A DNA stretch of 64,000 nt, taken from assembly GCF_016735595.1 (NCBI RefSeq), contig NZ_JAERRB010000001.1, forward strand, positions 310,001-374,000, in the 5' to 3' direction. Positions 1 to 64,000 of the stretch are shown piece by piece. Source of the DNA: Chryseolinea lacunae. GTDB lineage: Bacteria > Bacteroidota > Bacteroidia > Cytophagales > Cyclobacteriaceae. Both the position numbers and the translations under genes were made by a program. The notes under the pieces were generated by a model. It was not told the DNA's origin and did no database searches. It saw only the letters and a list, made by a program, of their open reading frames with translations. The stretch's first letter is position 1, and each line of letters begins with the position of its first letter.

Positions 1-28
1 TCTGGAATTGAAATATTAAAACGACATC

Positions 29-934
29 ATGAGATACACTCTACTCCTTTGTTTTGTTCTTACGGCAACCTTCTGCGATGGCCAACAGGATCCGCTATAC
101 GCGCAATACATTAACAACCCGTTTGTCATCAATCCGGCTTATGGTGGGTTTGGCAACACGCTGCATGCCTCCGTCAGTTACCGGCAACAGTGGACGGGCA
201 TGGTCGGTCCCAAAACCATGAACGTCAACATCCATGCTGCCCTGCGCAACAACATGGCCGCTGGGTTCATGGTGGTGTCGGATAAAATCGGCAGCAGCAA
301 GGTGACGGAAGTGACCGGTACCTACACCTATCGCATCGCGCTGAATGCGGCGGGCACCAACCTTGCGTTCGGCCTTCAGGCGGGCATGGCCAACTATCAA
401 ACCGACAACACCGGGCTCAACATTCAGGATCCCACCGATCCGTTGTTTCAAGGCAAACAAAGTGAAACCGTGCCCACACTCGGCGCGGGTTTGATTCTGA
501 ACAATGATCGTTTTTTTGTGGGGTTGTCCGTGCCACGCATGCTCAAGTCGTCAGTAGAAACGCTGGGGGTTAACAATACCTTGTATTCACAGCATGCCTA
601 TGCCCTTGGGGCCTACCTGTTTTTTCTTTCCGACCATCTTCGCCTCAAGCCTGCTGCGCTGGTGAAGTATGTGGCCGGCGCACCGCTGTCAGTTGATTTG
701 AATGCATCGCTGATTGCCCATGGAAAATATCAGGCCGGCATCCTCACACGCAACTTTAATACCTATGGCCTTTTGTTTCAACTGATCGTGAAAGATGTTT
801 ATCGCGTTGGCTATGTATTTGAAATTCCTACAGGAAAAGCTGCAGGCTCACAATTCACAACCCATGAGATTACTTTGGGACTAAGAATGAAAGCATTCAG
901 TTTCCACGATCTACCTTCTGCGCTAAGCTTTTAA
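29..934 (+). CDS. PorP/SprF-family type IX secretion outer-membrane protein
   Basis: The 301-residue protein starts with a signal peptide (about residues 1-18, ending CDG-Q) and continues with the family signature QDPLYAQYINNPFVINPAYG, followed by alternating beta-strand-like segments to the C-terminus, as expected for a PorP/SprF outer-membrane barrel. Family members serve in or next to the type IX secretion and gliding machinery, often paired with a large secreted adhesin. The first 19 bases can be read as the tail of an upstream ORF (LELKY then TAA at 17-19), so such a partner may lie just outside the window; that is a guess. The gene is convergent with the GH2 gene, separated by a bidirectional terminator. 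Family assignment is firm; the exact cargo is unknown. Confidence 0.9.
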   Translation: MRYTLLLCFVLTATFCDGQQDPLYAQYINNPFVINPAYGGFGNTLHASVSYRQQWTGMVGPKTMNVNIHAALRNNMAAGFMVVSDKIGSSKVTEVTGTYTYRIALNAAGTNLAFGLQAGMANYQTDNTGLNIQDPTDPLFQGKQSETVPTLGAGLILNNDRFFVGLSVPRMLKSSVETLGVNNTLYSQHAYALGAYLFFLSDHLRLKPAALVKYVAGAPLSVDLNASLIAHGKYQAGILTRNFNTYGLLFQLIVKDVYRVGYVFEIPTGKAAGSQFTTHEITLGLRMKAFSFHDLPSALSF

Positions 935-956
935 GATTGTATGGATTGGTTATAAT

Positions 957-993
957 AAAAGACGCAAGGCGAAGCTTTCACCTTGCGTCTTTT
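957..993. terminator. Bidirectional intrinsic terminator
   Basis: The arms GACGCAAGG (961-969) and CCTTGCGTC (981-989) form a perfect 9-bp stem. AAAA precedes the stem and TTTT follows it, so both transcripts end in a U-run. It lies between the convergent PorP-like gene and the GH2 gene and serves the end of the susC-to-GH2 transcript. Confidence 0.88.
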
Positions 994-1028
994 ATATTTC
1001 GCCGATTGTTGATCTTCTGCAACGCAAA

Positions 1029-3464
1029 CTAAGGGGTCACCGCATTCAGTTCAAGGGTATGTGAACCCAGACCCGGTGATGACACAGTGATTTTTATCAC
1101 ACCGGTGCCTGTTGCCTGAACATAGGCCAGCAGTTTCCCCTTGAACAATTTGCGTTTCGATGCTTTGTAGTCTTCGTGACTGGAAAGGCTGCCGCTCTCC
1201 AACCCGATGAGCCGACCCGGCCCCTGAATGTTCACATCAACTTCGTTCTCCGCCTTGAGGACAAAGCGGCCATTCTTATCCAGCACGGTGATGTCGATGT
1301 GCGAAACATCGTCTTTATCCGCTTTCAGTGTTACGCGATCTGCTGTGGCGTGAAGGCTGGCTGCACTTCCAGGGGTTGTGAGTTTGAAATTCCCTCTCTC
1401 TTCATTTTTTGATGATGTTTTCACTTCCAGCTCACCGGGTTGAAACACCGTTTTCCAGACCATCATTTTTTGTGGCGAGGCGCTTCTCGATTTGCTTCCC
1501 AGCGACGCTCCGTTCACAAACAGTTCGGCATTCTCGGCGTTGGTGAAGCAGAACACCGCTACAGAGTCGCCCGGTGTTCCGTTCCAGTGCGCATCGCCAA
1601 AACCACCGCGCCCGCGACCGCGCGATGTTTTGGAAACCTCGGCTACGGAGAGAAACGTGGTGGGCTCTGCAGACCAGAGGCTCTTGCGATAATAGAATTC
1701 AGTCTTTGGATTTCCCGCCATGTCAATCACACCGGCGCCACTGCTGCGCACCGGCCACGCCGAGGCTTCGCCAAGGAAATCGAAGGCGGTCCATAAATAT
1801 TGCGCGGAGATATAGTCAAGTTCTGCCACGGGTGCCCAGGCATCGTAGCCTTTTCCATTCTCGCTGCCATAGATGACACGCTGTGGATATTTTGCATGAT
1901 CGTCGGCATAGCGATACTCCTGATAGTTGTAGCCCACAATGTCCAGCGCATCGGGATAGTCGGTGAGGTTAGACATGACCACACCAGCCAGCGCGGCCGT
2001 GATGGGTCGCGTGGTGTCGAGTTGTTTAGCAACCTGCACGAGGCGTTTGGCGATCACGCCCATCTCGCTGGCTGGCGGGTTGCCTGCCTGATAGCCTCTT
2101 CCGTAGATTTGTGGATTGCGACCCGTGTTCAGCACTTCGTGTGTGTAGGGATCGTTGGGATAATCGATCTCGTTACCAATGCTCCACATGATGATGCAGG
2201 TGCGATTACGGTTTCGTTTGATCATGTCCTGCAAATCGCGATCGGCCCACTCGGCGAAATACTTGCTGTAGCCGTCTTTGCCCGGAGTGCCCACGTTCCA
2301 TCCCTTTATCCATTTGTTTTTTCCGATGGCCCATTCATCGAAGGCCTCATCCTGAACCAGGAATCCCATTTCGTCGCAGAGATCATAGATATAGTCCTGG
2401 TGCGGGTTGTGGCTCATGCGAATGGTGTTGCAGCCCAGCGTTTTCAAGGTTTGTAGTCTGCGTTGCCAAACAGCCTTCGGCACAGCAGAACCTAATGCGC
2501 CCGCGTCGTCGTGAAAACAAACGCCTTTGAGTTTTATGTTTTCGTCGTTCAGAAAAAATCCTTTGTTTGCGTCGAAGCGAACGTTCCGGAATCCAACCTT
2601 CTCTGTGACCTCATCCGTTTTTTTTCCATTCACCACCACGCTGGTGCGCAGAGTATACAACGCCGGATATTCTACCGACCACAGGTCCGGATTTTTCACC
2701 GCGAACTCAAGTTTGCTTTCGCTCTCCCCTTCTGCCTTGGCTTGCACCTTTTCTTCGGCATGCGCCACACTAACGCCTTTGTCGTCTACAAGATCCGCCA
2801 CCACGGTGGCACTGGCCACGGTCTTTGATTTGTTCACAACCGACACCGTAAGCCGGGCGCTGGCCTGCTCAGCAGAAACCTGCGGCGTGGTGAACACCGT
2901 GCCCCACACGGCAATGTGCACCGGCTCCACCGCCATGAGATACACATTGCGATTGATGCCAGAGCCGCTATACCATCGCGAGTCGCCGAAGTCAGTGTGA
3001 TCCACCTTCACGGCAATGGTGTTCTGTCCGGTTTGGCGGAGGTGTTTTGTGATGTCGTAATAAAAAGACGCGTAGCCATTGGGGCGCTTCCCTACATACT
3101 GCTCATTGATCCACACCTCGCTGTTTTTATAGACGCCGTCAAAGTAGAGATAGATCGTCTTGTTTTTTTGTGCGGGAAGCAACGCGAAGGTTTTTCGATA
3201 CCACCCTATGCCTGTAGGCAGGTAGCCCGTGCCGCTGGCCCACGCGTCGCTGAACGGCCCTTCGATGCTCCAGTCGTGCGGAAGGTCCACCGTGCGCCAC
3301 GATGCATCTGACGTGGCCAGCTTCTCGCCCTTTGCCACATCGCCTTTAAAAAACTTCCATTGATCGTTGAACCGGTAGCCCCGCGATTGCTGTGCCTGCG
3401 CGCCTGTGACACACACGGCGACAACAAACAGTACACTGATTTTTATAAGGTTAATTTTCTTCAT
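1029..3464 (-). CDS. Glycoside hydrolase family 2 beta-galactosidase-like enzyme
   Basis: This 811-residue secreted protein has a signal peptide ending AQA-Q near residue 25. It has the GH2 order: sugar-binding jelly roll (about 30-180, with the RWYSGSGINRNVYL motif), Ig-like domain (about 185-295) and TIM barrel (about 300-600). The presumed acid/base is E432 in WSIGNEID and the nucleophile E535 in YGSENG. A DUF4982-like module and a further Ig-like module follow, with a short RGRGRGG linker near residue 615. It is the last gene of the susC-susD-VCBS-GH30-GH2 run, 20 bp after the GH30 gene. GH2 also includes beta-glucuronidases and mannosidases, so beta-galactosidase is the most likely rather than the proven activity. 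In this context it probably trims galactose side chains in the periplasm. Confidence 0.88.
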   Translation of the reverse strand: MKKINLIKISVLFVVAVCVTGAQAQQSRGYRFNDQWKFFKGDVAKGEKLATSDASWRTVDLPHDWSIEGPFSDAWASGTGYLPTGIGWYRKTFALLPAQKNKTIYLYFDGVYKNSEVWINEQYVGKRPNGYASFYYDITKHLRQTGQNTIAVKVDHTDFGDSRWYSGSGINRNVYLMAVEPVHIAVWGTVFTTPQVSAEQASARLTVSVVNKSKTVASATVVADLVDDKGVSVAHAEEKVQAKAEGESESKLEFAVKNPDLWSVEYPALYTLRTSVVVNGKKTDEVTEKVGFRNVRFDANKGFFLNDENIKLKGVCFHDDAGALGSAVPKAVWQRRLQTLKTLGCNTIRMSHNPHQDYIYDLCDEMGFLVQDEAFDEWAIGKNKWIKGWNVGTPGKDGYSKYFAEWADRDLQDMIKRNRNRTCIIMWSIGNEIDYPNDPYTHEVLNTGRNPQIYGRGYQAGNPPASEMGVIAKRLVQVAKQLDTTRPITAALAGVVMSNLTDYPDALDIVGYNYQEYRYADDHAKYPQRVIYGSENGKGYDAWAPVAELDYISAQYLWTAFDFLGEASAWPVRSSGAGVIDMAGNPKTEFYYRKSLWSAEPTTFLSVAEVSKTSRGRGRGGFGDAHWNGTPGDSVAVFCFTNAENAELFVNGASLGSKSRSASPQKMMVWKTVFQPGELEVKTSSKNEERGNFKLTTPGSAASLHATADRVTLKADKDDVSHIDITVLDKNGRFVLKAENEVDVNIQGPGRLIGLESGSLSSHEDYKASKRKLFKGKLLAYVQATGTGVIKITVSSPGLGSHTLELNAVTP

Positions 3465-3484
3465 CTGAATTGCGTTTTATAAAT

Positions 3485-5056
3485 TTAAGGAAGCTCACTT
3501 ACCAACGTCACGATCGATTTCCTGGGGATAATGATGGCTTCATCGCCGCTCACCTTTGCCAGGGGCTTCAGGTCTTCATCGGCTTTTCCCGCGGTGATAT
3601 ACGGCTGCAACGACGCAATCTGTTTTCCCTTCAACGCCAGCTTGATGGAAGTATCAAGGTCTGCATAGTTGATGATGACGGTGACCACCGTTTTGTCTGC
3701 TTCGTTGATGTAGGATGAGACCATCAGGCCCTTCGGGTTGCTGACATCACCCGTAGACGACGACACCCCCACGCGCACCGCGCCGGGACGAACGAACCGG
3801 CTGTAGTTTCCAAAAGCCCACAACAGCTTTGTGTCTTCGATGTTGCCGTTCGCTTTGTTTTTGTCTGCATAGATAAGTCCGTCCTTGTAGTCATAGACAG
3901 AAATCGATGTCCACCAATGCCAGGCCGAAGCGTTTGCCACGGTGAGGTCGTGATGGATGAGGCGGGCCACATACAACGCGGGAACCATGCCGGTGTCTTT
4001 TCCCGGGCCGGGCACTTCTTCCTTATCGCCCAGAATGCAATATTCAGTTTGCCAGAATTCCAACGGCACCGACGCGGTCTTCATTTTTTGCTGCACGGTT
4101 TCACGTACCTTAATCATCACATCAACCGGCGCCGACGTGAAGTAGCTGTGCGCAGAGATCATCTTGTCGACCGAGGGCAGTCCACCCAAATAGCGCGACG
4201 AGGATTGCAGGAAAAAATCCTCGATCTGATTCCCGCGCGTGGGCTTGTCGCCATTTTCATAGAGGTAGTTCATGGCGGCAGCTTCTGCGATCTGGATTTT
4301 GGATGGCAGGTGATCGGCCGTGATCACGGAATCCAATTTTGTGGTGATGTCATACACTTCCTGGTTGGTGTAGGGTGTGCCCTCCTGGTTGCTGCCTGTC
4401 CAATCCCATTGGGGTTCGTTAAAAGGGCTGAGGTAGTTTAGCACAATGCCTTCTTTCTCAAAATGTTTCACCACGTTCGATAAGAATTTCACATACGGCA
4501 CATAGTTCTCCTTGCCGATGTTGGCATGTTCGCCGTCGCTTGAAAATGCTTTGCCGTTCTTCGTCAGTTGCACGGGCGGGCTGTTGGTGAATCCCACAAA
4601 CAGATTGACACCACGTTGCTTGGCCGATTTCAAAAACCATTGTTGCCCGGCTTGCTTGCTCCAATCATAAGACTTGTCGCTTTGCAAAAAGCCTTCGGCC
4701 CTTCGCCACTCGTCGCCAATGTTGTCTTGCGCTGCGCTGCCGCCACCGATGTTGAAGCGCCACAACGAGAGGCCTATGCCCAACGGTTTTCCCTCGGCAT
4801 CCACCGCGTTGCTAAAAAGCCAGTCGGCCATTTGATTTCGTTTTTCGTCGGGCCATGTGCCCAGAAAGTTGCAGGCCCAGGCATCGGAAGATCCAAAATT
4901 TCGGATGGTTTGTTTGCGGTCCGACACATCGATGGTGATGACCGTTGCTTCTGCGCCGACAACCGATTGATCGGATTCGCTTTTCGAACAACCACCAGCC
5001 ACTATCGCCAGCAGCAAAAACAGGTTTTTAAATCGCATTTGTAACACGTTCTTCAT
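3485..5056 (-). CDS. GH30-like glycoside hydrolase, lipoprotein (possible endo-beta-1,6-galactanase)
   Basis: The protein has 523 residues and a lipoprotein signal with the lipid-attached cysteine at C23 (LAIVAGGC); M7 is an alternative start that keeps the same signal. The barrel shows a clan GH-A pattern: acid/base candidate E214 in SPFNEPQW and nucleophile candidate E338 in FWQTEYCIL, with a C-terminal beta-sandwich of about 90 residues. The pattern resembles GH30 enzymes annotated as endo-beta-1,6-galactanases, but the subfamily cannot be fixed by eye. It sits 15 bp after the VCBS gene and 20 bp before GH2, in one operon with SusC/SusD. A lipid anchor suggests cell-surface action on polymer before uptake through SusC/D. 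Beta-1,6-glucanase or xylanase activity remain alternatives. Confidence 0.78.
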   Translation of the reverse strand: MKNVLQMRFKNLFLLLAIVAGGCSKSESDQSVVGAEATVITIDVSDRKQTIRNFGSSDAWACNFLGTWPDEKRNQMADWLFSNAVDAEGKPLGIGLSLWRFNIGGGSAAQDNIGDEWRRAEGFLQSDKSYDWSKQAGQQWFLKSAKQRGVNLFVGFTNSPPVQLTKNGKAFSSDGEHANIGKENYVPYVKFLSNVVKHFEKEGIVLNYLSPFNEPQWDWTGSNQEGTPYTNQEVYDITTKLDSVITADHLPSKIQIAEAAAMNYLYENGDKPTRGNQIEDFFLQSSSRYLGGLPSVDKMISAHSYFTSAPVDVMIKVRETVQQKMKTASVPLEFWQTEYCILGDKEEVPGPGKDTGMVPALYVARLIHHDLTVANASAWHWWTSISVYDYKDGLIYADKNKANGNIEDTKLLWAFGNYSRFVRPGAVRVGVSSSTGDVSNPKGLMVSSYINEADKTVVTVIINYADLDTSIKLALKGKQIASLQPYITAGKADEDLKPLAKVSGDEAIIIPRKSIVTLVSELP

Positions 5057-5071
5057 GAGTATGATTTTGGA

Positions 5072-8000
5072 TCATTGTTTAGTTTTATACCGGAACACCA
5101 GGGGCACGCCGTCGTTCACGCCCAGCACAACCCTGCGTTCGTTTGTTTTTGTTTTCAACACTGCCAGCGCGCGAACATCGCCCGGTGCATAAAATCCTGT
5201 GGCCGGAAACAGCGTGGGTGTATATTTTCCAAGGCCTCCCCCTTTCAATATCAATCCTGAACCTGCGTCGCTTCGTCCGGCCTGAACCCGATAGGGATAA
5301 AAGTTTCCTGCCAGCAGCATGTCGTTCACACCGTCGGCATCAAAATCGTCGAAGGCCATGGCCGAGTTCATGCTGAATTGTGCCTCCACGGGCAGCGACA
5401 TAGTTTCAAATTTTCCGTTGCCCACATTCTTAAAAATGCAGCTTGCCAGCATGACGGCGCGAACAACACTGCCTTGTTTCAATTGTTCCGCGCCTATCAC
5501 ATCTTCCAGCTTTGCGTTCGCATACAATTCGTAGGACGTGAATTTTCGTTTCAAGGCGGGGAGTTGTTCAAGCATTTCGTCGCGCGACGGATAGGGATAG
5601 GGTTTCCCCTGCACATGGGTTGACAGGATGGGATCAATTCTTCCATCGCCGTTAAAATCGCCATAGTGAAGCGTGATAGGTTGGTCTGGGGTGGCCTTCA
5701 GCGACAGGTTCAATCCGGCATTGCCTGCAACAACGTCAAGGTCGCCGTCGGCATCAACATCGGCCGATATCAATCTGCACCATAGCCCGGCTGTGTTCGC
5801 TGTTCCGGCCGTCACGGTGTTGTCTGTGAGCACACCTTTCATATTTTCAAACACCATCACCGGCATAAACTCGCCAGCCAGGATCAGGTCGGGCCATGTG
5901 TCGTTGTTGTAGTCCATCCAGACTGCCGATGTCACCATGCCCGGCTTTCTTAATGGCTGCGGTGTTGCGTTGGTGAACTTCAGCACACCGCCTTGCGAAT
6001 CGTTGCGCAGCAAAAAACTGACTGACGGCATAGGAAAGTTTCCGGGGATTGAACGCGCACCGATAAAAAGATCAAGGTCGCCGTCTTTATCATAGTCTGC
6101 CGCCGACACGCAACTTCCGTTGGAAATTTCGTGTGGCAAGGCTTCTGTCGCCACAGCAAACTTGCCGTGCCCCACATTCTCATACAGTCGATCCTGTAAC
6201 AAGGGCGCAGCCTCGGGTGGAAACTCGGTGCCGCCACGAACAACATAAAGGTCTTCGTCGCCATCGCCATCGGCATCGAACAGGAGGGCACCGGTGTCTT
6301 CACCCAAACTGTCGGCGCGCCATGGCTGAGCAGGCAATCGCACAAAACCCGCATCAGTGCCACGATATAGTTTTCCGGAGTGTCCGCTGGCCCCGCCCAC
6401 AAAAAGGTCATCGTTTCCATCGCCGTCTATGTCGCCCGATGCAAGACAGGGGCCATAGCGCGACACTTGATAGGGCAACAGAAATTGTATTTTATAGTCT
6501 ATAAAATCATTCTCCACATAGCGGTCGGCAGCGCCGAAAGCGAATTCATTTTCAAACCATGAACTTGTTTCCTTTCGCGTGGGCGTAGTCTTCTCAACTG
6601 CTTCCTCAACCGTCAACACAAATGTGGTGTCGGCCTTCAGCTTCGTTCGTGCAGACACTTTTCCGCTGGGCCACATCACCCAAAGTGAGTCGACTACGGT
6701 GGTGTTGCCTAAACCAAAAATAATCTCGGCGGGCATGCACGATTGAAAACCCCGTGTCGGAAAGAGCTCCTGCACCTGAACTTGATTATCCGTCACAATG
6801 CCAATCTTTGCACCGATAGCAAATGTGTTTGCCCCCTCGCCCTTAAGTTTGATTTTTATAAAATGTTGTCTCCGGCCATCGGTATTGTTCCGAAAAAGAA
6901 AAGCCTGTTGATTGATATTATTGGTAATCAAATCCAGGTCGCCGTCGTTGTCGAGATCGGCATAGACAGCGCCGTTGGAGATCGATTTCTCCTGAAGTCC
7001 CCAGGCTTCTGTTGTATTTTGAAACGTGAGGTCGCCGTTGTTCCGGAAGAGATAGTTGCTGATTCGCGAGGAAGGAAGTTGCTTCACGATTTCATAAGGC
7101 TTTCCGTTTTTACGGCTGTCCTGGTACACATACTTCACAAAATCGAGGTTGGTGAAATCGCGCAAAAAGCCGTTGGTGATGAAGAGGTCTTTGCGGCCGT
7201 CGTTGTCATAGTCAGCCAGCAGCGGACTCCAACTCCAGTCGGTGTTCGACATGCCGGCGAGTTGACCCACTTCGCTGAACACGGGAACGCTGTCGCGCAT
7301 GCCCATATTCAACTGCAACACGTTGCGCATGTTCTGGTGGTGATAACCACTGTCGCGCAGCAAATTGTATTTATCAAATTCATCAGGCCCTTTCAATATC
7401 TTTTGGCGGAAGTTGTCTTCCGGCAGCATGTCCACCACCACCACGTCGGGCAAGCCGTCGTTGTTATAGTCGGCAACGTCACAGCCCATGCCGTTGCGGG
7501 CAATGTGGCGAAACGATTCTTTCAGCCCTTCGCGAAAGGTGCCGTTGCGTTGGTTCAGGTAGAAGAAGTCCTGTTCTTCATAGTCGTTGGTCACATACAA
7601 GTCGGGCCAGCCATCTTCATTCATGTCGGCCACGGAAACACCGAGACCAAAGTTCACACCACTGCCATGTATGCCCGCCGCTGCGCTCACATCCTGATAT
7701 TTTCCGTCATCGTTCCGATAAAGACGATTGCCATATTGTGGATGACGCAGGGCGCGTAATTTCTTTGAATTAAAAAAAGGATTGTACGTCAGCCGCGCAT
7801 GGTTCAACAAAAACATGTCGAGGTCGCCATCGCGGTCGTAGTCAAAAAAGGAAGCTTGTGTGGAGTACGTGCCACAGGCATCCAGTCCGTACTCAGCGGC
7901 GCGTTCCGTGAACGTTGGGGTGTCGCCGCCATTGTTAATAAAGAGTTCGTTGCAACGATCGGTGTCGGTTCCGGGACCGGAATAACACACATAAATATCC

Positions 8001-8371
8001 AGTAGTCCATCCGCATTCACATCGGCCAGGGTCACGCCGGTTTTCCATCGCGGTCTTCCTCCTAACCCAGCGGTTGCGGCAATGTCTTCAAATTTCCAGT
8101 TTCCTTTGTTCAGGTATAGTGCATTGGGAACGGCGTTTCCCGTAAACAGCAAATCAATTTTTCCATCGTTGTTCAGATCTCCCGCGGCCACACCACCGCC
8201 GTTGTAGAGATATTCATAGGTAAGAATGTTAAAGGCATCGTCTTCCACCACGGTGTTGGCAAACGTCACGCCCGTTTGGGTTGGGTTGGTCTGGGTGAAC
8301 AACGTTTCCGTTTGCTGTTGACAGGCCCACAGAAACATGGGCAACAGTGTCCACCACCCTTTGGCCATCAT
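5072..8371 (-). CDS. VCBS/FG-GAP repeat lipoprotein with ASPIC/UnbV domain
   Basis: The reading frame is open from 8446, but I place the start at the ATG pair 8366-8371. An upstream start would put the hairpin at 8421-8450 inside the coding region, and the internal start gives a lipoprotein-like leader (LLPMFLWAC). About 14 calcium-binding-type repeats of the form D-x-[ND]-x-D-G-x-x-D are visible, for example DLNNDGKIDLL, DYDRDGDLDMF and DFDADGVNDML. They are split by an ASPIC/UnbV-like segment near residues 520-575 (ending WVMWPSGKV). This builds two beta-propellers. Such proteins often follow SusD in Cytophagales loci, where SusE/SusF-type glycan binders sit in other Bacteroidota. A surface glycan-binding role is an inference; no catalytic motif is visible. 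It is about 1099 residues long. Confidence 0.82.
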   Translation of the reverse strand: MMAKGWWTLLPMFLWACQQQTETLFTQTNPTQTGVTFANTVVEDDAFNILTYEYLYNGGGVAAGDLNNDGKIDLLFTGNAVPNALYLNKGNWKFEDIAATAGLGGRPRWKTGVTLADVNADGLLDIYVCYSGPGTDTDRCNELFINNGGDTPTFTERAAEYGLDACGTYSTQASFFDYDRDGDLDMFLLNHARLTYNPFFNSKKLRALRHPQYGNRLYRNDDGKYQDVSAAAGIHGSGVNFGLGVSVADMNEDGWPDLYVTNDYEEQDFFYLNQRNGTFREGLKESFRHIARNGMGCDVADYNNDGLPDVVVVDMLPEDNFRQKILKGPDEFDKYNLLRDSGYHHQNMRNVLQLNMGMRDSVPVFSEVGQLAGMSNTDWSWSPLLADYDNDGRKDLFITNGFLRDFTNLDFVKYVYQDSRKNGKPYEIVKQLPSSRISNYLFRNNGDLTFQNTTEAWGLQEKSISNGAVYADLDNDGDLDLITNNINQQAFLFRNNTDGRRQHFIKIKLKGEGANTFAIGAKIGIVTDNQVQVQELFPTRGFQSCMPAEIIFGLGNTTVVDSLWVMWPSGKVSARTKLKADTTFVLTVEEAVEKTTPTRKETSSWFENEFAFGAADRYVENDFIDYKIQFLLPYQVSRYGPCLASGDIDGDGNDDLFVGGASGHSGKLYRGTDAGFVRLPAQPWRADSLGEDTGALLFDADGDGDEDLYVVRGGTEFPPEAAPLLQDRLYENVGHGKFAVATEALPHEISNGSCVSAADYDKDGDLDLFIGARSIPGNFPMPSVSFLLRNDSQGGVLKFTNATPQPLRKPGMVTSAVWMDYNNDTWPDLILAGEFMPVMVFENMKGVLTDNTVTAGTANTAGLWCRLISADVDADGDLDVVAGNAGLNLSLKATPDQPITLHYGDFNGDGRIDPILSTHVQGKPYPYPSRDEMLEQLPALKRKFTSYELYANAKLEDVIGAEQLKQGSVVRAVMLASCIFKNVGNGKFETMSLPVEAQFSMNSAMAFDDFDADGVNDMLLAGNFYPYRVQAGRSDAGSGLILKGGGLGKYTPTLFPATGFYAPGDVRALAVLKTKTNERRVVLGVNDGVPLVFRYKTKQ

Positions 8372-8415
8372 CTGAACGTATCTCTGAAAAAGCGGGAAGT
8401 GCACAGGCATGGGGA

Positions 8416-8450
8416 GATAAAACAGTGTGCCCCAGACGGGACACACTGTT
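8416..8450 (-). terminator. Intercistronic hairpin between susD and the VCBS gene (attenuator or partial terminator)
   Basis: The plus-strand arms AACAGTGTGCCCC (8421-8433) and GGGACACACTGTT (8438-8450) form a 13-bp stem with one wobble pair and a 4-nt loop. Read on the minus strand the stem is followed by TTTTA. It lies 20 bp after the SusD stop codon, so it may stop most transcription after susCD or protect the susCD mRNA 3' end, giving more transporter than enzyme. Confidence 0.72.
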
Positions 8451-8469
8451 GTAAGAAAAATTGAAACGA

Positions 8470-10158
8470 TTAATAGTTCGGATTCTGATCCAGTTGATTG
8501 CCGGACGAAAGAATTTCAGCGCGCGGGATGGGGAGCCAATAGTGTTGCTCTTCAAACTTGCGTCCATCGAGGGCCACTTTCTTCGCATAGGTAAGCGAGT
8601 TGTCTGCATTCTTGGTGATGGAGATTCCGTAGGCTGGTTCGTTCTCGGTGTCGATGGCAATTTTCCAGCGACGCACATCATAGAAGCGATGCTCTTCAAA
8701 CGCCAACTCTACCTGACGTTCGCGACGGATGGCTTCCCGCATTTCCGATTGTGTTAATCCAGCAGGCAGATCGGGCATGCCGGCACGGTCGCGGATCTGA
8801 TTGATGGCATCATACACCGAGGCGTCGGCGCCAGCCACTTCGTTTTGTGCTTCAGCATAGTTCAGCAACACTTCTGCATAACGAAGGTAGATCCAGGGTT
8901 GCACACCCGCCACATCCCAGGGATTGTCGATGGGAAGTTTGTCGTCCAAAAACTTCAACAGGTAATAACCGGTCTTCGACGCGTTCCAGTTGTCGCGACC
9001 ATCTTTGCTGTCTTTGCCGCCGGGCAGGAAGGTTTCGATTTCGCGACCTCTGTAGTCTGCACCGTTATACAGGATGCTGGCGTAAAATCTGGGGTCACGA
9101 TTCGCATAAGGGTCTGCCACATGCGCAGCGTTGTTCCAGTCGAAAGGCACGGCCGTGTTGGCATCCACTTTCACCTCATAGGCATCCACCAGATTTTGCA
9201 GGGGCGAGTTGCCTGCCCATCCGCCAAAACCGTTGGGGCCGTTCGAAATTTCGAGACACACGTGACGCGCACCTACAGCATAGAGGCGTTCAAAAATGAT
9301 CTCGCCGCTCGACGGTGTTTGAAACAAACTACGGTAGTCGGCGTGCAAAGAATAACCCAGGGTCATCACAGCCTTTGCTGCATCCGCGGCCTGTTGCCAG
9401 CTACCTGCGCTATACAACGGGCTGGCGGCATACAACGCCAATCTCGACTTGAGGGCCAGCGCTGCACCTTTGGTGGCACGCCCCAGTTTCCAGTTTGAAT
9501 CGTTGTTGGCCGGGAGACCACTCGCAGCCTGATCCAACTGCGTTGTTACATATTGCAATCCTTCAGCGATGGTCGATTTCTGAAACAGCTTGGGATCGGA
9601 AAGATTGTCCTGGAGCGCATACACTAAATCACCCATGAGCACTACCGAACCGTAGTTGCGAATGAGGTCGTGATAACGATAGGCACGGATAAATTTAAGT
9701 TCAGCTTCGAGGCGTTGTTTGCGTGACGCACTCATCTTCAAGGCTCCGATCTGAGCCAGGGCATAGTTACATTCGCGAATGCTGCGATAGCTTCTTGACC
9801 AAAGGGTGCCGGCGATGCCGGTGTTCTCAGGCGCAAGTTGTCCACGCTGAACCACCCACGTATTGTCATCGTTGTTATAGATCGCTTCGTCGGTGAGCGA
9901 GGCCCACAGCGCGTATTCAAAACCGCGACCAAAACCGGGAGGCGTTCCTTCAGCTTCCTTGTCCATGAGCCGAACGCCCATGTAGCGGTTGATAACAAAG
10001 TCTTCGAAGAGCGATGAGTCTGAAGCAATGGCTTCGTCAGATATACGGTCCGTTGGCTTTACGTCAAGGAGGTCGCCGTTACACGCCGACAACAGTCCGG
10101 CAATTCCCAACGCACCGGCCAGTATTGTGTATGTGAATTTTACTTTCATGGTCTTCAT
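8470..10158 (-). CDS. SusD/RagB-family nutrient-binding lipoprotein
   Basis: The protein has 562 residues and a lipoprotein signal with C26 (AGLLSAC) followed by NGDLLDVKPTDRIS, the usual SusD opening. M4 is a possible alternative start. Alpha-helical TPR-like segments fill the N-terminal half. The C-terminal signature is present (RRERQVELAFEEHRFYDVRRW and HYWLPIPRAEI...NPNY), so the gene is intact and of usual length. SusD proteins form the lid of the SusC transporter and bind oligosaccharide at the outer face of the outer membrane. It begins 3 bp after the SusC stop codon, so the two are translationally linked. Confidence 0.95.
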   Translation of the reverse strand: MKTMKVKFTYTILAGALGIAGLLSACNGDLLDVKPTDRISDEAIASDSSLFEDFVINRYMGVRLMDKEAEGTPPGFGRGFEYALWASLTDEAIYNNDDNTWVVQRGQLAPENTGIAGTLWSRSYRSIRECNYALAQIGALKMSASRKQRLEAELKFIRAYRYHDLIRNYGSVVLMGDLVYALQDNLSDPKLFQKSTIAEGLQYVTTQLDQAASGLPANNDSNWKLGRATKGAALALKSRLALYAASPLYSAGSWQQAADAAKAVMTLGYSLHADYRSLFQTPSSGEIIFERLYAVGARHVCLEISNGPNGFGGWAGNSPLQNLVDAYEVKVDANTAVPFDWNNAAHVADPYANRDPRFYASILYNGADYRGREIETFLPGGKDSKDGRDNWNASKTGYYLLKFLDDKLPIDNPWDVAGVQPWIYLRYAEVLLNYAEAQNEVAGADASVYDAINQIRDRAGMPDLPAGLTQSEMREAIRRERQVELAFEEHRFYDVRRWKIAIDTENEPAYGISITKNADNSLTYAKKVALDGRKFEEQHYWLPIPRAEILSSGNQLDQNPNY

Positions 10159-10161
10159 AAT

Positions 10162-13100
10162 TTAGAACTGGATGTTTACACCAACATTGATGATGCGCTG
10201 CTGCGGATAGAACTGACCGCTTTCGCTGCTGCCTTCCGGATCGTAGTCTTTCACTTTGGTGATGGTGAACAGGTTGAATGCATTGGCATAGAGACGCAGG
10301 GCGCTGATTCTATACTTAGACAACAAGGTTGTAGGAACGTTGTAGCCAATCGACACGTTCTTCAAACGAACAAACGAAGAGTTGTTCAACCAAAAGTTGT
10401 TTTTGTAAAGACCTCCATTCACCGACGATGATGCACGGTTGTCTACGCGTGGATAACTTCCTTCAGGATTGGTGGGGCTCCAACGATTGTCGGCCCATGT
10501 GCTGTAGAAGTTTCCTACCGTTCCGGATTCTGCCAACACATATTGATTTACACGACCCTGGCCTGCAAACAAGAGGGCAATGTCGAAGTTTTTCCAACCG
10601 CCCGACAAATTCACACCGTATGTGATTTGGGGAATGTTGCCATATTCGGTTCGCACCTGATCGTCGGCTGTGATTTTGCCGTCTTTGTTATAATCCTCGT
10701 AGATCAGATCTCCCAGCTTTGCATTGGCCAGGTGTGGATTGGAGTCGATGTCGGCTTGTGTACGGAAGATACCGATAGCGTTGTAGAGCAGGTATGTGTT
10801 TAGTGGTCTGCCGGTCTGACGTTGATAGTCGAGTGTGCCGGAAGCTTCATCAATAAAGATAATCTTGCTCTTTGCCAACGTCATGTTAGCAGAAGCACCA
10901 TACCAAAAGTCGCCTTGACGTTTGTTGTAGCCAATGGTAGTCTCAAAGCCCGAGCTTCTTACTTTACCGATGTTTTCAAATGGCACAAGCGGTGCATAGT
11001 TCGCGCTGTTGTCGTTGAAGGGATTCGCGATACCCGACACACCCGGGATGGAAGCGTTGCGGGGAGTCAAAATACGGGAACGATCTTGTGTGAAGTAGAT
11101 AAATTCAAACGTAATGTTTCTCGCCACGGTGGCGTTCAGACCGATGTCTGTTTTCTTTGCTACCTCCCAGGTAATTTCGGGGTTGGCCAGTTTTGTCAGG
11201 TCAATGCCGGGATGTTTGTCGCCGCCGATAACATACACGTTATTGAACGAGTAGTTGTTAAAATACTGAAACTGCGTGAGCTTGTCATTGCCAGCAATCT
11301 GGTTTGCGTTGTCATTTCCAAGTTCACCGTAGGATGCGCGAATTTTCAAATCGTTGATGGCTTCTACGTTGCTAAACCAACCTTCTTCCGATATGCGCCA
11401 TCCGGCCGACACGGCAGGGAAATAGCCATAGCGATGTCCGGCAGGAAAGTTTGATGTTCCGTCAATACGCATCTGCGCTTCAAAGAGGTATTTCTCTTTG
11501 TAGTTGTAGGCCAACTTACCAATGTAGCTCTTGCGTGCATAGTTGAAGCTGCTGCCGGTGTTGTCGCGGTCGGTTGCCGCAGAACCACCTTGCGAAAGCT
11601 CAGGGGTTTGGATGGTGGGGTAATTCAGGCGTGTGGCGTTGAACGTTTCACGATGCACCTTGCTCTGCTCGTAGGCTACAAAAGCGCTCACGTAGTGATT
11701 GCCCAATTGTTTTTCGTAGTTAAGCTTCAGGTTGTCGGTGATCATGCTGGTGTTGTCTTGCGACTCCACCATTTTGCCAAGCCCGGAAGAACCACCGGTT
11801 ACCACGGGCGAGTATGTGCCATCGCCACTGTTGTAGCGATATAAGGTGTAGGGCTGAGAGAAAACCTTTCCAAAATTCCAGATCTTATCCACCGAATAAA
11901 AGCCATCGATCGAAAGGCCTTTCACAAATGGCAACGCATAGCTTGCGCGGAGAATTCCGTTAAACACGTTTTGCGGATTCATGTTTGTTCCACCCATATC
12001 GGTAGCCATCACCACGGGGTTGTTGTTCTCCACACCTGTCGACGGCAATCCGTTTGGATAGGTAGCGATGGTGGTGGGATAGGCGCGATAGATCGAGCGG
12101 AATATATCGTTGGCACCATACGTAGGATACTTGCGATCTTCCTGGCGACCCGACAACGACAACGACACTTTAAAATCCTTTGTCACGTTGGCGTCGATGT
12201 TGGAGCGAAAGCTATACTGATTGTATTGTGTTGCGCCGTTTTTATACAAACCATCCTGGTGTGTTTTACCCAGCGACACATAGTAATGAACATCTTCCGT
12301 TCCACCTTTGATGGAGAGGTTGTGTTGGTTTTGGAGGGCTACTTTTTTCAGGGTTTCTTTGGCCCAGTTGGTGTTGGGATAATTCAACGGATCAGATCCA
12401 TCTCTGAACTTCTGAATTTCCGCTTCCGAATAGTGCTGGTTCATGCCCCCGGCATTGTTGGTGTAGTAGTCGATCTCGTTTTGGATCGTAGCATACGTAG
12501 CAGCGTCGGCCATGTGGGGCAAACGCGTGGGTGAAGAGAAACCCTGGTTGAAGCTATAGGCAATGGTTGGTTTGCCCGACTTGCCACGCTTGGTGGTGAC
12601 GAGGATTACACCATTGGCCGCACGGCTTCCATACACTGCAGCAGAAGCATCTTTCAGAATCGAGATGCTTTCAATGTCGTTTGGATTCAGACGTTCCAAA
12701 CCACCGAGTTGTCCGGGAATACCGTCAACAACAACCAGCACGTCGTTGCTACCGGTTGTGGCCTGACCACGGATAGTAAAGGTACTGCCGTCGTAGCCAG
12801 GTTCGCCACCACGGTTACTCGCAATGATACCCGAAAAACGACCGGCCAACGAGTTAGACACGTTGGGCTGTGGACTCTTCACGATGTCGTCGCCTTTCAC
12901 TTGCGAGATGGAACCGGTGAGCGTTTCTTTCTTTTGCTCGCCATAACCAACCACCACAATTTCAGACAGGGTTTCGACGTCCGACTCAAGCGAAATGTCG
13001 ATGGCGGTTCGGCTGCCCACCACGGCTTCCTGCGTTTTGTATCCGATGAAGGTGAACACCAAAACGGATTCCGCATTGGGTACGCTGATGGAATACTTTC

Positions 13101-13302
13101 CATCGGCATCCGTAGTGGTGCCGATGCTGGTGCCTTTCACGATGATGTTGACGCCAGGCAAGGTTGCTCCATCATCGGAGGAGCTTACCTTTCCCTGGAT
13201 GGTGATGTCGACCGCACGGGGCGCTGCCTGCGCCGCTACCCAGAGGGTCATGAGCATCATGGCCGTGGACAGCAATCTTTTTAGTAGATGTTTAAGATTC
13301 AT
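10162..13302 (-). CDS. SusC/RagA-family TonB-dependent outer-membrane transporter
   Basis: The 1046-residue protein has a signal peptide (about 1-26, ending AQA-A). A carboxypeptidase-D-regulatory-like beta domain follows (about 33-115, VSSSDDGATLPGVNIIVKG). The SusC linker VVVGYGEQKKETLTGSIS comes next, then the plug (about 130-240, with DVLVVVDGIPG and GVILVTTKRG) and a 22-strand-type barrel ending NVGVNIQF. There is no N-terminal STN domain, so an anti-sigma-factor circuit is not expected; the neighbouring hybrid two-component regulator is the likely controller. It imports oligosaccharides with SusD. No TAnnTTTG promoter box was found in the 467 bp upstream. Confidence 0.96.
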   Translation of the reverse strand: MNLKHLLKRLLSTAMMLMTLWVAAQAAPRAVDITIQGKVSSSDDGATLPGVNIIVKGTSIGTTTDADGKYSISVPNAESVLVFTFIGYKTQEAVVGSRTAIDISLESDVETLSEIVVVGYGEQKKETLTGSISQVKGDDIVKSPQPNVSNSLAGRFSGIIASNRGGEPGYDGSTFTIRGQATTGSNDVLVVVDGIPGQLGGLERLNPNDIESISILKDASAAVYGSRAANGVILVTTKRGKSGKPTIAYSFNQGFSSPTRLPHMADAATYATIQNEIDYYTNNAGGMNQHYSEAEIQKFRDGSDPLNYPNTNWAKETLKKVALQNQHNLSIKGGTEDVHYYVSLGKTHQDGLYKNGATQYNQYSFRSNIDANVTKDFKVSLSLSGRQEDRKYPTYGANDIFRSIYRAYPTTIATYPNGLPSTGVENNNPVVMATDMGGTNMNPQNVFNGILRASYALPFVKGLSIDGFYSVDKIWNFGKVFSQPYTLYRYNSGDGTYSPVVTGGSSGLGKMVESQDNTSMITDNLKLNYEKQLGNHYVSAFVAYEQSKVHRETFNATRLNYPTIQTPELSQGGSAATDRDNTGSSFNYARKSYIGKLAYNYKEKYLFEAQMRIDGTSNFPAGHRYGYFPAVSAGWRISEEGWFSNVEAINDLKIRASYGELGNDNANQIAGNDKLTQFQYFNNYSFNNVYVIGGDKHPGIDLTKLANPEITWEVAKKTDIGLNATVARNITFEFIYFTQDRSRILTPRNASIPGVSGIANPFNDNSANYAPLVPFENIGKVRSSGFETTIGYNKRQGDFWYGASANMTLAKSKIIFIDEASGTLDYQRQTGRPLNTYLLYNAIGIFRTQADIDSNPHLANAKLGDLIYEDYNKDGKITADDQVRTEYGNIPQITYGVNLSGGWKNFDIALLFAGQGRVNQYVLAESGTVGNFYSTWADNRWSPTNPEGSYPRVDNRASSSVNGGLYKNNFWLNNSSFVRLKNVSIGYNVPTTLLSKYRISALRLYANAFNLFTITKVKDYDPEGSSESGQFYPQQRIINVGVNIQF

Positions 13303-13769
13303 AGAGTTTTGTTTGTGAAATGGGAATCATTTAAGTTCTTCGACGGGCTCAAAAAGCGACAGGGCGTCGCTATCCCGAACTGAAAAATTGGCGTTTCATA
13401 GGCGTTAGAAGCGTTAAGGTTATTGACTTCCGGCCTGGGCCTCGTATGTGGCGCAAACCTTTGCATAAAAGTCTCCGAAATCGTTTCCTGAAAGGAGGGG
13501 TAAATTGAAAAATCGTGAGGGGCAGATGCGTTTCGGCCCGAAAAAGGCCTTCCTGATGCATTTAAACGCTGAAAATGTTAAAAATGTCCGACCCAACCCT
13601 GCTGTCCACAGCATGGGGGGCAGTTGTTCATTTGGGGATGGGCCCGAATTGGCTTAGGATGCGCACGATGCGTGTCAGCCGAAGGCCGGGACCGTGGGGC
13701 ACAAGGGTGCCAGCGTCACGTTGCTTTTCGAAAAATTCAGGCAGGACTTCAACAAAAAAATCGGGCCGG
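13303..13769. other. Gene-free region upstream of susC
   Basis: There is no ORF with plausible composition in these 467 bp between the regulator stop codon and the SusC start. The region must hold the susC promoter and any binding site for the hybrid regulator, but I could not identify either by eye. The one visible structure is the short hairpin listed at 13351-13370. Confidence 0.6.
13351..13370 (-). terminator. Weak candidate terminator or leader hairpin before susC
   Basis: On the minus strand GCGAC, a 5-nt loop and GTCGC are followed at once by TTTTT. The stem is only 5 bp. It lies about 50 bp upstream of the SusC start and could end read-through from the regulator gene or act in the susC leader. 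Confidence 0.35.
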
Positions 13770-16700
13770 TCATTCGGCGCCTTCGGTGTTCTTGCTGTAT
13801 TCGGACGGGGGGTAGCCGAACTCTTTCACAAAGCTTTGACGGAAGTATTTGAGGTCGGAGAAGCCCACCATATAGACCACTTCGAACACTTTGTATTGAT
13901 GTGACTTCAGCAGACGGGCCGCCTCCTGCATGCGCAACGAGCGCAAGTATTCCACGGGCGTGAGGCCGGTCAGCATCTTCACTTTTTTATAGACCAGCGT
14001 GCGGCTCATGCTCAGCGCTTCACACAGTTCGTTCACGTTGAACGCCGGGTTGTCGAGGTTGGCTTTCAGGGTGTCGTAGATGGAATGCAGAAACTTTTCG
14101 TCCACGCCGTTCACGTCTTTCGGGCTTTCGGCCACCGGTGTGGCCTGGGTGAAGAGGTTGCGATAGAATCGCTTGAGGTTCTCGCGCAGCTGCAGCAGGT
14201 TTTGGATGGTCAGCGACAACATCTCCGGACTGAATGGCTTGGTGATGTAGGCATCTGCGCCGCCTTCGATACCTTCTTTGTGATGCGTGTGCGACGTGCG
14301 TGCCGTGAGCAGAATCACAGGAATGTGGCTGGTGCGGAGGTTGGCTTTCAGTTCGTGTGTGAGTTCGATGCCATCCATCTCGGGCATCATGATGTCGCTG
14401 ATGATGAGATCGGGGTGATATTCGAGGGCGAGGGCCAGCGCGTCTTTTCCGTTGTCGGCTTCCAGAATGCGGTAGCGTTTTTCAAAATATTCTTTCAGGA
14501 AAGCGCGGATGTCTTCATCGTCTTCGGCGATGAGCACGCTTTGCAATCCTTTTTTGGCTGCGTTGTCTTCTTCCGATTCAGCAAGCACCAGCGTGGGCAG
14601 GGGCGCATGGTCTTCGTGCGGCGCAAACAGAAATTTCTCCGAATCCTTGGGGGCGCACAGGTCTTCGGGTTTGAAATGATCTTTGCCCAATAACAGCGAG
14701 ATGCTGAACACGGAGCCTTTTCCCTCCACACTGTCCACCAGAATTTCGCCATGATGCAAATGCACCAGCTTCTTCGCCAGGGCCAGCCCGATGCCCGAAC
14801 TCATCGGCCCCGAGTCGTCGCCTTTATAGAACCAGTTAAAAATGTTATGCAGCTGTTTCCTGGGAATGCCGATGCCATTGTCGGAGACGCGGATCACCAC
14901 CCTGTCTTCGTGTGGTTGCACGGCTATGCTCACCGCGTTTCCCTTGCCGATGTATTTAAAGGCGTTCGACAGAATGTTGGTGACTGCCATTTCCAGCTTC
15001 TCGGTATCAAACCATACTTTGATGGAGGGCACTTCGGATATGAACTGGAAGTCGATGTTTTTTCGCAAGGCCAGTTCCTTGAAGGTGATGTATACTTCCT
15101 CCACGAATGTGACCACATTCTCTTCGCTCACCTTCAGCACCACGTTGCCGCTTTCAATCTTGCGGTAGTCAAGCAGTTTGTTGATGAGGTTGAGCAACTT
15201 GTGGGCGTTGCGATAGACCATCTTCAACTTGCGCCCGGTAGACGTGTTGCCTTCGCGCATCACCATCTCTTCGAGCGGGCCGATCATGAGCGTGAGGGGC
15301 GTACGGAATTCGTGCGACACCTCGGTGAAGAAACTGAGCTTCTCGCGCACGCGTTGCCGTTCGCGCTTGCGCTGCGCCTTTTCAATTTTCAGACGCTTGC
15401 GCAAGGTGGCCTGCTTCCGCCGCACCAGCAGCACCGTGCCGCACATTCCACCCAAAACCAGCACATAGAGCAAATAGGCCCATGGCGTTCTCCAGAAGGG
15501 TGGCAGAATGGTGACATCAACACTGGCATAGGCATCGCTCCACGTGTTGTCCTGGTTGGAAGCTTTCACTTTGAAGGTGTATTCGCCAGGTCCGAGATAG
15601 CGGTAAGTGGCAGATCGCTGGTTGCCCACATAGTTCCATTCGTGATCCAACCCCTCCAGCATGTAGGCATACTTGTTCTTCTCGGGATAGCTGTAGTTCA
15701 ATCCCACAAAATCAAACGTGAACACCGATTGATCGTGTTTCAAGGTGATGTGTTGCGTCTGGCTGATGACCTGATCCAACACAAAATCGTTTTCATTTTT
15801 GGCGTTCACCTCCACCGGTTTGTTAAAGAGTTGAAGACCGGAGATCATCACCTCGGGTTCCTTCAAGTCTTTCATCACCTTCTCGGGATAGAATATGTTG
15901 AGGCCCATAGTGCCGCCAAAACACATGTAGCCGGCAATGTCGTTGTAGACCGCCGAGCCGGTATTGTACTGCCCTTCCTGCAAGCCGTCGTTCACGTCGT
16001 AGTTTGTGAATTGCTGTTTGTCTTTCTCGAATTTCGAGATGCCTTTGTTGGTGCCCATCCACAGGTTGTCGGCGTTGTCGATGAGAATGGAATAGATGGT
16101 GTTGTTGGCCAGCCCGTTTTTGTTGTCGTAGCGTTTAATGGTTTTGGTGCGGGTGTCGTAGCTGTGAATGCCCCCGCCGCCCGTGCCGATCCACAAATTG
16201 TTCTGGCGGTCCATGCTCAAGGCAAACACCACGTTGCTGTGCAACTCGTCTTCTTCTTCGGAGGGATGAAATAGACGCTTGCTCACTTTTGTTTCGGGAT
16301 CGAACTGATGCAAGCCGTCGCCATAGAGGCCCAGCCACAGTTTCCCGCTGCTGTCTTCCGTGATGGCGCGAATGTCGCCATATTGCAACGACGAATTTAT
16401 GCCGGGGGGATTGCGGTAGGTTTGCGTGGCTTTGTCCAGCAAACACAATCCACCCCGGTTCGTGCCCACCCATATGTTTTTCTTGGAATCTTCAAAGATC
16501 ACCCGCACATCTCTCCCACCGGTCTGCGACGGACTGCCGACAAACGGATAGTTTACAAATGCATCACGCTTTTCGTCATAGCGAAAAATGCCTTTCGAAT
16601 AGGTTCCGAACCAGAATGTGTTTTCATGATCGCGCAGCGCACTCAGCACAGAGTTGTCGGTGAGGCTCCCCTTTGCACCGTCGGCGGTGTAGTGGCGCAC

Positions 16701-17903
16701 GGTTTCGCCGTTCAGTTTTGATTTGTAGATGCCGTTGGCTTCAGTGCCAAGCCATAAATAACCATTGGGGTCGTAGGTCATGCCGCAATACTGCACAAAG
16801 CTGGATGCGGTCTTGAAATATTGCTTGGTCTGGATTTTCACAAAGCGTTCTTTCACACTGCTCTTCATGTAGATGCCGTCGCCAAAGGTGCCCATCCACA
16901 GGTTGTCGTCTTTGTCTTCGTAGAGCGACTGCACGGTGCGTTTGGAGATGTCGTAGTCTACCAGGTTTTCGATATGACGAATGATCACGTCTTCCGGGGC
17001 GCGGCTGGTCAGTTGACGCAGGTCAAGCACAAACAACCCTCCGCCCTGCACACCAATCCATAGGTTCTCGTGACGGTCGGCCAACAGGCTGAAGATGTTT
17101 CCCCCCGCGATACCCGAGCTTTTGACGTTGAACGTATAGAACCGGTTCTCCTGACGTTTGTAGAGCACCAGCCCGTCGGCCGTGCCAATCCACAGGTTGC
17201 CCGAAAGGTCTTCGGCAAAACAACGCACATTCAACGACGGCAATGCTTTGTTGTCAGACAGGGTCTCCTGCCGTTTCACCACTACGCCATTGCTCACTTT
17301 AAATACTTCGAGCCCGCCATCTTGCGTGCCCACCCACAACAGTCCGTATTTGTCTTCGTGCAACGCCAGCGTCTGCGTGCTGGAAAGACCCGGCAATGTC
17401 ATTTGGTTATAGGGCGTGAACACGCCCGTTGTTTTGTTGAAGGAGGCAAACCCAGCCGCATACCAGGCGATCCACAAATTGTGTGCACTGCCTTCGGTGA
17501 TGAAGCTCACATCGTTTTGCGGCGACGAGCTACCGCCTTTTGTTGGATGGTGTTGATAGAGCGTGAATTGTTCGCGCAACCGGTCAAAATGGTGAAGACC
17601 TTTGCGCGACGATACCCAGAAGGAACCTTCGGAGTCTTTGAAAATATTTTGGACAAAATTGTCGGCGAGGCTTTTCGAATTGTCGGAGTCGTGTTTGAAG
17701 ATCTTGAACGAATAGCCGTCGAAGCGATTGAGGCCGTCTTCGGTGGCAAACCACATGAGGCCCTGATCGTCTTGCGTGATGCTGTTCACCACGCCCTGCG
17801 AAAGACCGTCCTTGATGCCATAGCGTTTCACACGACTTTCCGGCTCCTGCTGGCCAGCAGCGCTTAATGTCATCAGCAAAAACAAACCGGCGATCAACCT
17901 CAT
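13770..17903 (-). CDS. Hybrid two-component regulator of the Sus locus (HTCS)
   Basis: I start the protein at the internal ATG giving MRLIAGLFLLMTLSAAGQQ, a normal signal peptide; the frame is open to 17972 but the extra 23 residues would bury it. The remaining 1377 residues show a classic HTCS. Two seven-bladed periplasmic propellers of regulator repeats (many LWIGT, NLWMGT and GLWVGT blades) come first. A Y_Y_Y domain lies at about 735-800 and one transmembrane helix near 805-825. A HisKA domain has the phosphohistidine H864 in EVSHEFRTP; an HATPase lies at about 965-1045, a receiver has D1170 in ISDIMMP, and an AraC-type DNA-binding domain forms the last 110 residues. It senses a periplasmic oligosaccharide and would activate the adjacent susC operon. 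The ligand is unknown. Confidence 0.95.
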   Translation of the reverse strand: MRLIAGLFLLMTLSAAGQQEPESRVKRYGIKDGLSQGVVNSITQDDQGLMWFATEDGLNRFDGYSFKIFKHDSDNSKSLADNFVQNIFKDSEGSFWVSSRKGLHHFDRLREQFTLYQHHPTKGGSSSPQNDVSFITEGSAHNLWIAWYAAGFASFNKTTGVFTPYNQMTLPGLSSTQTLALHEDKYGLLWVGTQDGGLEVFKVSNGVVVKRQETLSDNKALPSLNVRCFAEDLSGNLWIGTADGLVLYKRQENRFYTFNVKSSGIAGGNIFSLLADRHENLWIGVQGGGLFVLDLRQLTSRAPEDVIIRHIENLVDYDISKRTVQSLYEDKDDNLWMGTFGDGIYMKSSVKERFVKIQTKQYFKTASSFVQYCGMTYDPNGYLWLGTEANGIYKSKLNGETVRHYTADGAKGSLTDNSVLSALRDHENTFWFGTYSKGIFRYDEKRDAFVNYPFVGSPSQTGGRDVRVIFEDSKKNIWVGTNRGGLCLLDKATQTYRNPPGINSSLQYGDIRAITEDSSGKLWLGLYGDGLHQFDPETKVSKRLFHPSEEEDELHSNVVFALSMDRQNNLWIGTGGGGIHSYDTRTKTIKRYDNKNGLANNTIYSILIDNADNLWMGTNKGISKFEKDKQQFTNYDVNDGLQEGQYNTGSAVYNDIAGYMCFGGTMGLNIFYPEKVMKDLKEPEVMISGLQLFNKPVEVNAKNENDFVLDQVISQTQHITLKHDQSVFTFDFVGLNYSYPEKNKYAYMLEGLDHEWNYVGNQRSATYRYLGPGEYTFKVKASNQDNTWSDAYASVDVTILPPFWRTPWAYLLYVLVLGGMCGTVLLVRRKQATLRKRLKIEKAQRKRERQRVREKLSFFTEVSHEFRTPLTLMIGPLEEMVMREGNTSTGRKLKMVYRNAHKLLNLINKLLDYRKIESGNVVLKVSEENVVTFVEEVYITFKELALRKNIDFQFISEVPSIKVWFDTEKLEMAVTNILSNAFKYIGKGNAVSIAVQPHEDRVVIRVSDNGIGIPRKQLHNIFNWFYKGDDSGPMSSGIGLALAKKLVHLHHGEILVDSVEGKGSVFSISLLLGKDHFKPEDLCAPKDSEKFLFAPHEDHAPLPTLVLAESEEDNAAKKGLQSVLIAEDDEDIRAFLKEYFEKRYRILEADNGKDALALALEYHPDLIISDIMMPEMDGIELTHELKANLRTSHIPVILLTARTSHTHHKEGIEGGADAYITKPFSPEMLSLTIQNLLQLRENLKRFYRNLFTQATPVAESPKDVNGVDEKFLHSIYDTLKANLDNPAFNVNELCEALSMSRTLVYKKVKMLTGLTPVEYLRSLRMQEAARLLKSHQYKVFEVVYMVGFSDLKYFRQSFVKEFGYPPSEYSKNTEGAE

Positions 17904-18067
17904 GGTGGTCAGAAATACTTTTTCCAAACATACTGAAAAAAGAAAGACAATCGCAGGGGTGTTGTCGCTCATCCCAAACCTGCACGCTCTATATTATTAT
18001 AATAAGGCAGCCAGACGGTGTGGAGTTGCGGTGCCCGATCAGGCCTTGTGCCCGAATCAACGATCGG

Positions 18068-20455
18068 CTATTCGTCACGCAAGCTCTTCACGGGATTCAT
18101 CGTTGCTACGTCAAACACCTTGTAGCCTATGGTGACAAGCGCTACCGCGAATAAAATTCCAATAGAGACCAGAAACGTTAGTCCGTTCACGCCCTGGTAA
18201 TATTTCCAGATCGTGCCCATGATGGTGTTGCACCAGGTGAATCCCGCCCAGGCGCCTACAACAGAGGCCACAGACAGCACGATGATAAATTCCATATTCA
18301 CTGTGCACATGATGCTGCCCACGGAAGCGCCTACAATTTTCCGGATGCCCATCTCCTTCATACGCTTGATAAGGTTCAACGACACCAGGGTATAAAGCCC
18401 CGTGGCCGAAAGTAACATCGCCAACGCACCCAGGAAGCTGTAGCCATACACAATGCTCATGTTGAGCGCGCTTGCCTGTTGCAGCACCGACGACAAACGG
18501 TAGCCGTTATACAGACGATTCGGGAACAGTGCATTCCATTGCGTATTCATAAACGCGTTCACCGAAGTGACATGGTCCATGCTTGTGCTCACCACAATCT
18601 GACTGTAACGTTCCGGCAACACATAGCGGATCATCATCGGTTCCATTTCACGCCAGAGTCCTTGGGTATAGACATCTTTCACGACACCTACCACGTAAAG
18701 CTTCAGCGAATCGTGCCAGACAATTTCTTTTCCCAGCGGGCTCTTCCAACCAAAAAGGTCGGCCATCTTTTGTGTGACGATGACAGATTCACGTCGATCG
18801 GTTTCTGAATCTTTAACAAAGTCGCGACCAGCCACAAGCTTAATGTCCATTGTTTTCAAATAGTTGTCGCCCACTTCAATGATGTCTACGTCCACGTGCA
18901 ACGAAGCATGCTTCACGGGTTCGTGTGCCCGGTTGGAAAAGATTCCGCTTTGGGCGCCGGCCACGGAAAGCACTTCGGGATTTTGTTGCAGTGCGTTACG
19001 ATAGGCATTAAATTCATGCTCGTCATTCACCCAGGCAATAATGGACCCGCGAACATCGAAGCCCAGGTCATACTGTTGTTGATAGCGCGCGTTCTGCAGT
19101 AACCCAATGGCGCTCACAATGGTGATGAGCGAGATGGCAAACTGCAAACCCAACAGCGTGCGTGTGAAATAATTTGTGCCGCCCAGTTTTAATTTGCCTT
19201 TGAGTATGCTCACCGGCCTGAACTTGCTGATATAAAATGCAGGATAGCTTCCGGCCAGGATGCCCGTGAAGAGAATCATGCACGCCAGAAAAATCAGAAA
19301 AGACGGATCGTCAAAATAGTGTGGCGTCAGGTGAATGTTGTTCGCGGTCATGATATTCCAACCTTCAACGAGCAAGTCTGCCATGCCAACACCCACAATC
19401 AGCGCCAGAAAACAAATGCACGTGGTTTCGCCGATGAATTGCACGATGAGCTGCCAGCGCAGAGACCCCATGATTTTGCGCATACCAATCTCTTTCAATC
19501 TGCGCGACGCTATGGCGATGGCAGTGTTGGTAAGATTAAAACACGCAATCAACAGAATGAACACACTCATGATGGCGGATCCGACAATCGCAGCGAGTGG
19601 CGGCGCAGGCCAGGTGTTTGCCTGAACGTCTAGTGCCCTGTCGTGATCGGCCATGGTCGCAAAAACATCGAGCGTATATTCTTCTACCTGAAAGTCGCTT
19701 CGCACGGCATTGTTGTTCGCTTTGTATCGTTGCAGCTGTTGGTGCACGTGGCTTACGCGCGCGGGGTTGTCGAACTGCACAAACAGCGTGCATTCTTTTC
19801 TCCAATCGTCTTCGCGAACTTCCGTGTACTCGTCTTTGTGATTGTCGAACGGCATGTATGCGGAGCCTTCCTTCTTATAGAAACTGGAGTTCTTGGGCGG
19901 CTCTTCAAACACACCGGCAATGCGCACTTCCTTCAGATTTTTTCCATAGACCTGCGTAATGGTTTTTCCCAGCGCCTCCCCGGCGGAATGAAACAATCGA
20001 ATGGCCATCTCTTCGCTCACAAATACATTGGCTTTGTCTTTCAGATCCGATGCAGTGCCCGCGATGAAACGAAATGTGAACATGTTGAAGAACGCAGGGT
20101 CCACATACGAAAGGTTTGCCGCAAACAGATCGTCGTTGCGTTTGAAGGTTGAGCCGGAGCCGGCATACCGCGATGATTGATTTATCTCCTTCATATTTTT
20201 ATCCACCACCTCGCGCAAAGGCAACGGTGCGTAGCCATAGGGCGTCAGGGTGTTTTCAAATTTTCGCACGGCACTGACGCGATAGATGGTCTTGCCGTTC
20301 TCATGCGAAGCATCAAAGGTGCTGTCGTATTCGTAGGCAAAGTAGCTCACGATGCAGCAGGAGATGGCGATGCCCATGCCAAGCACGTTGATGATGATGA
20401 AGACCTGGTTCTTCATCATGTTTCGAAAGGTTATGAGGAGATGGTTTTTTATCAT
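18068..20455 (-). CDS. FtsX/MacB-type ABC transporter permease (orphan)
   Basis: I choose the ATG that gives MIKNHLLITFRNMMKNQVF, the usual start of this Bacteroidota family, rather than the ORF start 42 bp upstream. The protein is 795 residues long. It has an N-terminal membrane helix (about 20-45), a MacB-type periplasmic domain, three helices with FtsX signature (about 285-420), a second periplasmic domain and a final three-helix FtsX block with the MGIRKIVGASV motif. It ends MNPVKSLRDE. No ATP-binding partner lies next to it, which is common for these 800-aa permeases in Bacteroidota. The substrate is unknown; export of lipids, peptides or drugs is known for relatives. It is not related to the one at 30.4 kb by adjacency. 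Confidence 0.88.
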   Translation of the reverse strand: MIKNHLLITFRNMMKNQVFIIINVLGMGIAISCCIVSYFAYEYDSTFDASHENGKTIYRVSAVRKFENTLTPYGYAPLPLREVVDKNMKEINQSSRYAGSGSTFKRNDDLFAANLSYVDPAFFNMFTFRFIAGTASDLKDKANVFVSEEMAIRLFHSAGEALGKTITQVYGKNLKEVRIAGVFEEPPKNSSFYKKEGSAYMPFDNHKDEYTEVREDDWRKECTLFVQFDNPARVSHVHQQLQRYKANNNAVRSDFQVEEYTLDVFATMADHDRALDVQANTWPAPPLAAIVGSAIMSVFILLIACFNLTNTAIAIASRRLKEIGMRKIMGSLRWQLIVQFIGETTCICFLALIVGVGMADLLVEGWNIMTANNIHLTPHYFDDPSFLIFLACMILFTGILAGSYPAFYISKFRPVSILKGKLKLGGTNYFTRTLLGLQFAISLITIVSAIGLLQNARYQQQYDLGFDVRGSIIAWVNDEHEFNAYRNALQQNPEVLSVAGAQSGIFSNRAHEPVKHASLHVDVDIIEVGDNYLKTMDIKLVAGRDFVKDSETDRRESVIVTQKMADLFGWKSPLGKEIVWHDSLKLYVVGVVKDVYTQGLWREMEPMMIRYVLPERYSQIVVSTSMDHVTSVNAFMNTQWNALFPNRLYNGYRLSSVLQQASALNMSIVYGYSFLGALAMLLSATGLYTLVSLNLIKRMKEMGIRKIVGASVGSIMCTVNMEFIIVLSVASVVGAWAGFTWCNTIMGTIWKYYQGVNGLTFLVSIGILFAVALVTIGYKVFDVATMNPVKSLRDE

Positions 20456-20626
20456 GATGGTGCGTATGTCAACAAATATGCCACAATAAACCCGCACTGG
20501 AACGGATCAAAAGCTATTGCCTGCAGCACTCGTCCGCATGTGAACATTTTGCGACCGGAGGCGATCGACCGCGCCGTGTTTGCCATTCCTGATCCTATCG
20601 GATTTGGATTGCCCGTATGCCCTCGT

Positions 20627-22615
20627 CTACTTCTGGTAGAGTTCCATTTCGTTCAGCGCCACACAGAAATCGGTTATCCATGCGCCGGCAGCATCCACAT
20701 ACAGAATGTTGGGTTTGTTTCTCTTGTTGATGGTGCCGTCGGCGATCCACGCGCTCACATTGCTCACCAGATATTTATTGCCGCGCAGCGAAAGGTCAAT
20801 GATGCTGCGATGCTTTCGGATCACATTGGTGAGCAGGATGGCACCGTTGAGAATGGGGCTTATGTTGTCGCTTTGAAAGTCGTTGCACACCATGGCTGCC
20901 TCGTCGCTGCTTTGGCTCAGTTGCCAGTCGAGCCGGATCAGTTCGTTGTTGCGTGCGCCTTCATTCAAGCCCTTGAAAAATGTTACCTGCCGGGCCAGCA
21001 ATTTCGAAATATCGTTGGTGGCTGCGTACTCGCGTCGCAGGTTGAGGAAGGCCTTTGACTGAAGGGGTTGCATGGTCGAAGAGTCGATGCTGTGGGTCGG
21101 GTAGGCATATTTTTCGAACGTGACGATGGCTTTGCCAGCCAGTTCGCGCAACGTCACGCGGTCAATGCTTTGTTGTCGGTTGTTAAACATCACGTCGGTT
21201 CCCAGGGCATCGGCAATGAACCGGGCAATGTCCTGAGTCGGTGTTTCTTTCTGGCAGAAGTGCGACAACGTTAACACAACAAATTCCTTTTTATTCTCCT
21301 TCAGGAAATTTTTAAGCCCGAGCAGCACATCCGAAAATTTCTCACCATAACCACCGCCCATAGCATCGGCCATGCAATCGGACGAACAGTGTTTTGTATA
21401 CAATACCCCTTTATAGGGACCGACGCGAAGATCAAACATCCGAAGCCCTGCCTTGAGTTGCCGTTCGATAGTTTGAGTTTGCGTCAACACATTGCATTCG
21501 TTTATAGAGCCAGCATTGATACCGCCCGTGCCGCTGAGCACGCTCATGCCCGCGTCGTGTGAACCGGGCATCACAATATCCTTCAGGGTATAGTTCGCTT
21601 TCGCGGGAAACAAAATATCTTCCTGCCAGCGCGCGGGATTGTAGTTGGAGAAATAGCTCAGGTAAAATTTATTATCCTTTCCCACAAACGACACCACAAA
21701 CTTCTTATCGTCCACGGCGCACAACGAAACGGGCACGTCGGTGGAATATTCATCGGGCAATTCGGTTTGACTTTTGGGAATCTCCGTTGTGCCCGTTGCA
21801 GCATAATAGAGATGATCATCTTTTTTGTCACCTCGCCACACATAGAACAGGCGTGTAGAATTGAAGACGTGGTAGAGTGCTGGTGAAATTTTTGTTTTGA
21901 AATGAATGGTCGTTTTGTCACTCCACGTTTTGGAGTCGAGCGCATAGTCGGCGCTGTAGAATTGTGCGTCCTGGTTTGCGCCCTTGAAAGTGACACGGGC
22001 GGTGTGGTCGTTCAGTGCCACAACAAACGGATAGTCGCTGCTGCCCGACACGGCAATGGTGTTTTGTTCTTTTGCGCGCAGCGTGCCGTCGGCCGTGGCT
22101 TCAAGCAGCGCGTGCACCATGCTGTTCTTGTCATCGGCATGTGATACCATGAGGATGGTGTTGCCAAAGGCCGCGCACGACACGCCGCCCTTCAGCTTCA
22201 CGGTGTTGGAGAATGCCACGGTGTTCACGTGCGCAACGTCGAACGTGCTGTCGGAATTGTTGATGATGTAGCGTAGGCTCCCGTCGCTGGCAATCCAGAA
22301 GGCATAGAGTCGGCTGCCCAACACGCGCAGCACAGGTGCCGCGTTGGTTTGGCTGGTGTTCACAACCTGGATGTCTTCCGAAAATTCCGTAGCGTCCTGC
22401 TTACCCAGGTAGGCCACGCTCACCACCGCGTCGTTGCCCATGCTTTTCCAAACCACAAAGAAGCCATTCTTGAAACGGGTGATGTCAACCGCTTTGTCGG
22501 TGCGGGCATGTGGCAAATAGTTGACGGGGCTTCCAAAGGTGAGGCTCTGTGCACGGAGGTTGACCGGCAACAGAAAAGTCACAAGCATGAGCGCTCCAAA
22601 CAAGTTAAACTTCAT
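20627..22615 (-). CDS. Secreted PI-PLC-like phosphodiesterase
   Basis: The protein has 662 residues with a signal peptide (about 1-22, ending LRAQ). The first half (about 25-335) is beta-rich, looks like a propeller and matches nothing I can name. The second half carries a phosphatidylinositol-specific phospholipase C X-type domain: the first catalytic histidine H353 lies in MPGSHDAGM and the second H409 in LYTKHCSSD, with FDLRVGP between them. It probably cleaves a phosphodiester in a lipid head group or glycolipid outside the cytoplasm; bacterial relatives often act on phosphatidylinositol or GPI-type anchors. It is monocistronic and divergent from the FadL-like gene. The real substrate is unknown. 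Confidence 0.78.
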   Translation of the reverse strand: MKFNLFGALMLVTFLLPVNLRAQSLTFGSPVNYLPHARTDKAVDITRFKNGFFVVWKSMGNDAVVSVAYLGKQDATEFSEDIQVVNTSQTNAAPVLRVLGSRLYAFWIASDGSLRYIINNSDSTFDVAHVNTVAFSNTVKLKGGVSCAAFGNTILMVSHADDKNSMVHALLEATADGTLRAKEQNTIAVSGSSDYPFVVALNDHTARVTFKGANQDAQFYSADYALDSKTWSDKTTIHFKTKISPALYHVFNSTRLFYVWRGDKKDDHLYYAATGTTEIPKSQTELPDEYSTDVPVSLCAVDDKKFVVSFVGKDNKFYLSYFSNYNPARWQEDILFPAKANYTLKDIVMPGSHDAGMSVLSGTGGINAGSINECNVLTQTQTIERQLKAGLRMFDLRVGPYKGVLYTKHCSSDCMADAMGGGYGEKFSDVLLGLKNFLKENKKEFVVLTLSHFCQKETPTQDIARFIADALGTDVMFNNRQQSIDRVTLRELAGKAIVTFEKYAYPTHSIDSSTMQPLQSKAFLNLRREYAATNDISKLLARQVTFFKGLNEGARNNELIRLDWQLSQSSDEAAMVCNDFQSDNISPILNGAILLTNVIRKHRSIIDLSLRGNKYLVSNVSAWIADGTINKRNKPNILYVDAAGAWITDFCVALNEMELYQK

Positions 22616-22700
22616 AGTGTTGAAGGTACTAAAAATGAAAAAGAACTTAACACCTCACCCCAACCCTGCCCGCGGAAATGTTTTCGTCCAGGAAATAAAG

Positions 22701-22708
22701 TAGATTTG
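22701..22708 (+). promoter_or_regulatory. Candidate Bacteroidota -7 promoter box for the FadL-like gene
   Basis: TAGATTTG matches the TAnnTTTG -7 consensus of Bacteroidota housekeeping promoters and lies 18 bp upstream of the ATG at 22727. A clear TTTG -33 box at the usual spacing is not visible. Confidence 0.42.
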
Positions 22709-22726
22709 CAGAAACCCTCTACCGGC

Positions 22727-24169
22727 ATGCGAGCCAAAATTCTAACCTGTTTTACCCTGTGCTGCTGCGTGCACGTTGCCGTTGCGCAGGACGCCAACTA
22801 CTGGTCCACACCCTATTCTCCTGCGGGCTTTCTTGTGCCCGGGGCCGTCATCGCTCACAATGGCGACAGCGGCGTGTTCTTCTATAACCCTGCCCTACTG
22901 GCCGGTTCGCGCAAAAATTCGGTGTCGGTAAGCGGCACCGTCTACAACTACGATCATTATACGATAAACAATGCGCTGGGTGCCGGCAAAGATCTCCGAA
23001 GCCATGGCGCGTCCATCATTCCACAAATGGTGTCGGGCACACTCGCCCTGAAAGGCAAGCGCTCGGTCACGTTTGGCTATGCGTTGCTTCATGTGCCGGT
23101 CATCAACTTTCAGGCGTCACAGCAGCGCGACGACAAGTTCAATGTGCTGAACGATTCCTATAGCCCGGGCGACGAAAGTTTTGTGGGACAGGCCAACATC
23201 AGCAGCACCATCAAAGAAACCACCGGCATTGTGAGTGCAGGCTTCAAGATGTCGCCAAAGTTTTCGGTGGGCCTGTCGGCGGAAGTGCAGTTGCGAAAAC
23301 ATGTGTACAACAGAAGTCTCACGATGCGGGCGCTCTACAACGCAGGGGGATTGTTTGGTGAATTTGCAAACGTGCAGGAAGCCTACATCGCCAACTATTC
23401 ACACATCGGTCTGCGATTCAAAGCGGGCTTTGCCTACGACGCTGGCCGTCATCACCTGGGCTTGCTCATTTCGTCGCCCCTGGTTCATCTCTATGGGCGT
23501 GGCTACATTCAATCCGACTTCATCATCAGCGACCTGATCGTCGACAATGCCGCCGACACGTTGAATCTGTTTGCCAACACACGCCAGGAAAAATTGAAGG
23601 CACGCTGGAAAATGCCGGTGAGCGTGGCCCTCGGCTATGCCTTCGACTACGCAAAGGGCAAGGTTTATGTAGCCGCAGAATACTTCCGCAAAGTGGATAC
23701 CTATGGCGTCATCACACCGCGAAACGAAGTCTACATACGGCCCGACGACGAACCCCAAAACTATACCTCCGAACTGCTGCGCTTCAAAGATGTTCGCCGC
23801 GCGGTGTTGAATGTAGGCGTAGGCCTCAGCTACTCATTCAACCCCCAACTGACGGGATTGGTCGGCGTCTACACCGATTTTCGCTATGCCGACAATGACC
23901 TCGACCTCAAACAAAATTCCGGAAACGGAAATGCTTACAACATCTCGTACTGGAGCCATCTCAACTCCCAGATCGGTGTGAACATCCAACGCCGGAAGTT
24001 CAACCTGCGCACCGGCCTGCTGCTCACCTATGCGTCAACCAATAAGTATCCGCAGTTTGTAGACTTTAGCCAGCCTCACGAAGACAACTTCCTGGCAGGG
24101 CAGCCCGGCCTCACCACGGCAACACACTTTTCGGCGGGGTTCCTGTTTGCATACGTACACAATCTTTAA
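22727..24169 (+). CDS. FadL-like outer-membrane beta-barrel protein
   Basis: The open frame reaches back to 22349, but the ATG at 22727 is chosen because it gives a clean signal peptide (MRAKILTCFTLCCCVHVAVAQ) and avoids antisense overlap with the PI-PLC gene. The mature part of this 480-residue protein begins with a region like the FadL/OmpP1 hatch (HNGDSGVFFYNPALLAG) and continues with amphipathic strands to a C-terminal FAYVHNL. The family imports hydrophobic compounds such as fatty acids across the outer membrane. Assignment rests on overall pattern, so a related uncharacterised barrel family is possible. The gene is divergent from the PI-PLC-like gene, and a lipid-related link between the two is only a suggestion. 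Confidence 0.68.
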   Translation: MRAKILTCFTLCCCVHVAVAQDANYWSTPYSPAGFLVPGAVIAHNGDSGVFFYNPALLAGSRKNSVSVSGTVYNYDHYTINNALGAGKDLRSHGASIIPQMVSGTLALKGKRSVTFGYALLHVPVINFQASQQRDDKFNVLNDSYSPGDESFVGQANISSTIKETTGIVSAGFKMSPKFSVGLSAEVQLRKHVYNRSLTMRALYNAGGLFGEFANVQEAYIANYSHIGLRFKAGFAYDAGRHHLGLLISSPLVHLYGRGYIQSDFIISDLIVDNAADTLNLFANTRQEKLKARWKMPVSVALGYAFDYAKGKVYVAAEYFRKVDTYGVITPRNEVYIRPDDEPQNYTSELLRFKDVRRAVLNVGVGLSYSFNPQLTGLVGVYTDFRYADNDLDLKQNSGNGNAYNISYWSHLNSQIGVNIQRRKFNLRTGLLLTYASTNKYPQFVDFSQPHEDNFLAGQPGLTTATHFSAGFLFAYVHNL

Positions 24170-24315
24170 ACAGACTCTTTCTCATTGGGCATCTTAACCC
24201 TAAATAGGTAAGGTCCGGGAAGCAGTTGCCCTTGTCGCATTCTGCAAACATTCTCCCTCACCTCATCACCGTGCTTTTTTCAGGAACGCGCAAAAATAAT
24301 TGAGCAAACTATTGC

Positions 24316-24357
24316 GCAGGTATTTGCCTGCCTATATATTAGCAGGCAAATACCTGC
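24316..24357. promoter_or_regulatory. Perfect 16-bp inverted repeat, likely operator of the ArsR-family gene
   Basis: The arms GCAGGTATTTGCCTGC (24316-24331) and GCAGGCAAATACCTGC (24342-24357) are exact reverse complements around a 10-nt AT-rich spacer. The right arm ends 7 bp before the ATG at 24365. The position fits an autoregulatory operator, and in RNA the same sequence would form a hairpin over the ribosome-binding region. Confidence 0.75.
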
Positions 24358-24364
24358 ATATCCC

Positions 24365-24778
24365 ATGAAAGCCCGACGAGATGTATTTCAAGCCATTGCC
24401 GACCCCACGCGCCGGCAGATCATTCACATGCTGGCCGACAAGCCTTTGAATCTCAATTCCATTGCCGAGCAATTTGACATGAAACGCCAGTCTATTGCCA
24501 CGCACATCAAAATTCTAACGGAGTGTGGTTTGCTGGTGGTGCGGCAACAAGGAAGGGAGCGCTTTTGTGAAGCACGCCTTCAAACGCTGCACGAGGTTTC
24601 GAGCTGGGTTGATCAATACAAGAAATTCTGGCACCAGCAGTTCGCGTCGCTCGAAAAATACCTGGACAAGGTTCAAACCATGCCCGCGCGCAAGTCACCG
24701 ACGCGTGAATCGTCCGTGAGCAAATCGCCGAAGGGCAAAACAACAAAAGGTAAAGCAACAAAATCCCGTAAGAAATGA
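24365..24778 (+). CDS. ArsR-family winged-helix repressor
   Basis: The 137-residue protein opens with FQAIADPTRRQIIHML, a standard ArsR start. A winged helix follows (about 10-90) with recognition helix KRQSIATHIKILTECGLL. No metal-binding cysteine motif such as ELCVCDL is seen, so it is of the non-metal type usually paired with SRPBCC proteins. The C-terminal tail (about 110-137) is lysine/serine rich and low complexity, which may add nonspecific DNA contact. The stop codon overlaps the next ATG (ATGA, 24775-24778), so it is translationally coupled to the SRPBCC gene. The perfect palindrome just upstream is the likely operator. Confidence 0.9.
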   Translation: MKARRDVFQAIADPTRRQIIHMLADKPLNLNSIAEQFDMKRQSIATHIKILTECGLLVVRQQGRERFCEARLQTLHEVSSWVDQYKKFWHQQFASLEKYLDKVQTMPARKSPTRESSVSKSPKGKTTKGKATKSRKK

Positions 24779-25287
24779 ATACAAAAACCAACCTCGAACA
24801 CGTCGACCTCGTCATCACCCACGAGTTCAATGCACCAAAGAAATCAGTGTTCAACGCCTTTGGCAGCGCCGAAGCACTTGCCGAATGGTGGGGACCTGTG
24901 GAGTGTAAAAACTCCGTCATCAAACTTGATTTCCAACCGGGTGGCATCTTCCATTTCAAGATGGAGAAAGACGGCGCCGTGAACTATGGCCGCTTCCTCT
25001 TCGGCGCCATCGAGCCATACGATTTGCTGGAGTTCACCAACGCCTTTGCCGACGCGGCCGGAAATGTGGTGAAGGCCCCGTTCGACATTCAGATTCCTGC
25101 AGAGATTTTCTATAGGCTTCGTTTCAAAGAATCACAAGGCAAAACCATCATCACCTTAACCGGCACGGCTGTGAACGCGACGGCCGAAGAAACCGCGACG
25201 CTCAAGGCGATCACCGCCAATGTGCAGGAAGGATTTGCCGCAACGTTCAGGGCTTTGGAGAAATACTTGAAAACGGTGCGGGCATAA
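24775..25287 (+). CDS. SRPBCC (AHSA1/START-like) domain protein
   Basis: The 170-residue protein has the AHSA1-type fold pattern: VITHEFNAPKKSVFNAFGSAE, the conserved AEWWGP motif, then DFQPGGIFHFKM and GRFLFGAIEPYDLLEF, ending in a long C-terminal helix (VQEGFAATFRALEKYL). Members bind hydrophobic small molecules in a central cavity or assist folding; none has a clear enzymatic motif. ArsR plus AHSA1 pairs are common and their ligands mostly unknown. It is the second gene of a two-gene operon and convergent with the agmatine-deiminase-like gene 16 bp away. Confidence 0.88.
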   Translation: MNTKTNLEHVDLVITHEFNAPKKSVFNAFGSAEALAEWWGPVECKNSVIKLDFQPGGIFHFKMEKDGAVNYGRFLFGAIEPYDLLEFTNAFADAAGNVVKAPFDIQIPAEIFYRLRFKESQGKTIITLTGTAVNATAEETATLKAITANVQEGFAATFRALEKYLKTVRA

Positions 25288-25303
25288 TCCATAAGGAATC
25301 GAA

Positions 25304-26602
25304 TCACTTCTTTCGCTGTGGTTGTTGCTGTGTAGAGCAATGTATCCCGCCGCCGCTCCAGTTCAAGGCCATGGCGTCGATGAAAACAATTTCGCGCCCG
25401 GGAAAGTGTGTGGCGAATATTTTCCGCACACGCTCTTCCTTCTCCGGCGAGGAACCTGTGTTGGTGTAGGTTGGTACAAGCACAAGGCCGTTGGTGACGA
25501 GGTAGTTCATGTAGCTTGAGGCTGGCACCCGCAGCACCGTGTCGCCTGCATGAGGCGCTTCCGATGCTTTGAAGGAGCGCACCCTCATGTCTAACGATGT
25601 CTTCCAGTCGTCGACGGTTTCGCGTGCCACCACTTTTTTGGCGACCAGATCGGGCAATGGAACTTTCACGATGTTGAAAGATTTGCCGTCCTGATCGCGT
25701 GCAGCTTCCAGAATCTCCAGGTTCTCCGACATGCGCTCGTGGTTCATTTTGTTAATGGTGTTCAGCGCTTTCTCTTCCTCATCAACCCAGGCCAGCAAAA
25801 TGGTGTTGGCATTGGCAAAGCGAACAAACTCGTCGGTGTGGCCGCCGGTGCCGCCGCCCACATAGTTATCTGCGATTCTTCGCATAAAATGCCACGGGTC
25901 GTCGGCAAGGCCCTGCTTCATCCAGATGATATTGTTAACACCAAGCACTCTCTTAAATTCAGGTTCAAGTTCTTCTTTGCTTTTGCCGGGGTTGCGTTTA
26001 AAAACCGTGGCTTCGCAGAGAATGAGGGTGCCCTTGCCATTCACTTCAATGGCACCGCCCTCGTGCGCGACCCAGGTCTTTAGTGCCGTGGCGTTTTCGG
26101 CAATGGCCATAAGACTGTCTACCTGGCCTGTCATTTTTGTGCGCACGGGTTTGAAGTATTTGTTAACGCTGTCCACGTTGTTGTCGAATTTTTCCTGCAG
26201 CCACTGTGGATAGCCATAGCCGTTCCACGCAAAGTCGGCTACGCCAAGTTCACCTTTGCTGTTCACCAGGAAGGCGGCGCCGTGGTCGCGTATCCAGTAG
26301 CGTTCGCCGGGCATCACGTAGAATTGCAGACGGGTGGTGTCGATGGAGTGTTCTGACAAAATGTGTTTGGCCACGCGCATCAGGCTGTCGGAGTCTACGG
26401 CAATCTTCACCTGCACATGGGGCATCAGCGCGTGAATCACGTTGAACACCACCGGGTGATAACTCTCGTATTCATCTTCCCAACCCAGCCACACCGCGTC
26501 GTGAGGTTCCCATTCGGCCGGCATGTAGAAATCTGTCTTTTCTGGTTTCGCGCATGACGCGGCGACAACCACGATCAAAAGAAAACGAAAGAGAATATTC
26601 AT
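25304..26602 (-). CDS. Agmatine deiminase/peptidylarginine deiminase-family lipoprotein
   Basis: The protein has 432 residues with a lipoprotein signal (LIVVVAASC, C17), then MPAEWEPHDAVWLGW, the usual start of PF04371 enzymes. The guanidine-hydrolase core is visible: GGAIEVNGKGTLI, GGTGGHTDEF with H255, and GGGIHCSTQQQP with the presumed catalytic cysteine C422 ten residues from the C-terminus. Cytoplasmic agmatine deiminases are about 370 residues and lack a signal. A lipid anchor puts this one outside the cytoplasm, closer in layout to bacterial peptidylarginine deiminases. The reaction would release ammonia and leave carbamoylputrescine or citrulline. Agmatine versus peptide arginine cannot be decided from sequence alone. 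Confidence 0.85.
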   Translation of the reverse strand: MNILFRFLLIVVVAASCAKPEKTDFYMPAEWEPHDAVWLGWEDEYESYHPVVFNVIHALMPHVQVKIAVDSDSLMRVAKHILSEHSIDTTRLQFYVMPGERYWIRDHGAAFLVNSKGELGVADFAWNGYGYPQWLQEKFDNNVDSVNKYFKPVRTKMTGQVDSLMAIAENATALKTWVAHEGGAIEVNGKGTLILCEATVFKRNPGKSKEELEPEFKRVLGVNNIIWMKQGLADDPWHFMRRIADNYVGGGTGGHTDEFVRFANANTILLAWVDEEEKALNTINKMNHERMSENLEILEAARDQDGKSFNIVKVPLPDLVAKKVVARETVDDWKTSLDMRVRSFKASEAPHAGDTVLRVPASSYMNYLVTNGLVLVPTYTNTGSSPEKEERVRKIFATHFPGREIVFIDAMALNWSGGGIHCSTQQQPQRKK

Positions 26603-26686
26603 TGGAAAGAGGGTTTATTAAAGGTAAGCATAGTCAAAAATTAAACACCGTACGTACCGGTAAAATGTTCATGCAAATGATTTTCT

Positions 26687-27295
26687 TTGAAATCTCAAAA
26701 TCCCGATCGTCACGTGATAGCCAACCCGCTCATTTCATATTTCGATGCCCTCGTGCCCCTGACAGCCGACGAACAAGACGACCTCGCCGTGCGTGTGGCC
26801 GAACAGGTTTTGAAGCGAAAAGAATTTGTTCTGCAAGCCGGCACAGTGTGCCATCACTATACGTTTGTGGTGGAAGGGTGTTTAAAAATGTATAGCATCG
26901 ACAACGCCGGCAAAGAACACAATCTTCAATTCGCCGCCGAGAACGATTGGATGGCCGACATCAGCAGCTTCTATTCCGACAAACCCAGCAAGCTTTTCAT
27001 TGAAACACTCGAACCTTCGCGCATCCTGATCATCACCAAAGATGACTTGCTCTTTCTCTACAAGCAATACCCCAAGTTTGTCCGCTATTTCAAGGTGATC
27101 TTTGAAAACAAGTTTGTGGAGATGCAGAATCGTGTGCTCCAAAACATCAGCTCCACAGCCGAAGAACGATACCTCACCTTCCTGGAACAATACCCGAACC
27201 TTTCCAATCGCATACCCAGCACGCAAATAGCATCCTACCTCGGCATCACCCCGGAATTTCTCAGCAAGGTGCGCAAGGACCTTGCCGGCAAATGA
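26687..27295 (+). CDS. Crp/Fnr-family transcriptional regulator
   Basis: The 202-residue protein carries a cyclic-nucleotide-binding-like beta roll (about 30-125: LKRKEFVLQAGTVCHHYTFVVEG) and a C-terminal winged helix (about 145-200) with recognition region STQIASYLGITPEFLSKVRKDL. The phosphate-binding cassette residues of true cAMP binders (RPRAAT type) are absent, and no FNR cysteine cluster is seen. This matches the short Bacteroidota Crp/Fnr group with unknown ligand. It is divergent from the deiminase gene and lies 135 bp upstream of an alpha/beta hydrolase on the same strand. A small inverted repeat CTTAA-N6-TTAAG (27363-27378) lies between them. Confidence 0.88.
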   Translation: MKSQNPDRHVIANPLISYFDALVPLTADEQDDLAVRVAEQVLKRKEFVLQAGTVCHHYTFVVEGCLKMYSIDNAGKEHNLQFAAENDWMADISSFYSDKPSKLFIETLEPSRILIITKDDLLFLYKQYPKFVRYFKVIFENKFVEMQNRVLQNISSTAEERYLTFLEQYPNLSNRIPSTQIASYLGITPEFLSKVRKDLAGK

Positions 27296-27430
27296 TAGGT
27301 GGACAGGCGCGGGTCATATAGCGGCTCAGCCTGATCCAAAAAATATCATTCAAACCTGAATTCTTAAGATACATTAAGATCTATGTTTTGCAGGCGGCGC
27401 ACCTTTGCCCAAGACAAAACCAATGACGAA

Positions 27431-28279
27431 ATGAACAATCTGAAAGAAGAGCGCAAAGGATTTGATTCCTTGGGACTTAGTTATGCCGTGGAAGCCGACG
27501 TTCGTGTAGAATCTGCCATCTTCGGTGGCGTGACCAGCTACTGGTTCACACCCCCAAACATTGCCAGCCCCGAAGTGGTGATCTATACTCACGGCGGCGG
27601 ATACATATACGGTTCCCTCAAATCGCACCGTGCCATGGTGAGCCATTTCGCGAAAGCGCTGGGCCGCAGAATTCTGTTTGTTGAATATTCGCTCGCGCCC
27701 GAAAAAACATTTCCCACGGCGCTGAACGAGACCGTTGCCGTGATCCAGCATTTGCACCGAACATTTCCCGAAGTTCAGTTCAGCCTCATGGGCGACAGCG
27801 CCGGTGGAAACCTGGCCCTTAGCGTGGCCCTGAACCTGAAACAATTGGACGCACCGGCACCTCTATATCAAATCCTGCTCTCACCCTGGCTGAACATGGA
27901 CACCGTTTACCCCAGCTATTCGCAAAACGAAAAACTGGATCCCATCATCTCGAAAGATTTTCTTCGCTATGCTGCATCCCAATATGCGGGAGGTAAAGAC
28001 ATAGGCCACCCACTGATGTCGCCGATCCATGGCGACTTCCGTGGTCTTAGTCCCACGCTGACGTTGGTGGGTGCGAAAGAAGTTCTGCGCGACGATTCCC
28101 TGGTTCTTCACGCTGCGTCGGTGAAAGCGGGTGCCACTTCGGTATTGCAGGTTTTCGAAAACGCCAACCATGTGTGGATGCTCACAGACATTGAATCGAA
28201 AGACAGCAAAGATGCCCTTCGCGCCATGCAGGAATTTCTTACCCTCCAGGAGATTGCCGACATTAAAGTGATGCCCTAG
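27431..28279 (+). CDS. Alpha/beta hydrolase of the hormone-sensitive-lipase type
   Basis: I start at the internal ATG 27431 (MNNLKEERKGFDSLG), since the 16 residues added by the ORF start at 27383 look non-coding. The 282-residue protein shows the HSL oxyanion motif THGGGYIYGS, the nucleophile S123 in GDSAGGN, and a late NANHVW histidine as third triad member. There is no signal peptide, so it is a cytoplasmic esterase or lipase of short acyl esters or xenobiotics. It follows the Crp/Fnr gene and may be its target, but this is only proximity. Confidence 0.87.
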   Translation: MNNLKEERKGFDSLGLSYAVEADVRVESAIFGGVTSYWFTPPNIASPEVVIYTHGGGYIYGSLKSHRAMVSHFAKALGRRILFVEYSLAPEKTFPTALNETVAVIQHLHRTFPEVQFSLMGDSAGGNLALSVALNLKQLDAPAPLYQILLSPWLNMDTVYPSYSQNEKLDPIISKDFLRYAASQYAGGKDIGHPLMSPIHGDFRGLSPTLTLVGAKEVLRDDSLVLHAASVKAGATSVLQVFENANHVWMLTDIESKDSKDALRAMQEFLTLQEIADIKVMP

Positions 28280-28332
28280 GATGCGTCGTGTGTGCGGGGA
28301 GCTTGAATGAATACCTCTATGCCATCCGTTCG

Positions 28333-29052
28333 CTAGTCGGCTTCATGCTTATTTTTCCAGCGGTCATACCGTTTCCGTAGCAAGTACACGGCGTTTTGAC
28401 CTCCCTTCTTCTGACCGAAGGTGTTGAGGTCCAGATGGGGTTTTGACTCACGTTCCTTTTTATAGATGGTGATGAAGGCGCTTGTGGCACGTTGCTCCCC
28501 ACACCGGTTGTCGCCACCAGCGTCCGACCCGGCTTCAAGTGCCTTCATCAACACGTCTTCAAAAGAGAGATGTTGACGTTGGCCGTCCACTACGGCGTCC
28601 ATCACGTTCTGTAGCACCGAGTCCGTTGTGAGGGTGTTGCCCTGCACCGAGATGCCGGGTGCTGTGAGGGCGCCGCCCAGGCTATGCGTTTGCGTGCCGG
28701 TGTAGGTTGAGGGTTCAAGATGACGCAGGGTTAACACAGCATACTGTTGCCGTTCAGGATCGAACGACGGGTTGCGCAGTGCGGCGATGATCTGGTCGGG
28801 TGTTGCGTTGGCCACGATCATCTCCACGCCCCGCTCACGGGCATCGTTGTTGCTCATGGCCTGCACCACAATGGCCCCAACGCCCGGCACAATGTGACCG
28901 ATGCCATAACAGTTGGGCGAGCACGACGCACCGGCAATGCCAATGGTGCCGGTGGCCGAGTCGATGATGATGACAGACCATGTTGCCTGTGCCGTGTGGC
29001 TGATTATTAATTGCATCAACAGGGCTATTGCCGCGAGCTTTAAATAGCGCAT
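28333..29052 (-). CDS. Secreted DUF1028 (Ntn-hydrolase-like) protein
   Basis: The 239-residue protein has a signal peptide (about 1-23, ending TAQA) directly followed by TWSVIIIDSATGTIGIAGASC, which is the start of the DUF1028 fold. The glycine-rich core (IVPGVGAIVVQA and NNDARERG) and the GNTLT motif are present. Cytoplasmic relatives start M-T-F-S, so here signal-peptide removal would expose T24 as N-terminal residue, as Ntn hydrolases need. That is an inference; DUF1028 has no settled activity. The C-terminal extension (HLDLNTFGQ...) fits proteins of this family in Bacteroidota. It is divergent from the DUF2306 gene. Confidence 0.85.
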   Translation of the reverse strand: MRYLKLAAIALLMQLIISHTAQATWSVIIIDSATGTIGIAGASCSPNCYGIGHIVPGVGAIVVQAMSNNDARERGVEMIVANATPDQIIAALRNPSFDPERQQYAVLTLRHLEPSTYTGTQTHSLGGALTAPGISVQGNTLTTDSVLQNVMDAVVDGQRQHLSFEDVLMKALEAGSDAGGDNRCGEQRATSAFITIYKKERESKPHLDLNTFGQKKGGQNAVYLLRKRYDRWKNKHEAD

Positions 29053-29071
29053 AGTTAGAAAGTACGTCAGA

Positions 29072-29079
29072 CAAATTTA
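29072..29079 (-). promoter_or_regulatory. Candidate -7 promoter box for the DUF1028 gene
   Basis: On the minus strand TAAATTTG fits the Bacteroidota TAnnTTTG box exactly and lies 19 bp before the ATG at 29052. The -33 box is not clear. Confidence 0.45.
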
Positions 29080-29248
29080 CACTGGAATCTGATTGGTCCG
29101 GCATACACCGACCAGCCATTGTTGTATCCAACCGAAAACCCGACTTGGCCCGCAAACCTCCCTCATCGAAACCGGGCGTTCGCTAAGTAAAAGGTCCTGT
29201 TCACGAAGTGTTGCTACAGGCGCCTTAAGCACGTGGATATATTCGAAC

Positions 29249-29917
29249 ATGACTCCACGAAAGATTCTATCGCTGCTGCCCGTCACCTTGCTTTGGGTGC
29301 CGCTCATTTTCTTTTCGCTCCTGCTCTCGCACAACGCCATGCTCTATTTCACGCACGGCGGTGAATACGGAATCCTCCCCGAAAAACGCGTCGCCCAACA
29401 AGACATTGTGTGGCTGACGGCCTTCTATGTGCACCTCCCTGCGGGTGTGTTTTGCCTGCTCAGCCCCTTCTTCCTTTTCACGCGACGGTTCTTCAAAGGT
29501 GCGCTACCGCTCCACAAGACTATCGGGAAATTATATGTTTGGATCACGTTGTTTATTGTTTGTCCTACGGGCATGTACCTGGCCCTCTACGCCAAAGGAG
29601 GGTTCATCACCCAGGTGGGATTTATGTTGCAGGGTGTTTTGCTGGCCGTGTTTACCTATCGCGGGCAGCAGGCCATTCGCGGCGGCGACAAGGTGGAACA
29701 TTTTCATGCCATGATCCGCTCCTACGCCGTAGCCACAGTTGTGCTTACGTTCCGCATTTACCACATCGTGTTCTTTCTTCTCAACGTGCCTTACCAGGAC
29801 AACTATGCCATCTCGCAATGGCTCGGGTTGTTTGGCAACATGCTTCTGGCAGAGCTCATCATCTTGTTTACCCTGCAGTCAAAAAAAATAAATACACTAA
29901 AATCCCTACCACTATGA
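29249..29917 (+). CDS. DUF2306-like integral membrane protein
   Basis: The true start is taken as the ATG at 29249 (MTPRKILSLLPVTLLWVPL), because the 52 residues ahead of it in the open frame have no coding character. The 222-residue protein has about six or seven transmembrane helices, with histidines in VHLPAGV, PLHKTIGKLYVW and EHFHAMIRSYA in the positions typical of DUF2306 proteins, which may bind haem or metal. Function is unknown. It overlaps the next gene by ATGA (29914-29917), so the two are co-translated. Confidence 0.8.
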   Translation: MTPRKILSLLPVTLLWVPLIFFSLLLSHNAMLYFTHGGEYGILPEKRVAQQDIVWLTAFYVHLPAGVFCLLSPFFLFTRRFFKGALPLHKTIGKLYVWITLFIVCPTGMYLALYAKGGFITQVGFMLQGVLLAVFTYRGQQAIRGGDKVEHFHAMIRSYAVATVVLTFRIYHIVFFLLNVPYQDNYAISQWLGLFGNMLLAELIILFTLQSKKINTLKSLPL

Positions 29918-30306
29918 AACCCATCCGAAAAATCTTTGCCCTGTGTGTCATTGTCCTTTCGATTATTGTCTTCTGGCTGATGCCCGGAGTCAACACCGCC
30001 AAAGACACCACCTATGTTCGTCGCTATGAAGATACCAGCCGGGAGTCTGACTCGCTGGATCAGAAACACAGTTCAAAAAGCAATAACACGAAAGTGGTGC
30101 GGCAAAAGAAACTTTACAAAACAGAGAAGATCCGTTCGATGGATAGGTTCGCCAAAATTTCACCAAAGGTCTATAGTCGGGCCATGCAGTTTGATGAGAT
30201 CCAATACCTGACGAAGGATTCCATTCGCAGCCGCGATTCACTTCGCAGTCTGGTGTTGCGGAATATGAAGACGCGTCGCGTGGATACGGCAACGGTTGTG
30301 CATTAG
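29914..30306 (+). CDS. Small membrane-anchored protein coupled to the DUF2306 protein
   Basis: This 130-residue gene is hidden inside a longer open frame, but its ATG at 29914 overlaps the stop of the DUF2306 gene. It starts MKPIRKIFALCVIVLSIIVFW, one N-terminal hydrophobic anchor. After that the chain is highly charged and rich in Ser, Asp, Lys and Arg (SRESDSLDQKHSS, KKLYKTEKIRSMD) and likely periplasmic. I recognise no family. A strong terminator follows 14 bp after the stop codon, which supports its reality as the last gene of a two-gene operon. Confidence 0.68.
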   Translation: MKPIRKIFALCVIVLSIIVFWLMPGVNTAKDTTYVRRYEDTSRESDSLDQKHSSKSNNTKVVRQKKLYKTEKIRSMDRFAKISPKVYSRAMQFDEIQYLTKDSIRSRDSLRSLVLRNMKTRRVDTATVVH

Positions 30307-30319
30307 TACGTTGGTTTTT

Positions 30320-30355
30320 CTGGCGTGAGGGGCCATACCTCACGCCAGTTTTTTT
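30320..30355 (+). terminator. Intrinsic terminator after the DUF2306 operon
   Basis: CTGGCGTGAGG (30320-30330), a 7-nt loop and CCTCACGCCAG (30338-30348) form a perfect 11-bp stem followed by seven T. The minus strand lacks a U-run, so it acts on the plus strand only. Confidence 0.9.
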
Positions 30356-30363
30356 CATCCCCC

Positions 30364-32826
30364 CTACTCCTGTCTCAGCGACTGGGTTGGGTTGGCCGTG
30401 GCGGCGCGGAAGCAGATGAACCCAACCGTGGTGATGGAGATGAGGGCCAGAATGACGAGCGGCACCAAATACACATCCCAACCCGGCGAAATATGAAACG
30501 CAAAGTCCGACAGCCAGCGATTCACGCCAAAGTAAACAAAGGGAATTGCAACGACATAGGCCACCAGCAACAGCTTAATGAAATCGCGCGAGAACAGTGC
30601 AAGAATAGTCGGCACCGAAGCACCTAACACTTTGCGTATGCCCACCTCCTTGGTGCGATGCACCACAGCGAAGATTGAAAGTCCCAGCAACCCCAGGCAG
30701 GCGATCACAATGGCAAGACCGGTGAAGATCCCAAACACAGCGCCCAGGCGTACGTCGGAGTTGTATTGACGGTTAAAATATTCGTCCAGGAAAAAATACT
30801 CGAACGCGTTGTTGGGAAACGCTTCGTCATACAGTTTCTTCACCGCATCAATGGATGCCGTCATGTTGCCGGCCTCGAGGTGCACGGAGATGTAGTTCCA
30901 GGAGAAGAACTCGGGCTGGATAAACATCATGGGTTCGTAGTTTTCGTGCAGCGAAACCTGGTGATAGTTTTTGATGACGCCCACAATCTCGCCGTGTTGC
31001 TCGCGCGGGCCCATGCCGAACGCCACCTTTTCGTTCACGGCGTCTTCGGGTTTGGCATAGCCCAGTTTGCGGCTCATCAGTTCGTTGATCAGAATTGGAG
31101 CTTCCTTGTCGTATACAAACAAATCCTTGTCCGTGAACCCGCGGCCTGCCACCAGCCCAATGCCAAAGGTGGACAGAAAGTTATCGTCGATCGACTTCTG
31201 ATAACAATTGAAGTCCGACTCCGGTCCCTGGCTCAACTTGCGTATGCCGTTGCGCGAGAGCAAAACACGACCGGGCACGCCGTTTGAAACGGATGCATTT
31301 TTCACGGAAGCCAGTTGACCCAATTCGCCTTTGAACCACGTGATGTGGGTCATGATGGTGGAGTCGAACACCGCCGGTGTCTTCAGCACCAGCACCTGGT
31401 CTTTTGCATAGCCCAGATCCTGATTCTGCATGAACGACAGCTGACGATACATGGTGATGGTGCCCGCAATCAGAAAAATCGACAGCACATATTGAAATGA
31501 CACCAGCCCTTTGCGCAACCATTGGCCTGAAGCCGATTTATAGAACTTTCCTTTCAACACCTGCGCGGGGTTGAACGACGACAACATCAGCGCCGGATAG
31601 GCTCCCACCAAAAGTGTTCCCGCCAGCAGAATGATTGCCGCCAGAATCAAAATGCCCGGGTTGGCAAGCAGGCCCTGCTGATAGAGCACAGCGCTGATCT
31701 GCTTTTCGACAAGCTGTTCGAAGAGCGGCATTGTCACCAAAAGAATCGCAGCCGCCAACAACATGGCCATCGCGTTTACCAGGAAGGCATCAAAGAAAAA
31801 CTGAACAACCAACTGTCGCTTGCTGGCACCTACTACTTTGCGTAGCCCCACTTCCTTGCTTCGCTCCAGCGATTTGGCCGTCGACAAATTGATGTAGTTG
31901 ATCCACGCCACCACCAGAACAAAAATGCCCAGCAGTCCCAGGAAATAAACAATGCGCTCGCTGCCGTTGGTGTCCTGCTCCAGTGCAAGGTTTGACATGA
32001 GGTGTATGGAAGGCACTTTTTGCAATGCCATGCGAATGTCCCATTTGTATTCGCGCTTCACGTCGCCGAGATACTTATCGACAAACGCAGGAAACTTGTT
32101 TTCGAATGCCGCAGCGTTTATGCCGGGCTTCAGCAACACATAGTTATAGAACTCGGGCCACCGCCATTGATCATAGCCCCACTTTTCGCCCAGCGAAGAA
32201 AACGACACCAGCACGTTGAACGAGAGGTGAGAGTTTTGAGGAATGTCTTTCATCACACCCGTCACGTTAAGGTTGAGCTCACGGTTCAGGCTGAGCTGTT
32301 TACCCAGGGCTGGCTCGTTGCCAAAGAATTTTTTGGCGACCGATTCAGCGATCACCACCGAGTTGGGTTCTTTCAACGCGGTGGCAGGGTTGCCTTGCAG
32401 CATGGGATATGAAAACATGGTCAGGAATGGCGCATCGGCGAGAAACATTTTCTCTTCGTTGAACGCCACGGCGTTGCCACTTTTGTCTTGTGTGGAAAGC
32501 GTGACGGAGCTGATAAAGAAATTGGTGCGGGCCAGGCGCGAGAAGGCCTCCACTTCGGGGAAGTCGGCTTTCATGGCCGGGGCTGTAGCGGGATGGTTGG
32601 TTGCCGACTCGTGTTGTGAGTGGTCGGCGTCGAGATTACTAAGCGTGACGCGGTAGAGCCGGTCGGCATTGGGGTTGAACACCTCATAGCTCCGCTCGAA
32701 CTGAATGTATTGATAGATGAGGCCGCACACCGACAACCCGATGGCCAATCCCACAACATTGATGGTTGAAAACACCCGGTTCCGCACAAGGTTGCGCCAG
32801 GCCACGATCAGATAATTCCGAATCAT
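30364..32826 (-). CDS. FtsX/MacB-type ABC transporter permease (orphan)
   Basis: This 820-residue protein begins MIRNYLIVAWRNLVRNRVFS and has the same plan as the permease at 18-20 kb: one N-terminal helix, a periplasmic MacB-type domain, three central helices with SKEVGLRKVVGAS, a second periplasmic domain, and three final helices with TKEVGIRKVLGASV, ending NPTQSLRQE. The two share architecture but differ clearly in sequence. No ATPase gene is adjacent. The substrate is not known. The upstream 390 bp carry an unusual repeat array (33053-33167). Confidence 0.9.
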   Translation of the reverse strand: MIRNYLIVAWRNLVRNRVFSTINVVGLAIGLSVCGLIYQYIQFERSYEVFNPNADRLYRVTLSNLDADHSQHESATNHPATAPAMKADFPEVEAFSRLARTNFFISSVTLSTQDKSGNAVAFNEEKMFLADAPFLTMFSYPMLQGNPATALKEPNSVVIAESVAKKFFGNEPALGKQLSLNRELNLNVTGVMKDIPQNSHLSFNVLVSFSSLGEKWGYDQWRWPEFYNYVLLKPGINAAAFENKFPAFVDKYLGDVKREYKWDIRMALQKVPSIHLMSNLALEQDTNGSERIVYFLGLLGIFVLVVAWINYINLSTAKSLERSKEVGLRKVVGASKRQLVVQFFFDAFLVNAMAMLLAAAILLVTMPLFEQLVEKQISAVLYQQGLLANPGILILAAIILLAGTLLVGAYPALMLSSFNPAQVLKGKFYKSASGQWLRKGLVSFQYVLSIFLIAGTITMYRQLSFMQNQDLGYAKDQVLVLKTPAVFDSTIMTHITWFKGELGQLASVKNASVSNGVPGRVLLSRNGIRKLSQGPESDFNCYQKSIDDNFLSTFGIGLVAGRGFTDKDLFVYDKEAPILINELMSRKLGYAKPEDAVNEKVAFGMGPREQHGEIVGVIKNYHQVSLHENYEPMMFIQPEFFSWNYISVHLEAGNMTASIDAVKKLYDEAFPNNAFEYFFLDEYFNRQYNSDVRLGAVFGIFTGLAIVIACLGLLGLSIFAVVHRTKEVGIRKVLGASVPTILALFSRDFIKLLLVAYVVAIPFVYFGVNRWLSDFAFHISPGWDVYLVPLVILALISITTVGFICFRAATANPTQSLRQE

Positions 32827-33052
32827 ACGCTATATGTTTCCACTGGTGTTGCCAAATTCATTCCACCTTTCGCAACCCGCTGCAACGGATTGTTTCGGCC
32901 CTCTTGCTCCCACGGTACGGGTGAGGTGTATCCGATTTTGAAGTGCAGGGGTCCGAAATCGGGCGGTTGCCGGGTTGGACAAGGACCCCTTGCCGGATAA
33001 TTCCGAATTGCATTATGGTGCAAAATGAAATTGTAAGCCGTAGGACTACTTG

Positions 33053-33167
33053 TCCTATGGTGATGGGACTATCCTTCCTATCACTATGGGAGGGTAAGTC
33101 CTATCACTATGGGAAAGGGAATCGTATTGTAATGAAATTCGTCTTCCTATTGTAATAGGACTTTTTC
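33053..33167. repeat. Five-unit, 23-bp-period array of imperfect palindromes
   Basis: The cores start at 33053, 33076, 33099, 33122 and 33145, exactly 23 bp apart: TCCTATGGTGATGGGA, TCCTATCACTATGGGA twice, TCGTATTGTAATGAAA and TCCTATTGTAATAGGA. Each 16-bp core is self-complementary to a degree (TCCTAT with ATAGGA or ATGGGA) and is followed by a 7-bp spacer that is not conserved. A further degenerate unit may start at 33030. The array lies in the 390-bp gap (32827-33216) between the end of the FN3/SGNH gene and the start of the FtsX permease, about 230 bp upstream of the latter. The rest of the gap holds nothing I recognise. Confidence 0.85.
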
Positions 33168-33216
33168 ATCCCCCTGGAGGGAGACATCTATTTTGTTGCT
33201 AGCCTCTATTACTGAA

Positions 33217-36200
33217 CTAGTCGCGCACAAAAAATCCCGTGCAATACTTCTCCCCCACCTTCACCCTTATAATGTACATTCCCGGAGACAACGACCGAAC
33301 GTCAAACGCTTCGTTCTGATTGGTCATGGTCGCGCGATCGTACACAGAAACGCCCGGCAAGTTCACGATCTGAATAACGGCGGTCTGTGCCACCGCATCG
33401 TTCGCTTTTATGTTGACATGATCGGCGGCGGGGTTTGGATAGACCTGAAGGCCCGTCTCATCGCCTGACGATGCATCCGGCAATTCGGATGTTGATGTAA
33501 ACGTATTGGCTGGGACTCGTGAGGTAGCACCTGATGATGTGCTTTCCGAAATGTCCAGCACATTGATGTAGGTGAAGGTGGAGCCTGACGCAACGTTGAA
33601 GGCAAGGGTGATGGTGCCTGAGGTGGGCGCAACATCGGCAAACACAATGGTCTCGGTGGTGTTGTTGGCAGTTTCAAGAAGTTGTTGCTGGCCGTTGATG
33701 GTGAACGTTGCTATGCGCGAGTCGCCCACCGACATGCGCGAGCCAAAAATGCGCAGACTGTAAAGCTTGCCGTTGTCGAGTCCGTTGATGCGATAGCTTC
33801 CACCGGCACCCCATCCGTAGTGACTGTCGCTCACAGCAGAAACGGGATAGTCGAGCAATGGCTGTGTGCTTCCGACCGCGTTGTAGGCACCGTATCCGTT
33901 GGAAGGATCTTTCACGATTTCAAAACTCAACGTCGTAGACGCTCCCGTGCTTTCTACCAGGTTGGTGATGGACCCTGTTGCGGGCGAGGTCACGTTGTTC
34001 CAGCCGGTGAGCAGTGTCTCCGTGCCGGGCGAACCAAAGTCGATCAGGAATCGTCTGCCGCCTTTCGACTCTGCACTGACGGGTGTTGTCGTGGCACTGA
34101 CTTCTGTGGTGTATGCAGATCCTCCCGCGCTGTTGACGGCTTTGATGCGATAGAAATATTTTTTTTGAGCCGACACGCCGTTGTCAGCATAGGTGGTGAC
34201 ATTGCTCGCGGTGGTGGCGATCACCGCGAAGGCTGCGCCCGTGGTGAGTGATCGTTCGATTTGAAATCCTGTTTCACTCGAGGATGCATCGGTCCAGCTT
34301 AGGTTGATCAATGTTGCTGATGCAGCCGTTGCCTTCAGCGTGGTGGGCGCGGCAGGGAGAGCAACACCTTGTGTTGTGGCGCTGGCCTCGGCGGTGTAGC
34401 TGGAGTTGCCACCGCCATTGACTGCGCGTATGCGATAATAATATTTTGTGCTGGCGGCAAGGCCGGTGTTGGCGTAGGTGTTGGTGTTTGGTGCCGTGGT
34501 GGCCACGAGTGTGAAGCCCGTTGCCGTGGTGAGCGATCGTTCAATTTGAAAGCCCGTTTCGTTGCTGGCGTTGTCTGTCCAGGTGAGGTTGATCTGGGAT
34601 GATGAAACCGATGATGCCGACAGTGTGGCCGGTGCAGCAGGAGGTGACTGCGGCGTGAGTATGGTGAGCAACAGTTTTGACATGGCCGTGTTACCGGCCT
34701 GGTTCAGGTGGATGTTGTCGCCTGAGTTGTAGCTACCGTTCAGTGTTGTGCCCGAGCTCGCTTTTGTGGCGGTGTAGCCATTCACCTGAACATTCGGTTT
34801 GCCGTTGTAGTACGCCTGCAAGGCCGACACATTCACGTTGCTCGCCACCACACCTGCCAGGTTCACGGTGATGCCCGCCGACTGAAGTGTGTTGATGATG
34901 TAGTCGATGTTCGCTTGCACGGTCGACAGCGCGACACCGTTGGCCAGATCGTTTCGGCCAATGGAGAGCACCACGGCTTTGGGTTTCAGTGCAATCACTT
35001 CAGGAATTCGCCTCACCACATCCGCTGAGCGATCGGAGATGCCGGCGAGAATGTTGAACGATTTGCCCGCGCTGGTCATAGCACTTTCAATCCAACGCTG
35101 ACTGTTGCTGGAGGCGAACAACCCGTGCATGTTGCTATCGCCCACACCAATGTAGTCGGCGTTCTTCATGGCCGTGGTCGACACTTCCCAATTTGTTACC
35201 TCACTATTGGTACCCCCAAACTGGTGAAGACAAAACTGGCCGGTGTTGTGTGCTTTCACATAGTTGCCGGCAGTGAAGGTGGGAAAGGTGAGCTTGGTGG
35301 TGAACAGTTGTGTCTTGCCGGTGGCACCATCAAAAATGGTGTAGGTGAACGCGTCTTTCGCCCGCGTCACTTCCACCCAATAATAGGTATTTGCCGTGGG
35401 TACGTATTTCGTGGTAGACACCATTTGCAGCGATGTCGTCGACTTGTAGTAGAGATAGATGAAGTTTTGCCCACTGTCCCAACCCCAGCGCATGGTCGTC
35501 GAGTAAGGGTCGGCCGTATTCACGCTCTGCACACCAATGCCGATGCCGTAGCTGCTCGCATTCAATGTGGAAGGTGTCTTTACTCTGACGCGTACATTCC
35601 AGTTTTCAAGACATGTGTAGCGAAAGGGATTGGCAGGATCGTCGTGATAGATGTAGGAGCTGAACAGCGATGGATTTCCGGTCAACACCAGTTTGTCGGT
35701 GTCGCGGCTTATGCCCGTGCCTTTTGTGGGGAACCGTGTGGCCGATGAAAATGCTGTCTCGGAAAAGATCTGACCATAGGCTTGTGTGACGGGAAGTGTC
35801 GTGGCGTTTGCTTCGGGAGTGTAGGATGAAGAACCCGTTGCGTTGATGGCACGAAGACGATAGTAATAGGTCGTGCCTTCTGCAAGACCAGTATCGTTGT
35901 AGGATGTAGTGCTTGCCCGGGCCGTATACAACAATGTGTATCCCTGTTGACTTATGAGCGATCGCTCTATCTGAAAACCTGTTTCATTGCTTGAAACATC
36001 TTGCCAGTTTAGGTTGATTTGGGTTGAGCTGACGGCCGTGGCGGTTATGGCCGAAGGCGATGCCGGGGATGCCGGCGGGGCGGCGAGTGTGATGGCTGTG
36101 GCCTCCGGCGTAGATGCTGAACTTCCGCCAGCGTTCACCGCTTTCACTCTATAAAAGTACGACGTGCTGGCAGCAAGGCCCGTGTCGGAATAGTGCGTGG

Positions 36201-38067
36201 TGTTCGCCGCGGTGGTGATGATCCGAACAAAGCCTGAACCTTCTGTCAACGAACGCTCAATTTCAAACCCGGTTTCATTGTCGGAGCCATCTTGCCAGGT
36301 TAAGTCGATCTGTGTGGCCGAACTCGCTTCGGCCACCAACGTAGTGGGTGCTGCGGGTAGCAATGGCAGCGTGGTAGCGTTAACTTCAACACTATACGCC
36401 GAACTACCGGCTTCGTTCACAGCTTTCAGGCGATAGAAATACTGTGTGCCTGGAAGCACGTTTGTATCAACCTCTACCGTAGCCTTTGCATCGGCAGAGG
36501 CAATGGTTGTGAAATCCGAACCTGACGTCGCCGATCGCTCCAACTGAAAAGCCGTCACCTCTCCCGATTCGGTCCACGACAGGCTGACTTGGGATGAGGT
36601 GACGCCGACAACGGCTAGCGTTGGTGTGGCCGGAGGACCATGCAGCGTGGTCACCTGAACTTCTGCGGAGTAGGCCGAATTTCCTCCCGCGTTGAGGGCA
36701 CGCACGCGATAGTGATACGTTGTGTTTGCCGCTGGTGTAGCATCCGAGTAGGTTGTTACATTCGCCGATAGCGTGGCTACCAAAGCGAATCCGGTTGTCG
36801 CCGTCAGTGAGCGTTCCAACTGAAATGCAGTTTCGTTGTCAGCATTGTCCGTCCACCCCAGATCAACCTGCGAGGCCGATTGTGCATTAGCCGTCAGTGA
36901 GGTGGGCGCAGCGGGTGGCGGCACAAGCGTGGTAGCACTGACTTCGGCCGTGTAGCTGGAACTTCCCTCGGCATTCACCGCTTTGACACGATAGTAGTAG
37001 GTAGTGCCTGGCGTAAGGTTGATGTCTGAATACGTTGTTGTGTTGGGTTCCGTAGTGGTCAGCACGGCATAGCCCGCGCCGGATGTTGACGACCGTTCGA
37101 TTTGAAAACCCGTCTCGTTGGCCGATGCGTCGGTCCAGGCCAGGTTCACTTGTGTGGACGTACGGGCCATGGCCGTCAACGCTTGTGGTGCAGGAGGAAT
37201 CGCCGTTCCTTCTTCCACAATGTCGAGCACGTTGATGTAGGTAAACGTTGAGCCTGTCGCTACGGCAAAGTTGATGGTGAGCGTGCCCGACACCGGCACC
37301 ATCCCTTTGAACACGATGGTCTGCGATGTGTTGTTGGCGGTTTCCAATATTTGCTGCTGGCCGTTGATGGTGAACGTGCCCTTGCGCGAGTCGCCCACAT
37401 AAAGCCGCGAACCGAAGATGCGTAAGTTATAAACCTTGCTGTTGTCTAACCCGCTGATGCGATACGAACCACCAGAGCCCCATCCGAAATGACTATCGCT
37501 CACCGCCGACACGGGATAGTCGAGCACTGCCGTTGTGCTTCCCGAGGTGTTGTTAGCCGCGTAGCCGTTTGAGGGGTCTTTCACAATCAACAGACTGAGC
37601 GACGACGGTGCGCCCGTACTTTCCACCAGGCTCACGGTTGTTCCCGTTGCCGGCGTGGTCACGTTGTTCCATCCCGACACGGTGGTCTGGACGGAAGGCG
37701 ATCCAAAATCGATGAGAAATCTGCGAAGCCCGGTAGTGGCCGTAACCACCGGCGTGTAAGCCGAAGCACCCGAGGCATTCGTGGCACGGACCCGATAGTA
37801 GTATGCCTTGCCGGAAGCGAGTCCAGTGTTGTTGATATAGGTCGTGGTGTTTGCGCCAGTCGTTGCCACCAGCGCGAATCCACTCTCCGGCGATGTCGAT
37901 CGTTCAATTTGAAAGCCTGTTTCGTTTGAGGAGAGGTCCGTCCAATTCAGCACGATGCCTGTGGCGGATAAGGTTGATGCGTTAAATCCACCGGGAACAA
38001 TCGGTTGCGCAAAAGCTAGCACGCGAATGAGCACTAGCATTCCGCAGATCAGTACAATCTTCTTCAT
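33217..38067 (-). CDS. Giant secreted FN3/malectin-like/SGNH-hydrolase protein with T9SS sorting domain
   Basis: The 1616-residue protein has a signal peptide (about 1-20), one FN3 domain (25-112), a malectin-like domain (113-288), five FN3 domains (292-757) and a concanavalin-like domain (about 760-960). An SGNH hydrolase follows with S978 in GDSN, the GRND block and H1120 in DNIHLNQAG. Then come two more FN3 domains (1142-1335), a second malectin-like domain near 1337-1510 and a type-A T9SS sorting domain (from LQVYPNPAADHV near 1539, ending KYCTGFFVRD). The SGNH core is likely a carbohydrate esterase (acetyl or similar) and the flanking modules bind glycans or act as spacers. Export would be by T9SS to the cell surface. 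Substrate is not known. Confidence 0.88.
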   Translation of the reverse strand: MKKIVLICGMLVLIRVLAFAQPIVPGGFNASTLSATGIVLNWTDLSSNETGFQIERSTSPESGFALVATTGANTTTYINNTGLASGKAYYYRVRATNASGASAYTPVVTATTGLRRFLIDFGSPSVQTTVSGWNNVTTPATGTTVSLVESTGAPSSLSLLIVKDPSNGYAANNTSGSTTAVLDYPVSAVSDSHFGWGSGGSYRISGLDNSKVYNLRIFGSRLYVGDSRKGTFTINGQQQILETANNTSQTIVFKGMVPVSGTLTINFAVATGSTFTYINVLDIVEEGTAIPPAPQALTAMARTSTQVNLAWTDASANETGFQIERSSTSGAGYAVLTTTEPNTTTYSDINLTPGTTYYYRVKAVNAEGSSSYTAEVSATTLVPPPAAPTSLTANAQSASQVDLGWTDNADNETAFQLERSLTATTGFALVATLSANVTTYSDATPAANTTYHYRVRALNAGGNSAYSAEVQVTTLHGPPATPTLAVVGVTSSQVSLSWTESGEVTAFQLERSATSGSDFTTIASADAKATVEVDTNVLPGTQYFYRLKAVNEAGSSAYSVEVNATTLPLLPAAPTTLVAEASSATQIDLTWQDGSDNETGFEIERSLTEGSGFVRIITTAANTTHYSDTGLAASTSYFYRVKAVNAGGSSASTPEATAITLAAPPASPASPSAITATAVSSTQINLNWQDVSSNETGFQIERSLISQQGYTLLYTARASTTSYNDTGLAEGTTYYYRLRAINATGSSSYTPEANATTLPVTQAYGQIFSETAFSSATRFPTKGTGISRDTDKLVLTGNPSLFSSYIYHDDPANPFRYTCLENWNVRVRVKTPSTLNASSYGIGIGVQSVNTADPYSTTMRWGWDSGQNFIYLYYKSTTSLQMVSTTKYVPTANTYYWVEVTRAKDAFTYTIFDGATGKTQLFTTKLTFPTFTAGNYVKAHNTGQFCLHQFGGTNSEVTNWEVSTTAMKNADYIGVGDSNMHGLFASSNSQRWIESAMTSAGKSFNILAGISDRSADVVRRIPEVIALKPKAVVLSIGRNDLANGVALSTVQANIDYIINTLQSAGITVNLAGVVASNVNVSALQAYYNGKPNVQVNGYTATKASSGTTLNGSYNSGDNIHLNQAGNTAMSKLLLTILTPQSPPAAPATLSASSVSSSQINLTWTDNASNETGFQIERSLTTATGFTLVATTAPNTNTYANTGLAASTKYYYRIRAVNGGGNSSYTAEASATTQGVALPAAPTTLKATAASATLINLSWTDASSSETGFQIERSLTTGAAFAVIATTASNVTTYADNGVSAQKKYFYRIKAVNSAGGSAYTTEVSATTTPVSAESKGGRRFLIDFGSPGTETLLTGWNNVTSPATGSITNLVESTGASTTLSFEIVKDPSNGYGAYNAVGSTQPLLDYPVSAVSDSHYGWGAGGSYRINGLDNGKLYSLRIFGSRMSVGDSRIATFTINGQQQLLETANNTTETIVFADVAPTSGTITLAFNVASGSTFTYINVLDISESTSSGATSRVPANTFTSTSELPDASSGDETGLQVYPNPAADHVNIKANDAVAQTAVIQIVNLPGVSVYDRATMTNQNEAFDVRSLSPGMYIIRVKVGEKYCTGFFVRD

Positions 38068-38543
38068 GAGGTCTTTGAGATATTTTATCTAATCCTGGGG
38101 GGATAAAAAAAAATGCAAACCCTTTTGATTGCCCACTACAACTACACCGCCCGGATTAAAGTATCAAAGTTCGTGAGCGGCTCCGACGCTCAGTCCCTCA
38201 TGGTCTACCAGTAAAACTTAAAATGCTCCAACAAAAATGTGAGAAGGTCAAGGGTTTCGGCGAAGATAGTATAAACGTTATAATCCAACACCATATCAAG
38301 CCACACTGCTCTTATTAACTTTTGGTTAACTCTTAAAACCTACGTTGTGAAAACCAGAAAGTATTGTAAAAATGCGAAAGGCCGGAAATGCTCCTGATGA
38401 CTTTTCGAGTAGCCAGTATTGGATCGGGGCGCTTGCTTTTTGGAGGTGTGCCCGGGCAGTCAATTGCCGCTAAGCCGAGGCAACCCTTGGGACTCACTAA
38501 AATTCATACAACATTCAAACAACAGACTTCATAGAAACAAACA
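38068..38543. other. Gene-free, lower-GC gap
   Basis: These 476 bp separate the 66-aa gene from the start of the FN3/SGNH gene and must carry the promoter of the latter. No credible ORF, terminator or clear TAnnTTTG box was found. Only a small inverted repeat TTAAC-N5-GTTAA near 38.3 kb was noticed. Confidence 0.5.
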
Positions 38544-38744
38544 CTATTTTCTTCCCATCACCTGCTCGTGCGCTTTTGCCTCTTCCAAGAATTTGCTCAA
38601 GTTCACATCCTTGAAGAACGCCTTTGCTTCTTCATGCTTCTTGATCATTTCGCGGTTGCTTGTGATTCTATCTGTTTCTTGTTGTGTCAGATACTGTTGT
38701 GGTGCGTTTGCCCGGATGGTTTGTTTGTTCGCTATGGTTTTCAT
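38544..38744 (-). CDS. Small charged helical protein following DUF6934
   Basis: The 66-residue product (MKTIANKQTIRANAPQQYL...) is rich in Lys, Glu and Gln and should be mostly helical, with no signal or membrane segment. I recognise no domain. The composition is protein-like, in contrast to the shadow frames nearby. It lies 32 bp after the DUF6934 stop codon on the same strand, so the two probably form one transcript. Its size and position resemble the small partner of a toxin-antitoxin-like pair, but nothing in the sequence proves that. Confidence 0.62.
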   Translation of the reverse strand: MKTIANKQTIRANAPQQYLTQQETDRITSNREMIKKHEEAKAFFKDVNLSKFLEEAKAHEQVMGRK

Positions 38745-38776
38745 AAATATGTGTGTTTCGTTACTCTAAAATACAA

Positions 38777-39220
38777 CTACTTCGCCTTCACCATGAAGCT
38801 CCGATAGTTTTTATTTTTCCGAAACGGTTCTGTCCGATCGCGCAGTATACCAAATACCCAAAAGCGTTGGCGAATTTCCGATAAGTGTTTTGAGAGCATC
38901 ATCCTATACAATCTCGTTCTTGCCGGGGAGTTCCCCTGAAAAACAACATAGGCCGATGGATAGAAACGACACAGCACGATTACAGATTCTGCCACCGTGC
39001 GCAGAACCTTATCGCGATCGTTGTTATTTGAGACCACATCGCATCGAATATCGCCCATATCGTTGTCCACATCACCAAGAGCGAGGTTAAAGACCAAAGA
39101 AAACGTCTGAAGGGGTTCATACCAAATCGATTTCAGAATCTTCCCCTTAGGACCGTCACTGAAAAACTCATACGTCAGTCGATCTTCGCTGACAACCATT
39201 GGGTAATGTGGCATTTCCAT
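38777..39220 (-). CDS. DUF6934-family protein
   Basis: The 147-residue protein matches my recollection of the DUF6934 family: a YEFFSDGPKGKI opening, FNLALGDVDNDMGDI, VVSNNNDRDKVLRTVAESV, the strongly conserved VVFQGNSPARTRLYRMML block, and a C-terminal RSFMVKAK strand. These are short cytoplasmic proteins found in several copies per genome in Bacteroidota, of unknown function. Base composition is richer in A+T than the flanking enzymes, hinting at separate origin. A 9-bp inverted repeat lies 23 bp upstream of the start and a 66-aa gene follows. Confidence 0.78.
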   Translation of the reverse strand: MEMPHYPMVVSEDRLTYEFFSDGPKGKILKSIWYEPLQTFSLVFNLALGDVDNDMGDIRCDVVSNNNDRDKVLRTVAESVIVLCRFYPSAYVVFQGNSPARTRLYRMMLSKHLSEIRQRFWVFGILRDRTEPFRKNKNYRSFMVKAK

Positions 39221-39242
39221 TTTGATAACGTTAAGATTTCCT

Positions 39243-39270
39243 GGAACACACGGAAATCATTCCGTGTGCC
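39243..39270. promoter_or_regulatory. Inverted repeat in the DUF6934 leader (candidate operator)
   Basis: CACACGGAA (39247-39255) and TTCCGTGTG (39260-39268) are perfect complements around a 4-nt loop, extended by GG and CC outside a 2-nt bulge. It lies 23-50 bp upstream of the DUF6934 ATG. A near-match to the -7 box (TATTCTTG, minus strand, 39274-39281) sits just upstream, so the repeat would cover the transcription start. Confidence 0.55.
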
Positions 39271-39376
39271 AGACAAGAATAGAATGTGCCACTGAATTAA
39301 TTTTGCAGTCAAAAAAAACAGGACAAAAAAGCTCAAAGTAATCGTCTCATCACCCCCTGAACGATACAAACTGTAT

Positions 39377-39415
39377 TAAAAACAAAAATCGGGAAAGTCC
39401 TTAGACTTTCCCGAT
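39377..39415 (-). terminator. Strong intrinsic terminator after the HEGIH/T9SS gene
   Basis: A perfect 12-bp stem (39388-39399 with 39404-39415, core TCGGGAAAGTC/GACTTTCCCGA) has a 4-nt loop. On the minus strand it is followed by TTTTTGTTTTT. It lies 32 bp after the stop codon at 39448. Confidence 0.93.
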
Positions 39416-39447
39416 TGCATGTAAATCTCACACTCTATTTCAACCGA

Positions 39448-42048
39448 TCAGTTCACAATCAGGTTCTGTGATGTGTTGGACTTTGTGTTTTTCACTTTCA
39501 CGATATAATACCCTCGCTTGATGTCTTTCGACTCTACCGTGATATTTTTCCCGCGCGTGGATGTTTCATAAACCTTTCTTCCTTGCGGGGTGAAGATGCT
39601 GATGGATGTCTCCTCCCCGTCCACGTTGATGAACTCCAGAGTGATTCCCTTGTTTTCGGCCACGGGATTGGGATACATGAGGAAACCGGCGGGGTTGATT
39701 ATTTTCTGCACCTCGGCCACCTCCCCGGTTTGATGATAGGAGTGCGTACAATACTTGGACATGTCTATGCCCACCTCACCTTCCGATTGCACCGAGCGTG
39801 CGCCGGCCAGCGTGGCAGAAGTGAACCACTTGGTGTTGATGCTGGCTGTGCCGGTCACACCCGTAACCAACTGCAGACGATAATCGAAATGTGCTGTGCG
39901 TGTACTTTCACCGTTGTATATGTAGTCGGTGTTTGTGATTACGGCGATTACCACATTGTTGGCCGGTGCCGCATCCAGTCGCAGGCTGCAATTGCCGCTG
40001 GAGACATATTGACTGTATACAGGTGTGCCTGTGGTTGTGCGGTATACAAGCTGACACGTCATGTTCGCGCCGATGGGCTGGAAGTTAACCGTCACCATGT
40101 TGCCCGTCACCAGCAGGGGTATCTGGTTTGCTCCCGACCATCCCGGCAACGTGCGGGCTTCGGGTGTGAGCGTGCCGCTGTTGTTTGTTGTTTGCACATA
40201 GGGTGTGGCAGACCATGCTGCGGGATTCATCCACGACGGTTGCCACTCGGCAGTGACCGACTGACCAAAGTGCGCATTCATGAGCGCCAGGATGGCCGTG
40301 TTCCAGGGGCCGAAGTCTACCAACGCCTGCTTGGCACGATACTCGGTGATGAGCCTGCGAATCTGCGTGGCACCAATTCCCGATGCAATGCCTTCGAGCA
40401 CACGGTTCGGAGAATTTCGCCAGATCCAGGGCACTGCGCCATCGCCCAAAGCATTGCCCAAAAATGTCGGGAACGAACTGCTGTATTGATGACCACCTAG
40501 ATAAGTTCGCCACGTGCAGATCTGTTGATTTCCGTTAAACATGTTTACACCTTCTGCCGATGGTCCACCAAAGCTTCCATCCTGAAGCCATCCCGAATAA
40601 CATTCGATGGGCATGAAGGGTGCGATGAAGTCTGTGCCGTTCAGATCACCCATCGTGCTGAAGTTGTTGGTGCGCCGGGCATCGGCCGTTTGTTGCAGCC
40701 ACACATTGCCACCTTCGTGAAACCAGGCTGATTGTTTTATGCCGGGCAGGTCGGCCAACAACGCATGGATGCCTTCGTGCGTCATGGCGCCCTTCTGAGA
40801 CTCTCTATCGGCATAGGTACACGCCGGATCAAAACTGTAGACGGGATAGTATGACGCAAGCACCATGGGCCAGCTTGTGCCGTTGTAGGTTATTGCGCTT
40901 TGCCATCCACCCAGGGCGGTGTTGGGTTCATTGTCGGTGCAAAGTCCCGAGCCATACAAATAGACTGCGCTGCGATAGCCATTCTTTGCACGCAGATCGG
41001 GTGGCCATCCCATCTGGTCGCGGAAGTAGGCGAAGTCTGTGTTGAGCCGCGCCAGCATGGGCGTGACTGCCGCCGAAGTCACGAGCGAATTGGCCGTGGG
41101 GCCTTTCCGGAAACACCACCAGTCAGACGATTGTGTGGAGACCACTTGCGGGCAATCGTTCAGGACCTGGGTTGGGGTTTGGAGCGCGGGGAATTCGTCG
41201 CGGAAGTTGTAGCTGATGTTCGGAGAATAGACCGGCCATGTGTAGGGATTGCCCGTGCTGGTTCCGCTGAGGGTGACCGTCAAGTTTTGGGTGGTCTGTG
41301 TGCCGCAGGTGTTGGTGTAGCGCGCCACATAGGTTCCGGCTTGTATAGCCTGAACGTTGCTGATCAATATTTCGCGTGTGGTGGCGGTGAAGCCGTTGGG
41401 ACCGGTCCAACTCCACGAACCACCCGACGCCGGTTGCGGGCCGAAGCGCACAGAACCACCGGCGGCCAGGGTAGCCGCTGCCGTTTGCGTCCACGAGCCA
41501 CCGTTCACTTGCGTGTAGGCTGTGATGGCCGTGCCCGCGCAATTGCTGACGGGTGTTCCCATCACCCGCCATTCCAGGATGCCGGTAGACTGCGTGGTGT
41601 TCCGCATCGTGATGCGGATCCTGTTCAGACTCACGCTGGCAAACGTGGCCACGTTGAACGCATTGGTGACCAGGGGCACATTCCCGATGTTTACCCACGA
41701 TGCACCATTCCAGTATTCAACATAGGCCGTGGTGGGTGTGAGCACGCCGCCGCCATCGTTGAACCAATATACTTCCACCGACGTGACGAGGTAGTTTTGT
41801 GTCCAATCATACTGCACCCATTGAAGGGAGTTTGGGTTGTTCCAGTTGCCATAGGCGCCGTGCGATTTGTCGTTGGAGTTGGCCGGTGTGAATCCGTCTT
41901 TCACAGCCGCCAGTGTTTCCCACGACGACACAAACGACGTGGTGGGTGTGGCCGATAACGCGATGTTTGATTGCGCCCGTGCATGGAACGCAAGCATACT
42001 CAATGCTAACACCAGAAATGTTAACTTCTTCCAGTTGAATTTAGTCAT
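39448..42048 (-). CDS. Putative zinc metallopeptidase with discoidin-like domain and T9SS sorting domain
   Basis: The 866-residue protein has a signal peptide (1-25, ending ARAQ) and a discoidin/F5-8C-like domain (about 27-165) with WVQYD, SVEVYWFNDGGG and GILEWRVMG. An Ig/PKD-like domain follows (about 170-265). The central domain has MTHEGIHALLAD, an HExxH-type motif with H424, E425 and H428, then SAWFHEGGNVWLQQ, where E or H could supply the third ligand. The C-terminus is a type-A T9SS sorting domain (FLMYPNPVAENKG to QNLIVN). It is a surface or secreted protein. I do not recognise the peptidase family, so the enzyme call rests on the motif alone. The discoidin domain resembles the one on the GH127 protein at 50.8 kb. 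Confidence 0.75.
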   Translation of the reverse strand: MTKFNWKKLTFLVLALSMLAFHARAQSNIALSATPTTSFVSSWETLAAVKDGFTPANSNDKSHGAYGNWNNPNSLQWVQYDWTQNYLVTSVEVYWFNDGGGVLTPTTAYVEYWNGASWVNIGNVPLVTNAFNVATFASVSLNRIRITMRNTTQSTGILEWRVMGTPVSNCAGTAITAYTQVNGGSWTQTAAATLAAGGSVRFGPQPASGGSWSWTGPNGFTATTREILISNVQAIQAGTYVARYTNTCGTQTTQNLTVTLSGTSTGNPYTWPVYSPNISYNFRDEFPALQTPTQVLNDCPQVVSTQSSDWWCFRKGPTANSLVTSAAVTPMLARLNTDFAYFRDQMGWPPDLRAKNGYRSAVYLYGSGLCTDNEPNTALGGWQSAITYNGTSWPMVLASYYPVYSFDPACTYADRESQKGAMTHEGIHALLADLPGIKQSAWFHEGGNVWLQQTADARRTNNFSTMGDLNGTDFIAPFMPIECYSGWLQDGSFGGPSAEGVNMFNGNQQICTWRTYLGGHQYSSSFPTFLGNALGDGAVPWIWRNSPNRVLEGIASGIGATQIRRLITEYRAKQALVDFGPWNTAILALMNAHFGQSVTAEWQPSWMNPAAWSATPYVQTTNNSGTLTPEARTLPGWSGANQIPLLVTGNMVTVNFQPIGANMTCQLVYRTTTGTPVYSQYVSSGNCSLRLDAAPANNVVIAVITNTDYIYNGESTRTAHFDYRLQLVTGVTGTASINTKWFTSATLAGARSVQSEGEVGIDMSKYCTHSYHQTGEVAEVQKIINPAGFLMYPNPVAENKGITLEFINVDGEETSISIFTPQGRKVYETSTRGKNITVESKDIKRGYYIVKVKNTKSNTSQNLIVN

Positions 42049-42408
42049 GTGTATAGTTGTTTAAGTTACGAGAAAATGCTTCGAAGAAAATTTGAGATCG
42101 CATTCCTTTCCCATGCCGCCAGACCAACTGCGATGCAACCGCGGCTCACCGCCTCACCGGTGAGAAAATAAAATGATGACAATCAAAATTGAAACTTCAC
42201 TCCATTGCGCCATAGACAATTCAACAACCTGAATGACATTCGTGCGAACTCATTCCAAATAACACCGGAACACTTCTGCAATGGAGGTGTGTGCTAACAG
42301 GAGATGAAGTTAATTCATCGTTTGCACCACGGCTCCCTATATCTTAACAGATGGTGATAGAATCTTAACCAGTTTATTATGGTGCACGGAATGTGCACAG
42401 GGGATACA
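42049..42408. other. Gene-free region upstream of the HEGIH/T9SS gene
   Basis: The 360 bp hold the promoter of the minus-strand metallopeptidase-like gene. The only visible element is the perfect 12-bp palindrome CTCACCGGTGAG (42153-42164), about 105 bp upstream of the ATG, preceded by a direct GCTCACCG copy at 42144. No ORF or TAnnTTTG box was found. Confidence 0.5.
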
Positions 42409-42440
42409 AAAGAAAAAGGCATCGTGCTTCGCGATGCCTT
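42409..42440 (-). terminator. Intrinsic terminator downstream of the GH51/GH97-remnant transcript
   Basis: The arms AAGGCATCG (42416-42424) and CGATGCCTT (42432-42440) enclose a 7-nt loop. Read on the minus strand the stem runs into TTTCTTTT. It is the first terminator after GH51 and lies 137 bp past the stop codon of the GH97 remnant. Confidence 0.82.
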
Positions 42441-42576
42441 CAACCAAATTATAAATTAACCCAGAACTAAAACTATAGCGATGTAAAAGTACGTTGTTCC
42501 GCCGGGAACCATTTTACAAATATTAGCTAAAGCCGATAGTATATTACCATCAACCAAACCCGACGACACACTACTT

Positions 42577-42857
42577 TTATTTGCTGCTGATCCTTGCGGC
42601 CCATCCTCCGCCGGAAGCCATCACAACCTTGAGCACATCGGCCGCGGTCACTGCTTTTTGTAATGCGTTTGTAGTCGGTTGCTTCGCGGCCGGCATTCAC
42701 ACCGTCCTGGAAAATTTCGATCTCAAAGGTGCCCTTGCCCAGAAACGACAACGGCACGTTCAGGGTCTGGCCTTCCCAGGTGGCAAGTGCACCCACGTAC
42801 CAAACGTCATCCTTCTTCCGCGCAAGGGCGGCGTACAGAAACCAATACCGTCTGAAC
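42577..42857 (-). pseudogene. C-terminal remnant of a GH97 glycoside hydrolase, frameshifted
   Basis: Directly behind the GH51 stop codon the minus strand encodes about 90 residues of a GH97 C-terminal domain: ARKKDDVWYVGALATWEGQT, then LSFLGKGTFEIEIFQDGVNA and ATDYKRITK. At a run of five A (plus-strand T at 42655-42659) the frame shifts; removing one A restores AVTAADVLKVVMASGGGWA and a natural TAA at 42577. Full GH97 enzymes have roughly 650-700 residues, so more than 80 percent of the gene, with the whole catalytic barrel, is missing. The frameshift alone could be a sequencing error, but the truncation cannot. It marks a deletion or recombination that fused the GH51 gene to the tail of an older glycosidase gene. 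Confidence 0.8.
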
Positions 42858-45392
42858 CTATCGTTTCTCCTTCAACCGGAGCACAGTGGTTGACCAGGGT
42901 TTACAGGAATATTCAAATTCCGAAGCAACGTTTCGCACCACATCTTCCTGTGGAACGAATTGCCTGGGTTGCTCAAATGAATTTTCATCATCTGGTGAAG
43001 AAGACGATATCACGATCGCTTTGCCATTCGATTCCAAAGACGTGTTGTTTATGCGTAGGGAAACCTTTCGGGAAGTGTTTGTGGCATTCACCAATTTAAT
43101 CACCACTTCATGGGTTTGCTCGTCGCGACCGGCAATGCCAAAAAAATCGAGCGGCTTTGTGTACATCATCAACAGTTTTCCATCCAGGAAACATTCCACG
43201 TTTGTGTTGTTCACACGCAGCTCGATGTCATACCAGCGATTCAGTTCGACAGGCTTTTCCAGGCGCACGGGTTGCGACACAATTGCGTCCGCTCCTTTCG
43301 TCACTGTTTCAAAAGCTGCCACTTTGTTCAGCCAGGCGCCGATGTGCGCGCGGAGATAATTCTGGTTGTCGCGAAACGCAAAGGGAATCATGAAGGCGTT
43401 GTAGCCACCCGTTTTTCTTGCCTTCAACTTCAGCACATAACGATCAAACGACTTCTCTTTCAGCACTGCCAACGGCCATGGCCCATCCTTGGTCTGCGTC
43501 AGCATGTTGTTTTGCGCCGACCATTCGCCACCTTCAAAATTCCAGTCCTGCCCTTTCAGGGATTCGCTTTTGTATAGCACATTGCCGTCTTTGACTATCT
43601 CGATGTCTTTGTATTCGGCTTGCGTATCCCATGTACTCAAGCCAATGCCTCCCTCGAAGAAAGGTTTGCTGGCGTCAACGGGCACGTTTACATTCGTGGC
43701 GAGGTTCACCGTAGCCTTGTTTTCGTTCAGCATCTTGATGGTGTAATATGAAATGCGGGCAAAGCTTTTTGCTTCATCGAATCGGATCAGGTTCACGGGC
43801 CAGTCGGTGTCGTGAACGTTCTCCAGCAAGGGCGCATAGCTGCTCATGGTGATGAGGTCCGAATTTCTTTCCATGCCCAGGATGAACGTTGCGTCGTTGA
43901 GCGCGGCCGTCATGTTGCCTGTGCCCACACCGCTGTTGCAGGCGTATTCGCCCACATAGAGCTTCCAGTCTTTTCGTTCGTATTTGTCATACCAATCCGC
44001 ATAGGCCATCGCCCACCCGGCAGCTTTGTAGGCATGCTCGTCAGCCATGTCCATTTTGCTAATGGTGGCTATTGTTGGTTTGCTCAGGTGGGCGATGCCC
44101 ATTGCGGCCACCACCTGTAGTTGTGGATAGCGTGCTTTTATGGCGTCATAAAAAACATTGAAACGTTTGGCATACTTCTCTCCCACCTGCTCGTTTCCAA
44201 CCTCCACATAGTGCAACGGGAATGGTTCGGGATGGCCGTTCTTTGCACGCAACGCTCCCCACTCCGACTCCTTGGGGCCGATAGCATATTCGATGGCGTG
44301 AAGAATGTCTGTGATGATGGGCGTCACATCCTTGTCTTCAACATACACTCCGCTTCGCATTTCGCAAGCGACGCCACAATTAAACACATACATGGCTTTC
44401 GCGCCGATGTCTTCGCAGAACTGCAGGAACTCGTGATAACCCAAGCCGTCGCTCGACCAATATCCCCACGGGCTATAGGTTCCGGAGCGCTGCTCCACGG
44501 GGCCTAGCGATCGCTTCCAATTGGGTGCACTTTGTGTGCTGATGCCCTCCACAAAACAACCCCCGGGCCACCGGACGAACGCCGGCTTCAGGTCGGCCAG
44601 GTATTGCGCAAGGTCGGCCCGTAAACCATTCTGCCTGCCCTTAAATGTTTTTGTCGGAAAGAGCGAAACAAAGTCGAGCCAAACCTTTCCGGGTTTTGAA
44701 AAGGAAAGTTGAAACGTGGCCTTTGCATCGGTGGCGTCTGCGCGAAGCGTGGCTGTCAATTTTTTCCAGTCTTTTGAATTTACGTTTTCAAATACTTTTT
44801 CGCCCAGCGTTTTTCCATCACCGCCCACCAGCCTGGCCGTGATATTGCCGGTATAGTTTTGCGTGCGGGTATAGAATGTGAGCGCATAGGTTTCGCCTTG
44901 CTGAACATTAATTCCCCAAAAGCCTTCGTTGACCACAGCAACCTTGCCCGTTTTGCCCAGCCGGGTAACTTCAACTTTCAAGGACCGGGGATTCTCCTTG
45001 TACAACGGATCGCTCAGGTCGAGTGAAATTTTTCCCGTTGCGCCGCCGCCGGTTGTCAACGTCCATGCGGGATAATCGGACTTGGCTTCGAAAGGCATTT
45101 TCCAATCCGACACTTTTTCCGAGCCGAAGTGGGGTGTGCGCGGTGGAATGATGAAGCCCGAGTCGAGCGTGCAGCCTTCGGGGATGCGGCTCTCTTCAAA
45201 GCCACGGTTCTGAATCAGCTCGGCATAGAGACCACCTTCGCCACCGTGACTGATCTCCTCGAAAAAAATGCCATGCAACTCTTTTGACACGGGTGCGCCG
45301 GTTTTGGCTGCATCCACAATGATGGTGGGGCCCTGTGCCGTGCAAACGTTCCAGACAAACAGGAGAAATGATGTGTGAAGAATCTTATGCAT
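42858..45392 (-). CDS. GH51 alpha-L-arabinofuranosidase
   Basis: This secreted enzyme has 844 residues with a signal peptide (about 1-19, ending CTAQ), then HGIFFEEISHGGEGGLYAEL, a diagnostic GH51 start. A carbohydrate-binding-like insert lies at about 95-240. The catalytic barrel has the acid/base E401 in VGNEQVG and nucleophile E482 in YVGEYACNSG. A further LamG-like insert (about 560-740) precedes the C-terminal sandwich, which ends TTVLRLKEKR. It releases alpha-L-arabinofuranose from arabinan, arabinoxylan or arabinogalactan side chains. It is divergent from an AraC regulator and its last codons adjoin a GH97 remnant. Family assignment is firm; which polymer is hit is inferred from the neighbours. 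Confidence 0.93.
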   Translation of the reverse strand: MHKILHTSFLLFVWNVCTAQGPTIIVDAAKTGAPVSKELHGIFFEEISHGGEGGLYAELIQNRGFEESRIPEGCTLDSGFIIPPRTPHFGSEKVSDWKMPFEAKSDYPAWTLTTGGGATGKISLDLSDPLYKENPRSLKVEVTRLGKTGKVAVVNEGFWGINVQQGETYALTFYTRTQNYTGNITARLVGGDGKTLGEKVFENVNSKDWKKLTATLRADATDAKATFQLSFSKPGKVWLDFVSLFPTKTFKGRQNGLRADLAQYLADLKPAFVRWPGGCFVEGISTQSAPNWKRSLGPVEQRSGTYSPWGYWSSDGLGYHEFLQFCEDIGAKAMYVFNCGVACEMRSGVYVEDKDVTPIITDILHAIEYAIGPKESEWGALRAKNGHPEPFPLHYVEVGNEQVGEKYAKRFNVFYDAIKARYPQLQVVAAMGIAHLSKPTIATISKMDMADEHAYKAAGWAMAYADWYDKYERKDWKLYVGEYACNSGVGTGNMTAALNDATFILGMERNSDLITMSSYAPLLENVHDTDWPVNLIRFDEAKSFARISYYTIKMLNENKATVNLATNVNVPVDASKPFFEGGIGLSTWDTQAEYKDIEIVKDGNVLYKSESLKGQDWNFEGGEWSAQNNMLTQTKDGPWPLAVLKEKSFDRYVLKLKARKTGGYNAFMIPFAFRDNQNYLRAHIGAWLNKVAAFETVTKGADAIVSQPVRLEKPVELNRWYDIELRVNNTNVECFLDGKLLMMYTKPLDFFGIAGRDEQTHEVVIKLVNATNTSRKVSLRINNTSLESNGKAIVISSSSPDDENSFEQPRQFVPQEDVVRNVASEFEYSCKPWSTTVLRLKEKR

Positions 45393-45698
45393 ACTATTTT
45401 GTCATCCTATTTCCAGGGTTCACGCTTTGTATCGCTGCAGGTGACAGACCGGGGAGATGGAAACGAAAGGTAGTATCAATGTTAATTGTCCGTTTTACAA
45501 ATATTGCCTGCCCTCAATACGATTTTACCCGTATTCAAATGATTGCAGGCTTGGGTTGGATAGCGTAGTACAATCTCCAAACCCCGTTGCGGCTGATCTG
45601 ATATTATCCTACCCTAATACTTTATTAACTGTACATTTGACAATTATTAAATTTTTGCGAATATTTAGCTAACAGAATTTAACACACCCCCCAATTCT
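45393..45698. promoter_or_regulatory. Divergent promoter region between GH51 and the AraC regulator
   Basis: In this 306-bp AT-rich interval, two inverted repeats lie in the GH51-proximal half: AATACG (45516-45521) with CGTATT (45530-45535), and GCCTGC (45506-45511) with GCAGGC (45545-45550). They are candidate operators for the AraC protein. TTGACA at 45637-45642 followed by an AT-rich TAAATTTT may be the promoter of the regulator. None is proven. Confidence 0.38.
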
Positions 45699-46592
45699 AT
45701 GAAGATTCTACCCTTTAAAATCCCAAAGACGTCACAAGAATCTTTCAGGCTTCAAGAGGACCAGGAGATTCATTTTTACGACAATCTTCATCAACACCCT
45801 GAAATACAGCTCACCCTGATCCTGAGCAGCGAGGGAAAAGTGATTGTTGGTGATTTTATAGGAGCCTTCAAGCCGGGCGACATTTTTCTGATCGGCCCCA
45901 ACCTCCCCCACGTGTTTCGAAACGATCAAAAATATTACGACAATCCCCGGGAGGGACAGGCGCATTCGCTTACGGTGTTCTTTGAATGGAAATCGTTTGG
46001 CGACACCTTCCTGTCTATGCCCGAACTATCGCACCTCAGCGACTTCTCCCGGCAAAGCGAACGCGGGTTGTTTATCCAGGAACCCATCAAAAGCCGCATC
46101 GCGCAATTGATGAAGTGTATGTTCCGCAAAACAGGAATGGACCGGCTGATCGTGTTGCTGAAACTGCTAAACATCATGTCGGCACACAACAACATGGAAC
46201 CGCTGGCATCGTCGGGTGTGTACAACGAATTTGACGAACTGGACGGGCGCAAACTTGCGGACATCTACCGCTTCACTATGAACGAATTTCATCGCAAGAT
46301 TTCGCTCGACGAAGTGGCCGACCTGGCCCACATGACCACGAATTCATTTTGCCGTTATTTCAAAAAACGCACACGCAAATCGTATGTCGATTTCCTCACC
46401 GAGATACGCATCGGGCACGCCCGCAAGCTTTTGCAACAAGACGACCTGAGCATCTCGCAGATATCCATTGAAGTAGGCTTTAACAACCTTTCGAATTTTA
46501 ATCGCAAGTTCAGGTCGGTTTGTTCCATCACACCAACCGAGTTCAAAAAGCTTAACGAAAACAAAATGGATATCGCCGCGGTGCACGCTTAG
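45699..46592 (+). CDS. AraC-family transcriptional regulator
   Basis: The 297-residue protein has an N-terminal cupin-like sensor (about 20-110, HQHPEIQLTLILSSEGKVIVGD and GDIFLIGPNLPHVF) and a C-terminal double HTH (about 190-290, ISLDEVADLAHMTTNSFCRYFKKRTRKS and ISQISIEVGFNNLSNFNRKF). The cupin usually binds a sugar. It sits between the GH51 gene (divergent) and the end of the GH127 operon (convergent), so it is the best candidate for regulating these arabinosidases, probably in response to arabinose or an arabino-oligosaccharide. No regulator gene is present in the hydroxyproline operon itself. Confidence 0.92.
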   Translation: MKILPFKIPKTSQESFRLQEDQEIHFYDNLHQHPEIQLTLILSSEGKVIVGDFIGAFKPGDIFLIGPNLPHVFRNDQKYYDNPREGQAHSLTVFFEWKSFGDTFLSMPELSHLSDFSRQSERGLFIQEPIKSRIAQLMKCMFRKTGMDRLIVLLKLLNIMSAHNNMEPLASSGVYNEFDELDGRKLADIYRFTMNEFHRKISLDEVADLAHMTTNSFCRYFKKRTRKSYVDFLTEIRIGHARKLLQQDDLSISQISIEVGFNNLSNFNRKFRSVCSITPTEFKKLNENKMDIAAVHA

Positions 46593-46602
46593 ACAAGCGT
46601 GC
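46583..46602 (+). terminator. Hairpin overlapping the AraC stop codon
   Basis: GCACGCTT (46583-46590) and AAGCGTGC (46595-46602) are perfect complements with a 4-nt loop containing part of the TAG stop codon. Only a weak T-rich stretch follows, so termination is likely but not certain. Confidence 0.42.
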
Positions 46603-46631
46603 GTCGTTTAACATTTCATTCACTATCTTTT

Positions 46632-48317
46632 TTACGGCTGAGCAAACTTCCAGCGACTCTTATATCCTGGCGAGAGCTTTTCTCCGATCAGAATCGCACG
46701 GACAAATTCTATGGGAATGCCATTTTCCTTTAGAATGCGATCATGAAAATCTTTCTCCTTCATTTTCCCTGACGCAACAAGTTCTTTGCGCAAGGCATAC
46801 AACTGCAAGCCGCCAATCATGTAGCTCACCTGATACAAGGGGTCGTAGCCCGCAGTGAACGACCGACGTACTTCTGCCTCAGCGTTTGCATACTCGTGGC
46901 CCACACGGCTCACCAGAAAGTCGATGCACTGCTGTGGTGTCATTTTTTCGAGGTGATAGCTGAGCGAGAAGATGATGCGGGCACAGCGATGCATGCGCCA
47001 GAACAACATGCCAATGCGGTCTTCCGGACTTTTTGCAAATCCTTTGTCCCACAAATTCATCTCCCAATACAACGCCCAGCCTTCGGTCCAGAACGGTGTG
47101 TAGAACGCGCTGCGATAGGGTTTGTAACGGCTCTGCATATACTGCTGAAGATGGTGCCCGGGAATGAGTTCGTGTTGCACGGTGGCGCGTGAGAAGTGTG
47201 GGTTGTTGCCCCGCATGCTCATTAATTTCTCGCCGTGTTCCATGGTGTTGGTGGGATACGAAATCAGAATTTCCTCACCGCCAAGAAAGAACGGGTTTAT
47301 CTTCTGTGCTGCAGGCGACATCATGCCCATGCGCCACGTTTCTTTCGCCAATGGTGGGATGGTGACCAGGTCGTTTGTTTCCAGAAAACGAATGGCTTCT
47401 GTGGCCAGGCCAAACACCATGGCTGGCTGCTCGCCCGGAGCAACATAGCTACCCTTCACTTTCTCAAGCGCCGCTTTCCAGTCATTTCCAAAACCCATCT
47501 CCTGCGAGGCCTTCAACATCTCGGCATCACACCACGCAAACTGTTGCTGCGCAATGGCGATCAGTTCTTCCGGCGAATAGGGAATGAATTCCAGCTCCAG
47601 GCTTTTCAATAAAGCACTCTTCCCAATGGGCTTGCCAATGATGCCGCTGCCATCGTCTTTCACCGATGTGTTCTGATAGTTGTCTTTCAGAAAGGAAGCA
47701 TACGCTGTCAAGGACGAATCAAGCTTGTGAAACGGCTTCACCGTCCACCAGGTGAACTGAGGATCGTAGCCTTTGTAAAAATCAAACGACTCGTGCAATG
47801 CACTTTGCAGAGACTTCACCACCAGCTTTGCCTTGTCTGCTTTTTGCCAGCTGTTGAACGGCGCCTTGGCAAATGTTTCTTTTGCCTTTGCAATGGCTTT
47901 TGTCATGTCTTCAAAATCCTGCGCCGTCTGTGGACTGTTGACGGTTTTCCCTGTGGCACGCTGTTCAACAAACGCATAGAGCGGCGTGGCAAATTTCAAG
48001 ACACTCGAAACCTCATCAAACTTTTGTTCATCCAGCGAATGAAAGTAGGCTTCCTTTTCAATCTGGTTTTGCAACAGCACATAGTCCACTTTTGCTTCGG
48101 CAGTCAGAGACTCGTAGGGAAGATTCTTTAGAACATTTCTGTAACCTTCGTAGAAAAGATTGAAGCGCGTGTAGTATGCCTTCGACTCTTGCACGGGATA
48201 CTTTCTATAGAGCGCATACTTGTCTTCACTAAACTGCTGAATCAACTCCGCCACATTTTGCCCGTGACCGGCAGTGACCATAAAAAACAAAAACAGACTG
48301 AGAAGACGGAGTTTCAT
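46632..48317 (-). CDS. DUF885-family secreted zinc peptidase-like protein
   Basis: The protein has 561 residues with a signal peptide (about 1-19, GHGQ). It is mostly helical, and carries the DUF885 metal motif QHELIPGHHLQQ with H382, E383, H388 and H389, followed by WTEGWALYWE, which gives the third ligand. A late RRSFTAGYDPLYQVSYMIGG completes the family pattern. DUF885 proteins are gluzincin-like metallopeptidases or carboxypeptidases of unsettled specificity. It is the last gene of the run that starts with the two DUF1680 enzymes (26-bp gap), so it may trim the peptide backbone once sugars are removed; that is inference. Confidence 0.85.
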   Translation of the reverse strand: MKLRLLSLFLFFMVTAGHGQNVAELIQQFSEDKYALYRKYPVQESKAYYTRFNLFYEGYRNVLKNLPYESLTAEAKVDYVLLQNQIEKEAYFHSLDEQKFDEVSSVLKFATPLYAFVEQRATGKTVNSPQTAQDFEDMTKAIAKAKETFAKAPFNSWQKADKAKLVVKSLQSALHESFDFYKGYDPQFTWWTVKPFHKLDSSLTAYASFLKDNYQNTSVKDDGSGIIGKPIGKSALLKSLELEFIPYSPEELIAIAQQQFAWCDAEMLKASQEMGFGNDWKAALEKVKGSYVAPGEQPAMVFGLATEAIRFLETNDLVTIPPLAKETWRMGMMSPAAQKINPFFLGGEEILISYPTNTMEHGEKLMSMRGNNPHFSRATVQHELIPGHHLQQYMQSRYKPYRSAFYTPFWTEGWALYWEMNLWDKGFAKSPEDRIGMLFWRMHRCARIIFSLSYHLEKMTPQQCIDFLVSRVGHEYANAEAEVRRSFTAGYDPLYQVSYMIGGLQLYALRKELVASGKMKEKDFHDRILKENGIPIEFVRAILIGEKLSPGYKSRWKFAQP

Positions 48318-48343
48318 GTGTGCCGTTTAGATATTAGATTTTA

Positions 48344-50746
48344 CTATCGCGATTCTTTCACCAACCTGACCCCGAACAAGGGACCGGCTTGATTTTTTGC
48401 TTTGGCCTGGAAGGTGACTTTCACACTTGTTTTTCCCGTCACCAGATGGGTCGGAACTTTGTAAGCGATATCGTAGAACTTGCTTTCTTTGAATTTATTC
48501 AGATCCACACTGGCAATCTTTTCGCCATCCACAAGAATGTCGAAATTGCGTCCACGGTTGTCCATGCCCCAATAGGTGGCGATGAGGTTGTAGGAAAAAC
48601 CCGAAGCCACCTTCATGGTGAAGCTGAACGAGCCGCCATCATTTGCCACTCTGAATTTACGCGTGTGCGACTCTCCTGTTTCCAAATTTTCGCCGGTGAA
48701 ATTGTGGTCGCGTTCGGGTTGCATTTCGCCGACGCGCAATTCGTCGACGGTGCTTTTCTCCAGCTCATAGGCTGCTTTCTTTTTCTCTTCGTAGCGCTGC
48801 TGTTCGTCTTTCCAGGCGAGTGGCGAAAACACATCCCAATACACCGTGTAGAATTCATCGGCCACGCTATAGAACGGTTGAAGGGTCACGTCGCTGGGCG
48901 CGCCGATTTTGTTGGTTTTAAAAACCAATGCGTCTTTAGACTCTGCTACAAACAACTTGTTTGCGTCCGCCTCATCCGAAACCAGCACAGGAATGCCCGT
49001 GGCAGGATCAGGTTCTGATGTTCCCAGGTTGCCCGCCAGCAATATCGGACCATAGAAAAACGCTTTACGATCCTTATTATCAGGCATCGCCACTGCGTGC
49101 AACGACGATTCGAAATCAACGGCAATCTCGTCGTTGTTCTTCCACTTTTGCGTCAGGGCAATGTATCCGTCCTGTGCCACACTTGCCGCAACGGCTTTTC
49201 CGTTTACGCGGACCACGATTTCTTTCGGTGCCCACTGCGGTTTCCGGATGCGGATGGTTCGTGTTTGCGCCTGGCTGGTTTGAATGGTGAGCCTGATGGT
49301 TTTTTCCTGGGGAATCTTGCTGTTCAAGGTCAGTCGGAAATCCTTTTCTTTCCAGTTCAAAACTGAAGGAATGAAAAGGTTCACATACACACTTCCGTCT
49401 TTTCCTCTGAAGAAAATGCTTTCACCATACTTCACATGGTTTTCGATGCCCGATCCCACACAGCACGTAAACGTGTTGAACTCATCGCTAAATTCTTTGC
49501 GCGTTCCCATGCGTAAGGGCACGAAATAGCACATCATGCCGGTCTTGTGATTCTGCGATGCCAGGATATGGTTGTACAATCCGCGTTCATAATATTCCAT
49601 CAGCTCGGCCGAAGGTTGCAGCGCAAACAAGTGCCGGGTCAGCTTCAGCATGTTGTAGGTGTTGCACGTTTCCATAGTGTTGTCTGTGAGCTTGTCGTTG
49701 AGCTTGTCGGCTTCGCTCAGGTATTCGTAGTTGCTGTTTCCGCCGGGCGCGTATGAGTGGTGGTTGACAACGGTCTTCCAGAAAAAATCGCCAATCACAA
49801 AATCGCTTTTTGCGCCGGTAAGTTCATAGCGACGCACGGTGCCGATCACTTTTGGAATTTGTGTGTTGGAGTGTCGTCCGGGGAGAATATCAACGCGTTT
49901 GGCCAACGAGTCAAGCACCACTTTGTCGTGGAACTTATAAGAAAGATCAAGGTACTTTTTGTTTTTGGTGAAGGCGTAGGTATTTACCAACACTTCGTTC
50001 ATGCCACCGTATTCGCAGAGCAGCATCTTTTGAATTTGTTCGTCGTTTAGATTCTTCAGGGTCGTTTCGGTCCAGTCGGCCATGCGTTGTTCGATGGCGA
50101 GGGCCTTGTCGTTATTGCAGTAGAGGTAGGCATCCAGCAAGCCGGCCATCACTTTGTGAATGGTGTACCATGGCGACCATGAGCCGTTCAGGTCAAAACC
50201 ACGGGAGCGAATTTGCCCCTGCGACACTTCCATGAACACCGAATCTTCGCGGGGAATGGCGCCGACGTAACCTGTCTTGCGGGCCACCTGGCATGCTTCC
50301 AACTCGTCAACAATGTAGTTGACACGCTTTAGAAACTCCGGGTTTCCAGAGACAGCATATTCAATGGCGCAGGCAGAGAGATAATGTCCGAGCGTGTGGC
50401 CTGCAAGACCATCGCTCTCCCACCCGCCATATTTCTCGGCCTTCGGTTTCAATCCCGAGTGTGTTCTGAATTGTGACAGCAACCGGTCGGGTTCAATCAC
50501 CAACAGGTATTTGATATCGGCGTCGCGCGCATCGGTGAACACGCTGGGCAACAGGTTCACTTCATTGAGGGCGAAGGGATATGCGGCAATGGCCACCTGC
50601 GGTTTCACCTTGACCCGTGCATTGTTTTCGTCAGGCAAATAGGATTGCCCGTTTGCGTCGCGCACTGTCGCGACCACTCCGAACAACGAAAACACTGCAA
50701 GGGCCACCGCATGACGGCGGGTATGAGAAGAGATGAATGAAAGCAT
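48344..50746 (-). CDS. DUF1680 (GH127/GH146) beta-L-arabinofuranosidase-like enzyme
   Basis: The protein has 800 residues with a long N-terminal signal (about 1-34, ending ANGQ). The (alpha/alpha)6 barrel shows WESDGLAGHTLGHYLSACA and the metal/nucleophile set known from beta-L-arabinofuranosidase HypBA1: E359-x-C361 in METCNTYN, then adjacent C428-C429 in FTCCVGSG, where the cysteines coordinate zinc and one is the nucleophile. The C-terminal 130 residues add a beta-sandwich. The sequence looks closer to the GH146 branch than to HypBA1. It likely releases terminal beta-L-arabinofuranose. It lies 51 bp after a second DUF1680 gene and 26 bp before DUF885. Confidence 0.88.
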   Translation of the reverse strand: MLSFISSHTRRHAVALAVFSLFGVVATVRDANGQSYLPDENNARVKVKPQVAIAAYPFALNEVNLLPSVFTDARDADIKYLLVIEPDRLLSQFRTHSGLKPKAEKYGGWESDGLAGHTLGHYLSACAIEYAVSGNPEFLKRVNYIVDELEACQVARKTGYVGAIPREDSVFMEVSQGQIRSRGFDLNGSWSPWYTIHKVMAGLLDAYLYCNNDKALAIEQRMADWTETTLKNLNDEQIQKMLLCEYGGMNEVLVNTYAFTKNKKYLDLSYKFHDKVVLDSLAKRVDILPGRHSNTQIPKVIGTVRRYELTGAKSDFVIGDFFWKTVVNHHSYAPGGNSNYEYLSEADKLNDKLTDNTMETCNTYNMLKLTRHLFALQPSAELMEYYERGLYNHILASQNHKTGMMCYFVPLRMGTRKEFSDEFNTFTCCVGSGIENHVKYGESIFFRGKDGSVYVNLFIPSVLNWKEKDFRLTLNSKIPQEKTIRLTIQTSQAQTRTIRIRKPQWAPKEIVVRVNGKAVAASVAQDGYIALTQKWKNNDEIAVDFESSLHAVAMPDNKDRKAFFYGPILLAGNLGTSEPDPATGIPVLVSDEADANKLFVAESKDALVFKTNKIGAPSDVTLQPFYSVADEFYTVYWDVFSPLAWKDEQQRYEEKKKAAYELEKSTVDELRVGEMQPERDHNFTGENLETGESHTRKFRVANDGGSFSFTMKVASGFSYNLIATYWGMDNRGRNFDILVDGEKIASVDLNKFKESKFYDIAYKVPTHLVTGKTSVKVTFQAKAKNQAGPLFGVRLVKESR

Positions 50747-50797
50747 GACTATTCTTTAATGAACTTACAAATCATTGAAACTATACGAGGCGCAACC

Positions 50798-53212
50798 TCA
50801 ATTCAAAGACCACTCCAAAATGCCGCCGGAAAATTCTTTCGGTAAGGTCACTTCCAGGCGCAGCGCCGTGGTCGTGACCGGCTCAAACGATACGGTGGAG
50901 TATTGATCTTTCAAAATGTCGTAGCCCTTGGTGGTTTTCACCGGTATCCATTGGTCACCGCTTTTGTAAAGCAATTTCCATCCTGCCGGGATTCTGCAGT
51001 CCCCGAAAGGACTGTCGTCAAACCAATACACTTTGGAAGAACTCACGGTTGACGATTTTTCAAAATCATATTGCACCCATTGCACAGTGTCTTTCAAGGG
51101 CCACCAGTGGTAGTAGATGATGCTGTGGTCGTTGGAGTTCTTGGGTTCCATCTGGTCGTTCAGCGCCATCAGTGTTCTTGACTTGTGTGAAGCCGAGATG
51201 GTGCTGCCCGACGCTACGGTAGGTGCAGGTGTAGGCTGGGCGGCTCCCGGCTGATCGGGTATCCACACCACCATTTCGCCCGCGCCGCGGTGTGCCCAGG
51301 TGAAGTACGGAATAAGCTCCACGTCCACGTCGTTTGTTTTTATGTCGGCGGCAATCACACGCGCTGTCGATTTTCCTTTTGCCTTCAGCACATACATGCC
51401 GTTGAAGAAATCGGCGTCATACACAGCCTTCACATCGGCGTTGTCGGGAATCACGAGGTTCACCACTTTCTTGTCGGCGTTGTCGGGCCATTCGGCGCAA
51501 TACACCAGCGGACCGCGTTGATAGGCATAACGATCTTTGTCGGCTTCAATTTTTGTGTTGCCTTCAATTTTCCGAACGGGCATGGGCAGGTGCACACGAA
51601 TCTCGTCGCCCTTCTTCCATTTCCGGTTCATCACCACATAACCCTTGTCGAGTTTGAACTCCACCGGTTTGCCGTTCACCGACACCGAGGGTTGTTCTTT
51701 CATCTTGTCGTGAAAAGTATACAAGTCGCCAGGAATTGGTTTGTCAATCGCCCAGCCCGGAATGCGCACGCGCACATCGAACGCGGCCGCCTTGGCAGGA
51801 CTCACCAGGATTTGCACATCGCCCTCCCAGGGATATTTTGTTTTTTGTTCGAGTGTTACCGGGCTTTTGTTCACCGTGAAGTTGACGGTGCTTTCGCCAT
51901 AGAGATTCACATAGATCGAGCTTCCTTTTTGCGCATAGAAGTAGCCGCCGACAGAAGGCACGAACCGTGTCACGTTGCTGGGGCAACAGGCGCAGGCAAA
52001 CCAGGGGCTCCGCTGATGCTGACCGTGCGACTCCAACGGGTTGGGATAAAAGAAACGATCTCCGGTGAGCGAAACTCCCGAGAGAAATGCATTGTATAAT
52101 GTACGCTCCAGCACGTCATAATATTTTGCGTCGCCGTGCAACAGGAACAAGCGGTAGTTCCAATACACATTGGCAATGGAAGCACAGGTTTCGTTGTAGG
52201 CCGACATGTTGGGGAGATCAAAGTCTCCACCAAAAGCTTCGCCGTTGCCGGTGGAGCCGATGCCCCCGGTCACATAAATTTTCTTTGACACGGCATTTTC
52301 CCAAATGTCGTCGATGGCCTTGATATACTGCGCATCCGAAGTCAGGGCTGCAATGTCGGCCATGCCGGCATACATGTAGGCAGCGCGCACGGCGTGGCCC
52401 ACAGCCTCATGCTGGTCTACCACTTTCTTATGAGCCTGGTTGTATTCGTCGCCTCCCGGACCGCGCACATCGAGAATAAACTTGCCGGTTTCGAGATACT
52501 TTTTGTCGCCCGTTACTTTATACAATTTGGCCATGGCCAGCTCAATGATCTGGTGACCCGAGTAGGTATGCAGTTTGTCAGGACCGAAGTCCGCACACAC
52601 GCGGTCGGCCGCTTTGATGGCGATGTTCAGCAAAGTACGTTTGCCCGTGGCGTGATAGTGTGCCACACCGGCTTCGATGAGGTGGCCGATGTTGTAGAGT
52701 TCGTGGCTGAGAATTTCTTCTTTCTCCCACCGTTTGGTGCCTGCCCACTCGTGACCGTTGGCGCCCATGATGGTGCGGTTGGTGTATATGTAACCATCGG
52801 GTTCCTGCGCTTTGCCAATGATGTCGATCAGGGAATCCACTTTGGCTTCCAGGGCAGGGTCTTTAAAAATTTGCAGCGAATAGCTTGCACCTTCAATGAT
52901 CTTATAGACGTCGGTGTCGTCGAAGGTGAATTCGGTGCAGAAGGTGCCCGTCTTCAGACCTGCGGCGATCTCGAAGTTTTTCACGCGGCCCGTCGATTCA
53001 CATTTTCCCAACGTGAAGGGAATGGTTACTTCATGATTGGTTTTGATGCGGGGCGCCCAGAAATTGTCGCGAAGGTTCACGGCATTGAACAGCACCGGTT
53101 GTATGGGATAATCGCCGGCTTGCATTTTTGTCGTTTGCGCGTCAACACTCAGCGTGCTTAGGCTACAGCAGAAAAAAAAGACCGCGCGTTTCATCGTCAT
53201 CTTCATATCCAT
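50798..53212 (-). CDS. GH127 beta-L-arabinofuranosidase-like enzyme with C-terminal discoidin-like domain
   Basis: The protein has 804 residues; the start could also be M7, which gives a neater signal peptide (MKRAVFFFCCSLSTLSVDAQ). The catalytic part (about 30-650) has the GH127 marks: E341-x-C343 in NETCASIANV, and C409-C410 in CACCPSN. The last 135 residues (about 670-804) form a discoidin/F5-8C-like domain (NSNDHS, WVQYDFE and VYWFDD) that should bind sugar. HypBA1, the founding enzyme, cuts Ara-beta-1,2-Ara from hydroxyproline-linked arabinosides of extensin, and this protein is the closer of the two DUF1680 genes to that type. It is expressed from its own promoter candidate at 53260 and is followed by the second DUF1680 gene. 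Confidence 0.9.
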   Translation of the reverse strand: MDMKMTMKRAVFFFCCSLSTLSVDAQTTKMQAGDYPIQPVLFNAVNLRDNFWAPRIKTNHEVTIPFTLGKCESTGRVKNFEIAAGLKTGTFCTEFTFDDTDVYKIIEGASYSLQIFKDPALEAKVDSLIDIIGKAQEPDGYIYTNRTIMGANGHEWAGTKRWEKEEILSHELYNIGHLIEAGVAHYHATGKRTLLNIAIKAADRVCADFGPDKLHTYSGHQIIELAMAKLYKVTGDKKYLETGKFILDVRGPGGDEYNQAHKKVVDQHEAVGHAVRAAYMYAGMADIAALTSDAQYIKAIDDIWENAVSKKIYVTGGIGSTGNGEAFGGDFDLPNMSAYNETCASIANVYWNYRLFLLHGDAKYYDVLERTLYNAFLSGVSLTGDRFFYPNPLESHGQHQRSPWFACACCPSNVTRFVPSVGGYFYAQKGSSIYVNLYGESTVNFTVNKSPVTLEQKTKYPWEGDVQILVSPAKAAAFDVRVRIPGWAIDKPIPGDLYTFHDKMKEQPSVSVNGKPVEFKLDKGYVVMNRKWKKGDEIRVHLPMPVRKIEGNTKIEADKDRYAYQRGPLVYCAEWPDNADKKVVNLVIPDNADVKAVYDADFFNGMYVLKAKGKSTARVIAADIKTNDVDVELIPYFTWAHRGAGEMVVWIPDQPGAAQPTPAPTVASGSTISASHKSRTLMALNDQMEPKNSNDHSIIYYHWWPLKDTVQWVQYDFEKSSTVSSSKVYWFDDSPFGDCRIPAGWKLLYKSGDQWIPVKTTKGYDILKDQYSTVSFEPVTTTALRLEVTLPKEFSGGILEWSLN

Positions 53213-53259
53213 TTTTTTATTGCTTTTAATGTCTCCAATAATTGTCTGATCGAGGGTAT

Positions 53260-53267
53260 CAAACCTA
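53260..53267 (-). promoter_or_regulatory. Candidate -7 promoter box for the GH127 operon
   Basis: On the minus strand TAGGTTTG fits TAnnTTTG exactly, 47 bp before the GH127 ATG. A perfect palindrome CTACCGGTAG (53306-53315) lies about 40 bp further upstream and could be an operator. Confidence 0.48.
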
Positions 53268-53340
53268 AGGCTAATTTGCCGTTGTGTTTTGATTTATATT
53301 AACAACTACCGGTAGGATTTTAACCCCACCCTAAACCCAC

Positions 53341-55587
53341 TCATTTTGAGGGATACGATTCCTTCCACGACGGAGGCTCGCGATGCAGCAAGGTGCGCAC
53401 AAAGAAGTCGCGACGTTTGCGTTCGCCATACTCTCCGCCACCCGAATGGCCCATGCCGGGCACGGTGATCAATTCAAAATCCTTTCCGGCTTTGATCAAC
53501 GCATTTGCCAGTTGATAGGTGGACGCCGGATCGACGTTGTCGTCCAACTCTCCCACAATGAGCAACAGGTTCCCGCCAAGCTTTGGCGCATTCACAACGT
53601 TCGACGACTCCGCATAGTGTGGACCGATGGGATAGCCCATCCACTGCTCGTTCCACCACATCTTATCCATCCGGTTGTCGTGACAGCCACAAGACGCGAC
53701 GGCAGCCTTATAAAACTCAGGATGAAAGATGACACCGCCCGCAGCATTCTGTCCGCCTGCCGATCCGCCAAAGAGGCCCATGTTTTCTGTGTCGACATAG
53801 CGGTACTTTTCTCCGGCAGCTTTTATCCACGCGATGCGATCGGCAAAGCCTGCGTCTTTCAGATTCTTCCAGCACACATCGTGAAACGCTTTCGAACGCC
53901 ACGACGTGCCCATGCCATCGAGCTGCACCACGATGAACCCCAACTCGGCCAAAGCACTCATACTGTTGTATCGTTCGGTGAACGACTTACCAACATAAAA
54001 ACTCTGTGGTCCTGCATAGATCATTTCGATGACGGGGTACTTCCTGTTTTCATCGATTTTTGATGGTCGTATAATAATGCCCCAGATGTCAGTCTTCCCA
54101 TCGCGTCCTTTTGCCGAAAACACTTCGGGCATTCGCCATCCAGCACCAAGCAGGTCCGTGAGGTCCGCTTTCTGAATTTCCATCCGCGTCTTGCCCGTAG
54201 CCGTTTCGATGACGCTGCTGATCGGTGCCAGATCGACGCGCGATGCGTGGTCAACAAAATACAGGTGATCGTCTGAAAAGGATGCGACATGATTTGTATT
54301 TGACGTAGTGAGTCTGCGGAATCCTGTTCCGTCAAGGTTCACGACACAATACTGCACTAGATACGGGTCCTGATCCTTATCGAGCCCGGAGGCCGCAAAG
54401 ATCACCTGGCGTTTGGCCTCATCCACATGCACCACTTCGCGCACAACCCACTCGCCCGACGTGACCGGATTAACTGGTTTTCCAGTTGCTACATCATAGA
54501 GATACAAATGATTCCAGCCACTTCTTTCGGAAGCCCAGAGTATTTGATTGCTTTCGGAAAGATCGTGGCGATATCGCTTGCCACTGTAGTCAATAAAGGT
54601 TTCGCTCTTCTCGTCAACAACAATGCTGACGCCCCCCGTGGTGGCGTCGACTTTTAAGATCCTGTAGGTTTGATGTCCACGCTCGTTGAACTCGAAGGTA
54701 AAGAAGCGGCTATCCTTGTTCCAGCGCACGTCTCCCAATGAGAATTGCTGAGCAAACAGTTCGTCAGAGATGGGGACATGTTTTTTCGAATCTATCAGGA
54801 ACAGCTGCGGTTGTTTGTGTGGCAGTGCATCGCCGGGTTTGAGGTATTCGCGTTGCTGAAGCTTGGGCTGCAGTTGATCGGTGGGCGAAGATTCGATCAT
54901 GTACATGACGCGCGTTTGTCCCCGCGTTACCTTATAGGCCACCAGCTTCTTGCTGTCGGGCGACCATGTGATGTAGGATGAATAGAAGTCGCCGCTGTTG
55001 CCGTCATAGCTCAGCTGAAACGTTTCTTTTGTCTTCCGCGATTGGATAAACACATTGTGCTCTTTTACAAAGGCAAGCCACAAGCTGTCGGCCGATTTTT
55101 GCGGATGACTGGAACCTTCGTCGAAGGCATTTCCCCAATACGATTCGGGTTTGCTCTCCGGAATAACTTTCTCGACAGCACACTGGCACGCGGGCAAAAG
55201 ACAGCTGATGCGCGCGCTGTCGATCGTGAATTTTATGGACTTGTGATCTTTTGCAAACTCGACATCCTGAAGCGGCAGATCCTGTGCACGCATCGGTTTC
55301 CGCAGTTTTGCCGAAAGCGCCTGTGCCATGCGTGCATGATCGAAGGCTTTGCGCTGGCTGTTCTTCTCCGCATCAACCAACATAAATTCCTTCCCGGTTC
55401 TGGTGTTGTTTTTGTACCAGAAGGTGTGGCTACCGGCGATCCATTGAAACTTGTCAGGGGCGTTATAAACTTTTCCCTTATACAGCGTCCGGCAGGAGTC
55501 TGCCCTGCGGTAATCCTGCAACGTGCCTTGTCCGTTCAGAGAGAGGCAAAGCAGTGTGAATGCCGCAAGTGCGAATATTTTTTTCAT
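53341..55587 (-). CDS. S9-family serine peptidase (dipeptidyl-peptidase IV-like)
   Basis: The protein has 748 residues and a signal peptide (about 1-19, SLNGQ). An N-terminal beta-propeller of DPP IV type (about 60-480) is followed by an alpha/beta hydrolase domain. The triad is S609 in GGSAGGQ, D682 in ELDDNVD and H714 in GMGHSGG. I do not find the double-glutamate motif that holds the N-terminus in true DPP IV enzymes, so strict dipeptidyl release after proline is uncertain. S9 peptidases of this group prefer small or proline-like residues. It starts 6 bp after the FAD dehydrogenase stop codon, so it belongs to the hydroxyproline operon, a telling link. Confidence 0.87.
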   Translation of the reverse strand: MKKIFALAAFTLLCLSLNGQGTLQDYRRADSCRTLYKGKVYNAPDKFQWIAGSHTFWYKNNTRTGKEFMLVDAEKNSQRKAFDHARMAQALSAKLRKPMRAQDLPLQDVEFAKDHKSIKFTIDSARISCLLPACQCAVEKVIPESKPESYWGNAFDEGSSHPQKSADSLWLAFVKEHNVFIQSRKTKETFQLSYDGNSGDFYSSYITWSPDSKKLVAYKVTRGQTRVMYMIESSPTDQLQPKLQQREYLKPGDALPHKQPQLFLIDSKKHVPISDELFAQQFSLGDVRWNKDSRFFTFEFNERGHQTYRILKVDATTGGVSIVVDEKSETFIDYSGKRYRHDLSESNQILWASERSGWNHLYLYDVATGKPVNPVTSGEWVVREVVHVDEAKRQVIFAASGLDKDQDPYLVQYCVVNLDGTGFRRLTTSNTNHVASFSDDHLYFVDHASRVDLAPISSVIETATGKTRMEIQKADLTDLLGAGWRMPEVFSAKGRDGKTDIWGIIIRPSKIDENRKYPVIEMIYAGPQSFYVGKSFTERYNSMSALAELGFIVVQLDGMGTSWRSKAFHDVCWKNLKDAGFADRIAWIKAAGEKYRYVDTENMGLFGGSAGGQNAAGGVIFHPEFYKAAVASCGCHDNRMDKMWWNEQWMGYPIGPHYAESSNVVNAPKLGGNLLLIVGELDDNVDPASTYQLANALIKAGKDFELITVPGMGHSGGGEYGERKRRDFFVRTLLHREPPSWKESYPSK

Positions 55588-55593
55588 AACGGA

Positions 55594-56850
55594 TCAGTTA
55601 AATCTTTCGGGATTGAACGCCGCGATGTTCATGGTCAGATTTTTTTCATTAACGATCTCCGACACCAGTTTGCCGGTGGCAGGTGCAAGGCTCACCCCCA
55701 TCATGGAGTGACCGGTGGCAATGATGAGATTTTTGAAACGACTGGAGCGACCGATGTAGGGAAGTCCGTCAGGCGAGCACGGGCGCAGTCCATTCCACAC
55801 CTCGCGCACATCGGGCACCGCCACGTTCATGTCGGGATAATATTTTGGGATGGTTTCCACAATTCCCTTCACGCGATTCATGTTCACGCTGCGATCGGTC
55901 CCGTTAATTTCCATCGTACCTCCGAAGCGAAGCGCATTGCCCATGGGCGTAACGGCCACACGCCCTTCCAGCAACAGTGTGGGCACCTGAATATTTTTCT
56001 TTACGTTGGGAAGTGTGAAGCTGTAGCCCTTGCCCGATTGCATGGGAAGATCCAGATCCAGCTTCGAACAAAACAAACCCGACCACGCGCCAGTGGCAAT
56101 CACATATTCATCAAACTCCAGCACCTTGTCGCCAATGGTGATGCGTTCAATTGATTTTTCGCCGGTAACGAAGTCGCTCACGTCGTGGTGTGTTAAGATC
56201 TTCACACCGTTTTTTTTCAGGTGTTCCACGAGGTTCGATACCAACAACTGTGGAATGAGGTGTGCGTCGCCGGGAAAGATCACGCCGCCCCGCGCGGTTA
56301 CCCGCACATCGGGCTCAAGGGCCTGCACGTCGGCGGGTGTCAACACATGTGCTTCCACGCCGTGGTGGTTGGCGAGGTGTGCTGCTTCAATTTCTTCTTT
56401 CTCGGTTTCGGCGGTTTGAAAAAGCATGAGCAATCCTTTTTCCTGATAACCAAAGTCAAATTCTTTGGCGCTATTCATCTCGCGAAACAATTGTTTGCTC
56501 AGCATGCTAATCTCTTTCAACAACGGCGCCGACCGTTGCACGTGCTTTTCATTGGCATGTGCATAAAATTTTAATCCCCATTTAATGAGATCGCCATTCA
56601 ATCGCGGACGTACATAGAAAGGGCTTTTCGAATTGAACATCCAGCGTATGCCTTTGGCGATCATGCCCGGTGCCGCCAGGGGCACAATGTGACTGGGCAC
56701 CACCATGCCAGCGTTTCCGATAGAGCATGTATCGTCCATGTTGCCTTTGTCGAAAACCATTACGGTGTGACCCGCCTTCTGAAGATAATACGCAGTGCTC
56801 AACCCGATTATTCCACCACCGATTATTGCAATATTTTTCATGTTGTTCAA
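55594..56850 (-). CDS. DadA-like FAD-dependent D-amino-acid (D-hydroxyproline) dehydrogenase
   Basis: The 418-residue protein has the FAD-binding signature IIGGGIIGLSTAYYL at the N-terminus (M4 is an alternative start), the DadA-type MVVPSHIVPLAAPGM region and the C-terminal FAD motif LPYIGRSSRFKNLIIATGHSMMGV. It lacks a signal peptide and acts in the cytoplasm at or near the membrane. Set between an S9 peptidase (6 bp) and 4-hydroxyproline epimerase (73 bp), its likely role is oxidation of cis-4-hydroxy-D-proline to 1-pyrroline-4-hydroxy-2-carboxylate. A general D-amino-acid dehydrogenase is the alternative, but the operon context favours hydroxyproline. Confidence 0.85.
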   Translation of the reverse strand: MNNMKNIAIIGGGIIGLSTAYYLQKAGHTVMVFDKGNMDDTCSIGNAGMVVPSHIVPLAAPGMIAKGIRWMFNSKSPFYVRPRLNGDLIKWGLKFYAHANEKHVQRSAPLLKEISMLSKQLFREMNSAKEFDFGYQEKGLLMLFQTAETEKEEIEAAHLANHHGVEAHVLTPADVQALEPDVRVTARGGVIFPGDAHLIPQLLVSNLVEHLKKNGVKILTHHDVSDFVTGEKSIERITIGDKVLEFDEYVIATGAWSGLFCSKLDLDLPMQSGKGYSFTLPNVKKNIQVPTLLLEGRVAVTPMGNALRFGGTMEINGTDRSVNMNRVKGIVETIPKYYPDMNVAVPDVREVWNGLRPCSPDGLPYIGRSSRFKNLIIATGHSMMGVSLAPATGKLVSEIVNEKNLTMNIAAFNPERFN

Positions 56851-56923
56851 TTCGCTAAAAAGTAGACATCCTGCAGTTGGAGATGCGAAATATCTCCATC
56901 GCCGAAGACGTCTTTGTTTTTTA

Positions 56924-57922
56924 CTATATCACCTGGAAGCCGTGTGCATACGGGTCGCTGTCGTCCATGATGATGGTGTTGTAGCCCGTCACCATCGCCC
57001 ACCCTTCTATGCTGGGCACGATGGCCGGCTTGCCGTTCAGTGATGTTTCTTCTTCTACGCGGCCGATAAATTTCGAGCCGATGATGCTTTCGTGCACAAA
57101 GGGTTCTCCCACATTCAGGTTTCCTTTGGCATGCCATTGCGCGAGGCGCGCCGATGTGCCCGTGCCACAAGGCGAGCGATCAATGGCCTTGTCGCCATAG
57201 AACACGGCGTTGCGCGCGGTCGATGTTGGATCGATCACCGCACCTGCCCAAAGAATGTGACTGCATCCGTTGATGGTTGGGTTTTCGGGATGCACAAAAG
57301 AATACTTCGCGTTAATGTCTTTTCGAAGCTCGCGGCTCCAGCCGATCAACTGCTCCGCACGAAAATGCTCAAGGCCCGGGAAGTTTTTCTGTACATCAAC
57401 AATGGCGTAAAAATTTCCGCCATACGATACGTCCACCGTCAACTCACCAAGGTCGGGACAGATGGCTTTCAGATTCTCCGCGGCGAGGAATGACACGATG
57501 TTCCGGATTTTTACCGACGTCACCTTCTGTCCCTTCTGGGTATATTCGATACGGATCAAGCCCGCGGGAACTTCCACCAGAAGTTCGCCCGGACGTTTGG
57601 GCACAACCAGTCCTTCTTCGATGGCGATGGTGACCGTGCCAATGGTGCCATGACCACACATGGGCAGGCATCCACTGGTTTCGATGAACAACACCGCCAC
57701 ATCATTTTGCGGATCGCACGGCGGATACAAAATGCTGCCGCTCATCATGTCGTGGCCACGCGGTTCAAACATCAGTCCCTTGCGTATCCAGTCGTATTCG
57801 CGGAGGAAGTGTTGTCGCTTCTCGCTCATGTTCTTTCCCTCCAAAGAAGGTCCACCCCCGGCCACCAGGCGAACCGGATTGCCGCAGGTGTGTGCATCTA
57901 TACAAAAAAAAGTCTTCTTCAT
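56924..57922 (-). CDS. 4-hydroxyproline 2-epimerase (proline racemase family)
   Basis: The 332-residue protein has the opening FFCIDAHTCGNPVRLVAGG, and the two catalytic cysteines of the family: C89 in LPMCGHGTIG and C252 in DRSPCGTGTSAR. Proline racemase has Cys at both sites, as do hydroxyproline epimerases; dehydratases have Thr in the second. Downstream genes for D-hydroxyproline breakdown make hydroxyproline epimerase the best call rather than proline racemase. It converts trans-4-hydroxy-L-proline to cis-4-hydroxy-D-proline in the cytoplasm. It lies 15 bp after the ketoglutarate-semialdehyde dehydrogenase gene. Confidence 0.92.
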   Translation of the reverse strand: MKKTFFCIDAHTCGNPVRLVAGGGPSLEGKNMSEKRQHFLREYDWIRKGLMFEPRGHDMMSGSILYPPCDPQNDVAVLFIETSGCLPMCGHGTIGTVTIAIEEGLVVPKRPGELLVEVPAGLIRIEYTQKGQKVTSVKIRNIVSFLAAENLKAICPDLGELTVDVSYGGNFYAIVDVQKNFPGLEHFRAEQLIGWSRELRKDINAKYSFVHPENPTINGCSHILWAGAVIDPTSTARNAVFYGDKAIDRSPCGTGTSARLAQWHAKGNLNVGEPFVHESIIGSKFIGRVEEETSLNGKPAIVPSIEGWAMVTGYNTIIMDDSDPYAHGFQVI

Positions 57923-57937
57923 TCCGTATTAAAAAAA

Positions 57938-59419
57938 TCAGTTTAAAACCAAGACCGGCTCCACGGTCCATTCGTTGTCTACACAGCGCAAAATTTCCAG
58001 CGGGTTTTCATTTTGAAGCTCCGGGGGCAACAATGCCTCGGGCGCGTTTTGAAAACTGAAGGGCCTCACAAAACGATAGATGGCATCGTTGCCCACCGAC
58101 GTGAACCGCGAATCGGTTGTGGATGGGAACGGACCGCCGTGGTGCATGGCCTTGCACACTTCCACGCCTGTGGGAACACCGTTAAAAATCATGCGTCCAC
58201 ACCGCTGTTGCAGTGCGTTCACAATTTCAGAATACTTTGCTATTTCGATTGCGCTGCCAAAGAAGGAACTTGTGAGCTGACCCGACAATACGTTGATGGC
58301 CTCGCCCAGTTCAGCCACATTATTGCAGGTCACGATCAGCGAGAACGGGCCAAACACTTCCTCCTGCAATTGCGGGTTGCTTACAAAATCGACAGCGTTC
58401 ACTACCGCTACCGTTGCAGCACCGGAAGTATCGTCGTTTGCTTCGGCCACGGCCGAGAGAATGGACACGCCAGCTTGTGCCAATGCTTTTTTCTTCAAGG
58501 TTGAATAGTTGCTGGCGATGCCGGAGTGGAGCATCTTACAAGGTACGCTATTTCCAATTTCAGCCGCAAATTCATCGAGGAATCTCTTCAACCCTTCGCA
58601 CTCCATCACGAGTATCAATCCCGGGTTCGTGCAAAACTGACCCACACCTTGCAACACGGAAGCGGCAAGGAGCTTGGGCAAGGTTTCGTTTGTGGCGATG
58701 CTTTCGGGCAACACCACCATGGGGTTCACACTTCCCATCTCGGCAAAAACCGGAATGGGTTCCGGTCGCTGTGATGCCAATCCAAACAACGCCATCCCAC
58801 CCTGACGCGAACCCGTGAACGCCACCGCCTTTGTGAGCGGATGGCTCACCAGCCGTTGTCCCACTTCAATGCTTGAATCCTCGACGTGTTGAAAAACAAA
58901 TTCCGGCATATCACATTTCCCGATTGCTGCGTCTATCACACCGGCCACGCGTGCCGATGTTTTGGGATGAGCAGGGTGACTTTTCACAACCACACTGCAT
59001 CCAGCCGCCAGGGCCGACGCGGTGTCGCCACCTGCTGTGGAAAACGCCAGGGGAAAATTGCTGGCACCAAACACCACCACGGGACCAACCGGAACCAGCA
59101 GTTTTCGCAGGTCTGGTTTGGGCAATGGCTTGCGGGAAGCGTCGCCGTTGTCGATGGTGGCCTGCACCCAATGGCCAGCGGCAACCAGCGCGGCAATGGC
59201 GCGAAGCTGTCCGGTGGTGCGCCCCACTTCGCCTTTGATCCGGGCTTCGGGTAAATTTGTTTCTTCCTGCGCCAGCTGCACAATGGTTTCGGCATCTGCT
59301 TCCAACCCTTCGGCTATGGCCCGGAGGAAGGCTGCGCGTTGTTTTCCACTCACATTTCTATATTGATCAAACGCCTGCGCCGCGTGTTGCAGAACCTCAT
59401 TCACGTTTGTTTCGCTCAT
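57938..59419 (-). CDS. 2-oxoglutarate semialdehyde dehydrogenase
   Basis: The 493-residue aldehyde dehydrogenase has the NAD(P)-binding motif VVVFGASNFPLAFSTAGGDT, the substrate glutamate in FAEMGSVNP and the catalytic cysteine C263 in VGQFCTNPG. The motif set is that of the hydroxyproline and pentose pathway KGSADH group. It performs the last step, 2,5-dioxopentanoate to 2-oxoglutarate, feeding the TCA cycle. Its ATG overlaps the stop codon of the DHDPS-family gene (ATGA, 59416-59419), which couples the two translations. In L-arabinose or D-xylose oxidative pathways the same enzyme is used, which is notable since this window also frees arabinose. Confidence 0.92.
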   Translation of the reverse strand: MSETNVNEVLQHAAQAFDQYRNVSGKQRAAFLRAIAEGLEADAETIVQLAQEETNLPEARIKGEVGRTTGQLRAIAALVAAGHWVQATIDNGDASRKPLPKPDLRKLLVPVGPVVVFGASNFPLAFSTAGGDTASALAAGCSVVVKSHPAHPKTSARVAGVIDAAIGKCDMPEFVFQHVEDSSIEVGQRLVSHPLTKAVAFTGSRQGGMALFGLASQRPEPIPVFAEMGSVNPMVVLPESIATNETLPKLLAASVLQGVGQFCTNPGLILVMECEGLKRFLDEFAAEIGNSVPCKMLHSGIASNYSTLKKKALAQAGVSILSAVAEANDDTSGAATVAVVNAVDFVSNPQLQEEVFGPFSLIVTCNNVAELGEAINVLSGQLTSSFFGSAIEIAKYSEIVNALQQRCGRMIFNGVPTGVEVCKAMHHGGPFPSTTDSRFTSVGNDAIYRFVRPFSFQNAPEALLPPELQNENPLEILRCVDNEWTVEPVLVLN

Positions 59420-60354
59420 TGTGCGGTGGCCGTTGCTTTTGCTTTTTGACCGTTGCTTCGATTCAACACCGGACGTTTTTTAAGCGCTTCGCGAATAACA
59501 CCCAACACAGCTGTGCGTTCGTCGCCAGCGAGGATGAGGCGCGGCGGGCGAACAGTTTCGGTGCCCAGACCCACTTCGGCTTCGGCCAGTTTGATATACT
59601 GCACCAGTTTGCTGAACGTGTCCAGTTCCAGCAAGGGCATGAACCAGCGGTTGATCTCTACGGCTTCCTGAATTCTGCCTTCCATCACCAGATTATAGAT
59701 GGCCACGGTCTCTTCGGGAAACGCGCATACCAATCCGGCCACCCAGCCCTTTGCACCTTGCACAAGGCTATCCATGGCAATGGTGTCTACACCGCTCATC
59801 ACGCTGAACCGGTCGCCGAATTTGTTGATCATGCGGGTCACGTTCACGATGTCGCGCGTGGATTCTTTCACGGCGTCGATGTTCTTTGTGTCGGCGAGGT
59901 CTTCGAACATGTCGAGTGTCACGTCCACTTTATAGTCAACCGGGTTGTTGTAGATCATGATCTGCAAATCCGTTGCCTGCGCGATGGATTTGAAATAGGT
60001 AACGGTTTCGCGGTGGTCGGATTTGTAGCGCATGGGCGGCAACAGCATGAGGCCACTGAGGCCATTGCGTTGTGCGTCTTCGGCAATTTTTATAGCATCG
60101 CGCGTGGCGCCTTCTGCAATGTTGAGCACGACGGGAACACGTCCTTCCACTTTCTGGACGGTGAAGTTCAACAAGTCGCTCTTTTCTGCGCTGGTCAGTA
60201 CACTTGATTCTCCCAGCGTTCCACCGATGATTATGCCGTGCACCCCTGCAGCCAACTGAGCATCCAGGTTTTTCTCGAATGTTTTGAAATCCAACTGGTC
60301 ATCTGCGGTAAATTTTGTTGTTACTGCAGGAAAAACTCCCTTCCATGTAATCAT
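59416..60354 (-). CDS. DHDPS-family lyase, likely 1-pyrroline-4-hydroxy-2-carboxylate deaminase
   Basis: The 312-residue aldolase-type barrel starts WKGVFPAVTTKFTADDQLD and carries GGTLGESSVL, the IYNNPVDY tyrosine and the Schiff-base lysine K163 in DAVKESTRD. In hydroxyproline operons this family is the deaminase that turns 1-pyrroline-4-hydroxy-2-carboxylate into 2-oxoglutarate semialdehyde; elsewhere it covers dihydrodipicolinate synthase and keto-deoxy-arabinonate dehydratase. The adjacent epimerase and dehydrogenases decide the call. It is the first gene of the four-enzyme run, with a promoter box at 60380. The C-terminal tail is Lys/Ala rich. Confidence 0.88.
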   Translation of the reverse strand: MITWKGVFPAVTTKFTADDQLDFKTFEKNLDAQLAAGVHGIIIGGTLGESSVLTSAEKSDLLNFTVQKVEGRVPVVLNIAEGATRDAIKIAEDAQRNGLSGLMLLPPMRYKSDHRETVTYFKSIAQATDLQIMIYNNPVDYKVDVTLDMFEDLADTKNIDAVKESTRDIVNVTRMINKFGDRFSVMSGVDTIAMDSLVQGAKGWVAGLVCAFPEETVAIYNLVMEGRIQEAVEINRWFMPLLELDTFSKLVQYIKLAEAEVGLGTETVRPPRLILAGDERTAVLGVIREALKKRPVLNRSNGQKAKATATAQ

Positions 60355-60379
60355 GATGAAATGTGTTTAATTATGAAAA

Positions 60380-60387
60380 CAAATTTA
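60380..60387 (-). promoter_or_regulatory. Candidate -7 promoter box for the hydroxyproline operon
   Basis: TAAATTTG on the minus strand matches the TAnnTTTG consensus exactly, 25 bp upstream of the ATG at 60354. No clear -33 box at the usual distance is seen. Confidence 0.48.
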
Positions 60388-60492
60388 TGGGCTGGCAACA
60401 GCGCCGTTTGTACTTGAATTACCTTCTACTGATACGATTTATTCACATTTTGAATGTTTTCCATCCCTTCGTTGAATATTGGGTATCGCTTT

Positions 60493-61941
60493 TCATGATT
60501 TTGCCTCACTCACCGTCTTCATCCGCTGGTCGTTGCGCCGCATCATGAAGTAATAGACCGGAATGCCCAGCAGGATGATGGCCAGCCCGGGCAGGGTGAA
60601 ACTCGTTTCAAAAATCAGGAGCAGCAACGCCAGGGCGGCAGCGATGATGATGTAGAGGGCGGGCAATACGGGATAGCCAAAGGCTTTGTATGGACGCTCA
60701 ACGCCGGGCATGGTTTTGCGTAGGCGGAAAATTCCGAAGATGGTGAGTGCGTAGAATATCAACACACCGAAGATGACCAGCGCCAGCAGTTCGTTGTATT
60801 TTCCCGTGAGGCATAGCAGCGAAGCCCACACCGCCTGCATCCACAGGCTGTTTGCCGGCACGCCGTGTTCGTTCAATTCGCGGGCGTGCGAAAAGAATAC
60901 GTTGTCTTTTGCCATGGTGTAGTAGACCCGTGCGCCCGACATGATGAGGCCGTTGTTGCAGCCAAAGGTGGAGATCATGATCATGACGGCTATGACAATG
61001 GTGCCCGAAGACCCAAAGATGCGCTCGGCCGCCACCACCCCAATGCGGTCGCTCTTTGCAAACGCGATGTCGTGCAACGGCACCACGGCCAGGTACATTA
61101 CGTTCGCCAGCACATACACCACCGTGACGATGACCGTGCCCAGCAACAGGCTCAACCCAATGTTGCGTTTGGGGTTCTTCACTTCGCCGGCAATGAACGA
61201 GATGTTGTGCCACGAGTCGCACGAAAACAACGATCCCTTCATGGCGATGGCAATGGCCCCGAAGGCGGCAAGGCCCGCCAGGGGAAGTTGACTCACGGCA
61301 TCACCTTCTTTTGTGAGCGACGACAGCGTCCACGCGTTTTGCCAATTGGCTTCCCAGATGCTGGCGTCGGCTCCCCACCAGAAACCAAAGCCAATGAGGG
61401 CAACGAGTGAAATTATTTTGATGAGCGTGAGCGATGTCTGCACAAACACACCGTGACGAACGCCGCGGGTGTTGATGAACGTGAGCAGCAAAATGACGCC
61501 GATGGATAACAGTTGGGATGCCGCAAGGTGAAATGATCCGATGTTGAAAAGAATAGCATCCTCTCCCACCCCCGGGATGAGGTAGGACGTGAACTTGGCA
61601 AAGGCCACACCCACGGCCGCGATGGTGCCGGTTTGAATGATGGTGAAAAATGTCCAGCCGTAAAGAAACCCCATCAGTGGACTATAGGCCTCGCGCAGGT
61701 AAACATACATGCCACCTGCCTTTGGAAACATGGCCGAAAGCTCGCCATAGCTCACGGCGGCTATGATGGTGACCACGCCCGCCAGCACCCACATGCCCAA
61801 CAGCAGGCCGGCACCGCCAACGCTGCGCGCAATTTCTGAGCTCACGATAAAGATTCCCGATCCGATCATCGACCCCGCCACAATCATGGTTGCATCGAGC
61901 AACCCCACGTTTCGCTTGAATTCGCGCTGCGCTTCCGCCAT
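60493..61941 (-). CDS. APC-superfamily amino-acid permease
   Basis: The 482-residue protein has about 12 transmembrane helices and the APC motif GSMIGSGIFIVSSEIA in helix 1, with FFSHARELNEHGVP in the loop typical of the LAT/serine-threonine exchanger branch. It lies 138 bp upstream of the hydroxyproline operon on the same strand and so is likely involved in amino-acid import, perhaps proline or hydroxyproline. That substrate is inferred from position only. The 294 bp to the divergent aminopeptidase hold a weak -7 candidate (TATCTTTC, minus strand, 61976-61983). Confidence 0.9.
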   Translation of the reverse strand: MAEAQREFKRNVGLLDATMIVAGSMIGSGIFIVSSEIARSVGGAGLLLGMWVLAGVVTIIAAVSYGELSAMFPKAGGMYVYLREAYSPLMGFLYGWTFFTIIQTGTIAAVGVAFAKFTSYLIPGVGEDAILFNIGSFHLAASQLLSIGVILLLTFINTRGVRHGVFVQTSLTLIKIISLVALIGFGFWWGADASIWEANWQNAWTLSSLTKEGDAVSQLPLAGLAAFGAIAIAMKGSLFSCDSWHNISFIAGEVKNPKRNIGLSLLLGTVIVTVVYVLANVMYLAVVPLHDIAFAKSDRIGVVAAERIFGSSGTIVIAVMIMISTFGCNNGLIMSGARVYYTMAKDNVFFSHARELNEHGVPANSLWMQAVWASLLCLTGKYNELLALVIFGVLIFYALTIFGIFRLRKTMPGVERPYKAFGYPVLPALYIIIAAALALLLLIFETSFTLPGLAIILLGIPVYYFMMRRNDQRMKTVSEAKS

Positions 61942-62157
61942 ACTGTTTTTTACGTTCAGGTTAGAATACTACTTTGAAAGATACGTCCCAAACCCATTGG
62001 GGCCCGTGTAAAAATTAGCCTTACCTGATACGATTTTCACCACTTGAAAATACCTGTCCGACCCAACCCCGCACGTAAACGTTTGAAGAAAAATGGGTTA
62101 TCCACAAACGGCCAAAAGAAGACCCAACCGGCTCCGCTTTTCCGGACGGTTTTGAGA

Positions 62158-62189
62158 TTTGATCTTGTGCCCGAAAGATTTTAGGTTTA
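62158..62189 (+). promoter_or_regulatory. Candidate Bacteroidota promoter of the Xaa-Pro aminopeptidase gene
   Basis: TTTG (62158-62161) is followed after 20 bp by TAGGTTTA (62182-62189). This fits the -33/-7 pattern TTTG-N19-21-TAnnTTTG with one mismatch at the last base. The ATG lies 47 bp downstream. Confidence 0.5.
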
Positions 62190-62235
62190 TCCGGGCATAG
62201 TCTTCCGGGACGGCCTTTTCACAAACTTTTTCACC

Positions 62236-63633
62236 ATGCATACTCCCGCATTTTCGTCCGAAGTATATACCCGCCGCCGCGACGTGCTGAAACGCAACGT
62301 GGCATCCGGCATCATCATCTTGCCCGGCAACAACCTGTCGCCCATGAACTATGCCGACAACACCTACGCCTTCCGGCAGGACAGTTCATTTCTGTATTAC
62401 TTCGGCCTGGATGTGGAAGGCCTGGTGAGCATCATCGACGTTGACAACGACCGCGAGATCCTGTTTGGCAACAACGCCACCGTAGACGACCTGGTGTGGA
62501 CGGGGCCCAAACCCACCGTGCAAGAACTGGCTCACCTTGTGGGCGTGCGCGATGCACAACCGCTGCGCGCACTGGCCTCGTTTCTTCAAAACGCAACCGC
62601 AAGAAAACAAACCATCCATTGGCTCGCACCATACCGCCCCGACATTGCCATCGCACTTTCCGAATGGCTAACGTTGCCCCTGCAGGCCATTCAAAAAGAT
62701 TCGTCGCGTGTGTTGGTGCAGGCCATCATGAACCAGCGCATTCAAAAGAGCGACGAAGAAATCGCGGAGCTTGAAAAGGCTGTGGACGTGAGTGTGGACA
62801 TGCACGTGGCGGCCATTCAATCCGTTCGTGCCGGCATGTTTGAATATGAACTGGTGAGTTGTGTGGAAGCTGTGGCCACGGCGCACTATTGTCGCACGGC
62901 CTATCCGTCGATCATTACCACCAACGGGCAAACGCTGCACAATCACTATTATGGAAACTCGCTGGAAGAAGGACGCATGGTGCTTTGCGACAGCGGCGCC
63001 GAACTTCCCTCGGGCTATTGCGGCGACCTGACGCGGACATTCCCCATTGGAAAACGCTTCACCACAAAACAAAAAGAAGTCTACCAAATCGTGCTCAACG
63101 CATTGCTCACTGCCGAAAGTCTATTGAAGCCGGGAGCGCTTTTTAAAGACATTCACCTCACCGCGTGTCGCGAATTGACCAGAGGCCTTCAGCAACTCGG
63201 GCTTATGAAGGGCGACGTGGAAGCATCGGTGCATGCAGGCGCGCATGCATTGTTCTTTCAATGTGGTCTTGGTCACCTCATCGGGCTCGACGTTCACGAC
63301 ATGGAAAACCTGGGCGAAGACCTGATCGGCTATGATGATGAAGTGGTGCGCAATCCACAGTTTGGCATCAAGAGCCTTCGCCTGGGGAAACGATTGAAAG
63401 AAGGCTTCACCGTTACCGTTGAGCCGGGGTTGTATTTCATTCCCGAACTGATGGAGATGTGGAAGCAGGAAAAAAAACTTGACGCGTTCATTAACTACAA
63501 CGCCCTGGATGAGTATAAATCATTCGGTGGTATCCGTATTGAAGACAACTGCCTGGTGACAGCAAGTGGCTCCCGGATTTTAGGCAAACCACTTGCCAAG
63601 ACAATCGACGAGATTGAAGCTTTGAGAGGCTGA
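62236..63633 (+). CDS. Xaa-Pro aminopeptidase (M24B)
   Basis: The 465-residue protein has the AMP_N domain (about 10-150, MNYADNTYAFRQDSSFLYYFGL) and the pita-bread catalytic domain. The five metal ligands can be placed: D252 in LCDSGAE, D264 in CGDLTRTF, H347 in GLGHLIGLDVHD, E396 in VEPGLY and E436 in RIEDNC. It removes an N-terminal residue that precedes proline from peptides, in the cytoplasm (no signal peptide). Next to an operon for hydroxyproline catabolism it is a fitting last step for collagen-like or HRGP peptides. It is divergent from the amino-acid permease and convergent with the POT transporter. Confidence 0.94.
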   Translation: MHTPAFSSEVYTRRRDVLKRNVASGIIILPGNNLSPMNYADNTYAFRQDSSFLYYFGLDVEGLVSIIDVDNDREILFGNNATVDDLVWTGPKPTVQELAHLVGVRDAQPLRALASFLQNATARKQTIHWLAPYRPDIAIALSEWLTLPLQAIQKDSSRVLVQAIMNQRIQKSDEEIAELEKAVDVSVDMHVAAIQSVRAGMFEYELVSCVEAVATAHYCRTAYPSIITTNGQTLHNHYYGNSLEEGRMVLCDSGAELPSGYCGDLTRTFPIGKRFTTKQKEVYQIVLNALLTAESLLKPGALFKDIHLTACRELTRGLQQLGLMKGDVEASVHAGAHALFFQCGLGHLIGLDVHDMENLGEDLIGYDDEVVRNPQFGIKSLRLGKRLKEGFTVTVEPGLYFIPELMEMWKQEKKLDAFINYNALDEYKSFGGIRIEDNCLVTASGSRILGKPLAKTIDEIEALRG

Positions 63634-63669
63634 CACTGGGACTTTGTTCTTTACTTGCAGCCAGGCAAT

Positions 63670-64000
63670 CTATGCCTTGGCAGCAATCACGCTGTTTGTA
63701 AATCTTAGTCGCTTGCTCAGCACCAGCATTACGATACCCGCCAGGCCCACGCCGATGGCAATGCCCAAAAATAATTCTACCATGGCACCGGGGTTCCGCA
63801 AGATCCTTTCATTGCTCATGTTGCTGGTGAGCAATCCGGCCAGCAAGTTGCCGAGCGATAGCGACAGAAACCAAACGCCCATGAGCTGTGCTGCAAATTT
63901 TTGAGGGGCCAGTTTCTTGACGGCGCTTAGTCCAACGGGATATAAACAGATCTCGCCGAAGGTGTGCAGCATGTAGGTGAAAATAAGCCACAGCGGCAAA
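63670..64000 (-). CDS. POT/PTR-family peptide transporter, C-terminal fragment (cut by window edge)
   Basis: The visible 110 residues (the start lies beyond 64000) show the C-terminal part of a proton-dependent oligopeptide transporter: TYMLHTFGEICLYPVGLSAVKKLAP, then GVWFLSLSLGNLLAG and a final helix IGVGLAGIVMLVLS before the charged tail. POT proteins take up di- and tripeptides with protons. Facing the Xaa-Pro aminopeptidase gene tail to tail, it would supply proline-containing dipeptides. Only the family is certain. Confidence 0.88.
   Translation of the reverse strand, partial: LPLWLIFTYMLHTFGEICLYPVGLSAVKKLAPQKFAAQLMGVWFLSLSLGNLLAGLLTSNMSNERILRNPGAMVELFLGIAIGVGLAGIVMLVLSKRLRFTNSVIAAKA

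Follow-up and report, generated by a model that had tools for sequence, protein, structure and literature searches.

Bacterial systems that act on arabinosides on hydroxyproline have been described. In Bifidobacterium longum, the HypAA, HypBA2, and HypBA1 enzymes (GH43, GH121, and GH127, respectively) and the GH146 enzyme Bll4HypBA1 attack arabinosides on hydroxyproline, with the glycan serving as the food and being taken up by sugar ABC transport (PMC6085000; PMC10850190; PMC7263609). In Xanthomonas euvesicatoria, the XCV2724-XCV2729 cluster encodes XeHypBA1 (GH146; PMC10850190), XeHypBA2 (GH121), and XeHypAA (GH43), with an exported enzyme acting on Ara-Hyp and an adjacent prolyl oligopeptidase gene, which the authors call a pseudogene (PMC6085000). 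Operons for trans-4-hydroxy-L-proline catabolism appear to encode an epimerase, a D-Hyp dehydrogenase, a deaminase, and a semialdehyde dehydrogenase. How bacteria consume both the sugar and the protein of extensins and other hydroxyproline-rich glycoproteins, which are widespread plant wall polymers, is largely open as far as our literature searches show. Here, we describe a locus in Chryseolinea lacunae, within a 64,000-nucleotide stretch of contig NZ_JAERRB010000001.1 (the window), that carries genes of both kinds.

The genes for the hydroxyproline arm lie on one strand. A trans-4-hydroxy-L-proline epimerase (56924-57922, –) scored 597 bits against NCBIfam model NF010578 (cut-off 376). It is accompanied by an amino-acid permease (AA_permease_2; 60493-61941, –), a DHDPS-family protein (PF00701; 59416-60354, –) inferred to be the pyrroline-hydroxycarboxylate deaminase of step 3, an aldehyde dehydrogenase (PF00171; 57938-59419, –) inferred to be the alpha-ketoglutarate semialdehyde dehydrogenase of step 4, and a DadA-type FAD dehydrogenase (Pfam DAO; 55594-56850, –) inferred to be the D-hydroxyproline dehydrogenase of step 2. 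Only the epimerase passed a curated cut-off. The best models for the DadA-type, DHDPS-family, and aldehyde dehydrogenase proteins, none of which by name is a model of these very enzymes, gave 264 of 383, 173 of 206, and 91 of 750 bits, respectively, and thus steps 2-4 are named by family and neighborhood. Among 80 Bacteroidota loci with an epimerase gene (epimerase loci; these and other retrieved regions are denoted by L numbers), 71 have the DadA-type, 66 the DHDPS-family, and 62 the aldehyde dehydrogenase gene. An Xaa-Pro aminopeptidase-type M24 gene without a signal peptide by eye (62236-63633, +) is divergent from the permease, occupies the same place in two genomes of the same genus (G001 and G002), and is found in 11 of 80 epimerase loci. 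A POT gene (–) follows and runs past the window end (window 63670 to 65148).

The same strand continues into peptidase and arabinosidase genes, the products of which have N-terminal signal peptides by eye (S9, GH127, GH146-like, and GH51) or are putatively exported (DUF885). An S9/dipeptidyl-peptidase-IV-like peptidase with a GGSAGG motif (53341-55587, –) is present in G001 and G002 but absent from this place in a third genome of the genus, G003. The GH127 gene product (50798-53212, –) has catalytic, middle, and C-terminal domains above cut-offs (PF07944, PF20736, PF20737), a C-terminal F5/8C-like stretch, and ETC (341-343) and CC (409-410) motifs that probably correspond to the zinc/nucleophile site; it matched structure 6ex6 at 765 bits and HypBA1 (3wkw) at 339 bits. 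The next protein (48344-50746, –), with ETC at 359-361 and CC at 428-429, is GH146-like, matching 5opj at 488, 8k7x at 224, 6ex6 at 51, and 3wkw at 31 bits. The ETC motif was missing from one of 23 proteins examined, that of L039, which is cut by a contig end. A DUF885 protein with a HELIPGH motif (46632-48317, –), a putative exported zinc peptidase, lies 26 bp after the GH146-like gene; it occurs in 22 of 80 loci, with HE...GH in 22 of 22 of these members, but is absent from this place in G001 and G002. A predicted model of the DUF885 protein (pLDDT 87), based on an alignment of 20 of the 22 members (L054 and L056 omitted), had only four structural matches at E<=0.001, all to structures titled as DUF885 or of unknown function. 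An AraC-family regulator (45699-46592, +) that is 96/96/80% identical in G001/G002/G003 and a divergent GH51 alpha-L-arabinofuranosidase with a CBM_4_9-like domain (42858-45392, –), present in G001 and G002, follow. A GH51 homologue (52%) lies inside the hydroxyproline operon of L029.

These results confirm the genes named in a first-pass annotation, which had proposed a locus for hydroxyproline-rich glycoprotein utilization, and support its interpretation, with corrections. The first-pass annotation passed over the DUF885 gene, described both DUF1680 enzymes as GH127-type although one is GH146-like, placed the two arms side by side on one strand although the AraC and M24 genes are on the other strand, and called the AraC sugar-type. 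By contrast, we found that this AraC is the best of five matches in its own genome to the regulator beside the hydroxyproline operon of L017, from another genus (E 6.1e-62), and therefore regard it as being of the hydroxyproline-operon type.

Multiple observations indicate that the linkage is not chance. First, 20 of 80 epimerase loci hold 23 GH127/GH146 genes within 10 kb (17 of the 53 loci with full flanks), whereas 0.8 loci are expected from the 232 GH127-family matches in 78 of those genomes, and 0 of 97 PF00221 (HutH-family, ammonia-lyase) matches in the same genomes have one within 10 kb, although short contigs in draft genomes limit both sets. Second, in a clustering of 1086 neighbor ORFs made without annotation, GH127/146 ranked second after DUF885 once the four pathway enzymes and AraC were set aside. 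Third, in 12 of 79 loci the GH127/146 gene lies in one same-strand run (gaps under 400 bp) with the epimerase gene. Fourth, the linkage is kept in G001, G002, and G003, with G003 running permease-DHDPS-epimerase-DadA-GH127-GH146-DUF885, and occurs in several gene orders in loci that by record title include Mucilaginibacter, Pedobacter, Chitinophaga, Flavihumibacter, Sinomicrobium, Rufibacter, and unnamed Bacteroidota. Sinomicrobium L041 has DHDPS-ALDH-Epim-DadA-S9-GH127 family-DUF885, the order of the window. Linkage is nonetheless patchy. Sixty of 80 loci have no GH127/146 within 10 kb, including 16 of the 17 listed first by epimerase score (L003-L019; several are short contigs), and thus the hydroxyproline operon often stands alone; 66 of 78 genomes have a GH127-family gene, which in 46 therefore lies elsewhere. 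By eye, none of 13 relatives outside the genus with an above-cut-off epimerase has one within 10 kb (in one, G014, it lies at 33 kb), although some of those contigs are short.

A shared operator-like site appears to tie the GH51 gene to the hydroxyproline operon. This 36-bp site precedes the permease (62006-62041, –; conserved in G001-G003), the DHDPS-family gene (60410-60445, –; conserved in G001 and G002), and GH51, in the gap between GH51 and AraC (45495-45530, –; conserved in G001 and G002), and its core has three exact matches in 7.9 Mb, all at this locus. The pattern was built from the very sites it finds, and thus only the absence of other exact sites and tests outside the genus are independent. 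A matrix of ten sites from the genus found sites in AraC/DHDPS gaps of other loci at p<0.05 in 8 of 19 (one of them at 0.0499) and at p<0.01 in 4 of 19, whereas 11 of 19 gaps did not reach p<0.05. A weaker site upstream of the GH127-GH146-DUF885 genes (53290-53325, –) is the fourth best of the window (shuffle p 0.0005), with similar sites in G001 and G002 (p 0.0045 and 0.003) but not in G003 (p 0.53); it overlaps a terminator-like hairpin (53330-53311), leaving read-through from S9 into GH127 unsettled. A fifth-best site (42514-42549, –) lies after GH51 and before the 39448-42048 gene, with a similar site in G001. A single-sequence predicted model of the 39448-42048 protein (pLDDT 36) was not usable, and thus its HEGIH remains only a motif. 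Promoter and terminator scans were at shuffle level (17 against 14.0 and 22 against 21.3).

In a phylogenetic tree, the GH146-like protein of the window sits in a 100/99 clade of 12 rows, 9 of them from epimerase loci (4 of these from this genus), and a BT0349-like relative is in another clade. The GH146 members XeHypBA1 and Bll4HypBA1 act on Ara-Hyp (PMC10850190; PMC6085000). Three epimerase-locus GH146 proteins (L017, L069, and L075), however, group beside unlinked ones rather than in this clade, and the epimerase-locus label requires 5 changes on the tree (shuffled mean 9.7). The tree omitted GH127-type proteins, one fragment (L035), and the 1022-residue L041 protein, and its other rows were picked by us from higher-scoring matches rather than at random. 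Of 20 regions retrieved as unlinked comparisons, 5 (L144, L145, L148, L155, and L156) proved to lie beside hydroxyproline-type genes; L155 has a GH51-M61 peptidase fusion beside GH127, SusC, DUF885, S9, and AraC. Nine Mucilaginibacter-type epimerase loci have a long GH27 alpha-galactosidase beside the operon, fitting extensin (Ser-alpha-Gal, Hyp-Ara), although no GH27 was among the window proteins scanned (only a GH97 remnant).

We consider it probable that this is a co-regulated locus for consuming arabinosylated hydroxyproline (glyco)peptides, most likely of extensin type, sugar and amino acid together. In this model, which is inferred from sequence for each enzymatic step, the substrate, and the pairing of AraC with the sites, GH127 and the GH146-like enzyme remove beta-L-Araf residues, the latter most likely taking the last Ara from Hyp; the S9 and DUF885 peptidases, exported by their signal peptides, cut the bare Pro/Hyp peptide; and the permease imports Hyp or small peptides, which M24 can finish inside the cell. 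The epimerase, DadA, DHDPS, and aldehyde dehydrogenase enzymes would turn Hyp into 2-oxoglutarate, while arabinose can enter through AraA encoded elsewhere in the genome. The AraC would sense a product and bind the shared sites before permease, DHDPS, and GH51. It is about as likely as not that, across Bacteroidota, one AraC-type regulator of hydroxyproline catabolism also governs arabinosidases, alpha-galactosidase, peptidases, and, in some species, SusC/D. Such a regulon would be the first glycoprotein system known to us that includes the catabolic pathway of the very amino acid carrying the glycan, and it could act on arabinosylated plant peptide hormones as well as extensins. The locus also suggests substrates for unassigned groups (DUF885, the long GH27, and epimerase-linked GH146) and warns against reading every bacterial hydroxyproline operon as one for collagen or free amino acid use.

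An alternative that is not excluded, but that we consider unlikely, is that the same system acts mainly on arabinogalactan protein, with the arabinosidases trimming beta- and alpha-Araf tips of type II arabinogalactan and the hydroxyproline coming from the AGP core. The nearest structure of the GH127 is 6ex6, apparently an enzyme of a B. thetaiotaomicron AGP locus, and the window also holds a PUL with GH2 and a GH30_2-type enzyme (1029-17972). However, of the 13 unlabeled neighbor clusters found in at least 5 loci, we annotated 10, among which the only glycosidase was the GH27 matching alpha-galactosidases, which fits extensin Ser-alpha-Gal better. In addition, the GH30 best matches an uncharacterized exported protein (3clw), and thus beta-1,6-galactanase is not shown, and the 1029-17972 PUL has its own hybrid regulator and a best site-matrix hit of 5.4 (at 5025, +), against 17-43 for the sites of this locus. 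A collagen-peptide or hydroxyproline operon that merely neighbors an arabinan-trimming set, as expected in a plant-debris feeder, is compatible with the many unlinked loci but is improbable given the excess linkage, the absence of linkage in the control family, the same-strand runs, the G003 order, the shared operator-like sites, and the GH51 inside the L029 operon. Least likely is a role for the arabinosidases in pectin (RG-I arabinan or RG-II) under a regulator that answers to plant wall protein, because, although 5opj is BT0349 of an RG-I locus (PMC10850190) and the GH127 scores 486 bits (cut-off 950) on the aceric acid hydrolase model, the one member tested of another GH146 clade (L146) matches 5opj at 875 bits and lies beside a GH51 32% identical to that of the window, the GH146 of the window groups mostly with epimerase-locus proteins, and no GH43 or pectin enzyme was among the window proteins scanned.

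We found no description of this coupling in the open-access literature searched. Like the B. longum system, the locus has GH127/GH146 enzymes, inferred here to act on arabinosides of hydroxyproline, but in B. longum these accompany GH43, GH121, and sugar ABC uptake, and hydroxyproline catabolism is not mentioned in what we read of that work. The X. euvesicatoria cluster resembles the locus in placing a proline-type peptidase gene beside the arabinosidases but has GH121 and GH43 instead of GH127 and GH51, again without mention of a hydroxyproline operon in what we read. Compared to trans-4-hydroxy-L-proline catabolic operons, the four enzyme families are present, but glycosidases and putative exported peptidases are in the same unit, and there is an AraC-type regulator with candidate sites of its own. 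As in Bacteroidota polysaccharide utilization loci, exported glycosidases occur with a local regulator, and several relatives (L041, L049, L067, and L069) include SusC/D. This copy, by contrast, has no SusC/D pair among the genes between 42858 and 64000, the nearest pairs seen being at 8470-13302 and past the window end (3331-7944 of region L002, in which the POT gene spans 670-2148), and it carries the catabolic pathway of the glycosylated amino acid.

The gene calls of the first-pass annotation, which had placed arabinosidases next to an operon for hydroxyproline catabolism, held. From 61941 down to 46632, the minus strand carried genes for a permease, a DHDPS-family protein, an aldehyde dehydrogenase, a 4-hydroxyproline epimerase, a DadA-type dehydrogenase, an S9/DPPIV-type peptidase, a GH127 enzyme, a GH146-like enzyme, and a DUF885 protein, with successive gaps of 138, -4, 15, 73, 6, 128, 51, and 26 bp. 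Beyond DUF885 was an AraC gene on the plus strand and, divergent from it, a GH51 gene. An M24 gene faced the other way from the permease, and a POT gene ran over the window end, past which (L002:11186-14514, in the record L002 that continues beyond the window) lay a PEP-utilising enzyme and a mannose/sorbose-type PTS IIC-IID protein. The epimerase passed NCBI's curated 4-hydroxyproline epimerase model, whereas the other three pathway steps were named by family and by neighbourhood, because no curated model reached its cut-off. GH51, DUF885, both arabinosidases, and S9 began with what looked by eye like signal peptides; the four pathway enzymes did not.

The enzyme at 50798-53212 is GH127, matching 6ex6 with 765 bits, 4qjy with 465, 5mqo with 350, and HypBA1 with 339. 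The enzyme at 48344-50746 is GH146-like, matching 5opj (BT0349) with 488 bits and HypBA1 with 31. Both keep the Glu-x-Cys and Cys-Cys motifs. Importantly, the GH146 members XeHypBA1 and Bll4HypBA1 are reported to act on arabinose linked directly to hydroxyproline (PMC10850190; PMC6085000). In a tree of 31 GH146-type proteins, the window's enzyme fell in a 12-row clade with support of 100/99, in which nine rows came from epimerase loci (four of them from this genus) and the other three were L145, L150, and L156, of which L145 and L156 also lie beside hydroxyproline-type genes. L145 (L145:5017-14000) is a second locus in the Mucilaginibacter aquariorum genome, away from the epimerase operon, in which GH146 is divergent from SusC, a DHDPS homologue, and an AraC. 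By contrast, three further enzymes from epimerase loci (L017, L069, L075) fell in another clade, together with L148, which lies beside S9 and DadA homologues, and with unlinked enzymes. A relative that matched BT0349 much better (L146, 875 bits to 5opj) was in a separate clade.

To ask whether the linkage is more than chance, we examined the 80 best epimerase matches in a collection of one genome per species, with up to 10 kb on each side (53 had full flanks), and clustered 1086 ORFs without annotation. The number of loci per cluster was 79 for epimerase, 71 for DadA, 66 for DHDPS, 62 for the dehydrogenase, 38 for AraC, 22 for DUF885, 20 for GH127/146 (23 genes), 18 for SusC, 12 each for GH27-type, permease, and S9, 11 for M24, and 9 for M1 peptidase; of 13 unlabelled clusters present in at least 5 loci, 10 were annotated. 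In 78 of these genomes there were 232 GH127-family matches, which if spread evenly would put one in 0.82 loci, compared to the 20 found; the two loci outside the 78 had none. As a control, 97 matches to PF00221 (histidine ammonia-lyase family, some of them fragments) in the same genomes had no GH127 within 10 kb and one within 20 kb. Because the genomes are related, this result is an enrichment and not a probability, but the arrangements differed (between epimerase and DadA in loci L017 and L020, upstream in Mucilaginibacter, after DadA and DUF885 in L030, and on the opposite strand upstream in L034, L049, L067, and L079), which speaks for repeated association. In 12 of 79 loci, GH127/146 shared one same-strand run with the epimerase (gaps under 400 bp).

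The linkage is nevertheless patchy. No GH127/146 gene was present within 10 kb in 60 of 80 loci, including 16 of the 17 listed first, and 66 of 78 genomes had a GH127-family gene, so that in 46 it lies elsewhere. Outside the genus, none of 13 relatives with an above-cut-off epimerase had one within 10 kb as judged by eye, the nearest being genome G014 at 33 kb, although some of these contigs are short. Within the genus, the linkage held in genomes G000, G001, G002, and G003; in G004 the contig ends 1.4 kb after DadA, and G005 had no epimerase match. The genome studied here has three GH127-family matches in 7.9 Mb, and two of them are in this locus.

G001 and G002 keep GH51, AraC, GH146, GH127, S9, DadA, epimerase, dehydrogenase, DHDPS, permease, and M24 in the same order, with no DUF885 found there. 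G003 lacks S9, the dehydrogenase, and GH51 at this place but runs permease-DHDPS-epimerase-DadA-GH127-GH146-DUF885 on one strand, with AraC at the end. The Sinomicrobium locus (L041) has SusC, SusD, and a divergent AraC, followed by DHDPS-dehydrogenase-epimerase-DadA-S9-GH127 family-DUF885, the window's order; its GH127-family protein (L041:14749-17814) has 1022 residues, with Laminin_G_3 and Big_4 domains, and several genomes contain GH127-family frames of about this length. In the Chitinophaga locus L029, a GH51 52% identical to the window's lies between permease and epimerase. In L155, from the Chitinophaga hostae genome, a GH51 arabinofuranosidase is joined to an M61 peptidase in one open frame of 1321 residues (L155:748-4710, minus strand), beside GH127, a SusD-sized gene, SusC, DUF885, S9, and AraC.

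Multiple observations bear on regulation. First, the regulator beside the hydroxyproline operon of L017 found the window's AraC as its best match in the whole genome (E 6.1e-62; next 1.5e-51). Second, comparison of only the permease and GH51 upstream regions gave one shared word in the same orientation, present also in G001 and G002 (G002 has one further match on the other strand), which extends to about 36 bp and recurs before DHDPS. The core AAATCGTAT-8-G-2-AAT has exactly three exact matches in the genome, all in this locus; with up to one mismatch there were 12 matches, compared to 5 for the reversed pattern. As the pattern was made from these sites, only two tests are independent of it. 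In the window, the fourth best matrix hit, which was not used to build the matrix, lies in the 128-bp gap before GH127 (p 0.0005 by shuffling; also in G001 and G002 but not in G003), and the fifth lies after GH51. In 19 AraC/DHDPS divergent gaps of other loci, 8 had a site at p<0.05 (one at 0.0499) and 4 at p<0.01, whereas 11 did not. The pairing of the AraC with these sites is an inference. The operator-like site after GH51 precedes the gene at 39448-42048 (minus strand), which encodes a possible extracellular metallopeptidase with a T9SS sorting tail, an HEGIH motif, and an N-terminal F5/8C domain about 32% identical over 123 residues to the C-terminal stretch of the neighbouring GH127; beyond that shared domain, this protein was not found in the G001-G003 stretches. 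A 1616-residue protein with eight fn3 stretches, a GDSL lipase domain, and a T9SS tail is encoded at 33217-38067 (minus strand).

As collagen hydroxyproline probably carries no arabinose, the arabinosidases in the unit point to plant hydroxyproline-rich glycoproteins. Extensin motifs carry alpha-galactose on serine and beta-arabinose chains on the hydroxyprolines, while in arabinogalactans beta-galactose is on hydroxyproline (PMC9266454). Nine loci, which we call Mucilaginibacter-type (L027, L032, L039, L042, L048, L060, L067, L072, and L080; two have no genus in the record title), contain a long GH27, and in eight of them, all but L067, the order is GH127-GH27-DHDPS-dehydrogenase-epimerase-DadA. 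The GH27 of L048 matched putative and proven alpha-galactosidases best and beta-L-arabinopyranosidase less well. From the 47 GH27 matches in the 78 genomes, 0.18 would be expected in the loci. Three further members of the cluster are a shorter protein in L012 and fragments in L024 (contig end) and L029. No GH27 was seen in the window, only the decayed C-terminal remnant of a GH97 glycosidase (GH97_C, 58 bits) at 42560-42859 (minus strand), between GH51 and the T9SS-tail protein. We therefore favour extensin as the substrate but retain AGP as the main rival, also because a separate PUL at 1029-17972, with GH2, a GH30_2-type enzyme, an FG-GAP/ASPIC protein, SusD, SusC, and a hybrid two-component regulator, could serve arabinogalactan; the GH30 of this PUL best matched an uncharacterised structure.

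In the pathway that we propose, GH51 would remove the alpha-1,3 arabinose, GH127 and the GH146-like enzyme would remove the beta-linked ones down to hydroxyproline, S9 and DUF885 would cut the peptide, and the permease would bring in the product. Epimerase, D-Hyp dehydrogenase, deaminase, and semialdehyde dehydrogenase would end at 2-oxoglutarate, and arabinose could enter metabolism through AraA on contig 3. Outer-membrane uptake is the missing part here; relatives have SusC with SusD-like_2 or SusD_RagB partners in the unit.

In searches of the open-access literature, some of which could be surveyed only in part and which excluded most subscription journals and all preprints, we found no paper joining hydroxyproline catabolism to arabinosidase genes. 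The genome-neighbourhood study of the proline racemase superfamily has no word beginning with 'arabino' or 'glycos' in its main text (PMC4113996). A Latescibacteria study lists GH127 for extensin, without a hydroxyproline step in the portions examined (PMC4454575). The linkage described here is real and well supported, its function is inferred, and it represents a new variant built of known parts.
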